This document shows, piece after piece, positions 1-64,000 of a DNA stretch of 64,000 nt. Source of the stretch: Cucumis sativus (lineage: Eukaryota > Streptophyta > Magnoliopsida > Cucurbitales > Cucurbitaceae); NCBI RefSeq assembly GCF_000004075.3, contig NC_026660.2, positions 248,001 through 312,000 of the forward strand, in the 5' to 3' direction. Numbering within the stretch: the stretch's first letter is position 1; each line of letters starts with the position of its first letter. A program made the position numbers and the translations under genes. Below the pieces are notes generated by a model. That model had not been told where the DNA came from and did not search any database. It saw only the letters and a list, made by a program, of their open reading frames with translations.

Positions 1-54
1 GAAGAAAAAGGGTAGAAAGGGCTTAATTTTATAGATACATATATATATACTAAC

Positions 55-373
55 TTGGAGTCTCAAATCTAAGAACCATTTGGTTTGTTGTATCCAAAAG
101 ATGGATAGTCATTGAAGAAAAACTTCCACCATCCAACATAGCATCATGGAAAGGTTCAAGGGAAACCTTGGAACTTTTATTATGATCCACAGAAAAGTTG
201 GTGAACAATCGTCGCGACAACTGCAGCGTTGCAATGAACCGAGGGGAACGGTTCGATACGATTATCATGAGCATCAACGGTGTGAATTTCACGTCGGCTT
301 CCTTAGCAACTTGAGCCAACAAGGAGGTTGCATCAATGAGAGGTTCAAATTGCTCAAGCCTTACTAAGAACAT
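55..373 (-). CDS. PCNA-like gene 1 (partial, exon 1 only)
   Basis: Exon 1 of a PCNA-like gene whose exons 2-4 lie beyond the left edge. The ATG (371-373) sits in the same CACCACCATGTTC context as genes 2 and 5. The exon ends at 55 in phase 1 before a GTTAGT donor. The 106 residues align with PCNA domain 1: FEPLIDATSLLAQVAKEAD at the start, FTNFSVDHNKSSKVSLEPF like PCNA's HYRCDRNxSMGMNLNNM, and LRFETPS like PCNA's FMFESP. It is closest to gene 2. No in-frame damage is visible in the part present. Function unknown. Confidence 0.8.
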
Positions 374-1062
374 GGTGGTGGCCGAAGGAGAGAATTATTA
401 CATATCACAAAACAAGTTTAGAGTACTAATAAAAATTAACGTGTTTGAATAAATTAAATTAACTAAAATATTGGAGGTTGTTAGTATCTAAGTCTTATTT
501 CCTTCTTTCTAGTTGAGTAGTTGCTAAGAATGAGCAAAGTAATTTGATTTAGTATTAATTATTTTTTAAAAAACAATTTCCTACTCCTAATTTTTTTATG
601 CTTATTCTTTTCCACATTTTAGGATATTATTTAACCTTTTTACGATAATTTTATCATAATTTTTTTAGTTTTGTATTAAAATTTTCATGAGAAAATATAA
701 CTATGTATATGGTTTTAAAGATTTTTTTTAGTACATACATGGATTGAGCTGATAGACACTGCAATTTTAGTTAAATTAAAGACTTCATTACATATCTAAT
801 GATAAATTGCTTGAGATGTTATAGGTTAATTTTACCATGCTTTTTTGTTTATTGTGTTAAGTCATGACTATTTAGAATAACCCAAGAAGTACTTCTATAA
901 ATAATGTATACAATATGAACTCAAGGTTTCAACTTTCTAGAGAAATGAGTGAGTTTCATAGACAAATATAATCCACAAACAGTTTGCAAAGATGCATATT
1001 CAGAGATGCAAAAATTAACAATGTCAGTCAAACAATGACCACCAAACAATCTCAACGTAAAC
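374..1062. other. Intergenic, AT-rich
   Basis: Spacer between gene 1 (minus) and the last exon of gene 2 (minus). It contains the 5' flank of gene 1. I see no additional coding exon, RNA gene or repeat that I can support. Confidence 0.6.
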
Positions 1063-2542
1063 CTATTTTGCCATGCACATGTAAGTGGTGGGAAAATAGA
1101 TTGCGTATTGACCATAAATTCCAAAAGCTGGAACCATCATTACAGTATAAGCATTATTCTTTGTCTTATAAAACCAAACCCTGCTTGCTCTATATGTAAA
1201 ATTGAGGAAAAACAACATAGGACAAAGATTGATTTGGAATTGAGTTTCAACTTCTTCTTCAAAACCTTCGATTCTACAATGATCACCCTACAAAAACATC
1301 AAACCAATTACGTACAACAACATGCACTAAACTAATCAATAAAATGTTGATCTGATCAAGTACTGGTTTAACATAAAGTAATTAACTCTAAAGCGTTTTG
1401 CATATTTTTAGTTTTAAAAATTCATCAATACTTTATAAACACTCGTTCAATGATCTCTAAGTTTTATACTTTGTAATTATCCACCTTTTACCAATATTAT
1501 TCTAATTAGTATTTAAACAAAGAAGATAAAAAAAAGACCTATCGATCTCACAGTAATTCATTTTATTTGAAAAGCACTTACAGTACATTATGATATTAGA
1601 AGATGGTGAACAATACCTCACTGAAGACAATATCGTGAGATGCAATGGAGAACTTGATTTGAGAAGCGGTTACACAAACACAAATGACTGTGACACATAA
1701 ACAAGTTGTTAAAAAAACATAACTAAATTGAATCACTTTCTTCCAAACAAATGTATGGAAAGAAAAAAAAGATTATCAATTACTTGAATCATTTTGGAAG
1801 ATAGGTAACTCTTTTATAACTCTTCTTAATGACTTAGATGTAACTATGAAAAATTTCTGTAGATTAAGTTCATGTTGGCCAATTCGATCGTCTTCTGATT
1901 GGGGAGGTGACAAAGTCAATTCACGATGCAAAGGTTGGATTTGGCCTAAAAAAGAAATCATATGATGATTATAATTAATTTGACTAAACCCTAAATCAAA
2001 AAATTTAAGATTTAAGAGAAAAATCTCCCACAAAAATAATCAAGATTTTTATCATGTAAAACTATCTTCTTGAAAAAAAAAAAAAAAAAAAAGTAACAAG
2101 AAGATTATTCTAAAATTTTGTTCAAGAAATGACAAGAATATATAACATGTAATTGTTTTAGAAGCAAGTTAAAGGATTCATTATTCTCAAAGACCAGAAA
2201 GAAAAATATACACTAACTTGAAGGAGTATCAAATCTAAGGATCATTTGGTTTGTTTTGTCCAAGAGATGGATTGACATTGTAGAAAATTCTCCACCATCC
2301 AACATAGCATCATGGAAGGATTCAAGGGAAACCTTAGAACTATGAACATGATCAACGGAAAAGTTGGTGAACCATCTCGGCGACAATTGTAGCGTTGCAA
2401 TGAAGTTCGGGAAACGGTTCGAGACGATTAAGAAGAGCTTCCCTGGTGTGAATTTCACGTGGGCATTGTTGTTGGAATATAGAGCAAGAAAGTAGGTTGA
2501 GTCAAGAAGAGGCTCAAACTCTGTAAGCTTGACCAAGAACAT
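1063..2542 (-). CDS. PCNA-like gene 2
   Basis: Four exons on the minus strand: 2218-2542, 1784-1945, 1617-1687 and 1063-1287; about 260 aa. Exon 1 (MFLVKLTEFEPLLDSTY...) matches PCNA domain 1. Exon 2 opens at the PCNA connecting-loop position and carries FFIVTSKSLRRVIKELP, the counterpart of PCNA's IVRMPSxEFxRICKDL. Exon 3 reads VCVTASQIKFS, so Ala stands where PCNA has Lys164. Exon 4 has the family core, with HCRIEGF in place of ECxxxGG, then FFLNFTYRASRVWFYK and IYFP, and ends at TAG. Intron 3 is unusually long (329 bp). The 3' exon is easy to miss because it has no usable ATG. It lies head-to-head with gene 3. Confidence 0.82.
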
Positions 2543-3577
2543 GGTGGTGTAGTAAATGTGAAAATGAAAATGAAGGGGAGAATGGTTAGCCTTTTCTTTT
2601 ACAAACAGATCTTAGTTCATATATATATTAATTAAACTATGAAAAAAAGATTAAAAACAAAGGTAGTTAGAAGTAAATTAAACTTTTATAATTATTTCAT
2701 ATAATTAAACGATTATCAAACCATGACCAATGAGAGATATAGTTGGGGTGTAGCCTTTCTCTCCTCAAGTATTTTGTTTGATGATTTTCAAGACTTGGTG
2801 TTGTGTTTTAAATTAATAGTATTTTTCACTCAATTTAGTTTCATAGAAGATGCCCTCATCCTTCTTAAATAAAAAAATATTGAGTCAAATCGTGCATATC
2901 ATCCAGACAAACTAGAAATATGGAATCCAAGATCGGAGCTTTTAGTCCCATTTCAAAAACTTAGACTTGATTTTTAAAAATATTAATAGAAAGAAAGATG
3001 TTTATATGTTTAATTTATGAAATCGAAATACAAAAAGTCAAATGGATCTCAAACGGAGCATGAAAAAGACGTATAGACTATAATTGTGTTAAAAAGAGGA
3101 TCAAGAGATCCTCAACCTTCATAATTAACATGGCTACTGCTGTATGCTGGAAGATTAATACTAATTCAAAATTTAAAAAGATATAGGGAATTAAAGCTTT
3201 TAAATATATATTCTTTAGGCATTTTTGGATTTGGAAAAGGCAACAACATGAAAATTTTATTTTGCTAAAATTCTTTTGTGATTATTCCAAAAACAATCCC
3301 AAATTTTGCTGTAAGATCTAATTTTGAAAATACCTTACAACTAAATCAAATTGCTTTTTCTTATTTTAGCAACTAACCCAACTAGAAATAAGGAAACTTA
3401 AATCTCTAATAAGAATTAAGATACTGTTAACTAGAGACTTGTTCAAACACATCCAATATAATACTCTTAACTTAGTTTCAATATAATTGATCAACACACA
3501 AAATTTTACTCTTAATTTGGTCATTCTCTTCTTCCCCACGGCCAGGATTTACACTTAATTTCTTAGTATTACACAGA
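2543..3577. promoter_or_regulatory. Shared upstream region of divergent genes 2 and 3
   Basis: About 1 kb between the divergent ATGs of gene 2 (minus) and gene 3 (plus). It is AT-rich. A run of TATATATA near 2621-2628 could be a weak TATA element for gene 2. I see no repeat family or other gene. Confidence 0.35.
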
Positions 3578-4576
3578 ATGCTAATGTTTAGTCTTGAGAA
3601 TTTGGACCCTTTTTTGGATGCAATATACATTCTATCTCGATTTGGTGAAAATGCTAACATTGAATGTTCCCCATCAATGTTTTCCCTAATAGTTCCTCAT
3701 CATAACCTTGAATTGAATGTTGCCTTTCAAATGATGCCTCAATTTTTCAATTACTTCTTCTCCAACAGAACTCACTCTTCAAAAATCCCCATTCAACCAT
3801 TATTCAATACCATCAAACGCATGAAAGAATACCAAATCACTTCACTCTCCTTCTTTGTTCTCAAACTTCTTGATCGCTTAGTCCTCAAATTTTCCTCTCC
3901 CAGTAAGTTTAATGTTCTCATTATTATTTTTAATTGATTGCACTAATAATCTTATAATTAATCCCTTCTCTTTTTTCTTCTTAATTTGATTATTTAGGGA
4001 ATGAGCTACCCTTGATTCGTAAATTTAGAATGAGGTGTGCAGTAAAGGAGGATATGGGAAACATTGATTTGGAAACCTTTGTTTCCATTGATTCACAACA
4101 ATTCAGACGTGTTGTAACTGGGTGTCGTGATTACTTTGGTGATATATTTGATTAATTTTCTTTATTATCTGATCTCTCATATTAATATTTTTTTGGTTAG
4201 TAATTAGTTTGTTGTTGTATTTCACAGTTAGGGTTACTACAACGCATTCACACGTCAGGTTCTCTAATGAAATCAAGGAGTTCATTTTTGCTAGAGAGGT
4301 ATGGTAAAGTATTTTTCACTCAAGAATCAAGTATCTATCTTTCTCTAAAAATAATTGATTGGTGTGATGTAGGGAGGAGAATGCATAATGGAAGGTGTTG
4401 GGAAAGGGAAAGGGACTGAATTTCTGATCCCTATTTATCCAACTCATGTTTTCTATAATATCACTTTTCGAGCAAAAAGAGTATGGTTGTTCAAGTCTAT
4501 TGATAAACTTGGTACTTTCATTGTTGCTCCTGTTGGACTCTTTGCTCGATTTGTCATCTATTTTCCTCTTGGATGA
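3578..4576 (+). CDS. PCNA-like gene 3
   Basis: Four exons: 3578-3902, 3998-4138, 4228-4298 and 4373-4576; 246 aa with short introns (74-95 bp). The start is MLMFSLENLDPFLDA; a second in-frame ATG lies at 3584. Exon 2 contains DLETFVSIDSQQFRRVV, equivalent to the PCNA domain-2 start. Exon 3 reads VTTTHSHVRFS, with His at the Lys164 position. Exon 4 runs GGECIMEG to APVGLFARFVIYFPLG. It is the close paralogue of gene 6 (10,384-11,539), which lies in the opposite orientation. Similarity continues into the 3' flank, including a shared TTCTTGAAGG-containing stretch. It looks intact. Confidence 0.87.
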
Positions 4577-5282
4577 CTTGTAGAAAAAAAAAATGTAATG
4601 CTTTTGAATCGATTAGATCAATAATATAATCATCATCTTACCACATACCTGTGATTACAATATTATTATATTGTCACTTCTCTTCTAATTGCCAAACTAT
4701 ATATACTTAATATATTCTAGCTTCCAGCTTTTGCTCTTTTCTGCTTATTGTTCTTGAAGGGATCAGTTGATGTTTTCCGCTTATTAACTATAGTGTGCTT
4801 GGGTTAATCAAACTCATTTTTATGTATAAAACTTAATGTGATTATGAAGAGTTCTAAACTCTTTAAATTTTATGTTAAAATTAATGGGTGAATTAGTGAA
4901 AATTGAATCAAAAGTAAAAAAAGTAATTTCCACGTGATTTTTGTTTAAGTTAATTAGGGTACCACAAAACAAATGTAGATATATATATATTTTTGCCTAA
5001 AATGATCAATAGAAGCATACCCTTTTTAAATAAACCTAGGGCAAGTTTACATCCCTAAACTTTGTTAGATCTACATTATTATGGCATAAAATACATCCTA
5101 GTAATGCAGATATATATAAAAGGTTGATGTGAAAGCATATAATATAATGGGCCTAATTAATTAAGGGGCCTAAGTTGTTAATATAAAAAGAAGATAATCA
5201 TCATGGACACAATTGAAATTTGAAATTAAATTGGTGCTAGTGATGTTTAAACTCTAGAGAGATCGTAGGAGAGAATTTGAAG
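4577..5282. other. Intergenic between genes 3 and 4
   Basis: The first 200 bp is homologous, inverted, to the 3' flank of gene 6 around 10,200-10,380. The rest is AT-rich, with a TATATAAAAGG motif at about 5112-5122 that could serve gene 4, although it is 160 bp from the ATG. No gene is seen. Confidence 0.5.
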
Positions 5283-6771
5283 ATGAAAGTTGACAAACTC
5301 ACTCCTCTTGTAGATGCAATGTGTCTACTTTCTCAAGTTTTTAATGAAGCAGATGTGATATTCGCACCCACATTGATCTCCATAACTGCTTCTAACCCTT
5401 CTTTCGTTGCCTTCACTATAACATTACATATTAAAAAACAATGGTTTACAGAATATTCAATCCATCGCCATCGAAGTTGGAGAATTTCCCTTCATTCCCT
5501 TCTCCAAGCTATGTATGCTGGTAGAAATTCTTCAAGAATGACCATTCGACTTCCCCCCATATCATCAACCAATTCCAGTGCCATGGTCCTAAAATTTTCC
5601 TCTTCAAGTTAGTATATAATATATATGTATTCATCAATGATACATGTTCTTATAATCGTTTAATTCAAGATTAAGATTCTTGTTTCTTTTTACTTCAACA
5701 ACCCCCTTCGTTTATTTGATTTTTCATATTCGAAAAATTATCTTTTTGCTCTCTATCTTGATGAACAATATATCCATATTGGCCTGCTCTTTATACTGTT
5801 ACAATTTATCGATTAAGAATAATCTATGTTTCTTTTTCTTTATTTTAAGTCTAATTTTCAATTTTATCCCCTAGAGTATTTCAAAACGGTACAATTTTTA
5901 TTCTTTGAGTTTTTTGAGTAATTTTCTTTTGATGTAATCTCAATCTTTTTAAGATGTAACATTTCTTCTCTAGAGGTTTGAATTTTATTTCAATTTTGTC
6001 AATTTATTTTAGAACTTATACCCTTTTAATTTTATTTTTGCACTAAAACCCTATCATATATTTTGATCAGTATATATGATGTTAATATATGTGTATTAAA
6101 TTATCTAGGGTATTCAAAGCCACTAGTCAGTAAAGTGAACTTATCACCTCCGGAAGAGGCAGGTTTAGAGAGAATCGAATTCAGAAAGTATTTTTCGATT
6201 TCTTCGGAAGGTTTTAAACGTGTTATAGTCTATCTATGTCTTCTTAATGATGCTTCAGGTAAGCTCGATACATAAATCTTGTTTGTGTTTAAAATACATT
6301 TTTTAGAACTTTAGAAACACAATCCAAATATGTCCTATCTTCTTCTTTGAAGTTTCACATGGAATCTCGAATCATATTACACGTATTTTTAATGATTTGT
6401 TTTTATGTATCTGTATAGTTCTTGTCACACTAACAAATTCAAAAGTTAGATTTGTTGCTGCACTCGATTATGAGATCATTCTTAACAAAAAGGTAAATAT
6501 ATTGTTCATAAAATTTGAAATGAATTATTATTATCAAAGTGATCATCAATAACATTTGATTTTGCAGGATGGAGAATGTGAGATTGTAGGTTATAAAGGA
6601 GAATTTCAAATTGATTTCAAACTGAGTCTCTTCCCCATGGGATTTATCCTTAATTTGACAAGAGACGTACCTAAGATATTTTTTTCTATCACAAAATCTC
6701 ATGTTGTCATGACTTTCCCAGCTTTTACACCTTTTAGCCAATATATGCTTTACTTTCCTCAAATCCAATAA
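5283..6771 (+). CDS. PCNA-like gene 4
   Basis: Four exons: 5283-5607, 6109-6258, 6419-6492 and 6568-6771; about 250 aa. The start is the first ATG in frame (MKVDKLTPLVDAMCLLSQ). Exon 1 ends FSSSS and is followed by a GTTAGT donor. Exon 2 has FRKYFSISSEGFKRVIVYL. Exon 3 reads VTLTNSKVRFV, with Asn at the PCNA Lys164 position. Exon 4 begins DGECEIVGYKGE and ends MLYFPQIQ. The exon 4 DGECxI(V/I)GYxGE form is shared with gene 16 (38 kb), suggesting these two form a subgroup. Intact reading frame and canonical splice sites. Confidence 0.86.
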
Positions 6772-7289
6772 TTTGGTGATAGTGTAAATTTTGATATAAA
6801 TATGTAAATATATCAAAGGTTCTATGGACGACTCTATTCGAAATCTAATTTTAAATCTAAAATCTTATTTTTACCATGATTTTATAAGCTTTATTTTCGT
6901 AAAATTTCACTTTTGAGTTTTTGTTAAAATAATTATGGTTAAATTATCGCTCAAAGAGATTAAACTTATGGAATTATTATGAATGTAACTAAAAAAACTG
7001 GTTCTAATTATGGAAATGAAAAACTCAAATGGGTTGGCTCTCATTGTAGATGTCAAACACCTTGATTTTAGTTAACCAAACACTTACAATTCATATCCAC
7101 ACAAAGTCCAAATATGTTACTAATCAATTTTTTTAAAAAGGATATTATTCAAACTATTTCTACAACCAAATAAATCATTATTTTGAGATATCATTCTCTC
7201 ATTTGTCTCAATTTAAGTAGATTATTTTTTATGTTTAGCTTAATATATATAACTTATATTAACCCTCTTTAACTTCTCCAAATATAATG
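6772..7289. other. Intergenic between gene 4 and the gene fragment
   Basis: AT-rich spacer. No PCNA-like exon 1 is recognisable upstream of the fragment at 7290, and no other gene is seen. Confidence 0.5.
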
Positions 7290-7505
7290 AACCTTTTGAC
7301 ACATTTTCTCCTTTGAGTGAGACTTGTTCATCGATGTTATCCAACTATTTTCAATCTACAATGAAGTTGATACAAGTAATGAAGTTGATAAAAGTCATGA
7401 AGTTGTATACTTTGTTATGATAACTTCAATAGGTTCAAAAGTCACTTTGTTAGTTCTTTCATTTGAAGATAGACCTCTGACTGAAGAGGTATGTTCTATC
7501 AAGAA
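7290..7505 (+). pseudogene. PCNA-like gene fragment (exons 2-3 only)
   Basis: Plus-strand remnant of a gene-5-like paralogue. The stretch from ACACATTTTCTCC through TACAATGAAGTTGATACAAG matches the end of gene 5 exon 2 (YNEVDT). After only about 45 bp instead of the 104-bp intron of gene 5 comes an exon 3 copy, ITSIGSKVTLLVL...TEE, followed by the GTATGT donor. Exons 1 and 4 are absent on either side. It faces gene 5, whose exon 4 ends 180 bp away on the other strand. I infer a dead partial duplicate at the centre of an inverted duplication. Confidence 0.7.
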
Positions 7506-7684
7506 GGATAATAATTAAAGACATCGGAATTAGAATTCCAATAATACTTGCTTGAATAGAAATAACAAAATGTAATTCATAAGAGAAATTGTATCATATA
7601 GTCCACAAAATCTCAACTACAAGACTACTACATGAAATGTCTATAAATAAAAGACCGAATATGTTTATAAACACTTAGAAAAAA

Positions 7685-9179
7685 TCAATCCAACTCTTGC
7701 AACGCTGGAAAACGGACCATCAAAAAATGAGGATGGACATGAAAAGGAAATTTGATTATTGCATAAGAATCATTTGATTTGAAGAACCATACCCTTCGAG
7801 CTTCATAAGGGAAATTGAGGAAAAATGAGGATGGATGAAGAGGCATATGCATTTCACTCACAACTTGTCTATCACCTAAAATCAAACACTCTCCATTCTG
7901 CACACAAACATATTTTTTGTCTAACGATTACTTTTCTTTTTCTAAACTGTTAGTTAGTACACCAAGACATCTCAATGAATTCTAATTTTCTATTTGATTA
8001 TTAAGCTCCTTAATTTTTTTTAAGTTTGATTTTAGTTAATTAGTTCTGAAATTTTAAAACATAGTTATAATTTTACTCTTAGAGATTGATTTCAAGATTT
8101 GAAATAATTATGAAGTGGCATTTTAAATTAATTTTAATACGATGAAAAAATAGTGAAACTTAATTATGCTTTAATTTGTTTAAATTATTTTAAGTTAATT
8201 AGTAGTGAAAAAAAATCAAGAGTTAAAGTCTTTACACTGTCAAGGAACCTAATTGAAATAATTTTAAAAAAATTTCAACCTTATCTACAAATAACACAGT
8301 ATGCATACATACATACATATATATATATTAAATAATGATTTTTTTAATATAAAGTTTATAGAACACATACCTCTTCAGTAATAATAACTTCGTGAAATGG
8401 ATTAAGAACAGAGAATGAGACTTTTGAACCCACAGAAGTAATCAAAACTGAGAGAAATGAAAGAACCTAAGATTAGTAGATTATATATATATAAATTAAA
8501 GCACTTTTTCAGTTTAAAGTAAATTATATGAAAAAAAAAGCATTTAATTACTTGTATCAACTTCATTGTAATCATAAAATGTTGTTATAATATCTCTAAA
8601 CAAATCTGACTCAATGGAGAAACTCTTTGCATCAAAGTCAATTTCTCCAGCAGACCAATCTTCCATAGGCACTTCGAATCTCATTTTACGACGCATTGGT
8701 ACTGGTGAATGCCCTTAAAAATTAATATATTAAACATAGTCAATGCATGTTAATTCATAAAGAAATTCCCATAAAATGAATGAACCAAACCGATCAAGAA
8801 ATGACAAAAATGCATGAAGAAAAGGGTATTATATATAATAATAATGTATATACTAACTTGAAGGCTCAAATGCAAGACATATAATATTCTGTTCTTCTTG
8901 AAGATGGATTCTCAATGAGGAATAGGTTTGACCTCTTGCCAAAGCAGTGTGCAAGGACAGGAGGGAAACCCTTAAAATGTGATCCCGGCCAACGAAATAC
9001 TCGGCGAACAACGGTTCCGGTATAAACAACATTGCAAAGAAGAAAGGGTGTTGGTACCGAGCAATTATTGAGAACGTCGACAGCGAGAATTTCAGGCAGA
9101 TTTTGTCGTTTACGATATCGGTGAAGAGGGAGATTGCATCCAAGAGAGGATCAAGTTTGTCAATCTTGATAGAGAACAT
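7685..9179 (-). CDS. PCNA-like gene 5
   Basis: Four minus-strand exons: 8858-9179, 8552-8713, 8371-8447 and 7685-7897; about 257 aa. The ATG is in a CACCACCATGTTC context, with a TATAAAA at 9290-9284 about 105 bp upstream. Exon 1 is MFSIKIDKLDPLLDAISLF...; exon 2 has FDAKSFSIESDLFRDII; exon 3 has ITSVGSKVSFS (Gly at the Lys164 position); exon 4 has NGECLILGDR...RRVWFFKS. The reading frame is open and all splice sites are GT-AG. It is the nearest relative of the fragment at 7290-7505. Confidence 0.86.
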
Positions 9180-9283
9180 GGTGGTGGTGGTGAGAAAATG
9201 GCAAGAAAGGGAGTAGTGAAGTTTTGGTGTTTCAATTTCTTTTTTCTCAGTTTAAACAACTTGTTTTCCACATTGAATTGGTC

Positions 9284-9290
9284 TTTTATA
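9284..9290 (-). promoter_or_regulatory. TATA box of PCNA-like gene 5
   Basis: TATAAAAGAC read on the minus strand, about 105 bp upstream of the gene 5 ATG. The position suits a short 5' UTR. Prediction from motif only. Confidence 0.5.
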
Positions 9291-9689
9291 CATAATATAC
9301 AGCTCTTTGGAATTAATTATTATTTTGAATTACTTCACTCCTTTTTTATATTATTGTTTAATTAAATTAATTAAGCTAAACCTAAATTCCACTTAAGACA
9401 ATGATAGGATATCTAAGAAAACAATGGTTTATTTAGTTGTAAAATAGTTTTGTTTAAGTTGTGATGTTTGGGTGCATCTCTTTAGTACTCGATCCATAAA
9501 AATTATATGCTTTCTATCAAGCGTGTCTGACGGAAATGCTTTAACATGTGAGATTTCTTTCTTTTGATTGTTATTGTCTTGATGTTGTTTTTGCAGTGTT
9601 AGTTAAAATTATTTTTTTTAACAAAATGCTACTTGAGTTATGTTCGTTTTGACTTTGAAGTATTTAATTTTTAGAAGAATTGTTAAAAG

Positions 9690-9850
9690 TGACAAATTTG
9701 ACAAAATATTTACATTATACAATAAAATTTCAGATTATATCTATGATTATCATTAAAAGACACACTAATATATGACAAATTTGACAAAATATTTACATAA
9801 TACAATAAAATTTCAGATTGTATCCATGATTATTATTGATAGACACTATT
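9690..9850. repeat. Tandem direct repeat, period about 83 bp
   Basis: Two adjacent copies starting GACAAATTTGACAAAATATT at about 9691 and 9774, each running through AATAAAATTTCAGATT and TATGATTAT. Non-coding local duplication. Confidence 0.8.
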
Positions 9851-10002
9851 ATGCATCTATCAAGTTCTCTTGTTTTTTTTTTTTAATTTAATTTTTATGT
9901 TGAATTCTTTTTAATATCATTAACATTATTAAACTGCTAATTTTGCTAGGAATTATAAATAATTTATACAATAATTAACTTTAATTTTCAAGTGTTAAAG
10001 AA

Positions 10003-10115
10003 ATTATCATGGTGAATTAAGAAAACCTCCCATTGAATTAGAATTTAAAAATGTAATGGTTGGATTTGTGTGAGTAATAATTATCATGGTTGAATTAAGA
10101 AAACCTCCCATTGCT
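10003..10115. repeat. Direct repeat, period about 78 bp
   Basis: TTATCATGG(T)TGAATTAAGA followed by AAACCTCCCATTG occurs at about 10,004 and again at about 10,081. Local duplication, non-coding. Confidence 0.75.
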
Positions 10116-10383
10116 TTCTAAGTATATATACTTGATTAACAGAGGTAGAAGAATGTTACAATTACGAATAGTTTTCTTTTTCTTCATTTTTAATTTCTTT
10201 AGACGTTAAAGCTGCATAAGCAGAAAGAAACACATAAACATATCAACGCCTTCAAGAATATAAGTTTGGCAAAAAGGAAGAGTACTGACAGTATAATATA
10301 TTGTCATGACAAATAGGGTATGGGATTATTATATGTATATATTGATGATTTAAATCAAAAGTATTACATTTTTGACAAACTAC

Positions 10384-11539
10384 TCAGGGAATAGGAAAGT
10401 AGATGGAAAATCGAGCAAAGAGTCCAACAGGAGCAATGATGAAAGAACCAAGTTTATCAACTGACTTGAAAAACCATACTCTTTTTGCTTCAAAACTGAT
10501 ATTATTGTAAACATGAAATGGATAAGTAGGGATTAGAAATTCAGTTTCTCCTTCAACTATGCATTGATCTCCTGCTCCCTGCATCATCACATTCAACCAA
10601 CCAATCACTTTCTTAACTTATAAACATTTGATTTTTTAATCAAAATTTTTAAGGAAAAAATGTTCTTGAAAACTATGGATTCATTCGATACGAAAAATGA
10701 TTATTCAATAATAGAATATGAGAATAAATTTAGGAGAATACCTCTTTAGGAAAAATGAACTCCCTAACTTCATTAGAGAACTTGACGTCTGAATGTCTTG
10801 GAGTAACACTTACTGTAAAATACATCAAATTATTAGGAAAAAAACTTACAAATCATATTCTTTCAATCAAGTAATATGAGAGAATTAAACAATAAAAAGA
10901 AAAAAAAAAGATGAATTATATGTGTGTGTGTATATATAATTACCAAAGTAATCCCGACACTTGTTTATAATGCGTCTAAATTGCAACGAATCAATTGAAA
11001 CAAAGGTTTCCAAATCAACGTTTCCCAAATTCTCTTTGACTGCATACACCTTTCCAAATTTACGAATTAAGGGTGGCTCAGACCCTAAAAAAAAGTAAAA
11101 CAAGATTGATTATTCTTGGATTTCTTGAAAGAATTAATGAGAGAAGATATATATATATATATACAGTGAAAGAAAATGAAGCAATTAAAGAATGATGAGA
11201 ATTAAAATACTAACTTGGAGGGTACAATTTGAGGACTAAGTGATCAAGAGGTTGAAGAACAAAGAAAGAAAGTGAAGTAAATTTGGATTCTTTCATGCGT
11301 TTGAGGGTATTGAATAATGGTTGAGTGAGGGTTTTTGAAGAGTGGGTTTTGTTGGAGGCGAAGTGATTGAAGAATCGAGGCGTCATTTGAAAGGATACGT
11401 TCAAGTCAAGTTCATGGTGAAGAACAATTAGGGATAACATTGATGGAGAACATTGGATGATAGTGTTTTCACTACATCGAGATAGAATACGCATTGCATC
11501 TAAAAGAGGATCCAAGTTCTCAAGTCTAAACATCAACAT
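10384..11539 (-). CDS. PCNA-like gene 6
   Basis: Four minus-strand exons: 11,215-11,539, 10,944-11,084, 10,742-10,812 and 10,384-10,578; 243 aa. Exon lengths 325, 141 and 71 are identical to those of gene 3. The protein shares MLMFxLENLDPxLDA, DLETFVSIDSxQFRR, CRDYFG and GLFARFxIYFP with gene 3. Exon 3 reads VTPRHSDVKFS, with His at the Lys164 position. Exon 4 has GDQCIVEG, with Gln before the Cys where most members have Glu. An in-frame upstream ATG would add 30 hydrophobic residues, which I reject because gene 3 lacks them. Intact. Confidence 0.86.
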
Positions 11540-12778
11540 TGTGGTTGTAAATGGGAGAAATATGGTGGGAATGGATATATATATATATAGGGTTAAGAAA
11601 GTTATAAATATTTTGTAAATATTTTTCATAAATTTTTATTTATCTACAATAATTCTCCAATTTTCCAGATTGATGAAAAGTCTTCCAATTCATTTATTTT
11701 AATTTAAATTCATCCTTCAAATGATTTGCTTATTTTATGCATGAATTAGAACTTTTTTTATATATAGAAAAATATTCTTCTTTACATCTTACCTAAAATT
11801 ATTAATATAATCTTCGAATATCATATCAACAATGCTTGTAGTAATATCTTTAGGCAGCTTAAGTTGGAAAACTTTAGTTGTTTTTTTAACTTATTCTTAT
11901 ATAATTATAATGACTGTAGTCTTTGAAGAGGATATGTCTCATTGCAATAACCCCAATTTGGCAATAGACAATATTGCAAGAATAGTGAAAACATATTCTA
12001 AAAGTTTAATTTTGGTTTTCTATTATTCCAATTTTTCCCAATTTGGCGTAGCAATATGTGTAATTTATATTTTATATCGGATATAGTTAATTAGCAAGTG
12101 GTAATTTAGAACAGAGGTTCTTTAATTAGTTTATTGCAATATTTTAACTATCTGGCTAAGAAGTAAGAAATCTTTTCTATGGTCTCTTTCTTATACTTTT
12201 ATCTATCGATGAAGCCCCTTTGGAGTATTTTTTTCATATAAAAAAATTGAGATCCATAATAGAAATGATTATAAATACAAATTGTAAATATTACGCAATT
12301 ACTCAAGTCAAGAAATGGCTTTATCGAACGACGAAAGTAAATAAATAAAAAATCACTTTTTCTCTTAAAATTTGAAGTAATTAAACAGTAATTAATGATT
12401 ACAAAGGGCAATTGATGTTATTTAGTAATGCAAAGATTATAATGTTATTTACAAGTGTGTAATTTGCCCATACTCTATTTTATAGCTATTTAATGTTATC
12501 TCCCACATTAACCAAGTTTAGTTTGAATAAAGTATGGAGAAGGAGATTTTGATCATCAGTTGATCCATTCGTTAGAAATTTGGAATCATATATATATAGT
12601 TGAACAGAAATAATGCCAAAAGAAAATATGATACCAACTATTATTAATACTTTTGAATGTTTACTAGAGGAACAGAAAAGAAAGTGAAAATGATATTAAT
12701 GGTTTTTGTAGAGTACTACTAAGTAGGGTTTTAGGAGAATTGAATGCTAATTTGCCATTGTTATTATTGGCTACAGAT
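11540..12778. other. Intergenic between genes 6 and 7
   Basis: AT-rich. It contains the gene 6 upstream region, with a TATATATATATA run at 11,577-11,588, and open frames without family similarity or codon structure that I do not regard as genes. No repeat or RNA gene is supported. Confidence 0.5.
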
Positions 12779-13837
12779 TTAGACAAAATAGGAAGTAATC
12801 TCAGAATGAAGATTAACAGGAGAAACCATTGCCATGCAATTACTCAAACTTGGTCTAAAGAACCAAACCCTTTTTGTTGAGAAGCTATCGAAGAACGGAA
12901 CCGGCCTGAAAGTGATTGTAAATTTCATTTCATCTTTCACTTTTTTAATGCCTCCGATTATACAATTCCTAGACTGCAAAATTCACCACAAGAAACCCAA
13001 TAACTTAATTCAATTTTAATCAATAGAAGTTAGAAGAAGAAAAGAAAAAGAAAAAGAAAAACATACTTGTTTAGTAAATCCAATATTCAACAATTTACTA
13101 GAAGTGAATCTCACAGATGAACGTGCCACAGTAACCCTAGCTGATATTATAAATAAATTCAACAAATTAAAGAATCAATTATTTAGAATAAAGAAACAAA
13201 AGAAGAAGAAGAAGAAAACAAAAAGATTTACCTGTATGATCATTTAAATCACGTATAAGGGTTTTGAATAGTTCTGTTTCCATAGTGAAGAATGCATCAT
13301 ATTGAATTGAGGGAATATCTTGCGTATCAAGAGGAAGTTTATCTAATGTACGTACATTTGACATTAAGGAATCTCTCTTATCACCTAAAGCATGAAATAA
13401 ATAACCAAAAGGTAATTATATATTAATCTTGAAATAAATAAGTTAAGAAGTTAAAGAAAAGAAATATAATAAGGTAGAATGGGGATCACAAAACATAGTA
13501 CTTAACTGAAAAAGGTAATGACACCTTCTTTCTTTGATTTGCGACCATCAATAAGTTTGAAGTCAAAGGATTGGAATAGCATCTTGGTTCTTGCAGTTTT
13601 AAAGAGTCTGTAAAGATGATCAATATGGACGTTGTAGTGATAAAGGGTATTGCAATTGTATTGGGTGAAGAATTGAGGCAACAATTGTAAGGTTACTAAG
13701 GTGAGTGGGAAATCTGCGTAACTTGTAGAGAAAATCAACAGGTTTGGATAGCTTTTGAAATACCCATTTTCATTGATTCTGCTTAGGGTGAATAAAGCTT
13801 GTTCAATTGGAAGATATGGGCACTTGAAGTAGAGCAT
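12779..13837 (-). CDS. PCNA-like gene 7
   Basis: Four minus-strand exons: 13,507-13,837, 13,232-13,384, 13,067-13,140 and 12,779-12,973; about 250 aa. A TATAAAT lies at 13,917-13,911, about 75 bp upstream of the ATG. Exon 1 (MLYFKCPYLPIEQALFTLS) is more diverged than average but keeps LLPQFFTQYNCN. Exon 2 has YDAFFTMETELFKTLIRDL. Exon 3 reads VTVARSSVRFT, with Arg, the only basic replacement of Lys164 besides the His of genes 3 and 6. Exon 4 has RNCIIGG and RVWFFRP and ends SYFV. Intact. Confidence 0.84.
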
Positions 13838-13910
13838 TTTTGAGGAAAGAGGGGGTTAGTAAAGCACTGATTCTTTCAGATTTTAAGGAGTTATAGGCTT
13901 TTGGCCCTTT

Positions 13911-13917
13911 ATTTATA
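13911..13917 (-). promoter_or_regulatory. TATA box of PCNA-like gene 7
   Basis: TATAAAT on the minus strand, about 75 bp upstream of the gene 7 ATG. Motif-based prediction. Confidence 0.45.
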
Positions 13918-15200
13918 CTATTTTGTTCTGTAAAACGGTTTTCATGCAGTTTTTTGGTTATGAACGCTTTAGGAACCGAACTAAACTTTGTTTAAGAAAT
14001 TTTTAGATTATTCTAATGAAGTTTTATTTATTTAGAGAAATCTTTATTTCGAGTTTAGATGGTTACGTGATCTTTGTTTCAAAACTCCATGCATACCAGT
14101 AATGACCCCAATTAGAACTATTGAGAATATAGGTCGCTATATTATTGCAGTGAGATATTTCAAGTAGATCAACATATTTCTTAGTATCTTTGGTAACCCC
14201 AACACCAAAAAGAAGGCATTATACATTGTGCGCAAAAGTAAGAGCTAGCTAGAGGATAGCTCAAAAGTTAATATATATAATATGCCCAAAGACATTAAAT
14301 TTAAATTGAGCAAACTGTTAGTAGCGTCATTAATTATAAATTTATTCAACACACTAAAACATTTTCAATATCAAAATTGGATTCAACCTATTTTTTTTCA
14401 AATCTTATATTACGTTATTTGTAGATATAAATAGTGTTTTTCTATTTGATAGTATGAGATTTGATCATATCGAAATCAATTTATAATAAAACGAGTAGTC
14501 CTATCTTATAAGGATCAAAGTGTGTCTTCTTATCTCAACATCTTTCAAACTTTTAAATTTTTTTTACCGTGAAATAATATGATAGATTCTTATGGTTTAA
14601 AAGATATAGCATACATCTTAAGATGTGTTATATGTTTTTTAAAAAATCAATGCACTATCGATTATTTACTAAATTAAATACTTTAAAAACTTTCAATAGG
14701 TTGAAACCTTTTGTATACAAAATTGAAAACTAATGAATATGGTGTAGTTGAGGTGACTTATTAAACTCAAAATTAATTTCAAAAGTTTTACATAATATAT
14801 ATATATATGATATATGATCATCTAATATTTCAATTAAGTAAGATTAACTATAAAATTACAATAAACTTTTATATAATTATATAAGCGAATAACATAATTT
14901 AAAACGTTTTTTCAAAGATAATCTAAATAAAACTGACCTAAACTATTTCTCTTTTCTAAAAATTAAATAAATCTCCTAAAACAAATAACAAGAAATAAAC
15001 AACCAAGTTTTTAGTCCTTCAAATTTTTTTTTTCTTTTTTGCTTATCAAAAATAAATTTGTCCATTCATTCACTCTACTCTATTTTGGATACTTACATAG
15101 AAATGATTAAAACAAAAAAACACTTCAATATACACTTCTAATATATATATATGTATATATCAATGTAGAGTAGTAGAGAACATTTTGTATATGATGTGCA
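13918..15200. other. Intergenic between genes 7 and 8
   Basis: About 1.3 kb of AT-rich sequence with homopolymer A/T runs and a short TATATA run near 14,795-14,810. No gene or repeat family is recognised. Confidence 0.5.
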
Positions 15201-16342
15201 CTAATTAGAAAAAGAAACCAAAAATCGAGCATACAAACCAAGAGGGACACATATTGCACCTTTGGACGAATTTTTTGACTTGAATAACCAAACCCTTTTT
15301 GATCTACTTGCCAATCTACATAAACTTTCCTTTGCTTTCAAATTTACTACAAACTCAATTTCATTGCTTGCCCCAACTCCACCAATAATGCACCGTTTTC
15401 TCTGTATAGTCATAAATTTTTTTCCAAAACAAAAAAAGATACGTTAGGTTGGATCAGTCGCTACACCAGAAGTTTGACATAAACACAAATTAAAAGTAAT
15501 AGATTGTCACCTTATATATTGTTATTATTAACTTAATTTTATGACAGCTTTAGAAAGTAATTGCAACCCTTTATATATTCAAAAGGGTGTAATTGATACC
15601 TCTTGAGTAAGAATCATATGTGTCCCAGCATAAGAGAATTTGACTTGTGAATTCGTTATTGTGACTAAAACTGTATGTGAAATATAACAACGAAACTTTT
15701 ACAAACTCAACACCATAAACACTAATTTCTTTCAAAATAATATATATGTGTGTGTGTGTGTGTGGAAATAGAAGAAGGGGAGAATTGTTTACCAGAATCA
15801 AAATTATTCAACGTTACAATGTTAATGAACTCTTGTGAACTGAAGGAGACGAAAGTTTCCCAATCCAACTGATCATTGACATCCATCAACTCGTCCGAAT
15901 GATACATTGGGAAATCAATCTCTCGAAAACGGCCTAAAAGTTTGAATATATATTGACAGAACTTCCAAGAACGAACATATATATATATATTATAAGAAAA
16001 ACTAAACTAACCATCACGGCTGCAAAATGTGAGGTCGGCATGATGCGAATCTGCGAAAGAGAATGTGAGCGAAGAAAAACCGGTTCGTTCCAAATGGAAC
16101 ATTTCGGGGAAAAAGTGGTTGATGTAAATCCATGAGTAGTGAAGTTGTTGGCAGGAATATTGTTGATTGAAGAATGGAGGAAATAGTTGAAGGGCTATGG
16201 TACAAGAAGGGGAAGGTGTGGGGTTGGCCATTATTGAGAACATTTCTGGTGAGAATTTGAGATTGAATACGTAGCCAAGGCCGGCGAGAGCGGAGACGGC
16301 ATCGACGAAGCTGTGGATTTCGTCGAGTATGAAGACGAACAT
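15201..16342 (-). CDS. PCNA-like gene 8
   Basis: Four minus-strand exons: 16,012-16,342, 15,793-15,933, 15,600-15,670 and 15,201-15,401; 247 aa. Exon 1: MFVFILDEIHSFVDAVSALA with LFPPFFNQQYSC. Exon 2: DWETFVSFSSQEFINIV. Exon 3: VTITNSQVKFS, which matches plant PCNA VxVTKEGVKFS except that KEG is replaced by NSQ. Exon 4: RKRCIIGG, KRVWLFKS, PLGLYARFLVSFSN. It is head-to-head with gene 9, with 416 bp between the ATGs. Intact. Confidence 0.87.
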
Positions 16343-16758
16343 TGTGTTATCATGAGATCACTACTTCTGCCTCTTGGGGTTTTAGTTTCTTGGTGTTTAA
16401 AAGGCAACGAGCTTGGGGTTCTTTTATTACATTGTTAAAGATTTTGCATTTACCTAGTTGATGGTTTCAAATTTTAAAAAACAAAATTTTAATGGTTTTC
16501 ATTCAAAAAAAATATATTTTTTAAACCATTTTTAATCCTATATTTATCTCTATTTCTACAATTCCTTGGATCCCTTTTATGATTGTAATTTTCAAAAAAA
16601 TATAATTAATCTTCAAAGTTGAATAAATTAAAGAAATTATCAAAGAAACTAATGTGAGAGGTGATTGTCCTATATAAATATAAAATGAGAAGCATGCAGT
16701 AAATTAAATTTTAATCATAATCATAGTCATAATCACTCTGATTCAAGAAGGAAATTAA
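16343..16758. promoter_or_regulatory. Bidirectional promoter region, genes 8 and 9
   Basis: This 416-bp region separates two divergent PCNA-like ATGs. TATATAAATA at about 16,671-16,680 lies some 80 bp upstream of the gene 9 ATG and is a good TATA candidate. The gene 8 side has only a weak AATAAAAG near 16,425. Confidence 0.5.
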
Positions 16759-18361
16759 ATGGCGATGTTAAAGTTTAGGGTTAATCCGTTAAGTGGTCTT
16801 TTGAATCCAACTCCTGTTCTAAGCCATCTTGGTGAAGAAGTGGATATCAGAGTCTCACCTCTTAAATTATCCCTAATGCTCCCAAACTTTTCTCCTTCTT
16901 TCATTGCTGGTCTTCAAATGACTCATGAATTTTTCAATCTCTATATCTCAGATAGGACTTACCAATTCAGGTTTTCCCTTCGAAAGTTTTATACATTTAT
17001 GTATCGAATGGAACTTCAAGGTTTTTCTTCAATGCTCTTCACTGTCGATATGAAACGTTTACTATCTGTTTACCTTACTTTTGAAAATAACAATGCAAGT
17101 AAGTCTCTTCTACCTTTGCTCCTTTTCCTTATTGATTTGTTTATTAATTCAAGAATGATTTACGTCTATGATCTTGTTTGAAAGCCATTTCGTTTTTCGA
17201 TTTTTTCGTTCTTGAAATTTTTATTTAGGACTTTTTTTATGGGTTTTGATAGTGGTTTTCTTTTTCTCAATATTTATCCAAGAGTCATCTCTTTTCAATC
17301 CCATTTGAAAATCATTTCGTTTTTTTTGTTTGTTCTCAAACATATTGTATTTAGGGGTTTTTCTCTATTAATTTTTCCGTTGGGTTTTGATTATTGACTT
17401 TTTTTCTTTCATTTTCTTCTCAATTTCTATATTAATTTAAGATTTAATTAAGAACGATCTTCTTCAACCTCGTTTAAAAATCATTTCGTTTTTTTATTAT
17501 CAAAATTTGTATTATGTTTAGGGTTTTGTTTTTCTCAATTTTTTCGATAACGACTTTCTATATATTTTAAGACAATATAATAATTGGAATTACATTAGAC
17601 TCTATAAATTGTAACATTAGAAAAACGAAATGACTATCAAACGGGGCGGTTGATTTTTCTTTTTGTTTCAAGAATCGATAATTGAAATATTATCTTTTTG
17701 ATCTCAAGTGTTGATAATTATAATTGTCATTTTTAGAAAGAGAACGACGAAGATTAAAATTGCTAGCTTATGATCTAGATCTCGACGGAGACATTGAGTA
17801 TACAACTTTTGTCTCAATTGATTCAAGAGACTTCAGACGTATTGCTTCAGAATTAAATTCTCGTTCCGGTAATTTTTCTTTCTTCAAATCTCCTATAACA
17901 TATAATATTTGATTGTAATTATAAAGTTCTCTAACTAAAGTTTTTGTGGTTGAATATTGTCTCAGTTTCGGTTACTTTTACGAATTCACGAGTCAATTTT
18001 TTTAATAAAAACAAAGAGATTACTTTTAGCAAAGAGGTATTATTTGATATATATGTATTATAATTTTTATATTGACTCTAATTTGGTGCGAACATGTTTT
18101 GATTAGAAGTTGGTTTGATGTTAATTTTGGTAGGAAAATCAATGTGTAATAGGAGGTGTTGAAGAAGGAGAGGAATTTCGATTTATAATCACAGTTCATC
18201 CATTGGTGTTTTTTCTTGATTTGAGCAGTCAATCAAAACGGGTGTGGTTCTTAATGCAAAGGGATTTCTCGTGTATAATGATTCTTCCTTTGGGACTGTG
18301 GCAACAATTTTGGGTCTATTTTCCATCTCAGTGTCATATTCATATACCTCTATTTGACTAA
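16759..18361 (+). CDS. PCNA-like gene 9
   Basis: Four exons: 16,759-17,098, 17,737-17,868, 17,966-18,036 and 18,134-18,361; 256 aa. Exon 1: MAMLKFRVNPLSGLLNPTPVL, with MTHEFFNLYISDRTYQFRFS like PCNA's HYRCDRNxSMGMN. Exon 2: EYTTFVSIDSRDFRRIASEL. Exon 3: VTFTNSRVNFF (Asn at the Lys164 position). Exon 4 has no ATG of its own but is clear: ENQCVIGGVEEGEEF, FFLDLSSQSKRVWF, and a C-terminal tail after YFP (SQCHIHIPLFD) that most members lack. Intron 1 is 638 bp and contains a tandem repeat. Confidence 0.86.
17181..17560 (+). repeat. Tandem repeat in intron 1 of gene 9
   Basis: Three diverged copies, each opening with AAA(G/A)(C/T)CATTTCGTTTTT (about 17,181, 17,308 and 17,477) and later GGGTTTTGAT or a TTTAGGG(G/T)TTTT variant. 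Period about 130-170 bp. Lies wholly in the intron and explains its length. Confidence 0.7.
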
Positions 18362-19433
18362 AATTCTTGTTTTGGTAAAAGTGCTTTTTTTTTTGTTTTT
18401 ATTTTGTAGAATAACCATTATATGTGTCGATCGAAGTACTGAAATTACATATTACATAATATAGAGCTATGTTGATATAATTGGAAAGTCTTGCTCTAAC
18501 CTCTTCGTTTCTTGTTTTTGTTTACTGATCTTTCTAACATTGAAGCTTTGCCCTAGCTAGCTCTCTTCTTTGTACATATATATTTGTACTAATGACACTT
18601 TTGGATGCACATACTGATTTTTCCCTCACACATATCTTTGTTGAGTATCCTTAAAGAGTCTAATGATATTTCTTGGTCTGTCTTAGCTTTTGGAAAAGAA
18701 ACCAATAACATGACCTATTAGAGACAAAACTGATATTGTAATTGGTGCCAGCAAAGAAGTTACAAAAGGTTAAATGAGTTAAAATCATGATTGTTGACTA
18801 TGTAAAGTGGGGGCAAATTATATCATATACACACAAATATGGAGAGAGTAATTATATATAAAAATTTGTAGAACAAGAGTGGACCTGATTGACAGAACCT
18901 AAAAGTGCAGGAACTACAAAACAATTCAAGTAGATGTAGACCATGTATTCAATTCGAAACTTTCTCATAGTAAGGATATATAGTTGAACATAGTTTCTTC
19001 AAAAAGGAAAAGAAAATAGAACACAACCTTTCCCTCTTAAATAAAAATAAATAAATAACTATGTAGTTTCATTCATTCTCCAAATTGCTGGGAGAGAACC
19101 AAAATTGAGAGTATCAATATGATAAAACCCTGTTAACTACTTTGTTATCTATCTGGATATAATGTTGTCATCTTTACCTTCTTTCCACTCGTATCTATGC
19201 AAAATAACAAATCTTGTGAACGAGGTGAAAGTATTTATTCGACCAATTCTTTGGTACGTCATAAATAACAAATCTATAGAACTTGATAATTTGCATCTGG
19301 AGATGAAGGTATTGGAAGTTTGAAGAACTTGTTAGTTAGTGGATTTATTATGGCTTCACAATAACGATCACCACCATTATGTAAGATAGCAAACAGAAGG
19401 CCATGACATGAAGTAATTGTTAGAAATTAATAA
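18362..19433. other. Intergenic
   Basis: AT-rich spacer after gene 9. I see no PCNA-like exon, RNA gene or repeat that I can support before the LTR fossil. Confidence 0.5.
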
Positions 19434-19773
19434 GCTAGATACATTATGGATAACACATTAATAGATACATTTCTAATTTCAAGATACATATAATTATTCA
19501 AGTACATGAATGGTATATATACATGTACTTCATTTATTTTGTGTCTTTTAGGAAGTGTCTCTTGAGTACTATCAAATCAATAGAAGCAAATTGAGTTTTA
19601 GAAAAGAAAACAATATTCTTCTCTCGTGTGTTATTGAGTTTTCTAAGAGAACAAATTTCTTCTCTTAAAAGTTTGTGAGATTTATAGTAAATTTAGAGTA
19701 GGTTCGTCAATGCCTCCATGTAATTCAATATCCCATCTTCCCCTTGCTATTAATATCAGCACTACACCTACAG
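19434..19773 (+). mobile_element. LTR fossil (solo, Copia-like)
   Basis: A 340-bp segment opening TGTTAGAAATTAATAAGC and closing CTACA, the TG...CA form of a plant LTR. A second copy lies inverted inside the LINE at 36,912-37,217 and shares the opening, the CACAAAATAAATGAAGTACA block (reverse complement here) and the GTGTGTTATTGAGTTTTCTAAGAG region. No internal retroelement genes are adjacent, so I read it as a solo LTR. Family and exact ends are inferred. Confidence 0.55.
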
Positions 19774-20123
19774 GTAGATTGCTTCTCATGTTATGTATAA
19801 TCTAGCTAGAAAAGTGGTTTTGTTTTGTTAGATTGCTTTTCATGTTCAAGAGATTTTACAAAAAGAAAAAAGAAAAAACTCAAACTCTCAATCTCACTTC
19901 TACTTATTTTACATATATATTTTTCTCTCTCCTTCTTTTATATTCATATGTTTCCTTATTTTAGTTTACATTTTCTTTCTCATTGTTATGTTTTGAGATC
20001 TTTTCACATATTTGATTTTTCCTACAAATATTGAAAATATCAAGCAATAATAATTAAAAATGACGAAATTTGAATAAAATTGAAAGAAAATTGAAAATAG
20101 AAAGAGAAATGCATGCATTTGGC

Positions 20124-20130
20124 TATAAAA
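20124..20130 (+). promoter_or_regulatory. TATA box of PCNA-like gene 10
   Basis: GGCTATAAAAAGG, 76 bp upstream of the gene 10 ATG at 20,206. Its position argues against the earlier in-frame TTG codon as the start. Confidence 0.55.
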
Positions 20131-20205
20131 AGGATGCAAAATAAAAGGCATATATGATATAAATTGAAAAAGGGGATCAAGAGAGTAAAGAGCATTGAAT
20201 CAATT

Positions 20206-21476
20206 ATGTTGGTTTGGAGCATTCAGAACGTAAAGCATTTTCTTGAGTTGACAGAGTTCATAGTCAATCATCAAGGATATTACAATAGAATGATTTTCAA
20301 GTACTCAAACACGCGTTTCTCAATAATGGTGTCTTGTCCTTCTTCATCATCTTCCCCAAATTGCATTACTGAGCTTCAAATAATGCCTGAATTCTTTTCA
20401 TTCTTCTTTAGCAGTAACCGAACCTTTCAATATGCCACCATTTCCATCACCCAAATTTACCCTACTTTGTTTCTTATGGAAAATAATGGTTTTTCTATCC
20501 TCATTTTCTCTCTTCTTAACGACATAGATCAACTTCTTAACCTATCCTTTTTCACTCCTTTTGGTAATTAGTACTATTGTCTGTGATCTCTAATTAATTA
20601 TTAGTCTTTTGGGTTTTCTTTCTTTTCTTTCTTTCTTGCAATTAACTTTTGTTTAATTATGATTCACTTTTATTTTAGGCGATGATCGATTTGAAGCTTA
20701 CTTGCCTTTATTGCTTTCTTATCAAGAATTTGACGTTGGAGTTATTAACTATGGATGCTTTGTCTCAATTGAAGCACAGAATTTCAAACATTGCTTATTG
20801 ATGCTTGATAATAATACTCATGGTAACATTATTCCTTTATTATAACAAATGCTCTTATTTCAAATCATAATTCATTTCAAAAGAATTCCTTTGTAGTTAC
20901 CGTAACCATGTTTAAACTTTCTTGTTTTCTTGAATATAATTGAAATGATTATTATGTTCTAAATATAAACTCCTTGCTATCTATTTTTATGTAGTTAGGG
21001 TTTCTGTTACCAATTCAGAACTAATATTGGGTTCAGGGACCCAATTCATAATTCTTCTCCAACAGGTATTATATTCTATATTCATTATCTTTTTGGTCTC
21101 ATTTTCCATATATTGTAAAATAAAACCTAAAACTATTTGAACTATCAATGTATGTACATAAACATTTTTATTGAAATTAAAGTTTATATGTATCTAAAAC
21201 TCTAATCACTAAGTATTAATTACTGAGATCATAAAACGAATAAGTTGTTTGTATTAATGTTGTGTACTACAGAGGAAAGAATACATAACTGGAGGTCTTG
21301 CAGCAAGAGAAGCAAGTCGTCTTGATATCATTATCAATCCAATTGCACCTTTCTTTAGTTTGTTAAATAACCCAAAAGCAAAAAGGGTATGGTTATTCAA
21401 AGCAAATAATAATGATCAACATTCTATTATCATTGTCCCTATTGATTTGTATGCTCAATATTTGGTCTATTTCTAA
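20206..21476 (+). CDS. PCNA-like gene 10
   Basis: Four exons: 20,206-20,563, 20,679-20,822, 20,995-21,065 and 21,273-21,476; 258 aa. The start is MLVWSIQNVKHFLELTEF. Exon 1 is the longest of the array (358 nt), with an insertion after the first strand (NHQGYYNR) and a Ser-rich loop. Exon 2: YGCFVSIEAQNFKHCLLML. Exon 3: VSVTNSELILG (Asn at the Lys164 position; the usual VKFS is changed). Exon 4: RKEYITGG, with Tyr replacing the otherwise common Cys, then AKRVWLFK and YAQYLVYF. Intact. Confidence 0.85.
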
Positions 21477-22084
21477 TTGAACCAAATTTAATAAGGTCTT
21501 TTTTTCCCCTCTTTACTTTCTTTTAATTTGGATATGATTTTTCACTATCTTTTCTAATTGTCTCAATGAAATTTAATGAGCTCATGAACATTATTGATTG
21601 GGAAATGTACTTAACAATATTGAATAATGACTCTATAATATTTTGACTTTTTAGAATTTGTTTCAAGTCATTATTTCATATCATACTAAATTTTGTTAAT
21701 GAGATAGATTATTATATGATTGTCATTTTTTTAATAAAAATTTTGTGATTTTTTTTACAATTTTTTTAAGATCATCTTCAATTTTTTTTGGTAATGATTT
21801 CGAAATTTTATTATTGTTTTTTCTATTTTAATTTTTTTTTATTAAAAACAAAATCCAACATATATATTGACTAGTTTTGGTTGTTCTGTTTTTCATAATT
21901 ATAAAAACAAGTTTTTAAAAAAAGTGAACTTTTTTTAAAAAAATATATTTTGGGTCAGTAAATGCATTCGAGCATCTCTATTAGGAGTTACCAAACAAAA
22001 CAATATAGGAGAAACGAGGAAATAACGACCATCCAAAACACCAAGGGCTAGAGACAAGCCTAAAGCAAGAACAATAAAATTAGA
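21477..22084. other. Intergenic
   Basis: AT-rich flank of gene 10 with long A/T runs. Nothing else supportable. Confidence 0.45.
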
Positions 22085-22380
22085 GGATAGTTGCAAATTT
22101 AGCAATTAAATTCAAATTAATTAAGTATATAGCACAATTTTAAAAAATTTACAAATATAGCAAAATTTGTCAAATTCTATCAATGATATAAGTCTATCAC
22201 TCATAGACCATGTTGCAAATATTGGTCTATCACTGATATACCATATGAAGTCTATCATCGATACAAGTCTATCAGCGATACAAGTCTATCAGTGATAGTT
22301 TTGCTATATTTGTAATTTTTTAAAATGTTGCTATATCTTTAATTATTATTGCTAAAATAGTTATCCATTGCAATTTCCCT
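22085..22380. mobile_element. TIR element (MITE / non-autonomous MULE-like)
   Basis: Terminal inverted repeats of about 90 bp. The left end reads GGATAGTTGCAAATTTAGCA... and TTTACAAATATAGCAAAAT. The reverse complement of the right end reads GGGAAATTGCAATGGATAACT... and ATTACAAATATAGCAAAACT. The centre is made of TCTATCACTGATA-type runs. No coding capacity. Half-copies occur at 27,853-27,975 and about 42,453-42,525. Confidence 0.65.
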
Positions 22381-23146
22381 AAAATTAGAAACCACTAAGA
22401 TAATTAATGTGATAAATTAAGCTAGGGCTATAATTAAAAAATAAAGGGAATCTTCGAGGCCAAAATTGAGATAGAGAGCACATATGCAATGTCTTCCAAA
22501 AGGTTTATGGTTAGTTATTCCTAAAATTGCCTCTAATTATAATTACTTTATATAATTCAAAATTTATTTTTATACCTAGAAAAACGTGTTTAAAGAGTGA
22601 ATGATTTTATTTCGAGGGAGTAAAGATTGTGTTTCAAAGTATAACTTAAAACCACGACTAAATGATTCTAATTAACCCTTTTCAAAATTACTTCGACCAT
22701 GAACTTTAAAACAGTACTTCCATGCGTATATATCTTTTTTCGGAAAAGGATATAAGGGATTAGTAAGTCCACCCAAACATTACTACTAGATGGACATTTC
22801 CTTAGCACTCTCATCATCCTCGCTTCATTAATATATGAAAAAAGTACATGATTAGAAGCAAGGGAGTTAGACCAACAATATAACAAAAGGGGTAGAGGAA
22901 AGCCACAAACAAATACAAGCTTAGCTCTATAATAAATATATATATTTTGTGTTTAGACACATTGTTTCCTCTAAAAGAATAAATCTCCATACATTTTAAA
23001 CCATAGTTCTAATAACTACAATTGTATACATGAATGTACGTACGTACATTGAGGATCAACTCTTTTAAGCAAAGAAATTAAAAGTAAAGATGGGTCAAGA
23101 ATTGCATAGGGAGAGAAGGTTAAAAGATGTCATGTTTTTGTCTCAT
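22381..23146. other. Intergenic, with start of duplicated unit A
   Basis: From about 22,556 the sequence (TCAAAATTTATTTTTATA, GTGTTTAAAGAGT, ACCACGACTAAATGATTCTA) recurs upstream of units B and C at 25,263 and 28,005, and in shorter form at 30,720, marking the repeated unit. A LINE-3'-like scrap is listed separately. Confidence 0.5.
22735..22890 (-). mobile_element. LINE 3'-end fragment
   Basis: Reverse complement reads ATTAATGAAGCGAGGATGATGAGAGTGCTAAGGAAATGTCC. This matches the last part of the LINE at about 37,785-37,835 (ATTAATGAAGCGGAAATGAT followed by TAGAGTGCTAAAG). A short, decayed 3' piece. Confidence 0.5.
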
Positions 23147-24266
23147 TCAATTCCGGAAACTCATCATAAGTATAACATCGATGCTGACTGGAGCTGAGAG
23201 TATAATTTCTGATTTAACTGTCTCATGATAGAACCATACTCTGTCTACCAAAGTTGCCAACTCGCAAAAAAATGATGTGGGTCGAAACTTTACTGAGTAT
23301 TCAGTTCTTTCATCATCATTAACACCACTAATTAAGCATTCATTGTTCTCTACATTAAAAGTTATCGGCCCTTTGAATTCACTTGAGAATGTCACTTGTG
23401 AATTAGTCAACACAACATTAACTGTGAAACAAGCAACAAGCAATTTAATTAGTTTATGTAAGAGATCCAACTTCAATTAATGAGAGAAGGAAAGAAGAGA
23501 TGAGTTGTGGTAATATTACCTTTGTCAATATTCATGAACTCTATCGCAATTCGTTTCAACTGTTCTGAATTAATTGAGACAAATTTTTTAAGTGTAACAT
23601 CACCCAAATTCCCTATATATTCTGTATTTGACACCCATAGTATACGAGTGGAGCGCGCAACTATTACAATACCAACAAATCAATATGTCAAGTTATAAGG
23701 TGATGCCAATGTTTGTTAAAGATCAACAAACAGTACATGATTCCAAGTCAAATTCTAAACTAAATTAAATAAAACAAATGGTTTATTAAGTTTTAAAAAC
23801 TAGAAACGGTAACCGAACAAGAACCCAAGAAATAATAACATGCAGAAACTTCATTCATCCAAGAAATATAAAGATGAATTATTATTAGAAGAAAAGAAAA
23901 TGATGAAGAAGAAATTAAATAGTTACCAGTATCATCATGAAATGTAAGGGCTGCTAATGGTGGATAACGACGACAATCAAGATTGAAGTCCATTGAAGAA
24001 GAAGTAAGTAATGTATCTCTGAGATGATCGCGAAATTCCCAAAGATGAATTCTCAAAAACCTTGAAAATATTGGAGGTTGGTAATAGAGCAAAAATGGAG
24101 GTTTAATATGTAGTACTACGAAGAGATGACGGGAGACCACTACTAAGTCGAAACCAGAACTGTAAAATTCCACGTTGCCTCTTTCTTCACCAATTATAGT
24201 GAGTAAATGGAATGCTCTGGTAAAACGAAGGAGGTGTTCAACCCTGAAGATCCTCACTGGAACCAT
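23147..24266 (-). CDS. PCNA-like gene 11 (unit A; intron 3 lost)
   Basis: Three minus-strand exons: 23,927-24,266, 23,520-23,660 and 23,147-23,421; 251 aa. The last exon fuses what are exons 3 and 4 in every other member: VVLTNSQVTFSS...ITFNV runs straight into ENNECLISGV, exactly where genes 12-14 have an intron (NVK|DNEC in gene 12). Exon 1: MVPVRIFRVEHLLRF. Exon 2: LKKFVSINSEQLKRIAIEF. Asn is at the Lys164 position. C-terminal: DRVWFYHETVKSEIILSAP. It is the most diverged of the four-unit tandem block (genes 11-14). Confidence 0.87.
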
Positions 24267-25613
24267 ATTCCTTTGATTTGAGTGTTAACACTCTTTCTCC
24301 TATTTCTAATGTATGTGGGTGGGTTATACCTATTTTGGTTGAAGGTTGATAAAAGTCTCTATACATTATATATATATTTTTTGGATTTGTTATTTTCATA
24401 AATAATTTTGCACTTTTTCTATACTTACAATCTTTTTTAAGTTTTGTAGAAAAAAGAAAAGAAAGAAATACCGAACGCAAGGAAAAAGTCTTTGTTGCGT
24501 GATCGGTTTTTGGTTCTCGTTATTCATTATATCATATATATTATAGACCTTGCTTTACTAACCCTAATTAGGTTATGCAATTAGTCAAAACCTCGTCAAG
24601 TGTGTCAAAGGTTTAGAGTACCAAAAGTTGCAAAAAATAATAAAAAAAATTATGGTACGAAAGTTCATGTAACAATATTTTCTAAATTGCAAAATAGTCA
24701 TTTGATATCACTAATTAATTATTCTTTTGTACAATTTTATGTTAGTCATTCTTAGGTAAAGAAGTCCATGATTTGATTTATTTTTCTCATTTTAAACTTT
24801 AATCTAAACCAAAATATTATCATTTAAAAATATTAATATAATATAAGAAAAATAATCTTTTTTTCTCTCTTTAAATTAAGTTATTAACTTCTAAAATATT
24901 CTTGTGATAATTAATTTGTTCATCTTTAATTGTTCTTAGTAATTATGAAAATAAGTTTTTTGAAAAAGTGAAATTAGTTATGGAACACAATGTTTTTTTT
25001 AATTAATTTTTTTAAAAGAAAACAAATCGATTAACAATAATAGGCCTTTAACTTTTTTTTCCTAATTAGGTTTTTGAAACTAAGCTTATGGCATGTTTAG
25101 TTTTCCTAATTAGGTTTTCGAAACGGCATGTTTAGGAGTGATCCTCGTGATTAAAATTACTTTTGTTATTTTTAAAATAACTTAAAAATATTTTTTATAA
25201 TTCAAAATTTAATTTTATAGATAAAAAAAAATGTGTTTAAAGAGTAAGTGATTTTAAAAATAAATAAAAAAAACACTTTTTATAATTCAAAATTTATTTT
25301 TATAGATAGGAAAATGTGTTTAAAGAGTAAATGATTTTATTTGAAGGGAGTAAGATTACTGTGTTTCAAAGTAATAATTTAAAACCATGACTAAATGATT
25401 CTAACCTTTTTCAAAATACTTCCAACATGAACTTTAAAACAGCAGTTCCACTTATATGTGTCTTAGTTTTTATGTTATCAACTTTCTACAGTTATATTCA
25501 TGATCAATCTTTTTAAGCAAAATAAATTAAAAGTAAAGAGGGATCAAGAATTATATAGCACAGATATCGCATATCAAATAGAATTGGAATAATTTTTCCA
25601 TGATTTGTCTCAT
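24267..25613. other. Intergenic between units A and B
   Basis: Contains the 5' flank of gene 11 (TTACTAACCCTAATTAGGTT, the empty site of the 5S-derived insert, at about 24,555-24,575), an isolated intron-like fragment at 24,840-24,925 (listed), and the head of unit B from about 25,140. No gene is seen. Confidence 0.5.
24840..24925 (+). repeat. Isolated copy of gene 15 intron-2 sequence
   Basis: CTCTCTTTAAATTAAG followed by TTATTAACTTCTAAAATATTC and TTGTGATAATTAATTT matches intron 2 of gene 15 at 34,430-34,492 nearly base for base, same strand. The adjoining exons 2 and 3 are not recognisable here, so this may be the last trace of a dead paralogue. Confidence 0.5.
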
Positions 25614-26900
25614 TTAATCCAGTAAAGTGATAGTAAGTCGAGATTCAAAGCCAATTGGAGCTGACATTACAACATTGGTTTTAGAAGTCTCATGAAACCA
25701 TACCCTTTCTATCCATGATGCCAAATCGCTGAAAAATTTGGTGGGTCGCAATTTCATTGAGTATTCAAATCTTTCCCCAACGGCAACACCACCAATTATG
25801 CATTCGTTGTCCTGCAAAGTCGTAAGCGTAGATCAATTGATGTAAACTTGTAAAGACTCGATCCCCTCCGTCACACATATAATAATAACAATGTTTTTTT
25901 TTTATGATCAAAGGACACATCAATATACCTTTACATTCAAAGTTATCCCTCCCAATTCACTTGAGAACAACACTTGTGAATTAGTCAAAACAACACCAAC
26001 TGTGAAACAAATTAAACAACAAAGCAATTTAGTTTACCATGTAAGAGCTTCAATTGATAAGAGAAGAAAGAAGAGATGAGTTATGGTAATATATTATTAC
26101 CTTTGTCAAAACTTATAAACTCCATTACAATTCGCATGAGTTGCTCTGAATCAATTGAGAAAAATCTTGTACTTGTAACCTCGCCAACATTCCCTACATC
26201 TTCTGAATTTGACACCTTTGCTATACGAGTCAAGTGCGCATCTATTACAATACAAACAAATCAATAGGTCAAGTTGCATAAGATTTTGTTTTTAGTTTAT
26301 ATAGTTCTTGAAATAATTTATTTATGTTCGTTGTGGAGATGCCATTATTTGTTAAAGATCAACCAAGACATGATTCCAAGTCAAATTCTAAACTAAGTTA
26401 AATAAAACAAAGGTATCTTCTAGCACTATATTAATAAAAGAACAATCAAGATAAAAAATGGCAAGTTCACAAGATTAGTAGAGTGATCATTTAGGTAAAA
26501 GAAGTCCATGATTACAAAAAGAAAAGACGAACATGAAGAAGTAGTAGTTACCAGAATCATCATTTTGAAATATAAGGATTGCTAATGGTGGTTGACGATG
26601 ATCAAGATGGAAGTCCATCCAAGAAGAATGACATATTTTATTGCTGAGAAGATTGTAAAGTTCCTTAAGATGAATCTTGAAATACCTTGAAGAATTATGA
26701 GGTTGGCAATAATGGAGTAAAAGTGGAGGTCTGATATGTAGTACTACATGGAGATTCTGGGAGACCACTACCAACTTTAAATCAAAATCGTAAAATTCCA
26801 AGAGGGCTGTTTCTTCACCAATTGTAGTGAGTAAATGGAATGCTCTCATAAAACGAAGGAGGCCGCCATGTTCAAGCCTGAAGATCCTCATTGTAACCAT
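25614..26900 (-). CDS. PCNA-like gene 12 (unit B)
   Basis: Four minus-strand exons: 26,552-26,900, 26,101-26,241, 25,929-25,999 and 25,614-25,811; 252 aa from MVTMRIFRLEHGG. A later ATG at 26,891 would match the MRIF start of genes 13 and 14. Exon 2: TRFFSIDSEQLMRIVMEF. Exon 3: VVLTNSQVLFSSE (Asn at the Lys164 position). Exon 4: DNECIIGGV, IERVWFHETSKTNVVMSAP. TATAAG at 26,969-26,964 is a candidate TATA about 65 bp upstream. Very similar to genes 13 and 14. Intact. Confidence 0.87.
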
Positions 26901-27223
26901 ACTATTCCTTTCAGTTTTCAACTTAATTAATAATACTCTTTTGATCAACCACTGATCCCTCTACTTATAATGGTCGGTTATATCCATCTATCTTTGATAC
27001 TATCATTTTGATGGAAGTTGATAAAAGTCTACCGATATATTGTTACTTCCGTAAATAGTTTTACATTTTTCCCATGTGAGAATTTCTCGTCCTTTTAAAG
27101 TTTAGTAGGAAAAAGAAAAGAAAGAAAAAACAATGCAAGGAAGAAGCTTCGTAGTGACTTGCATCTTTTTATTGTTTTCGTTATTATTATACTATATATA
27201 TTATGGACCTTTTTTTTACTAAC

Positions 27224-27360
27224 TCGATTTTAGAAGTTGAAACCGGATTCATTAAAAGGGTGCAACATGAGGATTTTTCGAATGATCATCCAACTTAGTA
27301 GTTGCGGAGTTTTGATTAGATCCGGTGCATTAATGCTAGTATGATCGCACCTGCCACGAC
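27224..27360 (-). repeat. 5S-rRNA-derived insert, copy 1
   Basis: The minus strand of 27,352-27,258 reads GGTGCGATCATACTAGCATTAATGCACCGGATC..., ACTCCGCAACT and CATGTTGCACCCTTTT. This is 5S rRNA with a shortened middle. Compared with the unit A flank (TACTAACCCTAATTAGG), it is an insertion of about 137 bp. Not a functional 5S gene. It could be a 5S pseudogene, a 5S-derived SINE, or a piece of a Cassandra-type TRIM LTR. Confidence 0.7.
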
Positions 27361-27852
27361 CCCAATTAGGTTATGCAATTAGCCCAAACAAGATTTTTTA
27401 AAAATATATATGTATATATGTTTATTTCCTTAACCCTAATTCCCATGTATATAAATATATATTCCATTTTCCTTTTCCTTCTTAAATTCATTGTTTTCCA
27501 AAAAATTAGTTCAGAATCTCTCGAAAGATTCTTGTAACTTACTTGGGCAGTGATGTAGCCTGAGTATAGTAGCTCTTAACTTTAGCGCTTTTGAGGGTTT
27601 AACTATGTCGCGGTCTCCTCTCTAGTTCGTTTTGTAATCGATTTGCATATTAATAAATTTTGATGTTGGGTTGTCTCAATCGGAACCAACTAATTGCAAC
27701 TCTAAACAGATGGGTTAATAAACACGTCCTTAACTATTTTCTTTTTTTCGTAAACTAAGGTGTCATTCGATAATCATTCAGTTTCCAAAACTAAGCTAAC
27801 TATGACATGTTTAGGAGTGATTTTCAATGATTAAAATTACTTTTATTTTCAA

Positions 27853-27975
27853 TCATATGAAGTCTATCAGCAATACAAGTCTATCAGTGATAGTTTTGCT
27901 ATATTTGCAATTTTTTTAAAATGTTGCTATATCCTTAATCAATATTGCTAAAATAGTCCTCAATTGCAATTTCCC
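27853..27975. mobile_element. Half copy of the 22-kb TIR element
   Basis: CATATGAAGTCTATCAGCAATACAAG through TTGCAATTTCCC matches the right half of the element at 22,085-22,380. The left half is missing. Confidence 0.6.
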
Positions 27976-28606
27976 TTTATAAAATAACTTAAAAAACACT
28001 TTTTATAATTCAAAATTATTATTATAGATAGAAAAATGTGTTTAAAGAGTAAATGATTTTATTTCAGGAGAGTAAGATTGTGTTTCAAAGTAATTTAAAA
28101 CCATGACTAAATGTGATTCTAACCTTTTTTAAAATTCTTCAAAACTCATATGTATCTTAGTTTTTGTTATCCACTTTCTACAGTTATTATTGCTCTGAGA
28201 AAAAGGTGTATTTTTGCTTTTAGAATTAGTTTAATTAGTAATTTAAGTAATTATTTTAACCAAGGGTAATGGTTATCAAATTTAAAAAACAAGCATAAAT
28301 GGTTATCAAAAGAATGTAAATATGAAAATGTCAATTAACATAAATTGTTAATTTATTGATTGAATGTTTTCTCAAAATAAATATATACATCATTTTATCA
28401 ATATTTTCATCACATAAAGTTAAGATCTTAACACTTAATTCCATCAACACATCTTAACAGTACACAAATTGTATAGACATGCATGTACATACATTCATGA
28501 TCAATCTTTTTAAGCAAAATAAATTAAAAGTAAAGAGAGATCAAGAATTATATTGAACAGATATCGCATATCAAACAGAATTGGAATAATTTTTCCATGA
28601 TTTGTC

Positions 28607-29919
28607 TCATTCCAGTAAAGTGATAGTAAGTCGAGATTCAAAGCCAATTGGAGCTGACATTACAATATTGGTTTTAGTTGTCTCATGATGAAACCATACC
28701 CTTTCTATCCATGATGCCAAATCGTTAAAAAATTTGGTGGGTCGCAACTTTACTGAGTATTCAATTCTTTCCTCAACATCAACACCACCAATTATGCATT
28801 CGTTGTCCTGCAACGTCGTAAGCGTAGATTAATTGACGTGAATTTGTAAAAACTCGATCCCCTCCACCACACATATAATAATAATAATAATGTTTTTTTG
28901 ATGATCAACATACCTTTACACTAAAAGTTATCTCTCCGGATTCACTTGAGAACATCACTTGTGAATTAGTCAAAACAACACCAACTGTGAAACAAATTAA
29001 ACAACAAACCAATTTAGTTTATCCTGTAAGAGCTTCAATTGATAAGAGAAGAAAGAAGAGATGAGTTATGGTAATATATTATTACCTTTGTCAAAACTTA
29101 TAAACTCTCTTACAATTCGCTTGAATTGGTTTGAATCAAGTGAGACAAATTTTGTACTTGTAACCTCGCTAAAATCCTCTTTATCTTCTGCTTTTGTTAC
29201 CTTTACTATACTAGTCAAGCTTAAGGGCGCATCCCCTCCATTACAGTACCAAGAAATCAATATGTCAAATTGTATAAGATTTTATTTAGTTTATGTAGTT
29301 CTTGAAATAGTTTATTTATGTTCGTTGAATTATACGGAGATGCCATTAGTTATTTGTTAAAGATCAAGAAAGACATGATTCCAAGTCAAAATCTAAACTA
29401 AGTTAAATGAAACAAATGACGTTTTTTAGCACTTCGTTAATAAAAGAACAATCAAGATCAAAATGGCAAGTTCACAAGATTAGTAGAAATTAAGTTAAAG
29501 GATCGAATATAATCCATACGTAGAAACTTCATTCATTGATTATTTGAAGAAAAAACGAAAATGAAGAAGAAGTAGTTACCAGATTCGTCATTTTGAAATG
29601 TAAGGGTTGCTAATGGTTGTAGACCACGATCAAGATTGAAGTCCATCCAAGAAGAATGACATATTTTATCGCTTAGAAGATTGTAAAGTTCCTTAAGATG
29701 AATTTTGAAATACCTTGAAAAAGTTTGAGGTGTGCAATAATGGAGTAAAAGTGGAGGTCTGATATGTAGTATTACATGGAGATCATGGGAGACCACTACC
29801 AACTTTAAATCACAATCGTAAAATTCCAAAAGGGCTGTTTCTTCACCAATTGTAGTGAGTAAATGGAATGCTCTCATAAAACGAAGGAGGCCGCCATGTT
29901 CAAACCTGAAGATCCTCAT
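28607..29919 (-). CDS. PCNA-like gene 13 (unit C)
   Basis: Four minus-strand exons: 29,580-29,919, 29,086-29,235, 28,914-28,984 and 28,607-28,807; 253 aa. The start MRIFRFEHGGLLRF is conserved in genes 12 and 14. The exon 2 acceptor appears shifted: the usual AATAG|ATGCGC is changed, and the next AG (AATGGAG|GGGATGCG) keeps frame and adds three residues. Exon 2: TSTKFVSLDSNQFKRIVREF. Exon 3: VVLTNSQVMFSSE. Exon 4: DNECIIGGV, IERVWFHHETTKTNIVMSAP. TATAAATA at 29,988-29,981. The reading frame is intact if that acceptor is used. Confidence 0.83.
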
Positions 29920-31307
29920 TATTCCTTTCAGTTTCCAACTTAATAACACTGCTGAACATTTGTGATATCACTCATCAGTCTATTTATAATGGGCAGTCAT
30001 ATCCATCTATTATTGATACTATCGTTTCGTTGGAGGTTAATAAAAGTCTATCGATATATATTATTTTCGTCACATCTGTGAACAATTTTACATTTTTTCT
30101 ATTTGTGAGAATTTCTAACTTTTTAAAGTTTCATAGGAAAAAGAAAAAAACAAGGTTAGGAAAATGCTTCGTATTGAAACCTTTCTTGCATCCCCTTTTT
30201 TTTGGTTCTTGTTATAATTATATCATATGTATTATGAACCTTTTTACTAACCCTACTGTTCGAGCTTTTTTTTTTAAGTTGAAACCAGATTCATTAAAAT
30301 TGGGTGCAACAGAAGGCCTTTTCAAGTGGTCGTTCAATTTAGTAGTTACGAAGTTGTGATAGGATCCGGTGCATTAATGTTGGTACAATCGCACTCGCTA
30401 CTGTCGATGTTTTATTTTTTTTAAGAGGAAACTAGGTGATGGAGCATAGCTTCACCACCAAATATTATTAAACATTGAAGAAGTTACATATGGAGGGGTA
30501 GAGAGAGCCCCAAGAACCAAACAACCTAATTGAGAAAAGCTCCCAAGTTTAAAGAAATAGTACGCATTTGGGAGAAGTTCTTGAAGCAAGGATGCTTACT
30601 TGACCACATACAAATGCTTTCCCAAGTGCTTAGTAAGCTAAAAATTGTGTCATTGAAAATTGTTTTATTTCTTTCTGTCCGAATGACCTCTGCCAGCCAT
30701 CACGTTGAATTTGATGACTAAAAGTAATTTAAAACCATGACTACATGTGATTCTAACCTTTTTCAAAATCACTTCAAACATCAGCTTTAAAACAACACTT
30801 CCACTCATATGTATTTTAGTTTTTGTTATCCACTTTCTACTGTTATTATTATTTTGAGAAAATGGTGTATTTTTGCTTTTAGAATTAGTTTAATTAGTAA
30901 TTTAAGTAATTATTTTAACCAAGGATAAATAATAATGGTTATCAAATTTAAAAAACGAGCATAAAATTATTATCATGCTCATGTACGTCTCAAATGCTTA
31001 TCAAAAGAATGTAAATATAAAGATGTCAATTAACATAAATTGTTAATTTATTGATTGAATGTTTTTTCAAAATAAATATATACATCATTTTATCAATATT
31101 TCCATCACATAAAATTAAGATCTTGAACACTTAATTCCATCAACACATCTTAACAGTACACAATTGTTGTATAGACATGCATGTACATACATTCATGATC
31201 AATCTTTTTAGCAAAATAAATTAAAAGTAAAGAGAGATCAAGAATTATATTGCACAGATATCGCATATCAAACAGAATTGGAATAATTTTTCCATGTTTT
31301 GTCTCAT
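29920..31307. other. Intergenic between units C and D
   Basis: Holds a second 5S-derived insert (30,302-30,394), a LINE-like scrap of uncertain identity (about 30,420-30,720) and the head of unit D. The open frames here carry no family signal. Confidence 0.45.
30302..30394 (-). repeat. 5S-rRNA-derived insert, copy 2
   Basis: The same block as copy 1 on the minus strand (GCGATTGTACCAACATTAATG, CACCGGATCCTATCACAAC, TTGCACCC), more decayed, at the same place relative to gene 13 as copy 1 is to gene 12. It is flanked by GAATCTGGTTTCAACTT, homologous to copy 1. Confidence 0.65.
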
Positions 31308-32608
31308 TTAATTCAGTAAAGTGATAATAAATTGAGATTCAAAGCCAATTGGAGTTGAGATTACAATATTGGTTTTAAGTGTCTCATGATAAAACCATAC
31401 CCTTTCTACCAATGATGTCAGATCGTTAAAGAATTTGGTGGGACGCAACTTTACTGAGTATTCAATTCTTGTCCCAGCATCAACACCACCAATTATGCAT
31501 TCGTTGTCCTGCAACGTTGTAAGCGTAGATCAATTTACGTGAACTTATAAAGATTTGATCCACTCCACTACACATGTAATAATAATAATATTTTTTTTAT
31601 GATCAATATACCTTTACATTAAAAGTTATCTCTTGGGATTCACTTGAGAACATCACTTGTGAATTAGTCAAAACAACACCAACTGTGAAACAAATTAAAC
31701 AACAAACCAATTTAGTTTATGATGTAAGAGCTTCAATTGATAAGAGAAGAAAGAAGAGATGAGTTATGGTAATATATTACCTTTGTCAAAATTTATAAAC
31801 TCCATTACAATTCGCTTGAATTGGTTTGAATCAATTGAGACAAATTTTGTACTTGTAACATCGCTAAACTCCCACCCTAAAGCTTCTAAATCTGATACAT
31901 TTATTATACGACTCAAGCGCGCATCTATTCCAATACCAAGAAATTAATAAGTCAAATTGCATAAGATTTTGTTAGTTTATATAGTTCTTGAAATAATTTA
32001 TTTATGTCCGTTGAATTATGTGGAGATGCCATTATTTGTTAAAGATCAACAAAGACATGATTTCAAGTCAAATTCTAAACTAAGTTAAATAAAACAAAAC
32101 GGCGTTTTTTAGCACTGTATTAATAAAAGAGCAATCAAATTCAAAATGGCAAGTTCACAAGATTAATTAGTAGATATTAGGTTAAAGGATCGAATATAAT
32201 CTATAGGTAGAAACTTTTCATTCATTTATTATAAAAAGAAAAGACGAAAATGAAGAAGTAGTACTTACCAGAATCATGATTATCAAATGTAAGGGTTACT
32301 GATTGTGGTTGACGAGGATCAAGATTGAAGTCCACCCAAGAAGAATGACATATTTTATTGCTGAGAAGATTGTAAAGTTCCTTAAGATGAATTTTGAAAT
32401 ACCTTAAAGAATGAGGAGGTTGGTAATAATGGAGTAAAAGTGGAGGTTTGATATGTAGTATTATATGGAGATCAGGGGAGACCACTACCAACTTTAAATC
32501 AAAATCGTTAAATTCCAAGAGGGCTCTTTCTTCACCAATCGTAGTGAGCAAATGGAATGCTCTCATAAAACGAAGGAGGCCGCCATGTTCAAGCCTGAAG
32601 ATCCTCAT
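31308..32608 (-). CDS. PCNA-like gene 14 (unit D)
   Basis: Four minus-strand exons: 32,269-32,608, 31,781-31,924, 31,612-31,682 and 31,308-31,508; 251 aa. Start MRIFRLEHGGLLRF. Exon 2: TSTKFVSIDSNQFKRIVMEF. Exon 3: VVLTNSQVMFSSESQ (Asn at the Lys164 position). Exon 4: DNECIIGGVDAGTRIEYS, VERVWFYHETLKTNIVIS. TATAAA at 32,676-32,671. Intact. Differences from genes 12 and 13 are scattered single substitutions, consistent with recent tandem duplication. Confidence 0.87.
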
Positions 32609-32976
32609 TATTCCTTTCAGTTTTCAACTTAATAACTCTCTTCTGATCATTTTTTATCACTATCAGCCAATTTATAATGGTCGGTTATATCTATCTATCA
32701 TCCATACTATCATTTTAATGGAGGTTGATAAGAGTGTATATATTGTTTTTGTTAATTTCGTCCTAAATAATTTTACATTTTTTCTATGTGTAAGAATTTT
32801 TCATCTTTTTAAAGTTTCGTAGAAAAAAGATAAGAAAGAAAAAAACAATGTTAGGAAAAAAGCTTCGTATTGAAAGCTTGCTTGCATCTATTTTGGTTCT
32901 TGTTATTATTATATCATATGTGTTATAGACTTTTTTTACTAACTCGATTTTAGAAGTGAAACTTGATTCATTAAAA

Positions 32977-33070
32977 GGGTGTAACACGAGAACTTTTCGA
33001 GTGGTCATCCAACTTAGTAGTTGCAGAGTTTTGATAGGATTTGATGCATTATTTCTTGTATGATCGCACC
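32977..33070 (-). repeat. 5S-rRNA-derived insert, copy 3
   Basis: The minus strand reads GGTGCGATCATACAAGAAAT, AACTCTGCAACTACTAAG and CGTGTTACACCCTTTT. It is collinear with copies 1 and 2 and again sits upstream of a tandem unit. Confidence 0.65.
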
Positions 33071-33123
33071 TGCTACTCCTGGAGTTAAGTTATGCAATTA
33101 GCCAAAACAAGGTTTTTTAAATT

Positions 33124-33562
33124 AAGGCTCAAGATGACATTCTTTCTTTTTGCAAGTTTAACTCGTCTTATCTTTCTTTATTTAATAAAGTAACTTATCG
33201 GATGAACGAATCAGACAGACTTTCCCTAAATAAAGGGGTTAGCCCTCAATCATTCTTTGACCCTTGAATGTACAGAGAATAGTAATTCTTTTTCTTTCCC
33301 GACCTTCCCTTAGAGATAGGAGTTCTTGGGGTATACAATGGAGGTAGCTCATGGCCTCCGAACGATACCTTCCCCTAAGCAAGAAAAACAGAAAGATTGA
33401 CATCTCAATTGCATCGCAATATTATTTGTGCCTTATCAATTCACGCATATTTGATCGTGCCTCCTACGCGGTTTCGCAATATTCTTTGTACATTTGGACC
33501 CCTTATAATAGAAAGCTCCAAATGAGTTGAGGGATTGATGGAATTCAGTCGGGAGGAGTCCA
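33124..33562. other. Probable organellar DNA insertion (NUMT-like)
   Basis: About 440 bp of visibly higher GC and different texture (AAGGGGTTAGCCCTC, GGCCTCCGAACGATACC, TCGTGCCTCCTACGCGG) interrupts a flank that is continuous in unit B: CAAGATTTTTTAAAA and CCCATGTATAT are adjacent at 27,390-27,450 but separated here. The texture resembles plant mitochondrial non-coding DNA. I cannot name the source locus. Confidence 0.45.
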
Positions 33563-33733
33563 ATTATTTCCATGTATATTAATGTATATTCCTTTTTCCT
33601 TTGTTTCTTTCTTAAAATCATTATTTTACAAGAAATTAGTTCAAAATTTCAAAATCTCCCAAATTATTCCATTAAATTATATCCAAATTATTCCATTTGT
33701 TAGATTTAGAGTGAACACAACCATGGCTTCCAC

Positions 33734-33740
33734 TATAAAA
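33734..33740 (+). promoter_or_regulatory. TATA box of PCNA-like gene 15
   Basis: CACTATAAAAAGGGCC lies about 85 bp upstream of the ATG at 33,821. A strong plant TATA form. Confidence 0.55.
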
Positions 33741-33820
33741 AGGGCCAAACCCTAAAGAACGTCTTTCATAACTTCAAGATCATAGAAATTGTAATAATAT
33801 TGAGGAGATCAAAAGGCCAA

Positions 33821-34880
33821 ATGGAACTCAGGCTTGAGAACATCCATAGTTTTTCAAAAGCACTTCTCCCACTCGAGCGATTCCATGATGTAGCAGATTT
33901 AAAATGCTCACCCAAAATGTTCTCCTTAATAATCTCTCGCCATTTCCCTCTTATCATTACATCTCTTCAACTTCTTCCTCCTTACTTCACAAATTTTTTT
34001 TGTCAAAACCAAATTTTCCAATACCAAATCCCCATCAAATCTTTTTACAATATCATGAACACTATGAAACAAAGATTTTATTCTTCAATGATACTCTTTC
34101 TTCATCACCAACAACCCCTCAATCAAATCTTCCTTCAGTTTCGCAATCCAAGTAAGTCTATACACACACTCAAAGACTTTCATTATTCAAGAATTTGTTT
34201 CATTTCTTGCAATCAAGTTTCGAGTTTGCATTTAAATTTCCTTAGGGGTGGTTGATGATCAAGATGTACTTTTTCATGGATTTCCATTGTCACCTTCAAG
34301 AGAGGAAGATGTAGGGGAAATTGATTATGGAATCTTTTTCTCAATTGACTCACTTGTGCTTAGATTCATTGCAACAGAGTTAGATGATTACGATGGTAAT
34401 TAATTAATTTTAGAAAAAACAATCTTTTCTTTTCTCTCTTTAATTAAGTCGTTATTAACTTCTAAAATATATTCTCTTGTGGTAATTAATTTAGCATTGG
34501 TTACTCTAACGAATTCAGAAGTCAAATTCAGTGTTAATGATAAGGAGATAAGTCTTTACAAAGAGGTATATATATAATACAATTTAATTGAATTCTTTTT
34601 GCAATAATTATTTAAGTATTTTATAATAATGTGTGTGTGTTGTGTGTAGGTAGATGAATGTATAATTGGAGGGGTTGCAGATGAAGAAGAAAGTCGATTC
34701 TTTGTGTACCTAAATCCCAAAATACTTTTTAGAGATTTGGCAAATAAATCAGAAAGGATATGGATGTTCAAGTCTCCTAATTCCTATAGTATAATTGTTG
34801 CTCCTATTGGATTGTATGCCCAATTTTGTGTCTATTTTCCCCAACTAGAGGAAAAATCCAAGAGGCAAAGGATATGTTGA
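33821..34880 (+). CDS. PCNA-like gene 15
   Basis: Four exons: 33,821-34,151, 34,246-34,395, 34,495-34,565 and 34,650-34,880; 260 aa. Start MELRLENIHSFSKALLPLERF. Exon 2 has the clearest connecting-loop match: FPLSPSREEDVGEIDYGIFF, aligned to PCNA's LGIPEAEYxAIV, followed by SIDSLVLRFIATEL. Exon 3: VTLTNSEVKFS (Asn at the Lys164 position). Exon 4: VDECIIGGVADEEE, SERIWMFKS, YAQFCVYFPQLEEKSKRQRIC. It ends in a basic tail after the position of the canonical PCNA C-terminus. Intact, with short introns. Confidence 0.88.
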
Positions 34881-35689
34881 TCATTTTTTTGATATTGTTG
34901 TTTTTTTTTTTCTCATAATAATAAAATTCAAAATATCAACTATTAACTATTTTGATCATTGTTAATCTCATAATTTGAATTTTGTCAATAATGTTCTCTA
35001 TCAATAAACAAATATATTAACTATAGTGATTGGACATGAGAATCAATGAAGTATATATGAAAAGTAAGCTTTTGCTAATTAGGGTAAAAAGATAATAATA
35101 ACTAATAGAAAAGGAAAAATTGCAATTTAATTCTTTTCTAGTTCAATGAGAATGGAAGAGGAAAGTATTAAGTGGATTGTGGGTGTGTTTTGTTTAACTT
35201 TTGGTAGTGTTTAATTTTAAAAATAAATTATTTAGGACAAGTTTTTGAAAGATTTTCAAAGTTTATTGTATAAAATTCTCATTTACTTTTGGATAACCTA
35301 ATTTTCTTATATAGTGAATGTAAAGTTAATAAGTATAAAGTTTAATTTTGAGGCTGAAATTAGGGTTTAAACGTTTGGTACACCTAAAAATAAAGTTATA
35401 TATATATATATAATGTCAAAACTAAATACATAAAATTCTAATATTTCACCATTTATGTATTAAAATTGTATTTGGGGAATGGTTTTGAAGTATTTTTATT
35501 ATTTACAACGATGGATACCAAAATATTATTTTAGTCCAATTCTCCAATTTTAGTACATATTACATTCAATAAATCTTATAATTACTCTTTTAAAAGTTGA
35601 TTTCTATTGAAATTAGATAAATAATAATAATAATAATAATAATAAATAGATTGATATTTTTATTTTAAGTCCTCTTTTTACTTCCTCAT
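34881..35689. other. Intergenic
   Basis: AT-rich. Carries a TATATATATATATA run at about 35,397-35,412 and an AAT trinucleotide run at 35,620-35,645. No gene. Confidence 0.5.
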
Positions 35690-37870
35690 GATTGAAAAGA
35701 AGAAAGGGAAGCAAATATTGAGAGGGGAAAGCTCCCAACAATGGTCATCCCTAAATTCAAAAAGAAAAATCTCCTTTACTTCCTCAAAAAATAAAATATA
35801 CTTCTTTGATTCAGGAAGTGCTCCACTAAGGCTCATGAAAGGAGATGAAAACACTGCTTTTTTTCGCAACATTTGTTCAGTTAGACAAAGAAGAAGTGAT
35901 TGAAAATGCGGGACTATATGCACAACTGATGCAGCGATTGAAAATGCTTTTATTGAACATTTTCAAAACATTTATACTGATACTAGAAGACATCTTTGGC
36001 TTATTGATAACCTAGCATGGAATCCTATCTCTAGAAAGTCACAAGAAGACCTTTGCTTACATCTCCAAAGCCCTTAAGTCATTCTCCAACAATGAAGCCC
36101 CTAAACCAGATGGCTTCACCATAGAATTTATCAAAGCCACCTGGAATTTCACAAAGGGCAATATAATGGAGATCTTCAAAGATTTTCACGCAAATGGAAT
36201 CCTAAACAAAGTTGTAAATAGTACATACATAGCTCTAATTACAAAGAAGGAGAAATGCTCTTTGGCTTCTAATTATAGATCGAGCAGCCTCACCACTAGT
36301 TTATACAAGCTTATTGCAAAAGTTCTAGCAGAAAGACTCAAATCAACCTTACCGGACACCATTATCTCTGAGAATCAGATGGCTTTTGTTAGAGAAAGAC
36401 AGATTACATATGCCATATTGATTACAAATGAAGTAGGGAATTTCTGAAAAATTAAGAAAACTAAAGGTTTTGTTAGCAAGTTGGACATCAAGAAAGCCTT
36501 CAATAAGATCAACTGGACTTTCATTGATCTCATGTTACTTAAAAATGGTTTCTCCCACAAATGGAGAAATTGGATAAAATCATGTATTTCCAGCGTTCAG
36601 TACTCTATCATGATTAATGAAAAATCTAGGGGTAAAATTCAGTCAACAAGAGGGATTCGACAAGGAGACCCCATCTCCCCTTTCATCTTTGTTATTATCA
36701 TGGATTACTTTGGCAGTCTCCTTAATTTTTTGAAAACACAACAAAAAATTAAAGGAGTCAGAATAAATGAGGGGCAAAGTCTTACTCATTTGCTGTTTGC
36801 AGATGAAATCCTACTCTTTATAAGATGATGATGATTTGATTGAGAATATGAGAAATGTTGTACATCTGTTTGAATTGGCTTCAGCCTCAACATTAACCTC
36901 AATCCTATCTCTTAGAAAACTCAATAACACACAAGAAAAGAATGTTGTTCTCTTGAAACTCACTTACTTTCTAAAACTCAATTTGCTTCTATTGATTTGA
37001 TTTTTTTATCTTGCATATAAATGAAAGAAATGATCTCTATATATAGTAGTACCCAAGAGACACTTCCTAAAAGACACAAAATAAATGAAGTACATGTACA
37101 TATCATTCATGTATTTGAATAATTACATGTATCTAGAAATGTATATGTATCTTGAAATTAGAAATGTATCTATTAATGTGTTATCCATAATGTATCTAGC
37201 TTATTAATTTCTAACACTTCTAGCATGGGAATTGGCATGAGCACAGTTCTCTTTTCCTTCAAAGCCCCAGAAATTATGCAGAAACTATGGATTGGGATGT
37301 ACACCCTAGAAGGCAGCTGAGAAGCGTGGAAATGCAGATTTTGGGAGGAGATGAAAAGCTCATTTCATCCTTTCAACCCTTCTCAAGGCAGAGACCTCCA
37401 GATGTGAAAATTAAATACAAACAGATGCTTCTCCATTGTTTCGGCTAAAAAAGTCATCTAGCTCAGACAAAATACAAGAGGAACCAAACAACGTTGGGAT
37501 CTAAAATATACCAGCACTTACGAAATCTATTATTCCAAAAAAAATGCAAATTCTTCATATGGTCTCTTCTCCATAAATGTATCAACACGACTGAAATCTT
37601 ACAGAAAAGACTTCCTAAGTGTAATATGAATCATTTCTGGTGTGTGCTTTGCAAATCTAATGAAGATAGAAATCACCTCTTCAATACTTTAAATCTCAAT
37701 GCATTTTAATGTTTTTATCGGGACTTAGGAGTTTTGGGTCTCTTAGGCTTCTCTCTAGCTTTTTTGTATTCATTGCTTCGAACTCTTATTATTAATGAAG
37801 CGGAAATGATTAGAGTGCTAAAGAAGTGTCCACCTAATGAAGATGTCTTGGTACATTTATAGTATATTTT
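35690..37870 (+). mobile_element. LINE (L1-type) retrotransposon, 5'-truncated and decayed
   Basis: Reading along the plus strand: KGDENTAFFRNICSVRQRRS (the linker before RT); then from 36,166 reverse transcriptase with NYRSSSLTTSLYKLIAKVLA, DIKKAFNKINWTFIDLML, GIRQGDPISPFIF and the catalytic-box variant LLFADEILLF (FADD in active elements). Then from 37,494 a zf-RVT region (CKFFIWSLLHKCINTTE, WCVLCKSNEDRNHLF). The frame is broken at least between 36,447 and 36,481 and again after 36,828. ORF1 and the endonuclease are absent. An LTR fossil sits inside it at 36,912-37,217. Confidence 0.85.
36912..37217 (-). mobile_element. LTR fossil nested in the LINE
   Basis: Inverted, shortened relative of the 19.4-kb LTR. 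It ends AATTTCTAACA (the reverse of TGTTAGAAATT) and shares TGAAGTACATGTACAT and CTCAATAACACAC blocks. The LINE resumes on the far side, so the LTR inserted after the LINE had landed. Confidence 0.6.
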
Positions 37871-38168
37871 TCAAAAAATAAGTCTTTCTCTTTTTTTCTA
37901 CCACCACTAGGGAAAAAAAACTTTAAAAAGCATTCAAATGATTTTATCAAAAAGATTTTAAATAAAAATGAAAAGTTTTTCCGTTTAAATTAAACCATAA
38001 TATTTCCAAATTTATAAAACCACTTCTAGTTTGAAGTTATTGATGCATTTTCCTTTACAAGGGTTTGACATATAGAAAACTTGATTAATTAGTGTTATAA
38101 AAGGCATTTAGTATGATTATTTCGAAGAAGAATATAAGTTGGATTCATATATTGATTTAATTCACACC
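37871..38168 (+). promoter_or_regulatory. Upstream region of gene 16 with TATA box
   Basis: TTATAAAAGG at about 38,095-38,104 is some 65 bp before the ATG at 38,169. The rest is AT-rich flank. Confidence 0.5.
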
Positions 38169-39320
38169 ATGACCCGTGCCACCTTGTTCTTTGTCAGCAT
38201 TGACAATTTTTCTCCTCTTGCAGACGCAGCCGCTCTACTCACTAATATTGCTCATGAAGCCGACGTTGAAATCTCACGCACACAGTTTTCCATAATCGCC
38301 ACAGGATATTCCCATTGGTTCGTCGCTTCGCTGCATATTTGGGAACCGTTTTTCGCCAACTATTATATCGATGAAGATCCAATCACTTCAAGAATTTCTC
38401 TCCCAGCACTCCATCATTCTTTGAATCGAGCAAGAAATGCTCGTTTTTCTTCAATGATCATGCGTGTGCAGAAAAGCCAAAACTTCCTATTCTTTGAATT
38501 TACAAATTCAAGTTAGTATTATTATACTTTCTTCATCATCCTCACCTCAAGGATAATATATATATGCTATTTCTTGATTATGTTTCTTTTGTTGTATACA
38601 TTCTTGCATTGATCTTGATGTTAGCAAAACAAAAGCTTATAATATATCACTAATTGATTTTTCTCTTTCTTCTTCCTCTTCGAAATAGTCCCTGTAGGAG
38701 ATGATAGAGATGAAAGATTTTATCGGAGATTGTTTTTGTCACCTTCACAAGGGGTGAATTTAAGCCAAATTCAAATTGATCATCAAAATTTTTTCACCAT
38801 TCATTCAAACGATTTTAGACGCATAATAACAGAAGTTTCTCATTTGCCAGATGGTTTTGGTATTAATTACAAACAACACTCTCACCTTTTTTATATTTAT
38901 TAATATATGTTTTTAGTAAATTAATTAAATTTGTTTGTTTGTTGATCACAGTTGTTGTTAGTGTTACCAATTCACAAGTCAAGTTCTCTATTCCATCTAT
39001 AGAGATTATTCTTACCACACAGGTAAAAAGGTTCATATTCATTTGGATTAAACTACCTTCCAAAACCTTCAAATTATAATGACAAACTTTTCAAGAGTTG
39101 GTATCTTTGTGTGCAGGATGGAGAATGTCAAATTATAGGGTACCAAGGAGAAGTCGAAACTCGGTTTCGAATCATTCTCCATCCGACCTCGTTTTTCCTT
39201 TCATTGGCAACTAATTCAGAGGATATTTGGTTTCATAAGACAATTACTAACTTTGCTATAATCTCTATCCAAACCTTAGAATGTTATATTGATTATGCAA
39301 TCCATTTTCTCAATATATGA
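38169..39320 (+). CDS. PCNA-like gene 16
   Basis: Four exons: 38,169-38,511, 38,689-38,859, 38,952-39,022 and 39,117-39,320; 262 aa, essentially canonical PCNA length. The start MTRATLFFVSIDNFSPLAD follows a TATA box; an upstream TTG frame extension is rejected. Exon 2 retains a long connecting loop, then FFTIHSNDFRRIITEV. Its donor is GGTATTA; an alternative GT four codon positions earlier is weaker. Exon 3: VVSVTNSQVKFS, identical to a plant-PCNA-like strand except that KEG is NSQ. Exon 4: DGECQIIGYQGEVET. Intact; probably closest to gene 4. Confidence 0.87.
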
Positions 39321-40340
39321 CATGAAAATCTAGTATACAATTAAGCATAAATGTTGTTTTTTTTTTTTTTAACAATACACGAGAGGTGGAAGGACATCGA
39401 AAAATAATGCACTTGAATATCTCAAATATAAGTCGATATATATTTTCTTTTTGGATATAATTTGTAGCTAAACCTATAAACTCTTTTTGTCATGAATAAA
39501 CCTACAAAACCGAACCGAGACCTAAGTTTCTTAAGCATATATTAGAATTTTGTCATGAATAAACATCCAAATCCAACCAAAGCACACTAAATTATAGATC
39601 TTTAAATAATACGTCAAATCATTTGTTCTCTTTTTTTCTTTTTAACAAATATACTAAAAGAGAGGTGAATGGATCATGCCTCGATGCATAAACATATTGA
39701 TAAATACTATTAACATCTTCAAAACACTCTCATCATACTTTCTTATCGAAACAGAGATAAAAGAAATACTTAACATCTTTTAATTTTGATTTTTAGAAAG
39801 AAAAGAAAAAAAAGGCTTAAATTAACGTAAGTCTCCTTATTTTAAAATTTTGTTTACTTAATTATCTACAAAAACCTTTAAAATTTAAGTCTTGTCTAAA
39901 ATTTAATGTTTGGCCTATAATTTAAAAAAAGAAGAATGAGAACGTAATTGATAACTATTTGTATTTTCGAGATAGAAGTGTTGTTTGATAACTATTTTGA
40001 AAGTTTATAAACATTCATTCTTACTCGTAAATTTGTTGCATTTGTTATTTACTTTCCATCGATATTTTAAAAAACAGAAGAAAGTTATCATTGTAAGAGA
40101 GAGCTGAGAGAGAGAGAGATCTGAGAGCAATTAAAGTTAAGATTGTTAAAAAAGGTTTAAAATTTTTGGTGAGTGTTGTTTGATATGGCATTAAAAAAAG
40201 AAAAACATATAAAAAGGGGTGGAGGGTGATGAACGTAAACTATATAGGAGGACTAATTTTGGTGATCAAAAGTTTATTAATATTCCCAAAGCTGGTGAAG
40301 TAGCATATCATGAAGAAATGAAAGAGCCATATAGAATGGA
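39321..40340. other. Intergenic between convergent genes 16 and 17
   Basis: AT-rich, with a poly-T run (about 39,358-39,371) and a short GA microsatellite (40,102-40,120). No gene is seen. Confidence 0.5.
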
Positions 40341-42168
40341 TCAGAAACAAACAAGATAGGAAGCATGTATATTGACACAGCAACTCAAAAAATGGCGAGG
40401 ATAATTTTCAGCTGCAATGAAGAACCAAACCATCTTGGAGATGGAAGCTGTGTAATAGAAAAAATGCAATGGAGATGGACATATTAGGAAGAACTGTCTT
40501 GCTCCTCCTGTTGGAACTCCCCCCATTACCATCATGTTCTCATCATCCTATAAACACACACATCAATATCCAACTTTTATATACTCATTAATTGATTCAT
40601 TTCCCATATATATTGTCCATAGGGGTTTCCATTTCATTGGTGAATACCTGTGTGTTGTAAGCAATTTCCCGTCTTAAAGATTTGAACAGGGCGTTCGTCG
40701 TTGATACATAAATCACAACTGTTGAAGAAGAAGAAGAAGAAGAAGAAGAAATTTCATTAGAAATTACTTTTTAATTAACTATGAGAGGGAGAGAGAGAGA
40801 GAGAGAGATTAAACTGCTAATTAAAGGAAGAAGATGATGGAGTTAGTTTGATTAATTACAATATTCCCCGGCCAACACACGTAAGTCGGTGAGAATCTTC
40901 AGGAATTCATCTGAACGAATTGCAAAGAAAACACCCATATCAACTGGGTACATATTTATTCGGCGAGCACGTGCCAATAACAATGCTGAGAATTGCAAAT
41001 ATCCCGAACCTGAAACCAATTATTAACAACTAACAAATTTTCATCAAGATTACACCAAATGATTCATACTCTCTGTTCTTTTTTTTCATCGATGGCATCT
41101 ATGAATTTCGATTTTATGTTCATTTTGTTTATTGCTTCTGAGTATAAATTAATAGAAGCAAAAACTAAATCCAAGAGATCTTCCGAAAAATTGTTGCATC
41201 CTATAATTAATCACACAGCAAATGCAATCGGAGATTGAATCAAAATTTCAAACCAGAGAAAAATCATCCTCAGTTCAAGAAATGGCCGCAACGACGAGAT
41301 TAAGAAGTTTAATTAGAGTTAAGATTCATCGGCAAAGAAATCACAGCACATATGACTCAACAACGATTCTGGAGATTAGAAAAAGAAATTCCGGAAATGT
41401 CCGAATATCGTCAAATCGATACACTCGAAATTTCAGACCAAAGAAAAATCATATCCTCAGTTCAAGAAATTGCCGCAAGAACAACATTCAGTTCAATTAG
41501 AGTCAAGAGTCACAGCACACAAGACACAACAACGAGAAAGAGAAATTCGGGAAATGACAAGTCAAATGGAAGATTCAATAAAATTTCAGAGCAGAGGAAA
41601 ACCATATATCGTCAGTTCAAGAAATAACCAAAACAACGAGATTCAGTTCAAGTAGAGTCAAGAATCATCAGAAAAGAGAAACGAAATCACCGAACACGAG
41701 GCAGAACAAAAATTGTAGAAATTATAAAATCAAGAAATCACCAGAGCACAAAAGGCTAGAAACAATTAAAAACAAATAAAATCTGAAGAAACAAAATGGA
41801 TAAAAGAGAGCGAAATACTTACGAGGATCATAAAATCTGACGGGAACGGTGGACTGAAATCGATTGAGATAGACAGTAACGGAAAGATCATCTGTGAGCA
41901 TATTAGAAATATTAGTGTGCAAGAGTTTAAGGTACAACCTAGCATGAAAAGAAGTGTACTGGCCGGCGAAGTTGGGATTAAATTGGAAGGAAGTGAAGAA
42001 TGAAGGAAAAATTCGAAGCACTGCAACGAAGTTATTGCGAGGAGTAACCACAAAGGACAAACATTGGAGTGAGCAATTGATTTGAGCAGTATTGGAAACG
42101 TTAGCTATTGGTAACAGTAAGCGCCTTAAGGCATTCCCTCTTTCAATATGAATGGTGAACATCGACAT
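40341..42168 (-). CDS. PCNA-like gene 17 (divergent)
   Basis: Four minus-strand exons: 41,823-42,168, 40,860-41,009, 40,648-40,718 and 40,341-40,547; about 257 aa. Three in-frame ATGs are possible (42,228, 42,168, 42,162). I chose MSMFTIHIERG because MFTI fits the family start. Exon 1: RIFPSFFTSFQFNPN. Exon 2: GVFFAIRSDEFLKILTDL. Exon 3: VIYVSTTNALFK (Thr at the Lys164 position). Exon 4 lacks the family ECxxxGG signature (ENMMVMGGVP) and the YFP ending but keeps MVWFF. TATATAAATA at 42,280-42,271. An outlier of the family; frame and splice sites intact. Confidence 0.78.
41225..41720 (-). repeat. Tandem repeat in intron 1 of gene 17
   Basis: Three copies about 160-180 bp apart share TTTCAGACCA(G/A)AGAAAAATCAT and CCTCAGTTCAAGAAAT, then GAGTCAAGA (first starts about 41,247, 41,425 and 41,585). 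The copies happen to be open on the plus strand, which produces spurious reading frames. Confidence 0.75.
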
Positions 42169-42877
42169 ACTGATCGGATCGGAGGAGGAGAAGGAGAAGA
42201 AATGAGAGTGGTGGAGTTTGGCGGGCAAAGATTATGAATATGAATCCTCCTTTCACTTCCTACATATCTCTATTTATATATTTATTTCCCTTTAATTCTT
42301 TTTTTATTGCATTATCAAGAAATTGCTTTCCAGTTTTTAAATCTTCCAAACTTTTCAAAATATTTATAAATATATCAATATATATCACTATCTCCATTAG
42401 TCGATTTTGTTTACTTTTTTTTTGTAAATATTTTGATGCTCGTTTGAATTAAGTATATAGCAACATTTTTAAAAAATTACAAAATAGCAAAATTTATTAG
42501 TAATAGATTAATATTTGCAAGTATATAGACTTTCAAAAACTACTTTTACCGTATTTGGAACAATGAGTGAGTTATTAAAATTTTAAATTATTATAGTTTG
42601 ATTAAAATATTTTATGTTTAAAGTGTTTTGTTTGTATAGAATATTTTAGTTTGATAAGAAAATAGTATAGAATTTTTAAATATTATACTTTTGTGATGGT
42701 TCTTTAATTTTTTTTGGGATTAGAGGTTGGATGTTCCACAAGAAAAACCTATTAAATCAATTTCGTTTACTTTTTTCCACAAATTTCAAAACCCTATTCT
42801 TTCTTTTTAGTATAACGGGGGAATTTGAACTGTACACATATCCTTTCTAGTGGTATTGTATTCTCTAAAATGGTCTG
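42169..42877. other. Intergenic between genes 18 and 17
   Basis: Gene 17 upstream region, a degenerate half TIR element at about 42,453-42,525 (GTATATAGCAACATTTTTAA and ATAGCAAAATTTATTAG), then AT-rich DNA. Confidence 0.5.
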
Positions 42878-44908
42878 TTATATATAGACATATCTATCTA
42901 AATTTGGCACTCTTTTGTATCGTAGAATTTTATGGAGAGAGAATGAATTTAAGAATGAAGTAATGCATATATCTCTAGGGTAAGAGGCAACAATGTTGGT
43001 CCATTCTCTTGCAAAGCAAATCACTGTAGTGTTCCAACGTGTTGATTCAAAGAACCAAACCAATTTGGTCAACTCCATTGAACGACCAAAAAAATCCTTG
43101 GGTTTCAAAGCAAATGAAAACTTGATTTCATAATCTTTGTCATTGAAACCTCCTGCCAAGCACTCTCTTCTCTGCACAAACATTAATAGTTCTTTTAGTA
43201 CTAATCCAAGATTCGATGCTATATAGTAATAAATGACTCTGAGCTTGTATCAATCCCTAAACATTCATCGTTGTAATCTCGTAAGTCTCTAAATCTAAAA
43301 CGTGTTCAAACAAGTTACTCAACAATAGTTCCTAAAGTATCAATTCTTAAACATTCGTTGATGTCGTTGATGTCATAGGTCCATGAATTTTAAAACATAT
43401 TCAAACAAGTTGCTCAATAGTAATTTCTTTGTAGTATGAATCTCTAAACATTCCATGTTGAATCTCAGAAGTCTCTTAATTGTAAAGACATGTGTACAAG
43501 TCACATCTAGTAGTAATTCCTTTAGTGTTCATCTCTAAGCATTCAATATTGTATAGTATAGGGCCACCAATTTTAAATCGTGTTCAAACAAGTTGTGCAA
43601 TAACAATTCCATTTTAGTATGAATCTCTAAACATATTTCATGTCGTATATCTCATAGGTCTCAATTTTAAAGCAAGTTGAAACAAGTTACCTAATAATAG
43701 TTGCTAATTCAGTAACTATCCCAAGACATTCAATGTTGTCTTGTAAGTATCTGAAGTTTAAAACGAGTTCAAATAAGTTAACCAACAATAGTTTCCTCAC
43801 TGTCAACCCATAAACCCATAAGTCTTTGAATTATAAAACATGTTCAAACGAGTTACACAACAGTATAATAGTATCATCAATCCCTAAACATTCAATGTTG
43901 TTTGTTGTATCTCATGGGTCTCTAAATTTTAAAACATTACCAGACAAGTTACCTAACAATAAAGAGTATCAATCTTCTAAGCATTCAAGATTGTATCGCA
44001 TAGGTCTCTCAATTTCAAAATGTATTTAGCAGACAAGTTACCCAACTTCAAATTTTGTATCTTATTATTGGATTTATGAGATAGTTTATAGACATTATTC
44101 TATATTGTATTACCTCAGCAGTAAGAAGAGTAGCCCCAATAATCTCCCCTTCAGCTGTTCTTCCATAGAACTTCACTTGTGAAGTCGATGCAGTAGCAAA
44201 AACTATTGCAGAGAGACAAATTTCGTAAACTTACAAGAACACTTTGTATATGTAAATTGCAAATAAGGAGAAGAGAAAACAAATTACTTGGACCATTGTA
44301 ATCAGATAATCGTGCTACTATCTCTCTGAACTTTACTGCATCAATTGCCACGAACAATTTGAGATCAAATTTGCTCACTCCCCGGTTTTGGGGAAGCATC
44401 GTCCACAAGGAAGCCAGAGATCGAAATTTCCCATCTCCTAAAATCAAATTAGAACAATCAAAAACAAAAATCTCGAATTTAGAACCTAATCGGCCAAAAC
44501 GCTAATTTAGGGGGGGGGGGGGGGGGGGGGGTGGTTCCTAATTGCAAAAAAAAAAAAAAACTAAATTTTTCGGAAACCGAACGTACTAGTTGAAGAAATT
44601 AGGCTGGCAGATGAGAAGGCACTGGGAACAAGAATAGTCAAGAAAAGATCTTCTTCGGCCAAGATAAGACGAGAAAGTTCTTGAAGATCGATGTCGAAAT
44701 TGTAATCGCCGTCGCCGCGGGAGAAAATGGTGAAGAATGGATCGAACATTTGGAAGGATACAAGGAAGGAATGAGATTCATCGGAGTAGGAGACAGCAAG
44801 CGACACCGATGATGGGAAGCATCGGAGAGTGGCGGAGTTGGAAACGGCGAGGAGTGAGAAAATGGAGCTCCTCAGTTCACCCAATCCAAGAATTTGGAGC
44901 GTAAACAT
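42878..44908 (-). CDS. PCNA-like gene 18 (divergent, C-terminally extended)
   Basis: Four minus-strand exons: 44,587-44,908, 44,288-44,437, 44,114-44,202 and 42,878-43,171; 284 aa, the longest member. Exon 1: MFTLQILGLGELRSSIFSLLAVS, MFDPFFTIFSRGDGDYNFDIDL. Exon 2: LKLFVAIDAVKFREIVARL. Exon 3 is 18 nt longer than usual (FATASTSQVKFYGRTAEGE, Thr at the Lys164 position). Exon 4: RRECLAGGF, KLVWFFEST, then about 30 extra residues after IVASYP. Intron 3 is 942 bp of diverged tandem repeats; intron 1 holds a 20-bp poly-G run. It marks the array edge, head-to-head with TAD1. Confidence 0.8.
43225..44060 (-). repeat. Diverged minisatellite in intron 3 of gene 18
   Basis: About ten degenerate units of 70-85 bp with the plus-strand order: CTCTAAACATTCA(A/T)(T/G)GTTG, (T)CTCATAGGTCTCTAAAT, TTTAAAAC(A/G)TGTTCAAACAAGTT, then (A/C)CCAACAATAGTT. 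Copies are strongly diverged, so it is old. Confidence 0.8.
44511..44562. repeat. Poly-G run next to poly-A run
   Basis: A run of about 20 G followed shortly by about 15 A, in intron 1 of gene 18 just inside the exon 1 donor. The exact length may be unreliable because long G runs are error-prone in sequencing. Confidence 0.9.
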
Positions 44909-45475
44909 GGCGAGAGAAATTCAAAGGAGAAGAATGGCGGTAAATTACCTAATTTTCATGTTTTTTTTTCTATTTATTTTTAATATTCAACGTTATATTT
45001 ATATATTTTAAATGTTTTTTTAAAATAATAAAAAAAGAATTGTTCAAAAACAAATTTTATTTTACTGTTTTAAAAATGTCATTTATTATTAAACTAATTA
45101 TTAAAAAAATAATCACTAAAAAAACTCATTACATTGATTTTAGCAACATTTTCCTACTTTATTTTTTTTAATTTCATGGATTACAATATTTTTAAAAAAT
45201 GTTGTGCGATTGTTTATCAGAGAATCTTGAAATAAAAATAAGTTAGTAAAATAAATTAAAATACTTATGAGTTATAAGGAAATTTTGAATTTTATTGATA
45301 TATTTTCTAAATATTTGTGAAAAATGTTAGATATTAAGAAAAAAAAGAGTGAAAAGGGAAATAAAAATAAAAATATTTATTTTATTATTTTTTATTTTGT
45401 TTGGCGCTAATCCTCCAGAATTTAATCTAATTTATTGGAAAACCAAGTCGTTGAGATTAGAAAAAGAAAAAAGAA
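44909..45475. promoter_or_regulatory. Divergent upstream region, gene 18 and TAD1
   Basis: This 567-bp spacer separates the ATG of gene 18 (minus) from that of TAD1 (plus). AT-rich; no clear TATA for TAD1, as is common for housekeeping genes. Confidence 0.4.
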
Positions 45476-48400
45476 ATGGAGGATTGGTTATCTTCTCCGG
45501 AGAGGTGGGGAGAGACGATTTCGGAGAAAGTATTATCAGTTTACAATACACTTCCAAAGAAAGGCAAACCTCAAGGTCGTGAAGTCACTGTCTTGGCTGC
45601 ATTTCTCCTTTCTTCTCCTTCACCACAAGGTTCCTTTTCAAAACCCTAAACCATTTCCCCCCCCCCTACGATTTTGAATGTGTGTTAATTTGTCTTCTTC
45701 TTCTTTTTTACTCAATTTAGATTTGGAAGTTGTGGCGTTAGGGACGGGGACGAAGTGTCTTGGTCGCTCGCAGTTAAGCTCAAATGGTGATGTGGTGAAT
45801 GATTCACACGCTGAAGTAGTTGCTCGCAGAGCCTTGATGAGGTTTTTTTTTTAATTCTGTATTTTTCTTTTTGTCTTTTCGTAGTTTGTGTGAGTTTCAT
45901 AGTCTCTGATTTTTCTATGAACATTCTCTATGATTTGGCTTGTTTTGTTGGTGTCTAGTAACTGATGAATTATACGTATCTAGGCTTTTATTTTTCACTG
46001 TGCTAGTGGCTTTTTGAAGTTAGAGATATTGGGGGCATTTGGTCACTCAGTGGAGTTGATAATTATGGGTTGATATGTTGGAATCGTCAATAATTGTGAA
46101 AAATAGATTAAGAAAGTAAGATGGTGTTACTTGGTAAGTGTGAAAAGTAGAGATATATGGAAGATTGAGTTCTTTGTAAACTGTGAGAAGTATTGAAAAA
46201 ATGGAAAGATAGAGCTACTTGATAAATGTGCAAGTTTAATAGTGTTTGCTATTGAAATTGAGTTGTTTGTACCAACCTAAGAAGTTGGTGTGCCAAACAA
46301 CGTGTTTGTGTTTGAGATGGACTTAATAGTACTTTATCCTTTTCCCAATCGGACTTTGTTTACCAGGTTCTTCTACACACAGATTTACCATCAGTCCCAG
46401 AGCAACAGTGAGAGTGAACATCACAAAACGAAAAAGATGCGGTGCGACAATGTAAACAACTTCTTGCTTCAAATAGATGAGGAGGCTGGAGCTGAAAGAA
46501 AATATGTCATGAGAAAGTGCTGGAAATTGCACTTATACATATCTCAGTTACCATGTATATTTTCCATCAATTGAATATTGTTTTTCAAAAGAAAGTTAGG
46601 TATATTGATTTTGAAATTTAATGCTCGTGCATCAATTTATTTTGATTCTTTCTTGGGCTTATCGAAGGTGGCGATGCTTCATCATCAGCTACTAGAGACG
46701 TCCAAGCTAGGTCAGATAATGTGGCACCATGTTTGTTCGATAAAGGTATGGATACTCTACCGCAAGATCAAATGGAAGATAGTGAGTTGAAGTGCATTTA
46801 GCTTGCTTTAAATTTCATGTTTAAGAGGGGAATGTAGCTTACCGTCAAATTTTTTCTTCATTCATGAAGAATGTACGGGTGGATTCAAATTTCAGGGGAT
46901 GATTCACAATGCATAGGCTCAGTTCAGAGGAAGCCTGGTCGTGGTGATACAACATTGTCAGTTAGCTGTTCTGACAAGATAGCTCGATGGAATGTAGCTG
47001 GACTTCAAGGTGTGTCATGTGTTTAACCTTGTTAATAACATGCTGCACTGAGCTTATTTGGGTCATAGTAAGTTATAGTCTGGTTAGGTAGCATTAAAGT
47101 GGCGTTTAGTAGCCCAAAAATATTGCCAAAGCACATGTTTGGTGTGAGTTATTGTTAGCCACAGCTTGTAGCTTTTATCTTCTCTTTTGTGAGTTGTTTT
47201 ATCATGCTTGAATTATTAATTTTAATTAGCTACTGTCAATGTGTTTTGTTATATCTTTTGGCATGCCATCTATAGTGGTGTTCCGTACATCACCATTTGA
47301 CTGACTCTAGTTTAAGGTTTTTATTTGTAATGTAGAAATGCTTGTGCATTAACTGAAATGGTGTCCCCTTCTTATCAGGAGCTCTTCTCTCGTACTTTCT
47401 CCAGCCCGTTTTTCTTTCCTCTATAACAGTTGGATTATCCCCTCATAATGCCAAAAATTGTATAGTAGAGGGACTGTTGAAAAGTGCAGTATGTGACAGA
47501 GTACAATTATTTTCAAATGAGCTAATGAATCCCTTAAAGGTGAATCAGGTATATTAAGCACATATCTTTGGTAAAATGTAGCAGGACAAGATGACTAATT
47601 TATGCTTTATAACTTTTTTAATTCTTTGTGTTAAGTGGATTTGCAGCCACTATTTTGTACAGCTCCAATACCACCGAAGGAGTTTCAACACTCAGAGTCT
47701 GCTTTGAACACTATTACTTGCGGGTAATGTCTCAACTAGATTAAACCTATGTACAAGAGGTATAACATAATTGTGTAAGAAAAAGAGTCTATCTCAACTA
47801 GATCATATTTGATCTCTGCCCCCGGAAAATTAACAGGTATTCTATCTACTGGAATAAGTCTGGCTTGCATGAGGTCATTCTTGGAACTACTGGAAGAAAG
47901 CAAGGAGCCTCTGCTAAAGGGGCACAGTATCCATCTACAGAGTCATCTTTATGCAAGTAATATTATCACTTTTAGCATGGTTTCACTAGCTTGTGAATGT
48001 TATTTAGCTATTCTGATCGGCATTATATAAATTTCTCAGGAAGCGCTTACTGGAAATGTTTTGGTCACTTAAAAGTGAATGCACTACTAAATTTCCTTCC
48101 ACTGACATTTCTTATAGAACACTAAAGGTAAATTTTATTTCCATTCAGCCAGGACACCTATTCTACCTTGAAGAAAAACTGATATGAATTCTCATGTGTA
48201 GAGGTCTTGCGTCATGAATGCACTAACATTGTTTATCATGCTCTATTAGATGCAGACTTGGCTTTTAACATGAAAATTGTTTAGGTTTCACCTTATGGCA
48301 GGTCTGGTGTTGTCAATTGTTCCATTAATCAAAATTTCAGTATATTTTTCTAAATAGAGGATTTTCCAAACTACATAGTACAACATGCATCTGTTTGTCT

Positions 48401-48864
48401 CATATTGATTATTTCCCTATTTCTCTCAGTGCTATTTTCTTGCCAACTTTAAGACGTTAATACAGTAGTTTAAGATGAAATAAACTGTAACCAAATAATC
48501 TTTCAAGGAGTAGAAACATGGAGGATGGATGTGCAAGCCATTGCTCATAGAACTAGGTAGTGTCCCAAGATATTATTCAATAGTAGCAATAGCATAGCTG
48601 GTTCTTGCTTTCCTTATTATATCTGTCACAATTAGTCCATTGTTATGAGTTACAAGATACCTGAAAAATTGTAGTATTGCTTGAATTTTCCACTGTATGT
48701 CATAAACTTCTCATGTGATAATGCTGTCACCTTAATGTTTCAATCTATTGCAGGATGGATCCCAAGATTATTATTTAACATCTAAAGTTTTCAAGGAACA
48801 ACCAGCATTTAGGAACTGGATATCAAAACCGATAAACTACGAGGCTTTCTCCTTTGGATGTTAG
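45476..48864 (+). CDS. TAD1: tRNA-specific adenosine deaminase 1 (TAD1/ADAT1)
   Basis: Ten exons: 45,476-45,629, 45,721-45,841, 46,367-46,554, 46,668-46,781, 46,896-47,009, 47,379-47,548, 47,647-47,723, 47,837-47,956, 48,040-48,127 and 48,754-48,864; 418 aa. The family converts A37 next to the anticodon of tRNA-Ala to inosine. Catalytic signatures are complete: [10 protein letters not shown] (His81 ligand, Glu83 proton shuttle), first zinc Cys155 in QLPCGDAS, second zinc Cys217 in [14 protein letters not shown], plus the KPGRGD loop typical of the A_deamin domain. C-terminus [12 protein letters not shown]. All exon phases join cleanly, so it should be functional. Single gene, unrelated to the clamp array. 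Confidence 0.9.
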
Positions 48865-49779
48865 TGAGGTACGTGTTTTGTTTGCCGTCTATTTTAATGG
48901 CAAACCCAAAGATAAAAGGGGTGAATATAAATGTTTCTGAAGGACCTGCCCCCATGTTTGAAGACAATCTTGTATTGTGCCAATGAATTAGTTTATGGCT
49001 CTTTCATTATCATTATGTTTTATTTTCAACCTCTCGAGGTTCCATAGGATGTTATTAACAACAAATCACACACTACAAACATATGAATTTCAACTAGTAT
49101 AGATTGTAATAGCAATTTTGTTCCCTTGTTTCATCAAAAGTGCTACTCCTCTCCCTCTCTCTATGATTTGAAAAGCTACACTTTTTGCTTATTTCAGTTC
49201 TTTTTAAAGCATTTGCTTTTTTATTATTTAGCTATTAATTGAACCATAACTTCCAACTAAAATAATTGAATGCACTAGAGTTGGGTATTGAAATAATTTA
49301 ACCATGCTCTTACTATTCTAATTAATTTCACCTCGCCAATTATTTATTAGCATTTTATTGAATAAACATGCCAACTTTAGCTAAATAATCTATGTAAACT
49401 TTTGAAACGAAACTACTTTAATTATTAAAAAATATATTTCTTCTCATAATTATTTAAATTAGTAATACGTTATTTTTACCTCCTTATAGATCGATTATCA
49501 ATGTATATGTTTGCAATAAGATCAATAAATTATATTCTATGGTTTATTAAATGTTATTTACAGATATAACGTCATGATGTCAAAATGAAGGGAATTGGTA
49601 AATGACAACGTTGTCAATTAGTTATCTTAGTGGTGTGTACACTGTTGAGTTGTAACCACATGTTTTGAAGGTTACTTTTTAGATTTTTTAGCCTTGGACT
49701 TTTCTAATTCCCATCTCTAAGATTTATATGGACCATATGAAAATCAATTCCTACTCTTCTCATTGAGATCAAAAGCACT

Positions 49780-49846
49780 GAATTCCATTAACATCTCATT
49801 AATGCACAAAGCTTTGAATTCCATTAACATCTCATTAGTGCACAAT
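49780..49846. repeat. 36-bp direct repeat
   Basis: TGAATTCCATTAACATCTCATTA followed by (A/G)TGCACAA occurs twice in tandem at 49,780 and 49,816. Recent small duplication. Confidence 0.9.
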
Positions 49847-50060
49847 TGAGGTTTGAAGAATCCCTGTTTTACATAATCTTAGAAAAAGACAATTGTTTAC
49901 TTATTAGTTTCTTTTTTGTTTATTTGTTTTGTTTTAAATTTTAAATATCCTACTACACAAATACCACTAAATCAAACATCACTCAATAACACAAAATATT
50001 TACTCTTTGAAACACGTATTTATATCTTATCTATTTGATATGCCAAATTAAAATACAATA

Positions 50061-50108
50061 CACCTCTCAAATTGAATCAAAATACACCTCTCAAATTGAA
50101 TCAAAGAT
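50061..50108. repeat. 24-bp direct repeat
   Basis: CACCTCTCAAATTGAATCAAA occurs twice in tandem at 50,061 and 50,085. Confidence 0.9.
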
Positions 50109-51188
50109 TCAACTTTTATGTATATACATATAATTTAATGACTTGAGTAGGTTAGGTTCGTGAGTTGTTTGATAACTAAAACAATAATTAACCATTCATT
50201 AATAAATAAACATCTTAAAGATAAGTCTAATCCATTAAAATAGTGTTTAGATATGGTTTGTATTTATTTTTTATTTGATTTGATAGTTCCTTTTTAACAC
50301 TTTTGACCTCTTTAGCATATGTTAAGAAAATACTTTTTTTTCTTCATTTTGGAATACAATTCTCATCATTTAAAAATTAGGAAAAGTATCTTTTTTTTCC
50401 TAATCCAATGTTTTGAGTATTATTTCAATTCTATTTTTTTTAATATATATATTATTCTTCCTTCTCAATTTAGTTTAATAAATTTAATAACAAATATAGC
50501 TTTTAGCCTATAATTTTATTTTTTAAATAATATAAATTACATAAAAATGTTTTGGATGAAAATATCCCAAACTTACTTCCTCCACCGTAAACTACAAAAT
50601 AAAAATAAATAAATAATTAAAAGCTCCTCAACTAATGAACACAAAATTCATATCTTAGAGATCGACTAATTAGGAAGTACTCTTAGAGTGTTTCACTCAT
50701 CATCTCTCCCACTTTGTTATGGTGTCTGCTATGCAATATCATAACCCCTATATTAACCAACTCAACACTCCATATAAACTTTCTAGATTTGTAATTTAAC
50801 CAACGGATGATTTGTCATGTGAACAAAGGAAAGAAAAGAAGAAGAAGAAAGGTAAAAGATGGGGGAATGGGATATGGTTTAACGTAAGAAAAAAGGTGTA
50901 GTATAGAGCAGTATCACATATTAAATAATTTGGCGAAGAACTATAAGTTGATATAGGAAGACTTTTGACAAGTCGGTCAATACACACTAACTTACCGATA
51001 GAGACGTTAAAACGTGATTTATCCTTTAAATCACAATTTCAACCCTACTCCCCCACCCTTTGTTATTTGTTTATTTATTTTCACTTTACTTCTTTCCATT
51101 AATTTCCATACCAAATTAATCCTCTCTTCCTCCTCTCACTTTTTCTCTCCTCAAATTTTGTTCTTGTTCATTACTTCAAACAACAAAA

Positions 51189-54100
51189 ATGAAACGTTTC
51201 TCTGCTAAAAATCTGCACCAACTCTTCTGCTATCATTCCTCTCCTTCTTCTTCTTCCTCGTCTTCCTTTGTTCAAGCTTCACGATGGCGTTCCTCCAAGA
51301 ATAACCCTTCCTTCAAAACCCTTGCTTCCTTTCTCTTCTTGATCTTCCTCTTCGTTCTCCTCGCCTTCTTCGTCCGTCACGGCTGGATTACAACGGTATG
51401 TTCTTACTTTTTTTTCTCCCGTGTTCATAATATATGTAAGATAGAAGATTCAAACATTTGATATTGAGATATATATCTTTAACTTAAGTTAAGCTTAGAT
51501 AATATCATTCTAAAATAATGGAGTGTTATTGTTTTTCTTTTAATTAAAAAGAAAATAAATATACATTCCTGAGTTATTATTATTATTATTTAGTATATAC
51601 AATCATTCTTATGTTGTATATATCAATTCCCTATATGTCATCTACCTTATATATCAACTTTATTAAAAAGGGCAACTCTTAAAAAATACTAACAATGCAT
51701 CGAAAGGGAAAAAGCTTAGAATTCAAAACACCATGTGTTGTTATTTTTTCTCAAATTGATTTAATTTAAGTTGTCTCCCAAAATTGGATATTTTTTTTTC
51801 AAATTTATTATTAGAATATATAGAGTAATTTATTTAAGAAAAAGAAATAAAATATTTAAACATAAAAGTAATATTTTTGAAGCAAAATTTATGAAAAGAA
51901 TGAAAAGATATATAAAGTAATGAATAAAAATTGATATGGGGAATCGTTGGCAGGCGGAGGGAGAAGATGGGGTTAAGAACAAAAGGTCAAAAGCAGCCGG
52001 CTCAACAAACAACACGTGTCCAGCGCACTTCCGTTGGATCCAGGAAGATCTACGGCCATGGAGAGAAAGGGGAATAACAAGAGGAATGGTAGAACGGGGG
52101 CGTAGAACGGCCCATTTCCGAGTAGTAATCGTGGAGGGGAGGGTGTACGTAGAGAAATACAAAGGTTCAATCCAGACCAGAGATGTATTCACAATGTGGG
52201 GGATTTTGCAACTTGCGAGATGGTACCCTAAGAAATTGCCAGATCTTGAACTCATGTTTGACTGCGACGATCGCCCAGTCGTCCGATCTAATGGGTTTAT
52301 GAATGCAATCTCGGGCCCGCCTCCTTTGTTCCGTTATTGCTCCGATGAGTCCAGTTTGGATATTGTTTTCCCTGATTGGTCCTTTTGGGGATGGTAATTA
52401 TTTTCTTTTCCATTATCTTCTCTTTTTATTCTTCTATTTCCATTTTATTATCATTACATTTTCAAGTCTTCCATTCATATTATATATTGGTAAAAAAAAA
52501 GTCAAAATGTTAATTATATTTACTAATTATTTTTTAAGAGCTAAAATTACTCTTTAAAATGTTGTTAATGGTATAAGTATATTAGGGATGTTGACGGCTC
52601 GGTTTGATTCGGTTTAAAGCTGAAACTATACCTAATGGCAAAAATTGAAAAGAAAAACTCATGCATTTGGTTTCGATTGGTATTGAACCACATTACATTC
52701 AATTTTAGTTTTCAGCTTTTTTTTTTTTTTAATTTTTGAAAACCCCTACCATATATAAATATGAGTTATGTTTTTAATAAAGGGTAATTTTGGATCTTCT
52801 TTTTTTAATATTTATATTTTAAAATATAAATACTAAAATAACCTAAAGTTTATCCTCCAAAATAAATATTTTGAAAGTATAAAAATCAAAATGAATCGAA
52901 ATTGAAAATATATAGACAGGGGCGTGTTATCAATTATGAAGTAGTTTGTAAACTTTTTTTTTTTTTAATACAAGTTGGTCAATGGAAAATTTTCCAACTT
53001 TTTGGTTAAGTTTAAGAGTGAATTAATTCAACTCAGTTAGGTAAAGTAAATGTAGGGTTTTCTTAAAACTTAAGGAAAGTTATTTAAAGTACTAATTAAA
53101 CAAAACAACAAACTTATTAGGCAATAAGTACAATTATTTTTTTTTCTTAAAACAAAAGCTCAAACTATATAAGAACAATGAATAGATTAATGGGTAGGTA
53201 CTATATAAGAACAATGAAGAAGAGTTGTGAAGACATTATATATTGAATGTTTAATTAATTTGTTAAGTTTATTATTTGATATTAATTAGGGGTGAAATAA
53301 ACATAAAACCTTGGAAAATGGTATTGGAAGATATAAAAGAAGGGAACAAGAGGACCAGGTGGAAGGATAGGGTGCCCTTAGCTTATTGGAAAGGTAACCC
53401 CCAGGTCGATCCTTCTCGAAGAGACCTTCTCAAATGTAATCTCACTCAACAACAAAATTGGGACACTCTCCTATATGTTCAGGTAATTTCGCGAGAATTA
53501 AAATATAACTCAACTAACAATATATAATATGTGTTATTGAACACTATGCTAAAAAAACGTTAGACAACGTATTTTGATACCATCTTAATTAAACTCTCTA
53601 ATTTGTCCAATAAACAAATTTAATTAACTATATGTCATTATATTTAAGGTTGCATTTCATTTTTAACAAGTTTAGATTTCTTATTGATATTAAAACATAA
53701 ATTCTTGTTATTCTTTTTTAATAATGAATTAAGCAAGAATATTGTATGCTTGTGTTCAATAAAAGTGTGTAAAATGAAATTAAAATTTGTTTAGAATTTT
53801 AAAAAATAAATAAATAAAATGTGAAGAAAACTGTTAAAAGAGAACTCAACTTATGGAAAATTTTAATGCTTTAGAATCATTAAAAACTGATTTTGGTATG
53901 AAGGATTGGGACAAAGAAGCCAAAGAAGGGTACAAGCAATCAAACCTAGAAGATCAATGCACCCACAGGTACGTAATTCATATTGATATATATACATATA
54001 TATATTATATCTTACTTCAATCATATTATATGTATACTAAAGAAAATATATGTATATATGATAGGTATAAAATATACATAGAAGGATGGGCATGGTCAGT

Positions 54101-54730
54101 GAGTGAGAAGTATATAATGGCATGTGACTCAATGACATTATACATGAAACCAAGATTCTATGATTTCTTCATAAGAGGGATGGTTCCTTTGCAACACTTT
54201 TGGCCCATCAATGACCAATCCAAATGCTCTTCACTTAAATTTGCTGTCCAATGGGGTAACAATAACACCATTCAGGTTCTTCTTCAATTCTCACCTCTTT
54301 TGTTTCTTTAATTTCATTCATTTATATATGTTATAATGTTAATTTGTTAATGACACACATGCAGGCAGAAGCAATAGGAGAAGAAGGGAGCAAATATTTA
54401 CAAGAGAATCTAAAGATGGAATTAGTGTATGATTACATGTACCATTTACTAAATGAATACAGCAAGCTTCTTAAATTCCGGCCAACGGTGCCCCCCGGTG
54501 CGGTGGAGTTGAAGCCCGAGACGATGACCGGCGCCGCCCTGGGTTTGCATAAGAAATTTTTGGAGGATTCCTTGGAAAAGTCACCGAGTCAAACAGAGCC
54601 GTGTGATTTGCCACCTCATGATCCAACGGTTCTCCATGAGTTTCGTGAGAAGAAATTAAATGCCTTAAATAAAGTCCAAACTTGGGAAAAAGAATATTGG
54701 GAAAAACAAAGCAAAGCCAATAATAATTAG
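51189..54730 (+). CDS. GT90/CAP10-type O-glucosyltransferase-like protein
   Basis: Six exons: 51,189-51,395, 51,954-52,393, 53,290-53,482, 53,904-53,968, 54,065-54,275 and 54,365-54,730; 493 aa. Exon 1 encodes a type II membrane anchor (Ser-rich cytosolic segment, TM about 42-61). Downstream come the glycosyltransferase-90 (DUF821, KDELC/POGLUT/rumi-related) motifs: CPAHFRWIQEDLRPW, LELMFDCDDRPVV, FPDWSFWGW, KDRVPLAYWKGNP, CTHRYKIYIEGWAWSVSEKY and FWPI. Expected to sit in the ER/Golgi lumen and transfer a sugar to protein or glycan; the plant substrate is not deducible here. Exon 4 start (AAG|GATTGG) was chosen by family continuity. Intact. Confidence 0.88.
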
Positions 54731-56959
54731 AATTTTTGGTAAGGCCGTTTGAGGCAAACATTACCTCTAGACTATAGTAATTGTTTTTTTTTACAATAAA
54801 TATAATAATTTCATATCTAATAGTGAATATGTTTTATTTGAAAAATGAATAAATTTTAAATTTGAGGCTAGAATAGTTATAAATTAAATTAAATTTTCTA
54901 CATCAATTATGATAGATAATGATATTTTATAAATATTTTAATTATTTAGTTATAATTCAAAAATTACCTTATTTTAATTAGTTTTTCCTTGAAATAATTT
55001 AAATTTAAATTAATTATTAAAAGACGAATGGTGTTGGAAAAAGAAATGAAATGTCCTTCGTCTTTTTGTGGATTCCAACAAATTAAATAATAAGAGGAAA
55101 GAAACAAACAAATTCCCCATGTCATCTGATATTTTAATCTTATTTATATTTCACACACATAACTTAAAAAACGTTCACCTCGAAGTCGTCTTTATAGCTT
55201 TGACTAAACTTTACAAAAGATAATGAACGAGATAAAACGAGTCTAACTTAACTGACATGTCGATGAATGCCTCTGTACCATTTTAGACTACTAACCATTT
55301 TCCTTATGATTTTTTTACATAAATTAAACTTTAAAATTGAATTTATGGTAATCACCATCATGCTAAGCTTACTTTTGGGTAATTCAACTTGTTCATTATA
55401 TATTTAATGTTAATGGACACCCACTTCCAACTTTAGGAGATCACTTTACTTAGTCCTCTCTAAATAAAACGATTTTGACTATGTTTTCACCAATCAAACT
55501 ATATAGCTTAATTGGTTTTATTATATTTTGCTAAGTTCAATTAGATTAAATATTCAAATCTCTCTCCACATAAAATAAAGTAAAAGAATAAATTTAACTT
55601 TCTTTTACTAATAAAACTTAGGTGTTTCAACATAAGTTGTATATATTTAATGAAATCTCACCAAACGTTAATATATATATATGCGTGATAACCTTTTTTT
55701 TTTCTAATGTTCTTTTAGATATCTATCATGTTGTAAGATGAACCCATCAAATATATTTTATTTTATTACATAAACGTTGAAATATGATAGATTAGACATT
55801 TTATCTAACTCTTAAATTCAAAATTATTTAAAGAAATAATAGAACTTTTTAAAAAAATTCATATGCATAGGTGCATAGCTTGGATTAGAAAAGTTAGGCT
55901 TAATGTCAAAATCATTCCATCTCTACTTTGGGAAATTATTTGTAATTTTTTCTCTTTTTTAAACTTTTTTAAAAAAGGTTATCTAGATTTTAATAATATT
56001 CTATAAAAAAATACTGAAAAATATTTATAAATTAAGATTTCAATAACATAAAAAAAAAATATCTAAAATATATACATAAAACAAAAATGTATTAATCGTA
56101 TGAGTTATTACTTCTTTATTTGTGTATTTATAATTTTTTTTGTAACTTTCTTCTACGTCTAAAATACAAATAAAATTATGTTCTAATTACTATATTTAAG
56201 TTACATAAATATTTCATAAAAACAAGAACTTATAAGAAGAAATATTACAAACTTACTTACATATAAGATACATATTGTACGGTTCTTGAGTTATATATAG
56301 AAAAATTATTGCAAACGATAAAACTATCAAAACTATTTATATAATTAAAAGCTCAAATTTTATCGATCATTGTCATGTAAAAGTAGACTAGAGAATAATT
56401 TAAAGGAACGGTACGATGAGCTGAATTATAATAGTTTGTGTTTGGGGTATATATTAGTTTGGACTATAATAGTACGTGTTTGTGGTACATAGGAGTGAAT
56501 ATGATAGACCAAAAAGTCGAGTAGTTGGTCGGTCATAAAATAAGAGGAGTTGGTTTCGAAAAGTTTCAAATAATTTTTTTTTTAATCACTTATAAGTGTT
56601 AAATTAACTCAACCAACCTTTACTCATCGATGTTAGTTTAACATTTTACTAAATCGACTACCGTTGGTTTGAAAAATTCAAATAGTATTTAGTGTAGCTA
56701 GAGTTGATTATTATAGCCGGGTAGAAGGCTTCATTTTTTTTAATTTTGTAAAACCACAAACTAAATAGAGTTTTTAATTTCCATTTTTGGGAAGTAAAAA
56801 AAAAGTAGATTTCTTTTATAATTTGTTTGTTTTAGTAACGGTGTTAGTTTGGAGCAGCCGTGAGTGAAAGTCCACTAAGGAATTCAATTTGAACCAATGG
56901 TTGGTTTCCACATCATTTCAATTTGACAACATTTTTAATAGTTAAAAAGAAGAATAAAC
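54731..56959. other. Intergenic, AT-rich
   Basis: About 2.2 kb between the GT90 gene and the MCTP 5' UTR. I see no gene, RNA or repeat family. Short (TA)n runs only. Confidence 0.5.
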
Positions 56960-57026
56960 GTGTTTGGAGAAGAAAACAAAAACGAACGACCTATGAATAT
57001 TAAAATCCAGAGTCCATTCAACACCT

Positions 57027-57068
57027 CTCTCTCTCTTTCTCTCTTTCTCTCTTTCTCCCTTTCTCTAC
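57027..57068 (+). repeat. CT-rich microsatellite in MCTP 5' leader
   Basis: (CTCT)n/TTTCTCTC run just upstream of the predicted 5'-UTR splice donor. Pyrimidine-rich leaders are common near plant transcription starts. Confidence 0.7.
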
Positions 57069-57212
57069 CTTTCCTTCCTCCTCTAAACACAGATGACCTT
57101 CAACTTCATTTTCATCTTTTTCCCTTCAAATCTTTCTCAAACTTCCATCACTATAACTCTCTGAACAAACCTCATCGCCAACACTTTTTTTTCTCTGACC
57201 ACAATACTGAAG

Positions 57213-58037
57213 GTGTGTTCTTCTGTATTCTACTCTTGTTTAACTTCTTTTTATGGTGCAGATCCTGTGGTTTTCTTTCTAATTGTTTGAAATTTTTTCT
57301 GGGAAATGTAATTGGTTTAGTTTGCGTGGGATTTCTTGTTTCTTCCCTGAGTTTCTTTAAGAACTGACTGTGGGAATGCTTCTTGTTTCTTGGGTTTGTT
57401 ACTGTAGAGATGTTTAAGTTTGGGAATGGGATGATGGGGATGTTGATTTTGTGTTGTGGAACATGGGTTGGAGCCAGGGAGGGATATTGTTGTGGAACCT
57501 CGTGTGTTGGGGGGTTTATTTTCTTGATTTGTTTACTTGGGGCGGGGGGGGAGTGGAATTTGTGTTGGGGGCTTGAAGATACTTAATGCTGTGTAAGAAA
57601 TTTTTAATCTTTCTTTTTTGAAGATTCTGTATATCCTTTTTCTGTTTCTGGGTTTGGCTTAAATATTTTTTTGTTTGTTTCACTTTGGAATCTAACTAAC
57701 TTTGATACCTTTATTACTTTGTTTTTGCTGCCTTTTGCCTTTATTTTCATTTTGGTTCAAAGTGGGTTTGCTTTCTCGACGACTGTTTTCCCCAATTTTT
57801 TTTATAGTTTTGAAAGTTCAATGAATGGGGAAGAAAAATGGATTGCTGATGACAGGAAAGATCAAGGCATGCTAATTTTATCATCTACTGTGTTTTGGAT
57901 TCTGTGGATGCCTTTTCTTTTCGTTTCTACAAATCACATAGTTCTCTTAGTTTAGTGGAAACCTCAAAATTTAAAACTGGAAAGAAAAAAGACTACGCTT
58001 GATATTGTATTGATGCAAATATTACTTCCATTTTCAG
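57213..58037 (+). other. 5'-UTR intron of the MCTP gene
   Basis: CTGAAG|GTGTGTTC donor and TTTTCAG|GTGCTAAAG acceptor bracket an 825-bp T-rich intron. The ATG follows 61 bp after the acceptor. Several spurious open frames fall inside it. Confidence 0.65.
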
Positions 58038-58098
58038 GTGCTAAAGTTTTGGTTGCCATTTCAGTTCATCAGCGTTCGGGTGGTTTGAAAGAAGTTTA

Positions 58099-61000
58099 AT
58101 GGGTAACCTCAAGCTAGCTGTTGATGTAGTGGGTGCTCATGATCTTATGCCAAAAGATGGACAGGGCTCAGCCAATGCTTTTGTAGAGCTTCACTTCGAT
58201 CGTCAAAGAGTTCGTACCACGACAAAGGAGAAGGATCTCAATCCTGTTTGGAACGAGAGCTTCTACTTTAACATATCAGATCCACAAAATTTGGCTAACC
58301 TTATTCTGGAGGCCTTTATCTTTACCTTTAACAAATCAAGCATCAGCTCGAAGCCCTGCTTTCTTGGAAAAGTTCGTCTTACTGGGACCTCATTTGTTTC
58401 GCACTCTGATGCTGCTGTTTTTCACTATCCTTTGGAAAAACGAGGCATTTTTTCACGAATAAAAGGAGAACTTGGCCTTAAGGTCTATGTAACTGACGAT
58501 CCTTCTCTAAAGCTTTCAAATTTACTTCCTGCAGCGGAACCTTCTGTGGAAAAGGATCCTCTTCCAGTTCCAATCACATCTGAACACCAATCAACAATAC
58601 GAAAAGTTCCAAAGTTTGTAGCAAGTTTATTTTCTACCGACAAAACTGAATCAAGACAAACATTCCACCACCTTCCCAATGAGAAGCAGTCTCAACAAGA
58701 TACGCCACAAGCTAGTGTACCAGCTGTGACCTATGGAGGATACGGTATGAATTCTAATCCAATGGTAGTAAATAATGTTCAGGCATATCCAGGGTCACCA
58801 TTTCATTATAATGATTATTCAATAAGAGAGACGAGTCCATACCTTGGCGGTGGAATGGTTGTTGGGGGTCGCCTTGCACTTCGAGACAGGCCTACAAATA
58901 CCTATGACCTTGTAGAAAAGATGCATTATCTTTTTGTTCGAGTTGTGAAAGCCCGTGATCTTCCCACCAAGGATTTGACTGGAGGCTTGGATCCTTATGT
59001 TGAAGTGAAACTAGGGAACTTTAAGGGAACTACAAAGCATTATGAGAAAAATTCAAGTCCCGAATGGAATGAGGTATTTGCCTTCTCAAGGACGGATGTG
59101 CAATCAACAGTTCTGGAAGTTACTCTTAAAGACAAGGATCACATAAAGGATGATTATGTTGGACGTTTGTACTTTGATCTTCATGAAGTTCCTACTCGAG
59201 TTCCACCTGATAGTCCATTGGCTCCTGAATGGTATCGCCTCGAAGACAAGAGTAGATCAAAGAAAAAGGGAGAGCTAATGCTTGCTGTATGGTACGGCAC
59301 ACAAGCTGACGAGGCTTTTCCAGATGCTTGGCATTCTGATGCTATCTCCCCTACTGATTATACTTCGGTCATCCCAGCATATATTCGCTCCAAAGTTTAT
59401 CATTCACCTAGATTGTGGTACGTCCGTGTCAATGTTGTTGAAGCTCACGATTTGGTTGTACAGGAGAAGTCTCGTTTCCCAGATGCATATGTGAAGGTAC
59501 AAATTGGCAACCAAGTTCTACGAACAAAACCGGTGAAAACTCAATCAATGAATGCCTTCTGGAATGAAGATCTAATGTTTGTTGCTGCTGAACCCTTCGA
59601 TGATCATTTGATCCTTTCTGTTGAGGACCATGTTGGTCCCAACAAGGATGAAACGCTTGGGAGGGCTGTTATTCCGCTGAGTTCTGTAGAAAAGCGTGCT
59701 GATAGTCGACCTATCCGCAGCCGATGGTACGACCTTATGAAGTCTATGTCAGATGCCGTGGAAGCAGGGGAGGGGAACAAAGACAAGGATAAGGATAAGG
59801 ATAAGTTTCATAGTAGACTCCATCTTCGCATTTGTCTGGAGGGTGGATACCATGTGCTCGATGAGTCGACTCACTATAGCAGTGACCTCAGACCCTCACT
59901 GAAGCAACTTTGGAAGCCACCAATAGGTATATTGGAGCTTGGCATCCTGGCGGCGGATAAGCTTCATCCAATGAAAAATAGGAATGGGAAGGGCACAACT
60001 GATACATTTTGTGTGGCGAAGTATGGTCAGAAATGGGTTCGAACTCGAACAATAATTGACAATTTAAGCCCCAAATTCAATGAGCAGTACCATTGGGAGG
60101 TTTTTGATCCTTCCACAGTCTTGACTGTTGGTCTTTTTGACAATGGTCATATTGGTGAATCCAGCAGTAACAGGGACACAAAAATTGGGAAGATTCGAAT
60201 TCGTATTTCAACTCTTGAAACCAGTCGCATTTATACACATGTATATCCATTGCTTGTTCTTCACCCTTCTGGTGTCAAGAAGATGGGTGAACTGCACCTT
60301 GCTCTAAGATTTTTGTGCCCATCGGTTATGAATTTGATGTCTATGTATTCACGGCCTCTATTGCCAAAAATGCATTACATAAGGCCATTAGCGTTGTCTC
60401 AACAAGAACCACTTCGACATCAGGCAGTCAACATTGTAGCTGCTCGATTTAGCAGAGCAGAGCCTTCTCTGAGGAAGGAGGTAGTCGAGTACATGTCTGA
60501 TGTAGACTCTCATCTTTGGAGCATGAGACGAACCAAGGCCAACTTCTTCCGGATTGTAGCAGTTTTTTCGGGATTACTTGCAATTGGAAATTGGTTTGGA
60601 GAAGTGTGCATGTGGAAGAACCCCATTACTACAGGGCTTGTTCATCTTCTTTTTTTGATGCTAGTTTGTTTCCCTGAGATGATCTTGCCCACAGTTTTCC
60701 TCTACATGTGTGTTATAGGAATTTGGAACTATTGGTACCGTGCTCGAAACCCTCCACATATGGACACGAAACTCTCTCACGCAGAGGCAGTGAACCCAGA
60801 CGAGCTTGACGAAGAATTCGACTCGTTTCCAACAAGTCGAAGCCCAGACATAATTCGAATGAGGTATGACCGGATGAGAAGTTTGGCAGGAAGAATCCAA
60901 ACTGTAATGGGAGACGTGGCAACACAAGGAGAACGAATTCAAGCACTCTTAAACTGGCGAGATCCTCGTGCAACATGCATATACATAATATTTTGCTTCA

Positions 61001-61155
61001 TTGCAGCTCTTGTGCTGTACGTAACACCATTCCAGATGTTGTTCCTTCTAACTGGTTTCTACGTAATGAGGCATCCTAGGCTCAGAAACCGAATGCCACC
61101 GGTGCCGATGAACTTCTTCCGCAGGCTGCCTGCTAGGACGGATAGTATGTTGTAA
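58099..61155 (+). CDS. MCTP: multiple C2 domain and transmembrane region protein
   Basis: Intronless CDS of 1018 aa. Plant MCTPs (FTIP1, QUIRKY, NHL26-interacting FTIPs) tether ER to plasma membrane, notably at plasmodesmata, and affect transport of proteins such as FT. Domains seen: C2-A about 3-110 (GAHDLMPKDGQGSANAFVEL), C2-B about 277-385 (ARDLPTKDLTGGLDPYVEV), C2-C about 440-545 (EAHDLVVQEKSRFPDAYV), C2-D about 610-715 (ADKLHPMKNRNGKGTTDTF), then the PRT_C region with hydrophobic segments near 816-835, 846-880 and 959-990, ending NFFRRLPARTDSML. Intact. I do not assign an Arabidopsis orthologue. Confidence 0.95.
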   Translation: MGNLKLAVDVVGAHDLMPKDGQGSANAFVELHFDRQRVRTTTKEKDLNPVWNESFYFNISDPQNLANLILEAFIFTFNKSSISSKPCFLGKVRLTGTSFVSHSDAAVFHYPLEKRGIFSRIKGELGLKVYVTDDPSLKLSNLLPAAEPSVEKDPLPVPITSEHQSTIRKVPKFVASLFSTDKTESRQTFHHLPNEKQSQQDTPQASVPAVTYGGYGMNSNPMVVNNVQAYPGSPFHYNDYSIRETSPYLGGGMVVGGRLALRDRPTNTYDLVEKMHYLFVRVVKARDLPTKDLTGGLDPYVEVKLGNFKGTTKHYEKNSSPEWNEVFAFSRTDVQSTVLEVTLKDKDHIKDDYVGRLYFDLHEVPTRVPPDSPLAPEWYRLEDKSRSKKKGELMLAVWYGTQADEAFPDAWHSDAISPTDYTSVIPAYIRSKVYHSPRLWYVRVNVVEAHDLVVQEKSRFPDAYVKVQIGNQVLRTKPVKTQSMNAFWNEDLMFVAAEPFDDHLILSVEDHVGPNKDETLGRAVIPLSSVEKRADSRPIRSRWYDLMKSMSDAVEAGEGNKDKDKDKDKFHSRLHLRICLEGGYHVLDESTHYSSDLRPSLKQLWKPPIGILELGILAADKLHPMKNRNGKGTTDTFCVAKYGQKWVRTRTIIDNLSPKFNEQYHWEVFDPSTVLTVGLFDNGHIGESSSNRDTKIGKIRIRISTLETSRIYTHVYPLLVLHPSGVKKMGELHLALRFLCPSVMNLMSMYSRPLLPKMHYIRPLALSQQEPLRHQAVNIVAARFSRAEPSLRKEVVEYMSDVDSHLWSMRRTKANFFRIVAVFSGLLAIGNWFGEVCMWKNPITTGLVHLLFLMLVCFPEMILPTVFLYMCVIGIWNYWYRARNPPHMDTKLSHAEAVNPDELDEEFDSFPTSRSPDIIRMRYDRMRSLAGRIQTVMGDVATQGERIQALLNWRDPRATCIYIIFCFIAALVLYVTPFQMLFLLTGFYVMRHPRLRNRMPPVPMNFFRRLPARTDSML

Positions 61156-61603
61156 TTTTGAAAGTGCAGTAGTAGTGGATCATGCATGTGTTCTAGAAAT
61201 GGTTTTCATGGAGAAACCTGTGAATGGTTTTGTTGACATTGTCATGTGTTGGTGAAGAAATTAAGTGGAAGTAGTGTCAATGTAATGCTACATTATGTAT
61301 GGAGTTTTGGCCATAAATAATGTCTTATGAACCCACTCCTCTCTCTCCTCCTCCTCCTCCTCTATTCAATGGTACCCTCAAACTTGTTATTATTTTTTTA
61401 AAAAAAGAGAACTGTATAAATATATAGATATATAAGAAGTTATATAGTGAGGAGGTTATTAGTTAAAAAAAAGAAGCAAAAGAGAGGTCATCAAATAGTG
61501 TGTGTACATATATTATAGGAAAAATAGTTCGAAAAGTTGGAATATAGATTGGGTTTATGATATTAAAGTTATAATGATAATTAATTAAGAAGTATCAAAG
61601 AAT
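61156..61603. other. MCTP 3' region and spacer
   Basis: 3' UTR of MCTP, with an ATAAATAATG signal-like stretch near 61,313-61,322 and a CTC/CCT microsatellite (61,335-61,361), followed by AT-rich DNA. Confidence 0.5.
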
Positions 61604-61675
61604 TCCGTTGTCGTCCAGCGGTTAGGATATCTGGCTTTCACCCAGGAGACCCGGGTTCGATTCCCGGCAACGGAA
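61604..61675 (+). tRNA. tRNA-Glu (UUC anticodon)
   Basis: 72-nt nuclear tRNA. Acceptor strands TCCGTTG and CAACGGA pair with discriminator A. The anticodon loop CTTTCACC carries TTC. The T arm is CCGGGTTCGATTCCCGG with a consensus B box. A pol III terminator T-run (TTATTTTTT) follows at once. No intron. Confidence 0.96.
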
Positions 61676-61959
61676 TTATTTTTTAGCTTACAAAATTGTC
61701 ACATGCACATGCGTATTTGATCTATTCTAATTGAACCAAATTAAACAATTAGGTTTTTGTTTTTAAATATTATTTGTCATTAATCTTTTCTTGTCTCAAC
61801 AACATGTGGTAAGTTAAATTAATTAAGATGTAATTTTCATCTAAATCTATTGCTTAATTTGATATCTACGACTATTCATTAGTTTTTCTAATCAATTCGG
61901 CTAGATATAAACCTAATCAGTTAAAATAAAACCTCAACAATTTTATGATCGAAATTAAA
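61676..61959. other. AT-rich spacer
   Basis: Sequence after the tRNA. Nothing recognised. Confidence 0.4.
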
Positions 61960-62470
61960 TTAGGGACACTTGCAAAAATGACAAAATCTGATACAGCTAA
62001 TACCCTTTGATACTTCTTGATATACCTGATACAATACCTTTTGAAACACACATGAAACATCTTGTTACACATTATAATACTCTTTGCTACACTTGTTCTC
62101 TTGATACGATTGATGCCTCTTACGCCTTGATGCATTTGATTAGTTTGATATACTTAAAAACTTAACTTATAAGTTTAATGCACTGGTAATAAACTTGTTA
62201 TGTTTCATTAGTACATTCAATAAATTTAATACGTTTGATGTACATATGATATATTTGATACACTCGATGCACTGCAGATATACTTAGTATTTTTCACTTA
62301 TACATTTGATTGATTAAATACATTTGATATGCTATTGATATATACTTGTAAACTTGATTCATATACTTGATAATAGTTCACTTTACTGATATGTTTTAAC
62401 AATATATTGTTGATATACTTGATGATGATACACTGAGTTACATCATTCATATACTTAATAATACTCTAAT
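61960..62470. repeat. Degenerate TGATA(C/T) repeat block
   Basis: Dozens of variants of (A/T)TTGATA(C/T) and GATACACTTGA crowd about 500 bp. Together with the flanking TTGCAAAAATGACAAAAT and, at about 62,990-63,090, GATATTTGCAAAATTTTAAA, this may be the interior of a non-autonomous TIR element about 1.1 kb long, related in style to the one at 22 kb. Ends not proven. Confidence 0.5.
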
Positions 62471-62504
62471 GAACTGCATAAAATTTGGAAAAAAAAAAAA
62501 CGAC

Positions 62505-62662
62505 AATCATGTAGTAAGTATATTAATCAACTAATACATAAAATACAATCATGTAGTAAGTATTCCTTATACATGTATGATACACCTAATATATGTATGA
62601 TACACCTAATCAACTAATACACGTAGTAAGTATATTAATCAACTAATACATAAAATACAAGT
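62505..62662. repeat. Nested direct repeats
   Basis: TAGTAAGTATATTAATCAAC followed by TAATACATAAAATACAA occurs at about 62,513 and again at about 62,625, with TGTATGATACACCTAAT doubled between. Local duplications. Confidence 0.8.
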
Positions 62663-62834
62663 ATATCACAATACTAATATATAAAATTGAGACAAAGTAA
62701 AACCAAAACAAAATCAATGAAAAAAAATAAAACAAAATCATGTTCAACTTAAAATACATATCGAAGAAAGTAAAAAAAATCACAAATGAAGTTAAATTAC
62801 TTCGATCAACAACTAAACAATTTTTCTTATTAAA

Positions 62835-62915
62835 AAGTGGAAGATAACGAAGATTTGAACCTGGGATCTCTTGTCCAGAGAAAGATAGAAGTGTCAATTG
62901 ATCTAAGCTCATGTT
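62835..62915 (-). mobile_element. tRNA-derived SINE-like scrap
   Basis: The minus strand reads TGAGCTTAGATCAATTGACA then, 30 bp on, CCCAGGTTCAAATCTTCG: an A-box-like and B-box-like pair of tRNA type without a foldable acceptor stem. Probably a decayed SINE or tRNA-related repeat. Confidence 0.4.
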
Positions 62916-63089
62916 GGCGAAAACTGAGTTATTGAAGGGTAGTTTATGAATAATAACAAAATTTAAGATAGAGCAGATTTTTACAAGTGAAAATTTTGTG
63001 ATATTTGCAAAATTTTAAACAATGTGGTATATTTGTTATATTATATTTTCAAAATGCTACCTTATGCAATTTTTTCATTAGATTATGAG

Positions 63090-64000
63090 CTTTTGTTTCT
63101 CTAAACTGGAACATTTTGTTTGATTGGACATCTATCCTTTTATTTTTACAATTCTACTTTTTCACACTTTATTTATCTATTCCACATGACCCCCAATTTA
63201 TCGCTTTAACCGACAAAGTAGTTTATTCCCTAAACCTAAGGTTGGAAGCAAATAAAAACTTTACTTTAAGGTCTCATTTTTATCACATGTTTTTTCATGA
63301 GATTTCAAATAGACATTTAATATCTCTGTTTGTTTTACATAATTTCACTTTTTAATAAGTAGGATATCGTTACGAGGTAACTTTAAAAAATTTACGTGAT
63401 ATTGGTCTTTTAATCCCATGAGAATTTTATGTCACAAATATCAACCACAAAAATATAGTTTAATTGATTTATAAGTTAATATAAATTATTTATTACTATT
63501 AACTTTAATTAATTATTAAATATAAACACAAATTTATTATTTAGATTTAATAAATTTTAATTAATACTTTTACCTTTGAATTTTTATGCTATCTTAACTA
63601 TTTAATATAAATTATTACGATTAATAATTAATATTATAATTAATTCATCGTTTTAGGTTATAATTAATTTAATTATGTTTGTTAGAAGATGTTGTTTTGT
63701 TTTTATTTTATTAACTAAGTAATCAATTAACGTAACAATAAATTACTTTACGTTAAATTTAATTGATTTCTACTATTATTTAAAGTAATTAATTTATTTT
63801 ATTTTTTCATGCACATCCAAACACATTATATTAATTATCATAGATATTAAAAAATATATATTCATGAAACAATATATGTAATTGAAATGAGCGTCGAAAA
63901 GAAAAAGAAAATTATTTTGAAAATGAAGTAAAATTTAATTAAAAATGTCAAAATAATAAGGCAATCTTTTTCTTCTTTTCCTTTCTTCTCTTTCCTTTTC
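63090..64000. other. AT-rich terminal region
   Basis: Very AT-rich DNA (ATTAATTA-type runs from 63,460). No gene, RNA or repeat that I can support. A CT-rich tract begins near 63,968 at the window edge. Confidence 0.5.

Follow-up and report, generated by a model that had tools for sequence, protein, structure and literature searches.

PCNA, a ring-shaped protein by which the DNA-copying machinery is held, is a textbook case of near-invariance at low copy number. In archaea, PCNA1, PCNA2, and PCNA3 are the three subunits of a working ring; a further described system is the 9-1-1 clamp (RAD9, RAD1, and HUS1). We analyzed a window of 64,000 nucleotides of the cucumber genome (C6:248,001–312,000) and found that C6:247,305–292,908 holds 18 intact spliced genes with protein products of 243–282 aa. 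These genes resemble canonical plant PCNA (cucumber PCNA, Arabidopsis PCNA1 and PCNA2) in having four exons, intron phases 1,1,0 at similar places, a similar length, and a predicted clamp fold. They differ from it in their low identity (~20–30% aa identity to PCNA in local matches), a third exon that is usually nine codons shorter, the absence of K164 and several channel lysines, weak Pfam scores, and fast change in one subgroup, and they belong to a family in which at least 30 copies have open models. Diverged paralogous clamp subunits within one genome are also a feature of the archaeal heterotrimer; however, that system has three subunits, whereas the cucumber family has at least 30 genes. 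In contrast to the 9-1-1 clamp, whose cucumber HUS1 is intronless and gave no profile match, the array family is multigene and has been seen only in cucurbits. A literature search (PMC) found no description of this family. It is a large lineage-specific PCNA-derived family, so far seen only in cucurbits, within a known fold family.

The array and its relatives elsewhere

The exon profiles started from a single four-exon gene and were then broadened by searching the window itself. Within the window, the exon 1 profile identified 18 homologues, with E-values between 1.6e-21 and 5.8e-37, and at E ≤ 1e-3 the profiles for exons 1, 2, 3, and 4 matched 18, 13, 11, and 17 open frames, respectively; in the reversed, not complemented, window, all four profiles gave 0 matches at this threshold. 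For the exons that the profiles missed, mainly 2 and 3, positions were assigned manually at splice sites. All 18 spliced frames are open, without an internal stop; 17 encode proteins of 243–260 aa and one encodes a protein of 282 aa, with 12 genes on the minus strand and six on the plus strand (Table 1). This agrees with the original prediction of 18 PCNA-like paralogues on both strands, which had given lengths of 243–262 aa and one of 284 aa. Its span for the array, 55–44908, has exact coding ends (the exon 1 end of g01 and the ATG of g18, respectively); however, only exon 1 of g01 lies within the window, and exons 2–4 lie to the left of it, at -695 to -45. No more copies were detected at E < 0.1 in 20 kb leftward or 29 kb rightward (the remainder of the window plus 10 kb).

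Pairwise identity among the array proteins ranges from 16 to 80%, and most members share 16–39%; the earlier claim was of large divergence with the reading frame kept, and all 18 frames are open. For g01 (P0003, 249 aa), g17 (P0011), and g18 (P0020), database models match the spliced length and layout, and the public model of g15 agrees with our splicing from residue 90 onward. The public models P0012, P0013, P0014, P0018, P0021, and P0023 are truncated or spliced differently.

Table 1. Positions of array genes (window coordinates; negative values lie left of the window) and of family loci elsewhere in the cucumber genome
Feature	Position	Strand	Exons	Protein (aa)	Remarks
g01	exon 1 55..373; exons 2–4 -197..-45, -379..-309, -695..-489	minus	4		melon P0003, 98.8%
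g02	1063..2542	minus	4	260	
g03	3578..4576	plus	4	246	
g04	5283..6771	plus	4	250	
g05	7685..9179	minus	4	257	
g06	10384..11539	minus	4	243	
g07	12779..13837	minus	4	250	
g08	15201..16342	minus	4	247	
g09	16759..18361	plus	4	256	
g10	20206..21476	plus	4	258	
g11	23147..24266	minus	3	251	without third intron
g12	25614..26900	minus	4	252	
g12 hypervariable block	26161..26611	minus			exon 1 last 20 codons, intron 1, exon 2 first 27 codons
g13	28607..29919	minus	4	253	
g14	31308..32608	minus	4	251	
g15	33821..34880	plus	4	260	residues 90–260 identical to public cucumber protein Csa_005727
g16	38169..39320	plus	4	257	
g17	40341..42168	minus	4	257	melon P0011, 90.7%
g18	42878..44908	minus	4	282	Cucurbita P0020, 69%
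Dispersed loci on C6	0.55, 2.170, 2.175, 7.045, 7.14 Mb				
Dispersed loci on C2	9.43, 9.45, 14.307, 14.316, 18.34 Mb				
Dispersed loci on C5 and C3	C5 17.65, 20.18 Mb; C3 35.83 Mb				
Fragments outside the 30	C2:8.66, C2:14.325, C6:6.80, C4:21.19				

Genome searches (226.6 Mb), together with the exon profiles, identified 13 further cucumber loci with exons 1 and 4. The loci C5:17.65 and C2:18.34 are 99.9% identical across 10 kb, and the former was left out as a copy of the latter, which gives a family count of 30 (18 array genes and 12 distinct dispersed loci). For each of the 12 distinct dispersed loci an open four-exon model was obtained; the script admitted no other kind of model, and some of the models have doubtful junctions (e.g., C5:20.18, C2:9.45, C6:2.170, and C6:2.175). 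Weak matches at C2:13.35 (E = 0.30) and C4:20.34 (E = 0.45) were ignored; the dispersed counts are lower bounds, and open models exist for at least 30 family members. Thus, 18 copies do lie within 45 kb, as originally predicted, but the family is not confined there, with at least 12 more open four-exon models elsewhere.

In a midpoint-rooted tree based on exons 1 and 4 only, the 12 dispersed complete genes nest among array lineages. The gene g05 joins C2:9.45 and C2:18.34, and g08 joins the C3 copy, C6:0.55, and C6:7.045; g09 groups with C5:20.18, C2:9.43 with g03 and g06, and C6:2.175 with g02; the grouping of g07 with C6:7.14 and C2:14.3 is less certain. C6:2.170 pairs with a melon protein beside g01 and g02. 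The joins of g18 with PCNA, g07, g15, and g16 carry a risk of long-branch artifact. Because dispersed copies group with particular array genes, the array looks like their hub. A protein database search by shared words, which could miss distant relatives outside cucurbits, identified 23 relatives; all 20 with an assigned organism are from Cucurbitaceae (P0015, P0017, and P0022 carry no organism). Close relatives are present in several genera, and the public relatives are mostly annotated as uncharacterized, hypothetical, or unnamed.

Descent from PCNA

The two canonical cucumber PCNA genes, at C6:12.35 Mb (266 aa) and C5:5.46 Mb (348 aa), both have intron phases 1,1,0, with exons that end at residues 106, 157, and 190. 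Three introns with phases 1,1,0 are found in 17 of 18 array genes, and the first two introns are found in all 18. Intron 1 lies within two alignment columns of its place in PCNA in 14 of the 18 genes and within eight columns in the other four, where there are gaps and the alignment is loose. Intron 2 occupies the same column as in PCNA in 17 genes and is off by one in g02. Intron 3 is present in 17 genes; in each of them it is shifted by five columns and adjoins a gap in the array sequences.

Alignment A1 comprises 16 of the 18 array proteins; g12 and g13, which are close to g14, were omitted. The original prediction had proposed a profile search for a clamp match, and the 16-protein array profile did match solved PCNA structures, including the single-PCNA chain 7ep8 (E = 1.5e-17) and the fused 3k4x (E = 2.4e-40); the best 60 of 108 solved-structure matches (E ≤ 1) are all named PCNA. 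A profile made from 15 database cucurbit proteins likewise matches solved PCNA structures. Using hhalign, the array profile aligned in register with cucumber PCNA over residues 1–171 (E = 4.4e-12), and exon 4 was left unaligned to PCNA. Single members gave blastp matches to cucumber PCNA that range from E = 2.9e-9 (g01) down to no match (g17). When 16 members were scanned against Pfam, PCNA_C matched four (best E = 0.023) and PCNA_N two (best E = 0.019), all of these matches being weak; with bit scores listed for one member, the curated cut-off of PCNA_N or PCNA_C was not reached. Genome searches with these two models listed the two canonical genes and no family member; the Cucurbita relative P0002 carries a precomputed PF00705.

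Structure prediction identified a two-domain clamp in a relative of g01 (pLDDT 88.6) and, less surely, in a relative of g18 (pLDDT 74.9); the fold is predicted for these two relatives only. The fold matches include the archaeal PCNA chains 2hii and 2nti. Chains of the 9-1-1 clamp match both predicted folds no worse than PCNA does, in a comparison that rests on VIA-align and cannot separate PCNA from other clamp families. We consider it close to certain that the array genes descend from PCNA and have kept the two-domain clamp fold. The intron places and phases, the profile matches, and the two predicted folds also uphold the earlier description of the products as full-length PCNA-related clamp subunits.

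Altered residues and uneven rates of change

At the position aligned with K164, lysine is found in 0 of 30 proteins. The residues K13, K14, K20, K77, K80, R146, and K217 presumably line the DNA in PCNA; among the 30, lysine is absent at K13, K20, K77, and K217 (with arginine in two, zero, two, and two proteins, respectively), is found once at K14 (arginine in five), and is found four times at K80. Arginine at R146 is kept in 14 of 30 family members and 11 of 18 array members. At aligned K254, where the alignment is weak, none of the 18 array proteins has lysine, three of them having gaps. Based on these alignments, K164 and several DNA-channel lysines are lost, and the predicted products are not ordinary PCNA. 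Net protein charge shifts from -16 in the 266-aa PCNA to between -10 and +11 in the array. Across the array, the four channel helices together carry a charge of between -4 and +5, with g06, g13, and g14 equal to PCNA at +5; the loss of channel charge is not uniform. The connecting loop has roughly kept its length, and its sequence is highly variable.

The pairs g01/g02 and g03/g06 evolve under constraint (dN/dS of 0.45 and 0.50, respectively), and three wider pairs gave values of 0.51–0.82. Within g12, g13, and g14, dN/dS is 1.20–1.69, and between g11 and these three genes it is 1.20–1.34. A codon model for g11–g14 estimated omega at 1.55, which differs from 1 (p = 0.012; p = 0.024 for g12–g14). 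However, dS among g12–g14 falls below their intron divergence of 0.10–0.14, so omega is inflated and part of the high ratio reflects low dS. The earlier claim of diversifying pressure is borne out in part, for g11–g14 alone and mainly within one block of g12–g14, described below; the two constrained pairs do not show it.

Of the 79 variable sites in g12–g14, 30 fall within one 40-site stretch (0 of 20,000 shuffles). This block, made up of the final 20 codons of exon 1 and the initial 27 of exon 2, spans the edge strand plus the loop that connects the two domains, which we take to be the segment for subunit contact and docking of PIP-box partners in PCNA. In g12–g14, the block has a dN of 0.301 and a dS of 0.117; its omega is 2.3 with three genes (p = 0.06) and 2.5 with four genes (p = 0.02), although the block was chosen after inspection of the data and the omega p-values, modest as they are, carry no multiple-testing correction. 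Outside the block, dN/dS is 0.99 in the first part of exon 1 and 0.85 in exon 4, and the high ratios in the rest of exon 2 and in exon 3 rest on one synonymous difference each; for the rest of the gene, the omega test gave p = 0.08–0.12. Nonsynonymous divergence in the block exceeds that of the introns in all three pairs (p = 0.004, 0.003, and 1e-6; the pairs share branches), whereas in the remainder of the gene dN stays close to the intron rate or under it, and is significantly lower in one pair. The same block has a dN/dS of 0.68 in g03/g06 and 0.43 in g01/g02. Across the 30 genes, the least conserved ten residues are 111–120 of g01, in the same region as the block.

Possible roles of the family

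The explanation that we favor, with a probability of roughly 0.6 as a whole, is that these genes form a cucurbit family of PCNA paralogues that serve as re-tuned docking modules. An intron-bearing PCNA gene would have been duplicated and then expanded in tandem, and copies would have been seeded elsewhere in the genome. The products, which have lost K164 and several channel lysines, would keep the two-domain clamp fold, and their edge strand and connecting loop would have been re-tuned one copy at a time. Each copy may bind a different partner, or it may pair solely with certain clamp subunits. Taken by itself, this docking mechanism is tentative, and we place it somewhat short of even odds. 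The products are most likely not processivity clamps. The weak Pfam matches, with Hus1 and Rad1 ahead of PCNA, the uneven charge loss, the modest omega tests, the choice of the block after inspection, the low dS in g12–g14, the constraint on g01/g02 and g03/g06, and the unaligned exon 4 were counted against the favored explanation. We consider it doubtful, if conceivable, that cucurbits hold a clamp-shaped binding repertoire in which the docking edge and loop would be positively selected as in an arms race, with the array as the seeding hub. Such a race could be run against replication proteins of viruses or mobile elements, or could stem from reproductive conflict.

It is unlikely, in our judgment, that the products are alternative sliding clamps that form homotrimers or heterotrimers with each other or with PCNA and serve special polymerases in particular tissues. 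Lysine is absent from all 30 proteins at K13, K20, K77, K217, and K164, most array members share just 16–39% identity, and the subunit-edge strand of PCNA falls in the least conserved stretch (g01 residues 111–120). A complete clamp fold is nevertheless predicted, three array members match PCNA in summed channel charge, and Arabidopsis PCNA1 and PCNA2 are reported to form heterotrimers in vitro (PMC6570896).

We assign a similarly low probability to a use in conflict or immunity, in which the products would be SUMO-proof decoys or inhibitors directed against PCNA-recruiting mobile elements or DNA viruses. Plant PCNA is bound by the Rep proteins of geminiviruses, which suppress its sumoylation at K164 and K254 (PMC10548238); all 18 array proteins lack lysine at both aligned positions, and g11–g14 change fast. 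The products may act as decoys for viral replication proteins, but reproductive or centromere conflict fits the same pattern, the alignment at residue 254 is weak, and g01 is nearly identical in melon (98.8%).

That the genes are remnants of tandem duplication under relaxed constraint, largely without function and evolving close to neutrality, appears improbable. The dN of g12–g14 outside the block, near or below intron divergence, would fit such decay, as would the weak single-member Pfam matches and the several fragments elsewhere in the genome. However, all 18 array frames are open, as are the models of all 12 dispersed loci (with the script accepting open models only), two pairs have a dN/dS of 0.45–0.50, and close relatives have been retained in several genera.

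Descent from a 9-1-1 clamp gene (HUS1, RAD1, or RAD9) has a negligible probability: although Hus1 (three of 16 members; best E = 0.0028, with 17.2 bits against a cut-off of 27 for the member listed) and Rad1 (one of 16; E = 0.004) gave the best single-member Pfam E-values, ahead of PCNA_N and PCNA_C but all weak, the Hus1 model touches g01 exon 1 at E = 0.69, and the predicted folds agree equally well with PCNA and with 9-1-1 chains, the intron places are those of PCNA and the best 60 of 108 solved-structure matches are all PCNA. A HUS1 origin was rejected, as cucumber HUS1 is one uninterrupted exon and hhalign found no match to it (E = 0.16). RAD1 and RAD9 each have one cucumber locus above the cut-off, both outside the family loci.

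In a crop plant, at least 30 descendants of PCNA have open frames and some of them change fast, which breaks the rule of near-invariance for this protein. As a natural experiment, the family could show which regions of a clamp can be re-tuned, and it points to a conflict or specialized replication role that may be tested in cucumber or melon.

Introns of the array genes

Among the minus-strand array genes g12, g13 and g14, intron 2 has diverged by just 3-4%, against 10-18% for introns 1 and 3; gene conversion is a possible explanation for the low divergence of intron 2. The neighboring gene g11 is the sole member of the array that lacks the third intron, as its exons 3 and 4 are joined in frame (window 23147-23421).

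Other features in the window

The reverse transcriptase matches located within the array are a retroelement relic. The 1036-aa protein with C2 and PRT_C domains is MCTP-like.

Introns and additional features, in window coordinates
Feature	Position	Details
Intron 2 of g12	26000-26100	
Intron 2 of g13	28985-29085	
Intron 2 of g14	31683-31780	
Reverse transcriptase matches	36016-36825	RVT_1, E 2.9e-5 and 9.6e-18; between g15 and g16
Glycosyltransferase family 90 gene	51924-54727	Several exons
Single 1036-aa open frame	58045-61152	Four C2 domains and plant PRT_C domain
tRNA gene	61604-61675	Rfam match, 64.9 bits

Related loci elsewhere in cucumber

The second canonical PCNA of cucumber, on C5 (5,458,000-5,460,000), is 348 aa long, with a lysine/glutamate-rich tail of ~85 residues extending beyond the clamp; carrot has a long PCNA similar to this form. 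Two dispersed loci, L025 (C2:18,336,001-18,346,000) and L026 (C5:17,649,001-17,659,000), lie on different chromosomes and each contain a family member; they share 99.9% identity across 10 kb, reflecting either an assembly error or a very recent duplication.

Cucurbita gene models

Two public Cucurbita protein models, P0001 (487 aa) and P0002 (449 aa), appear to join adjacent family members; the joined parts are g01-like and g18-like in the former and several g01-like units in the latter. Both models are likely annotation fusions derived from a tandem cluster in Cucurbita.
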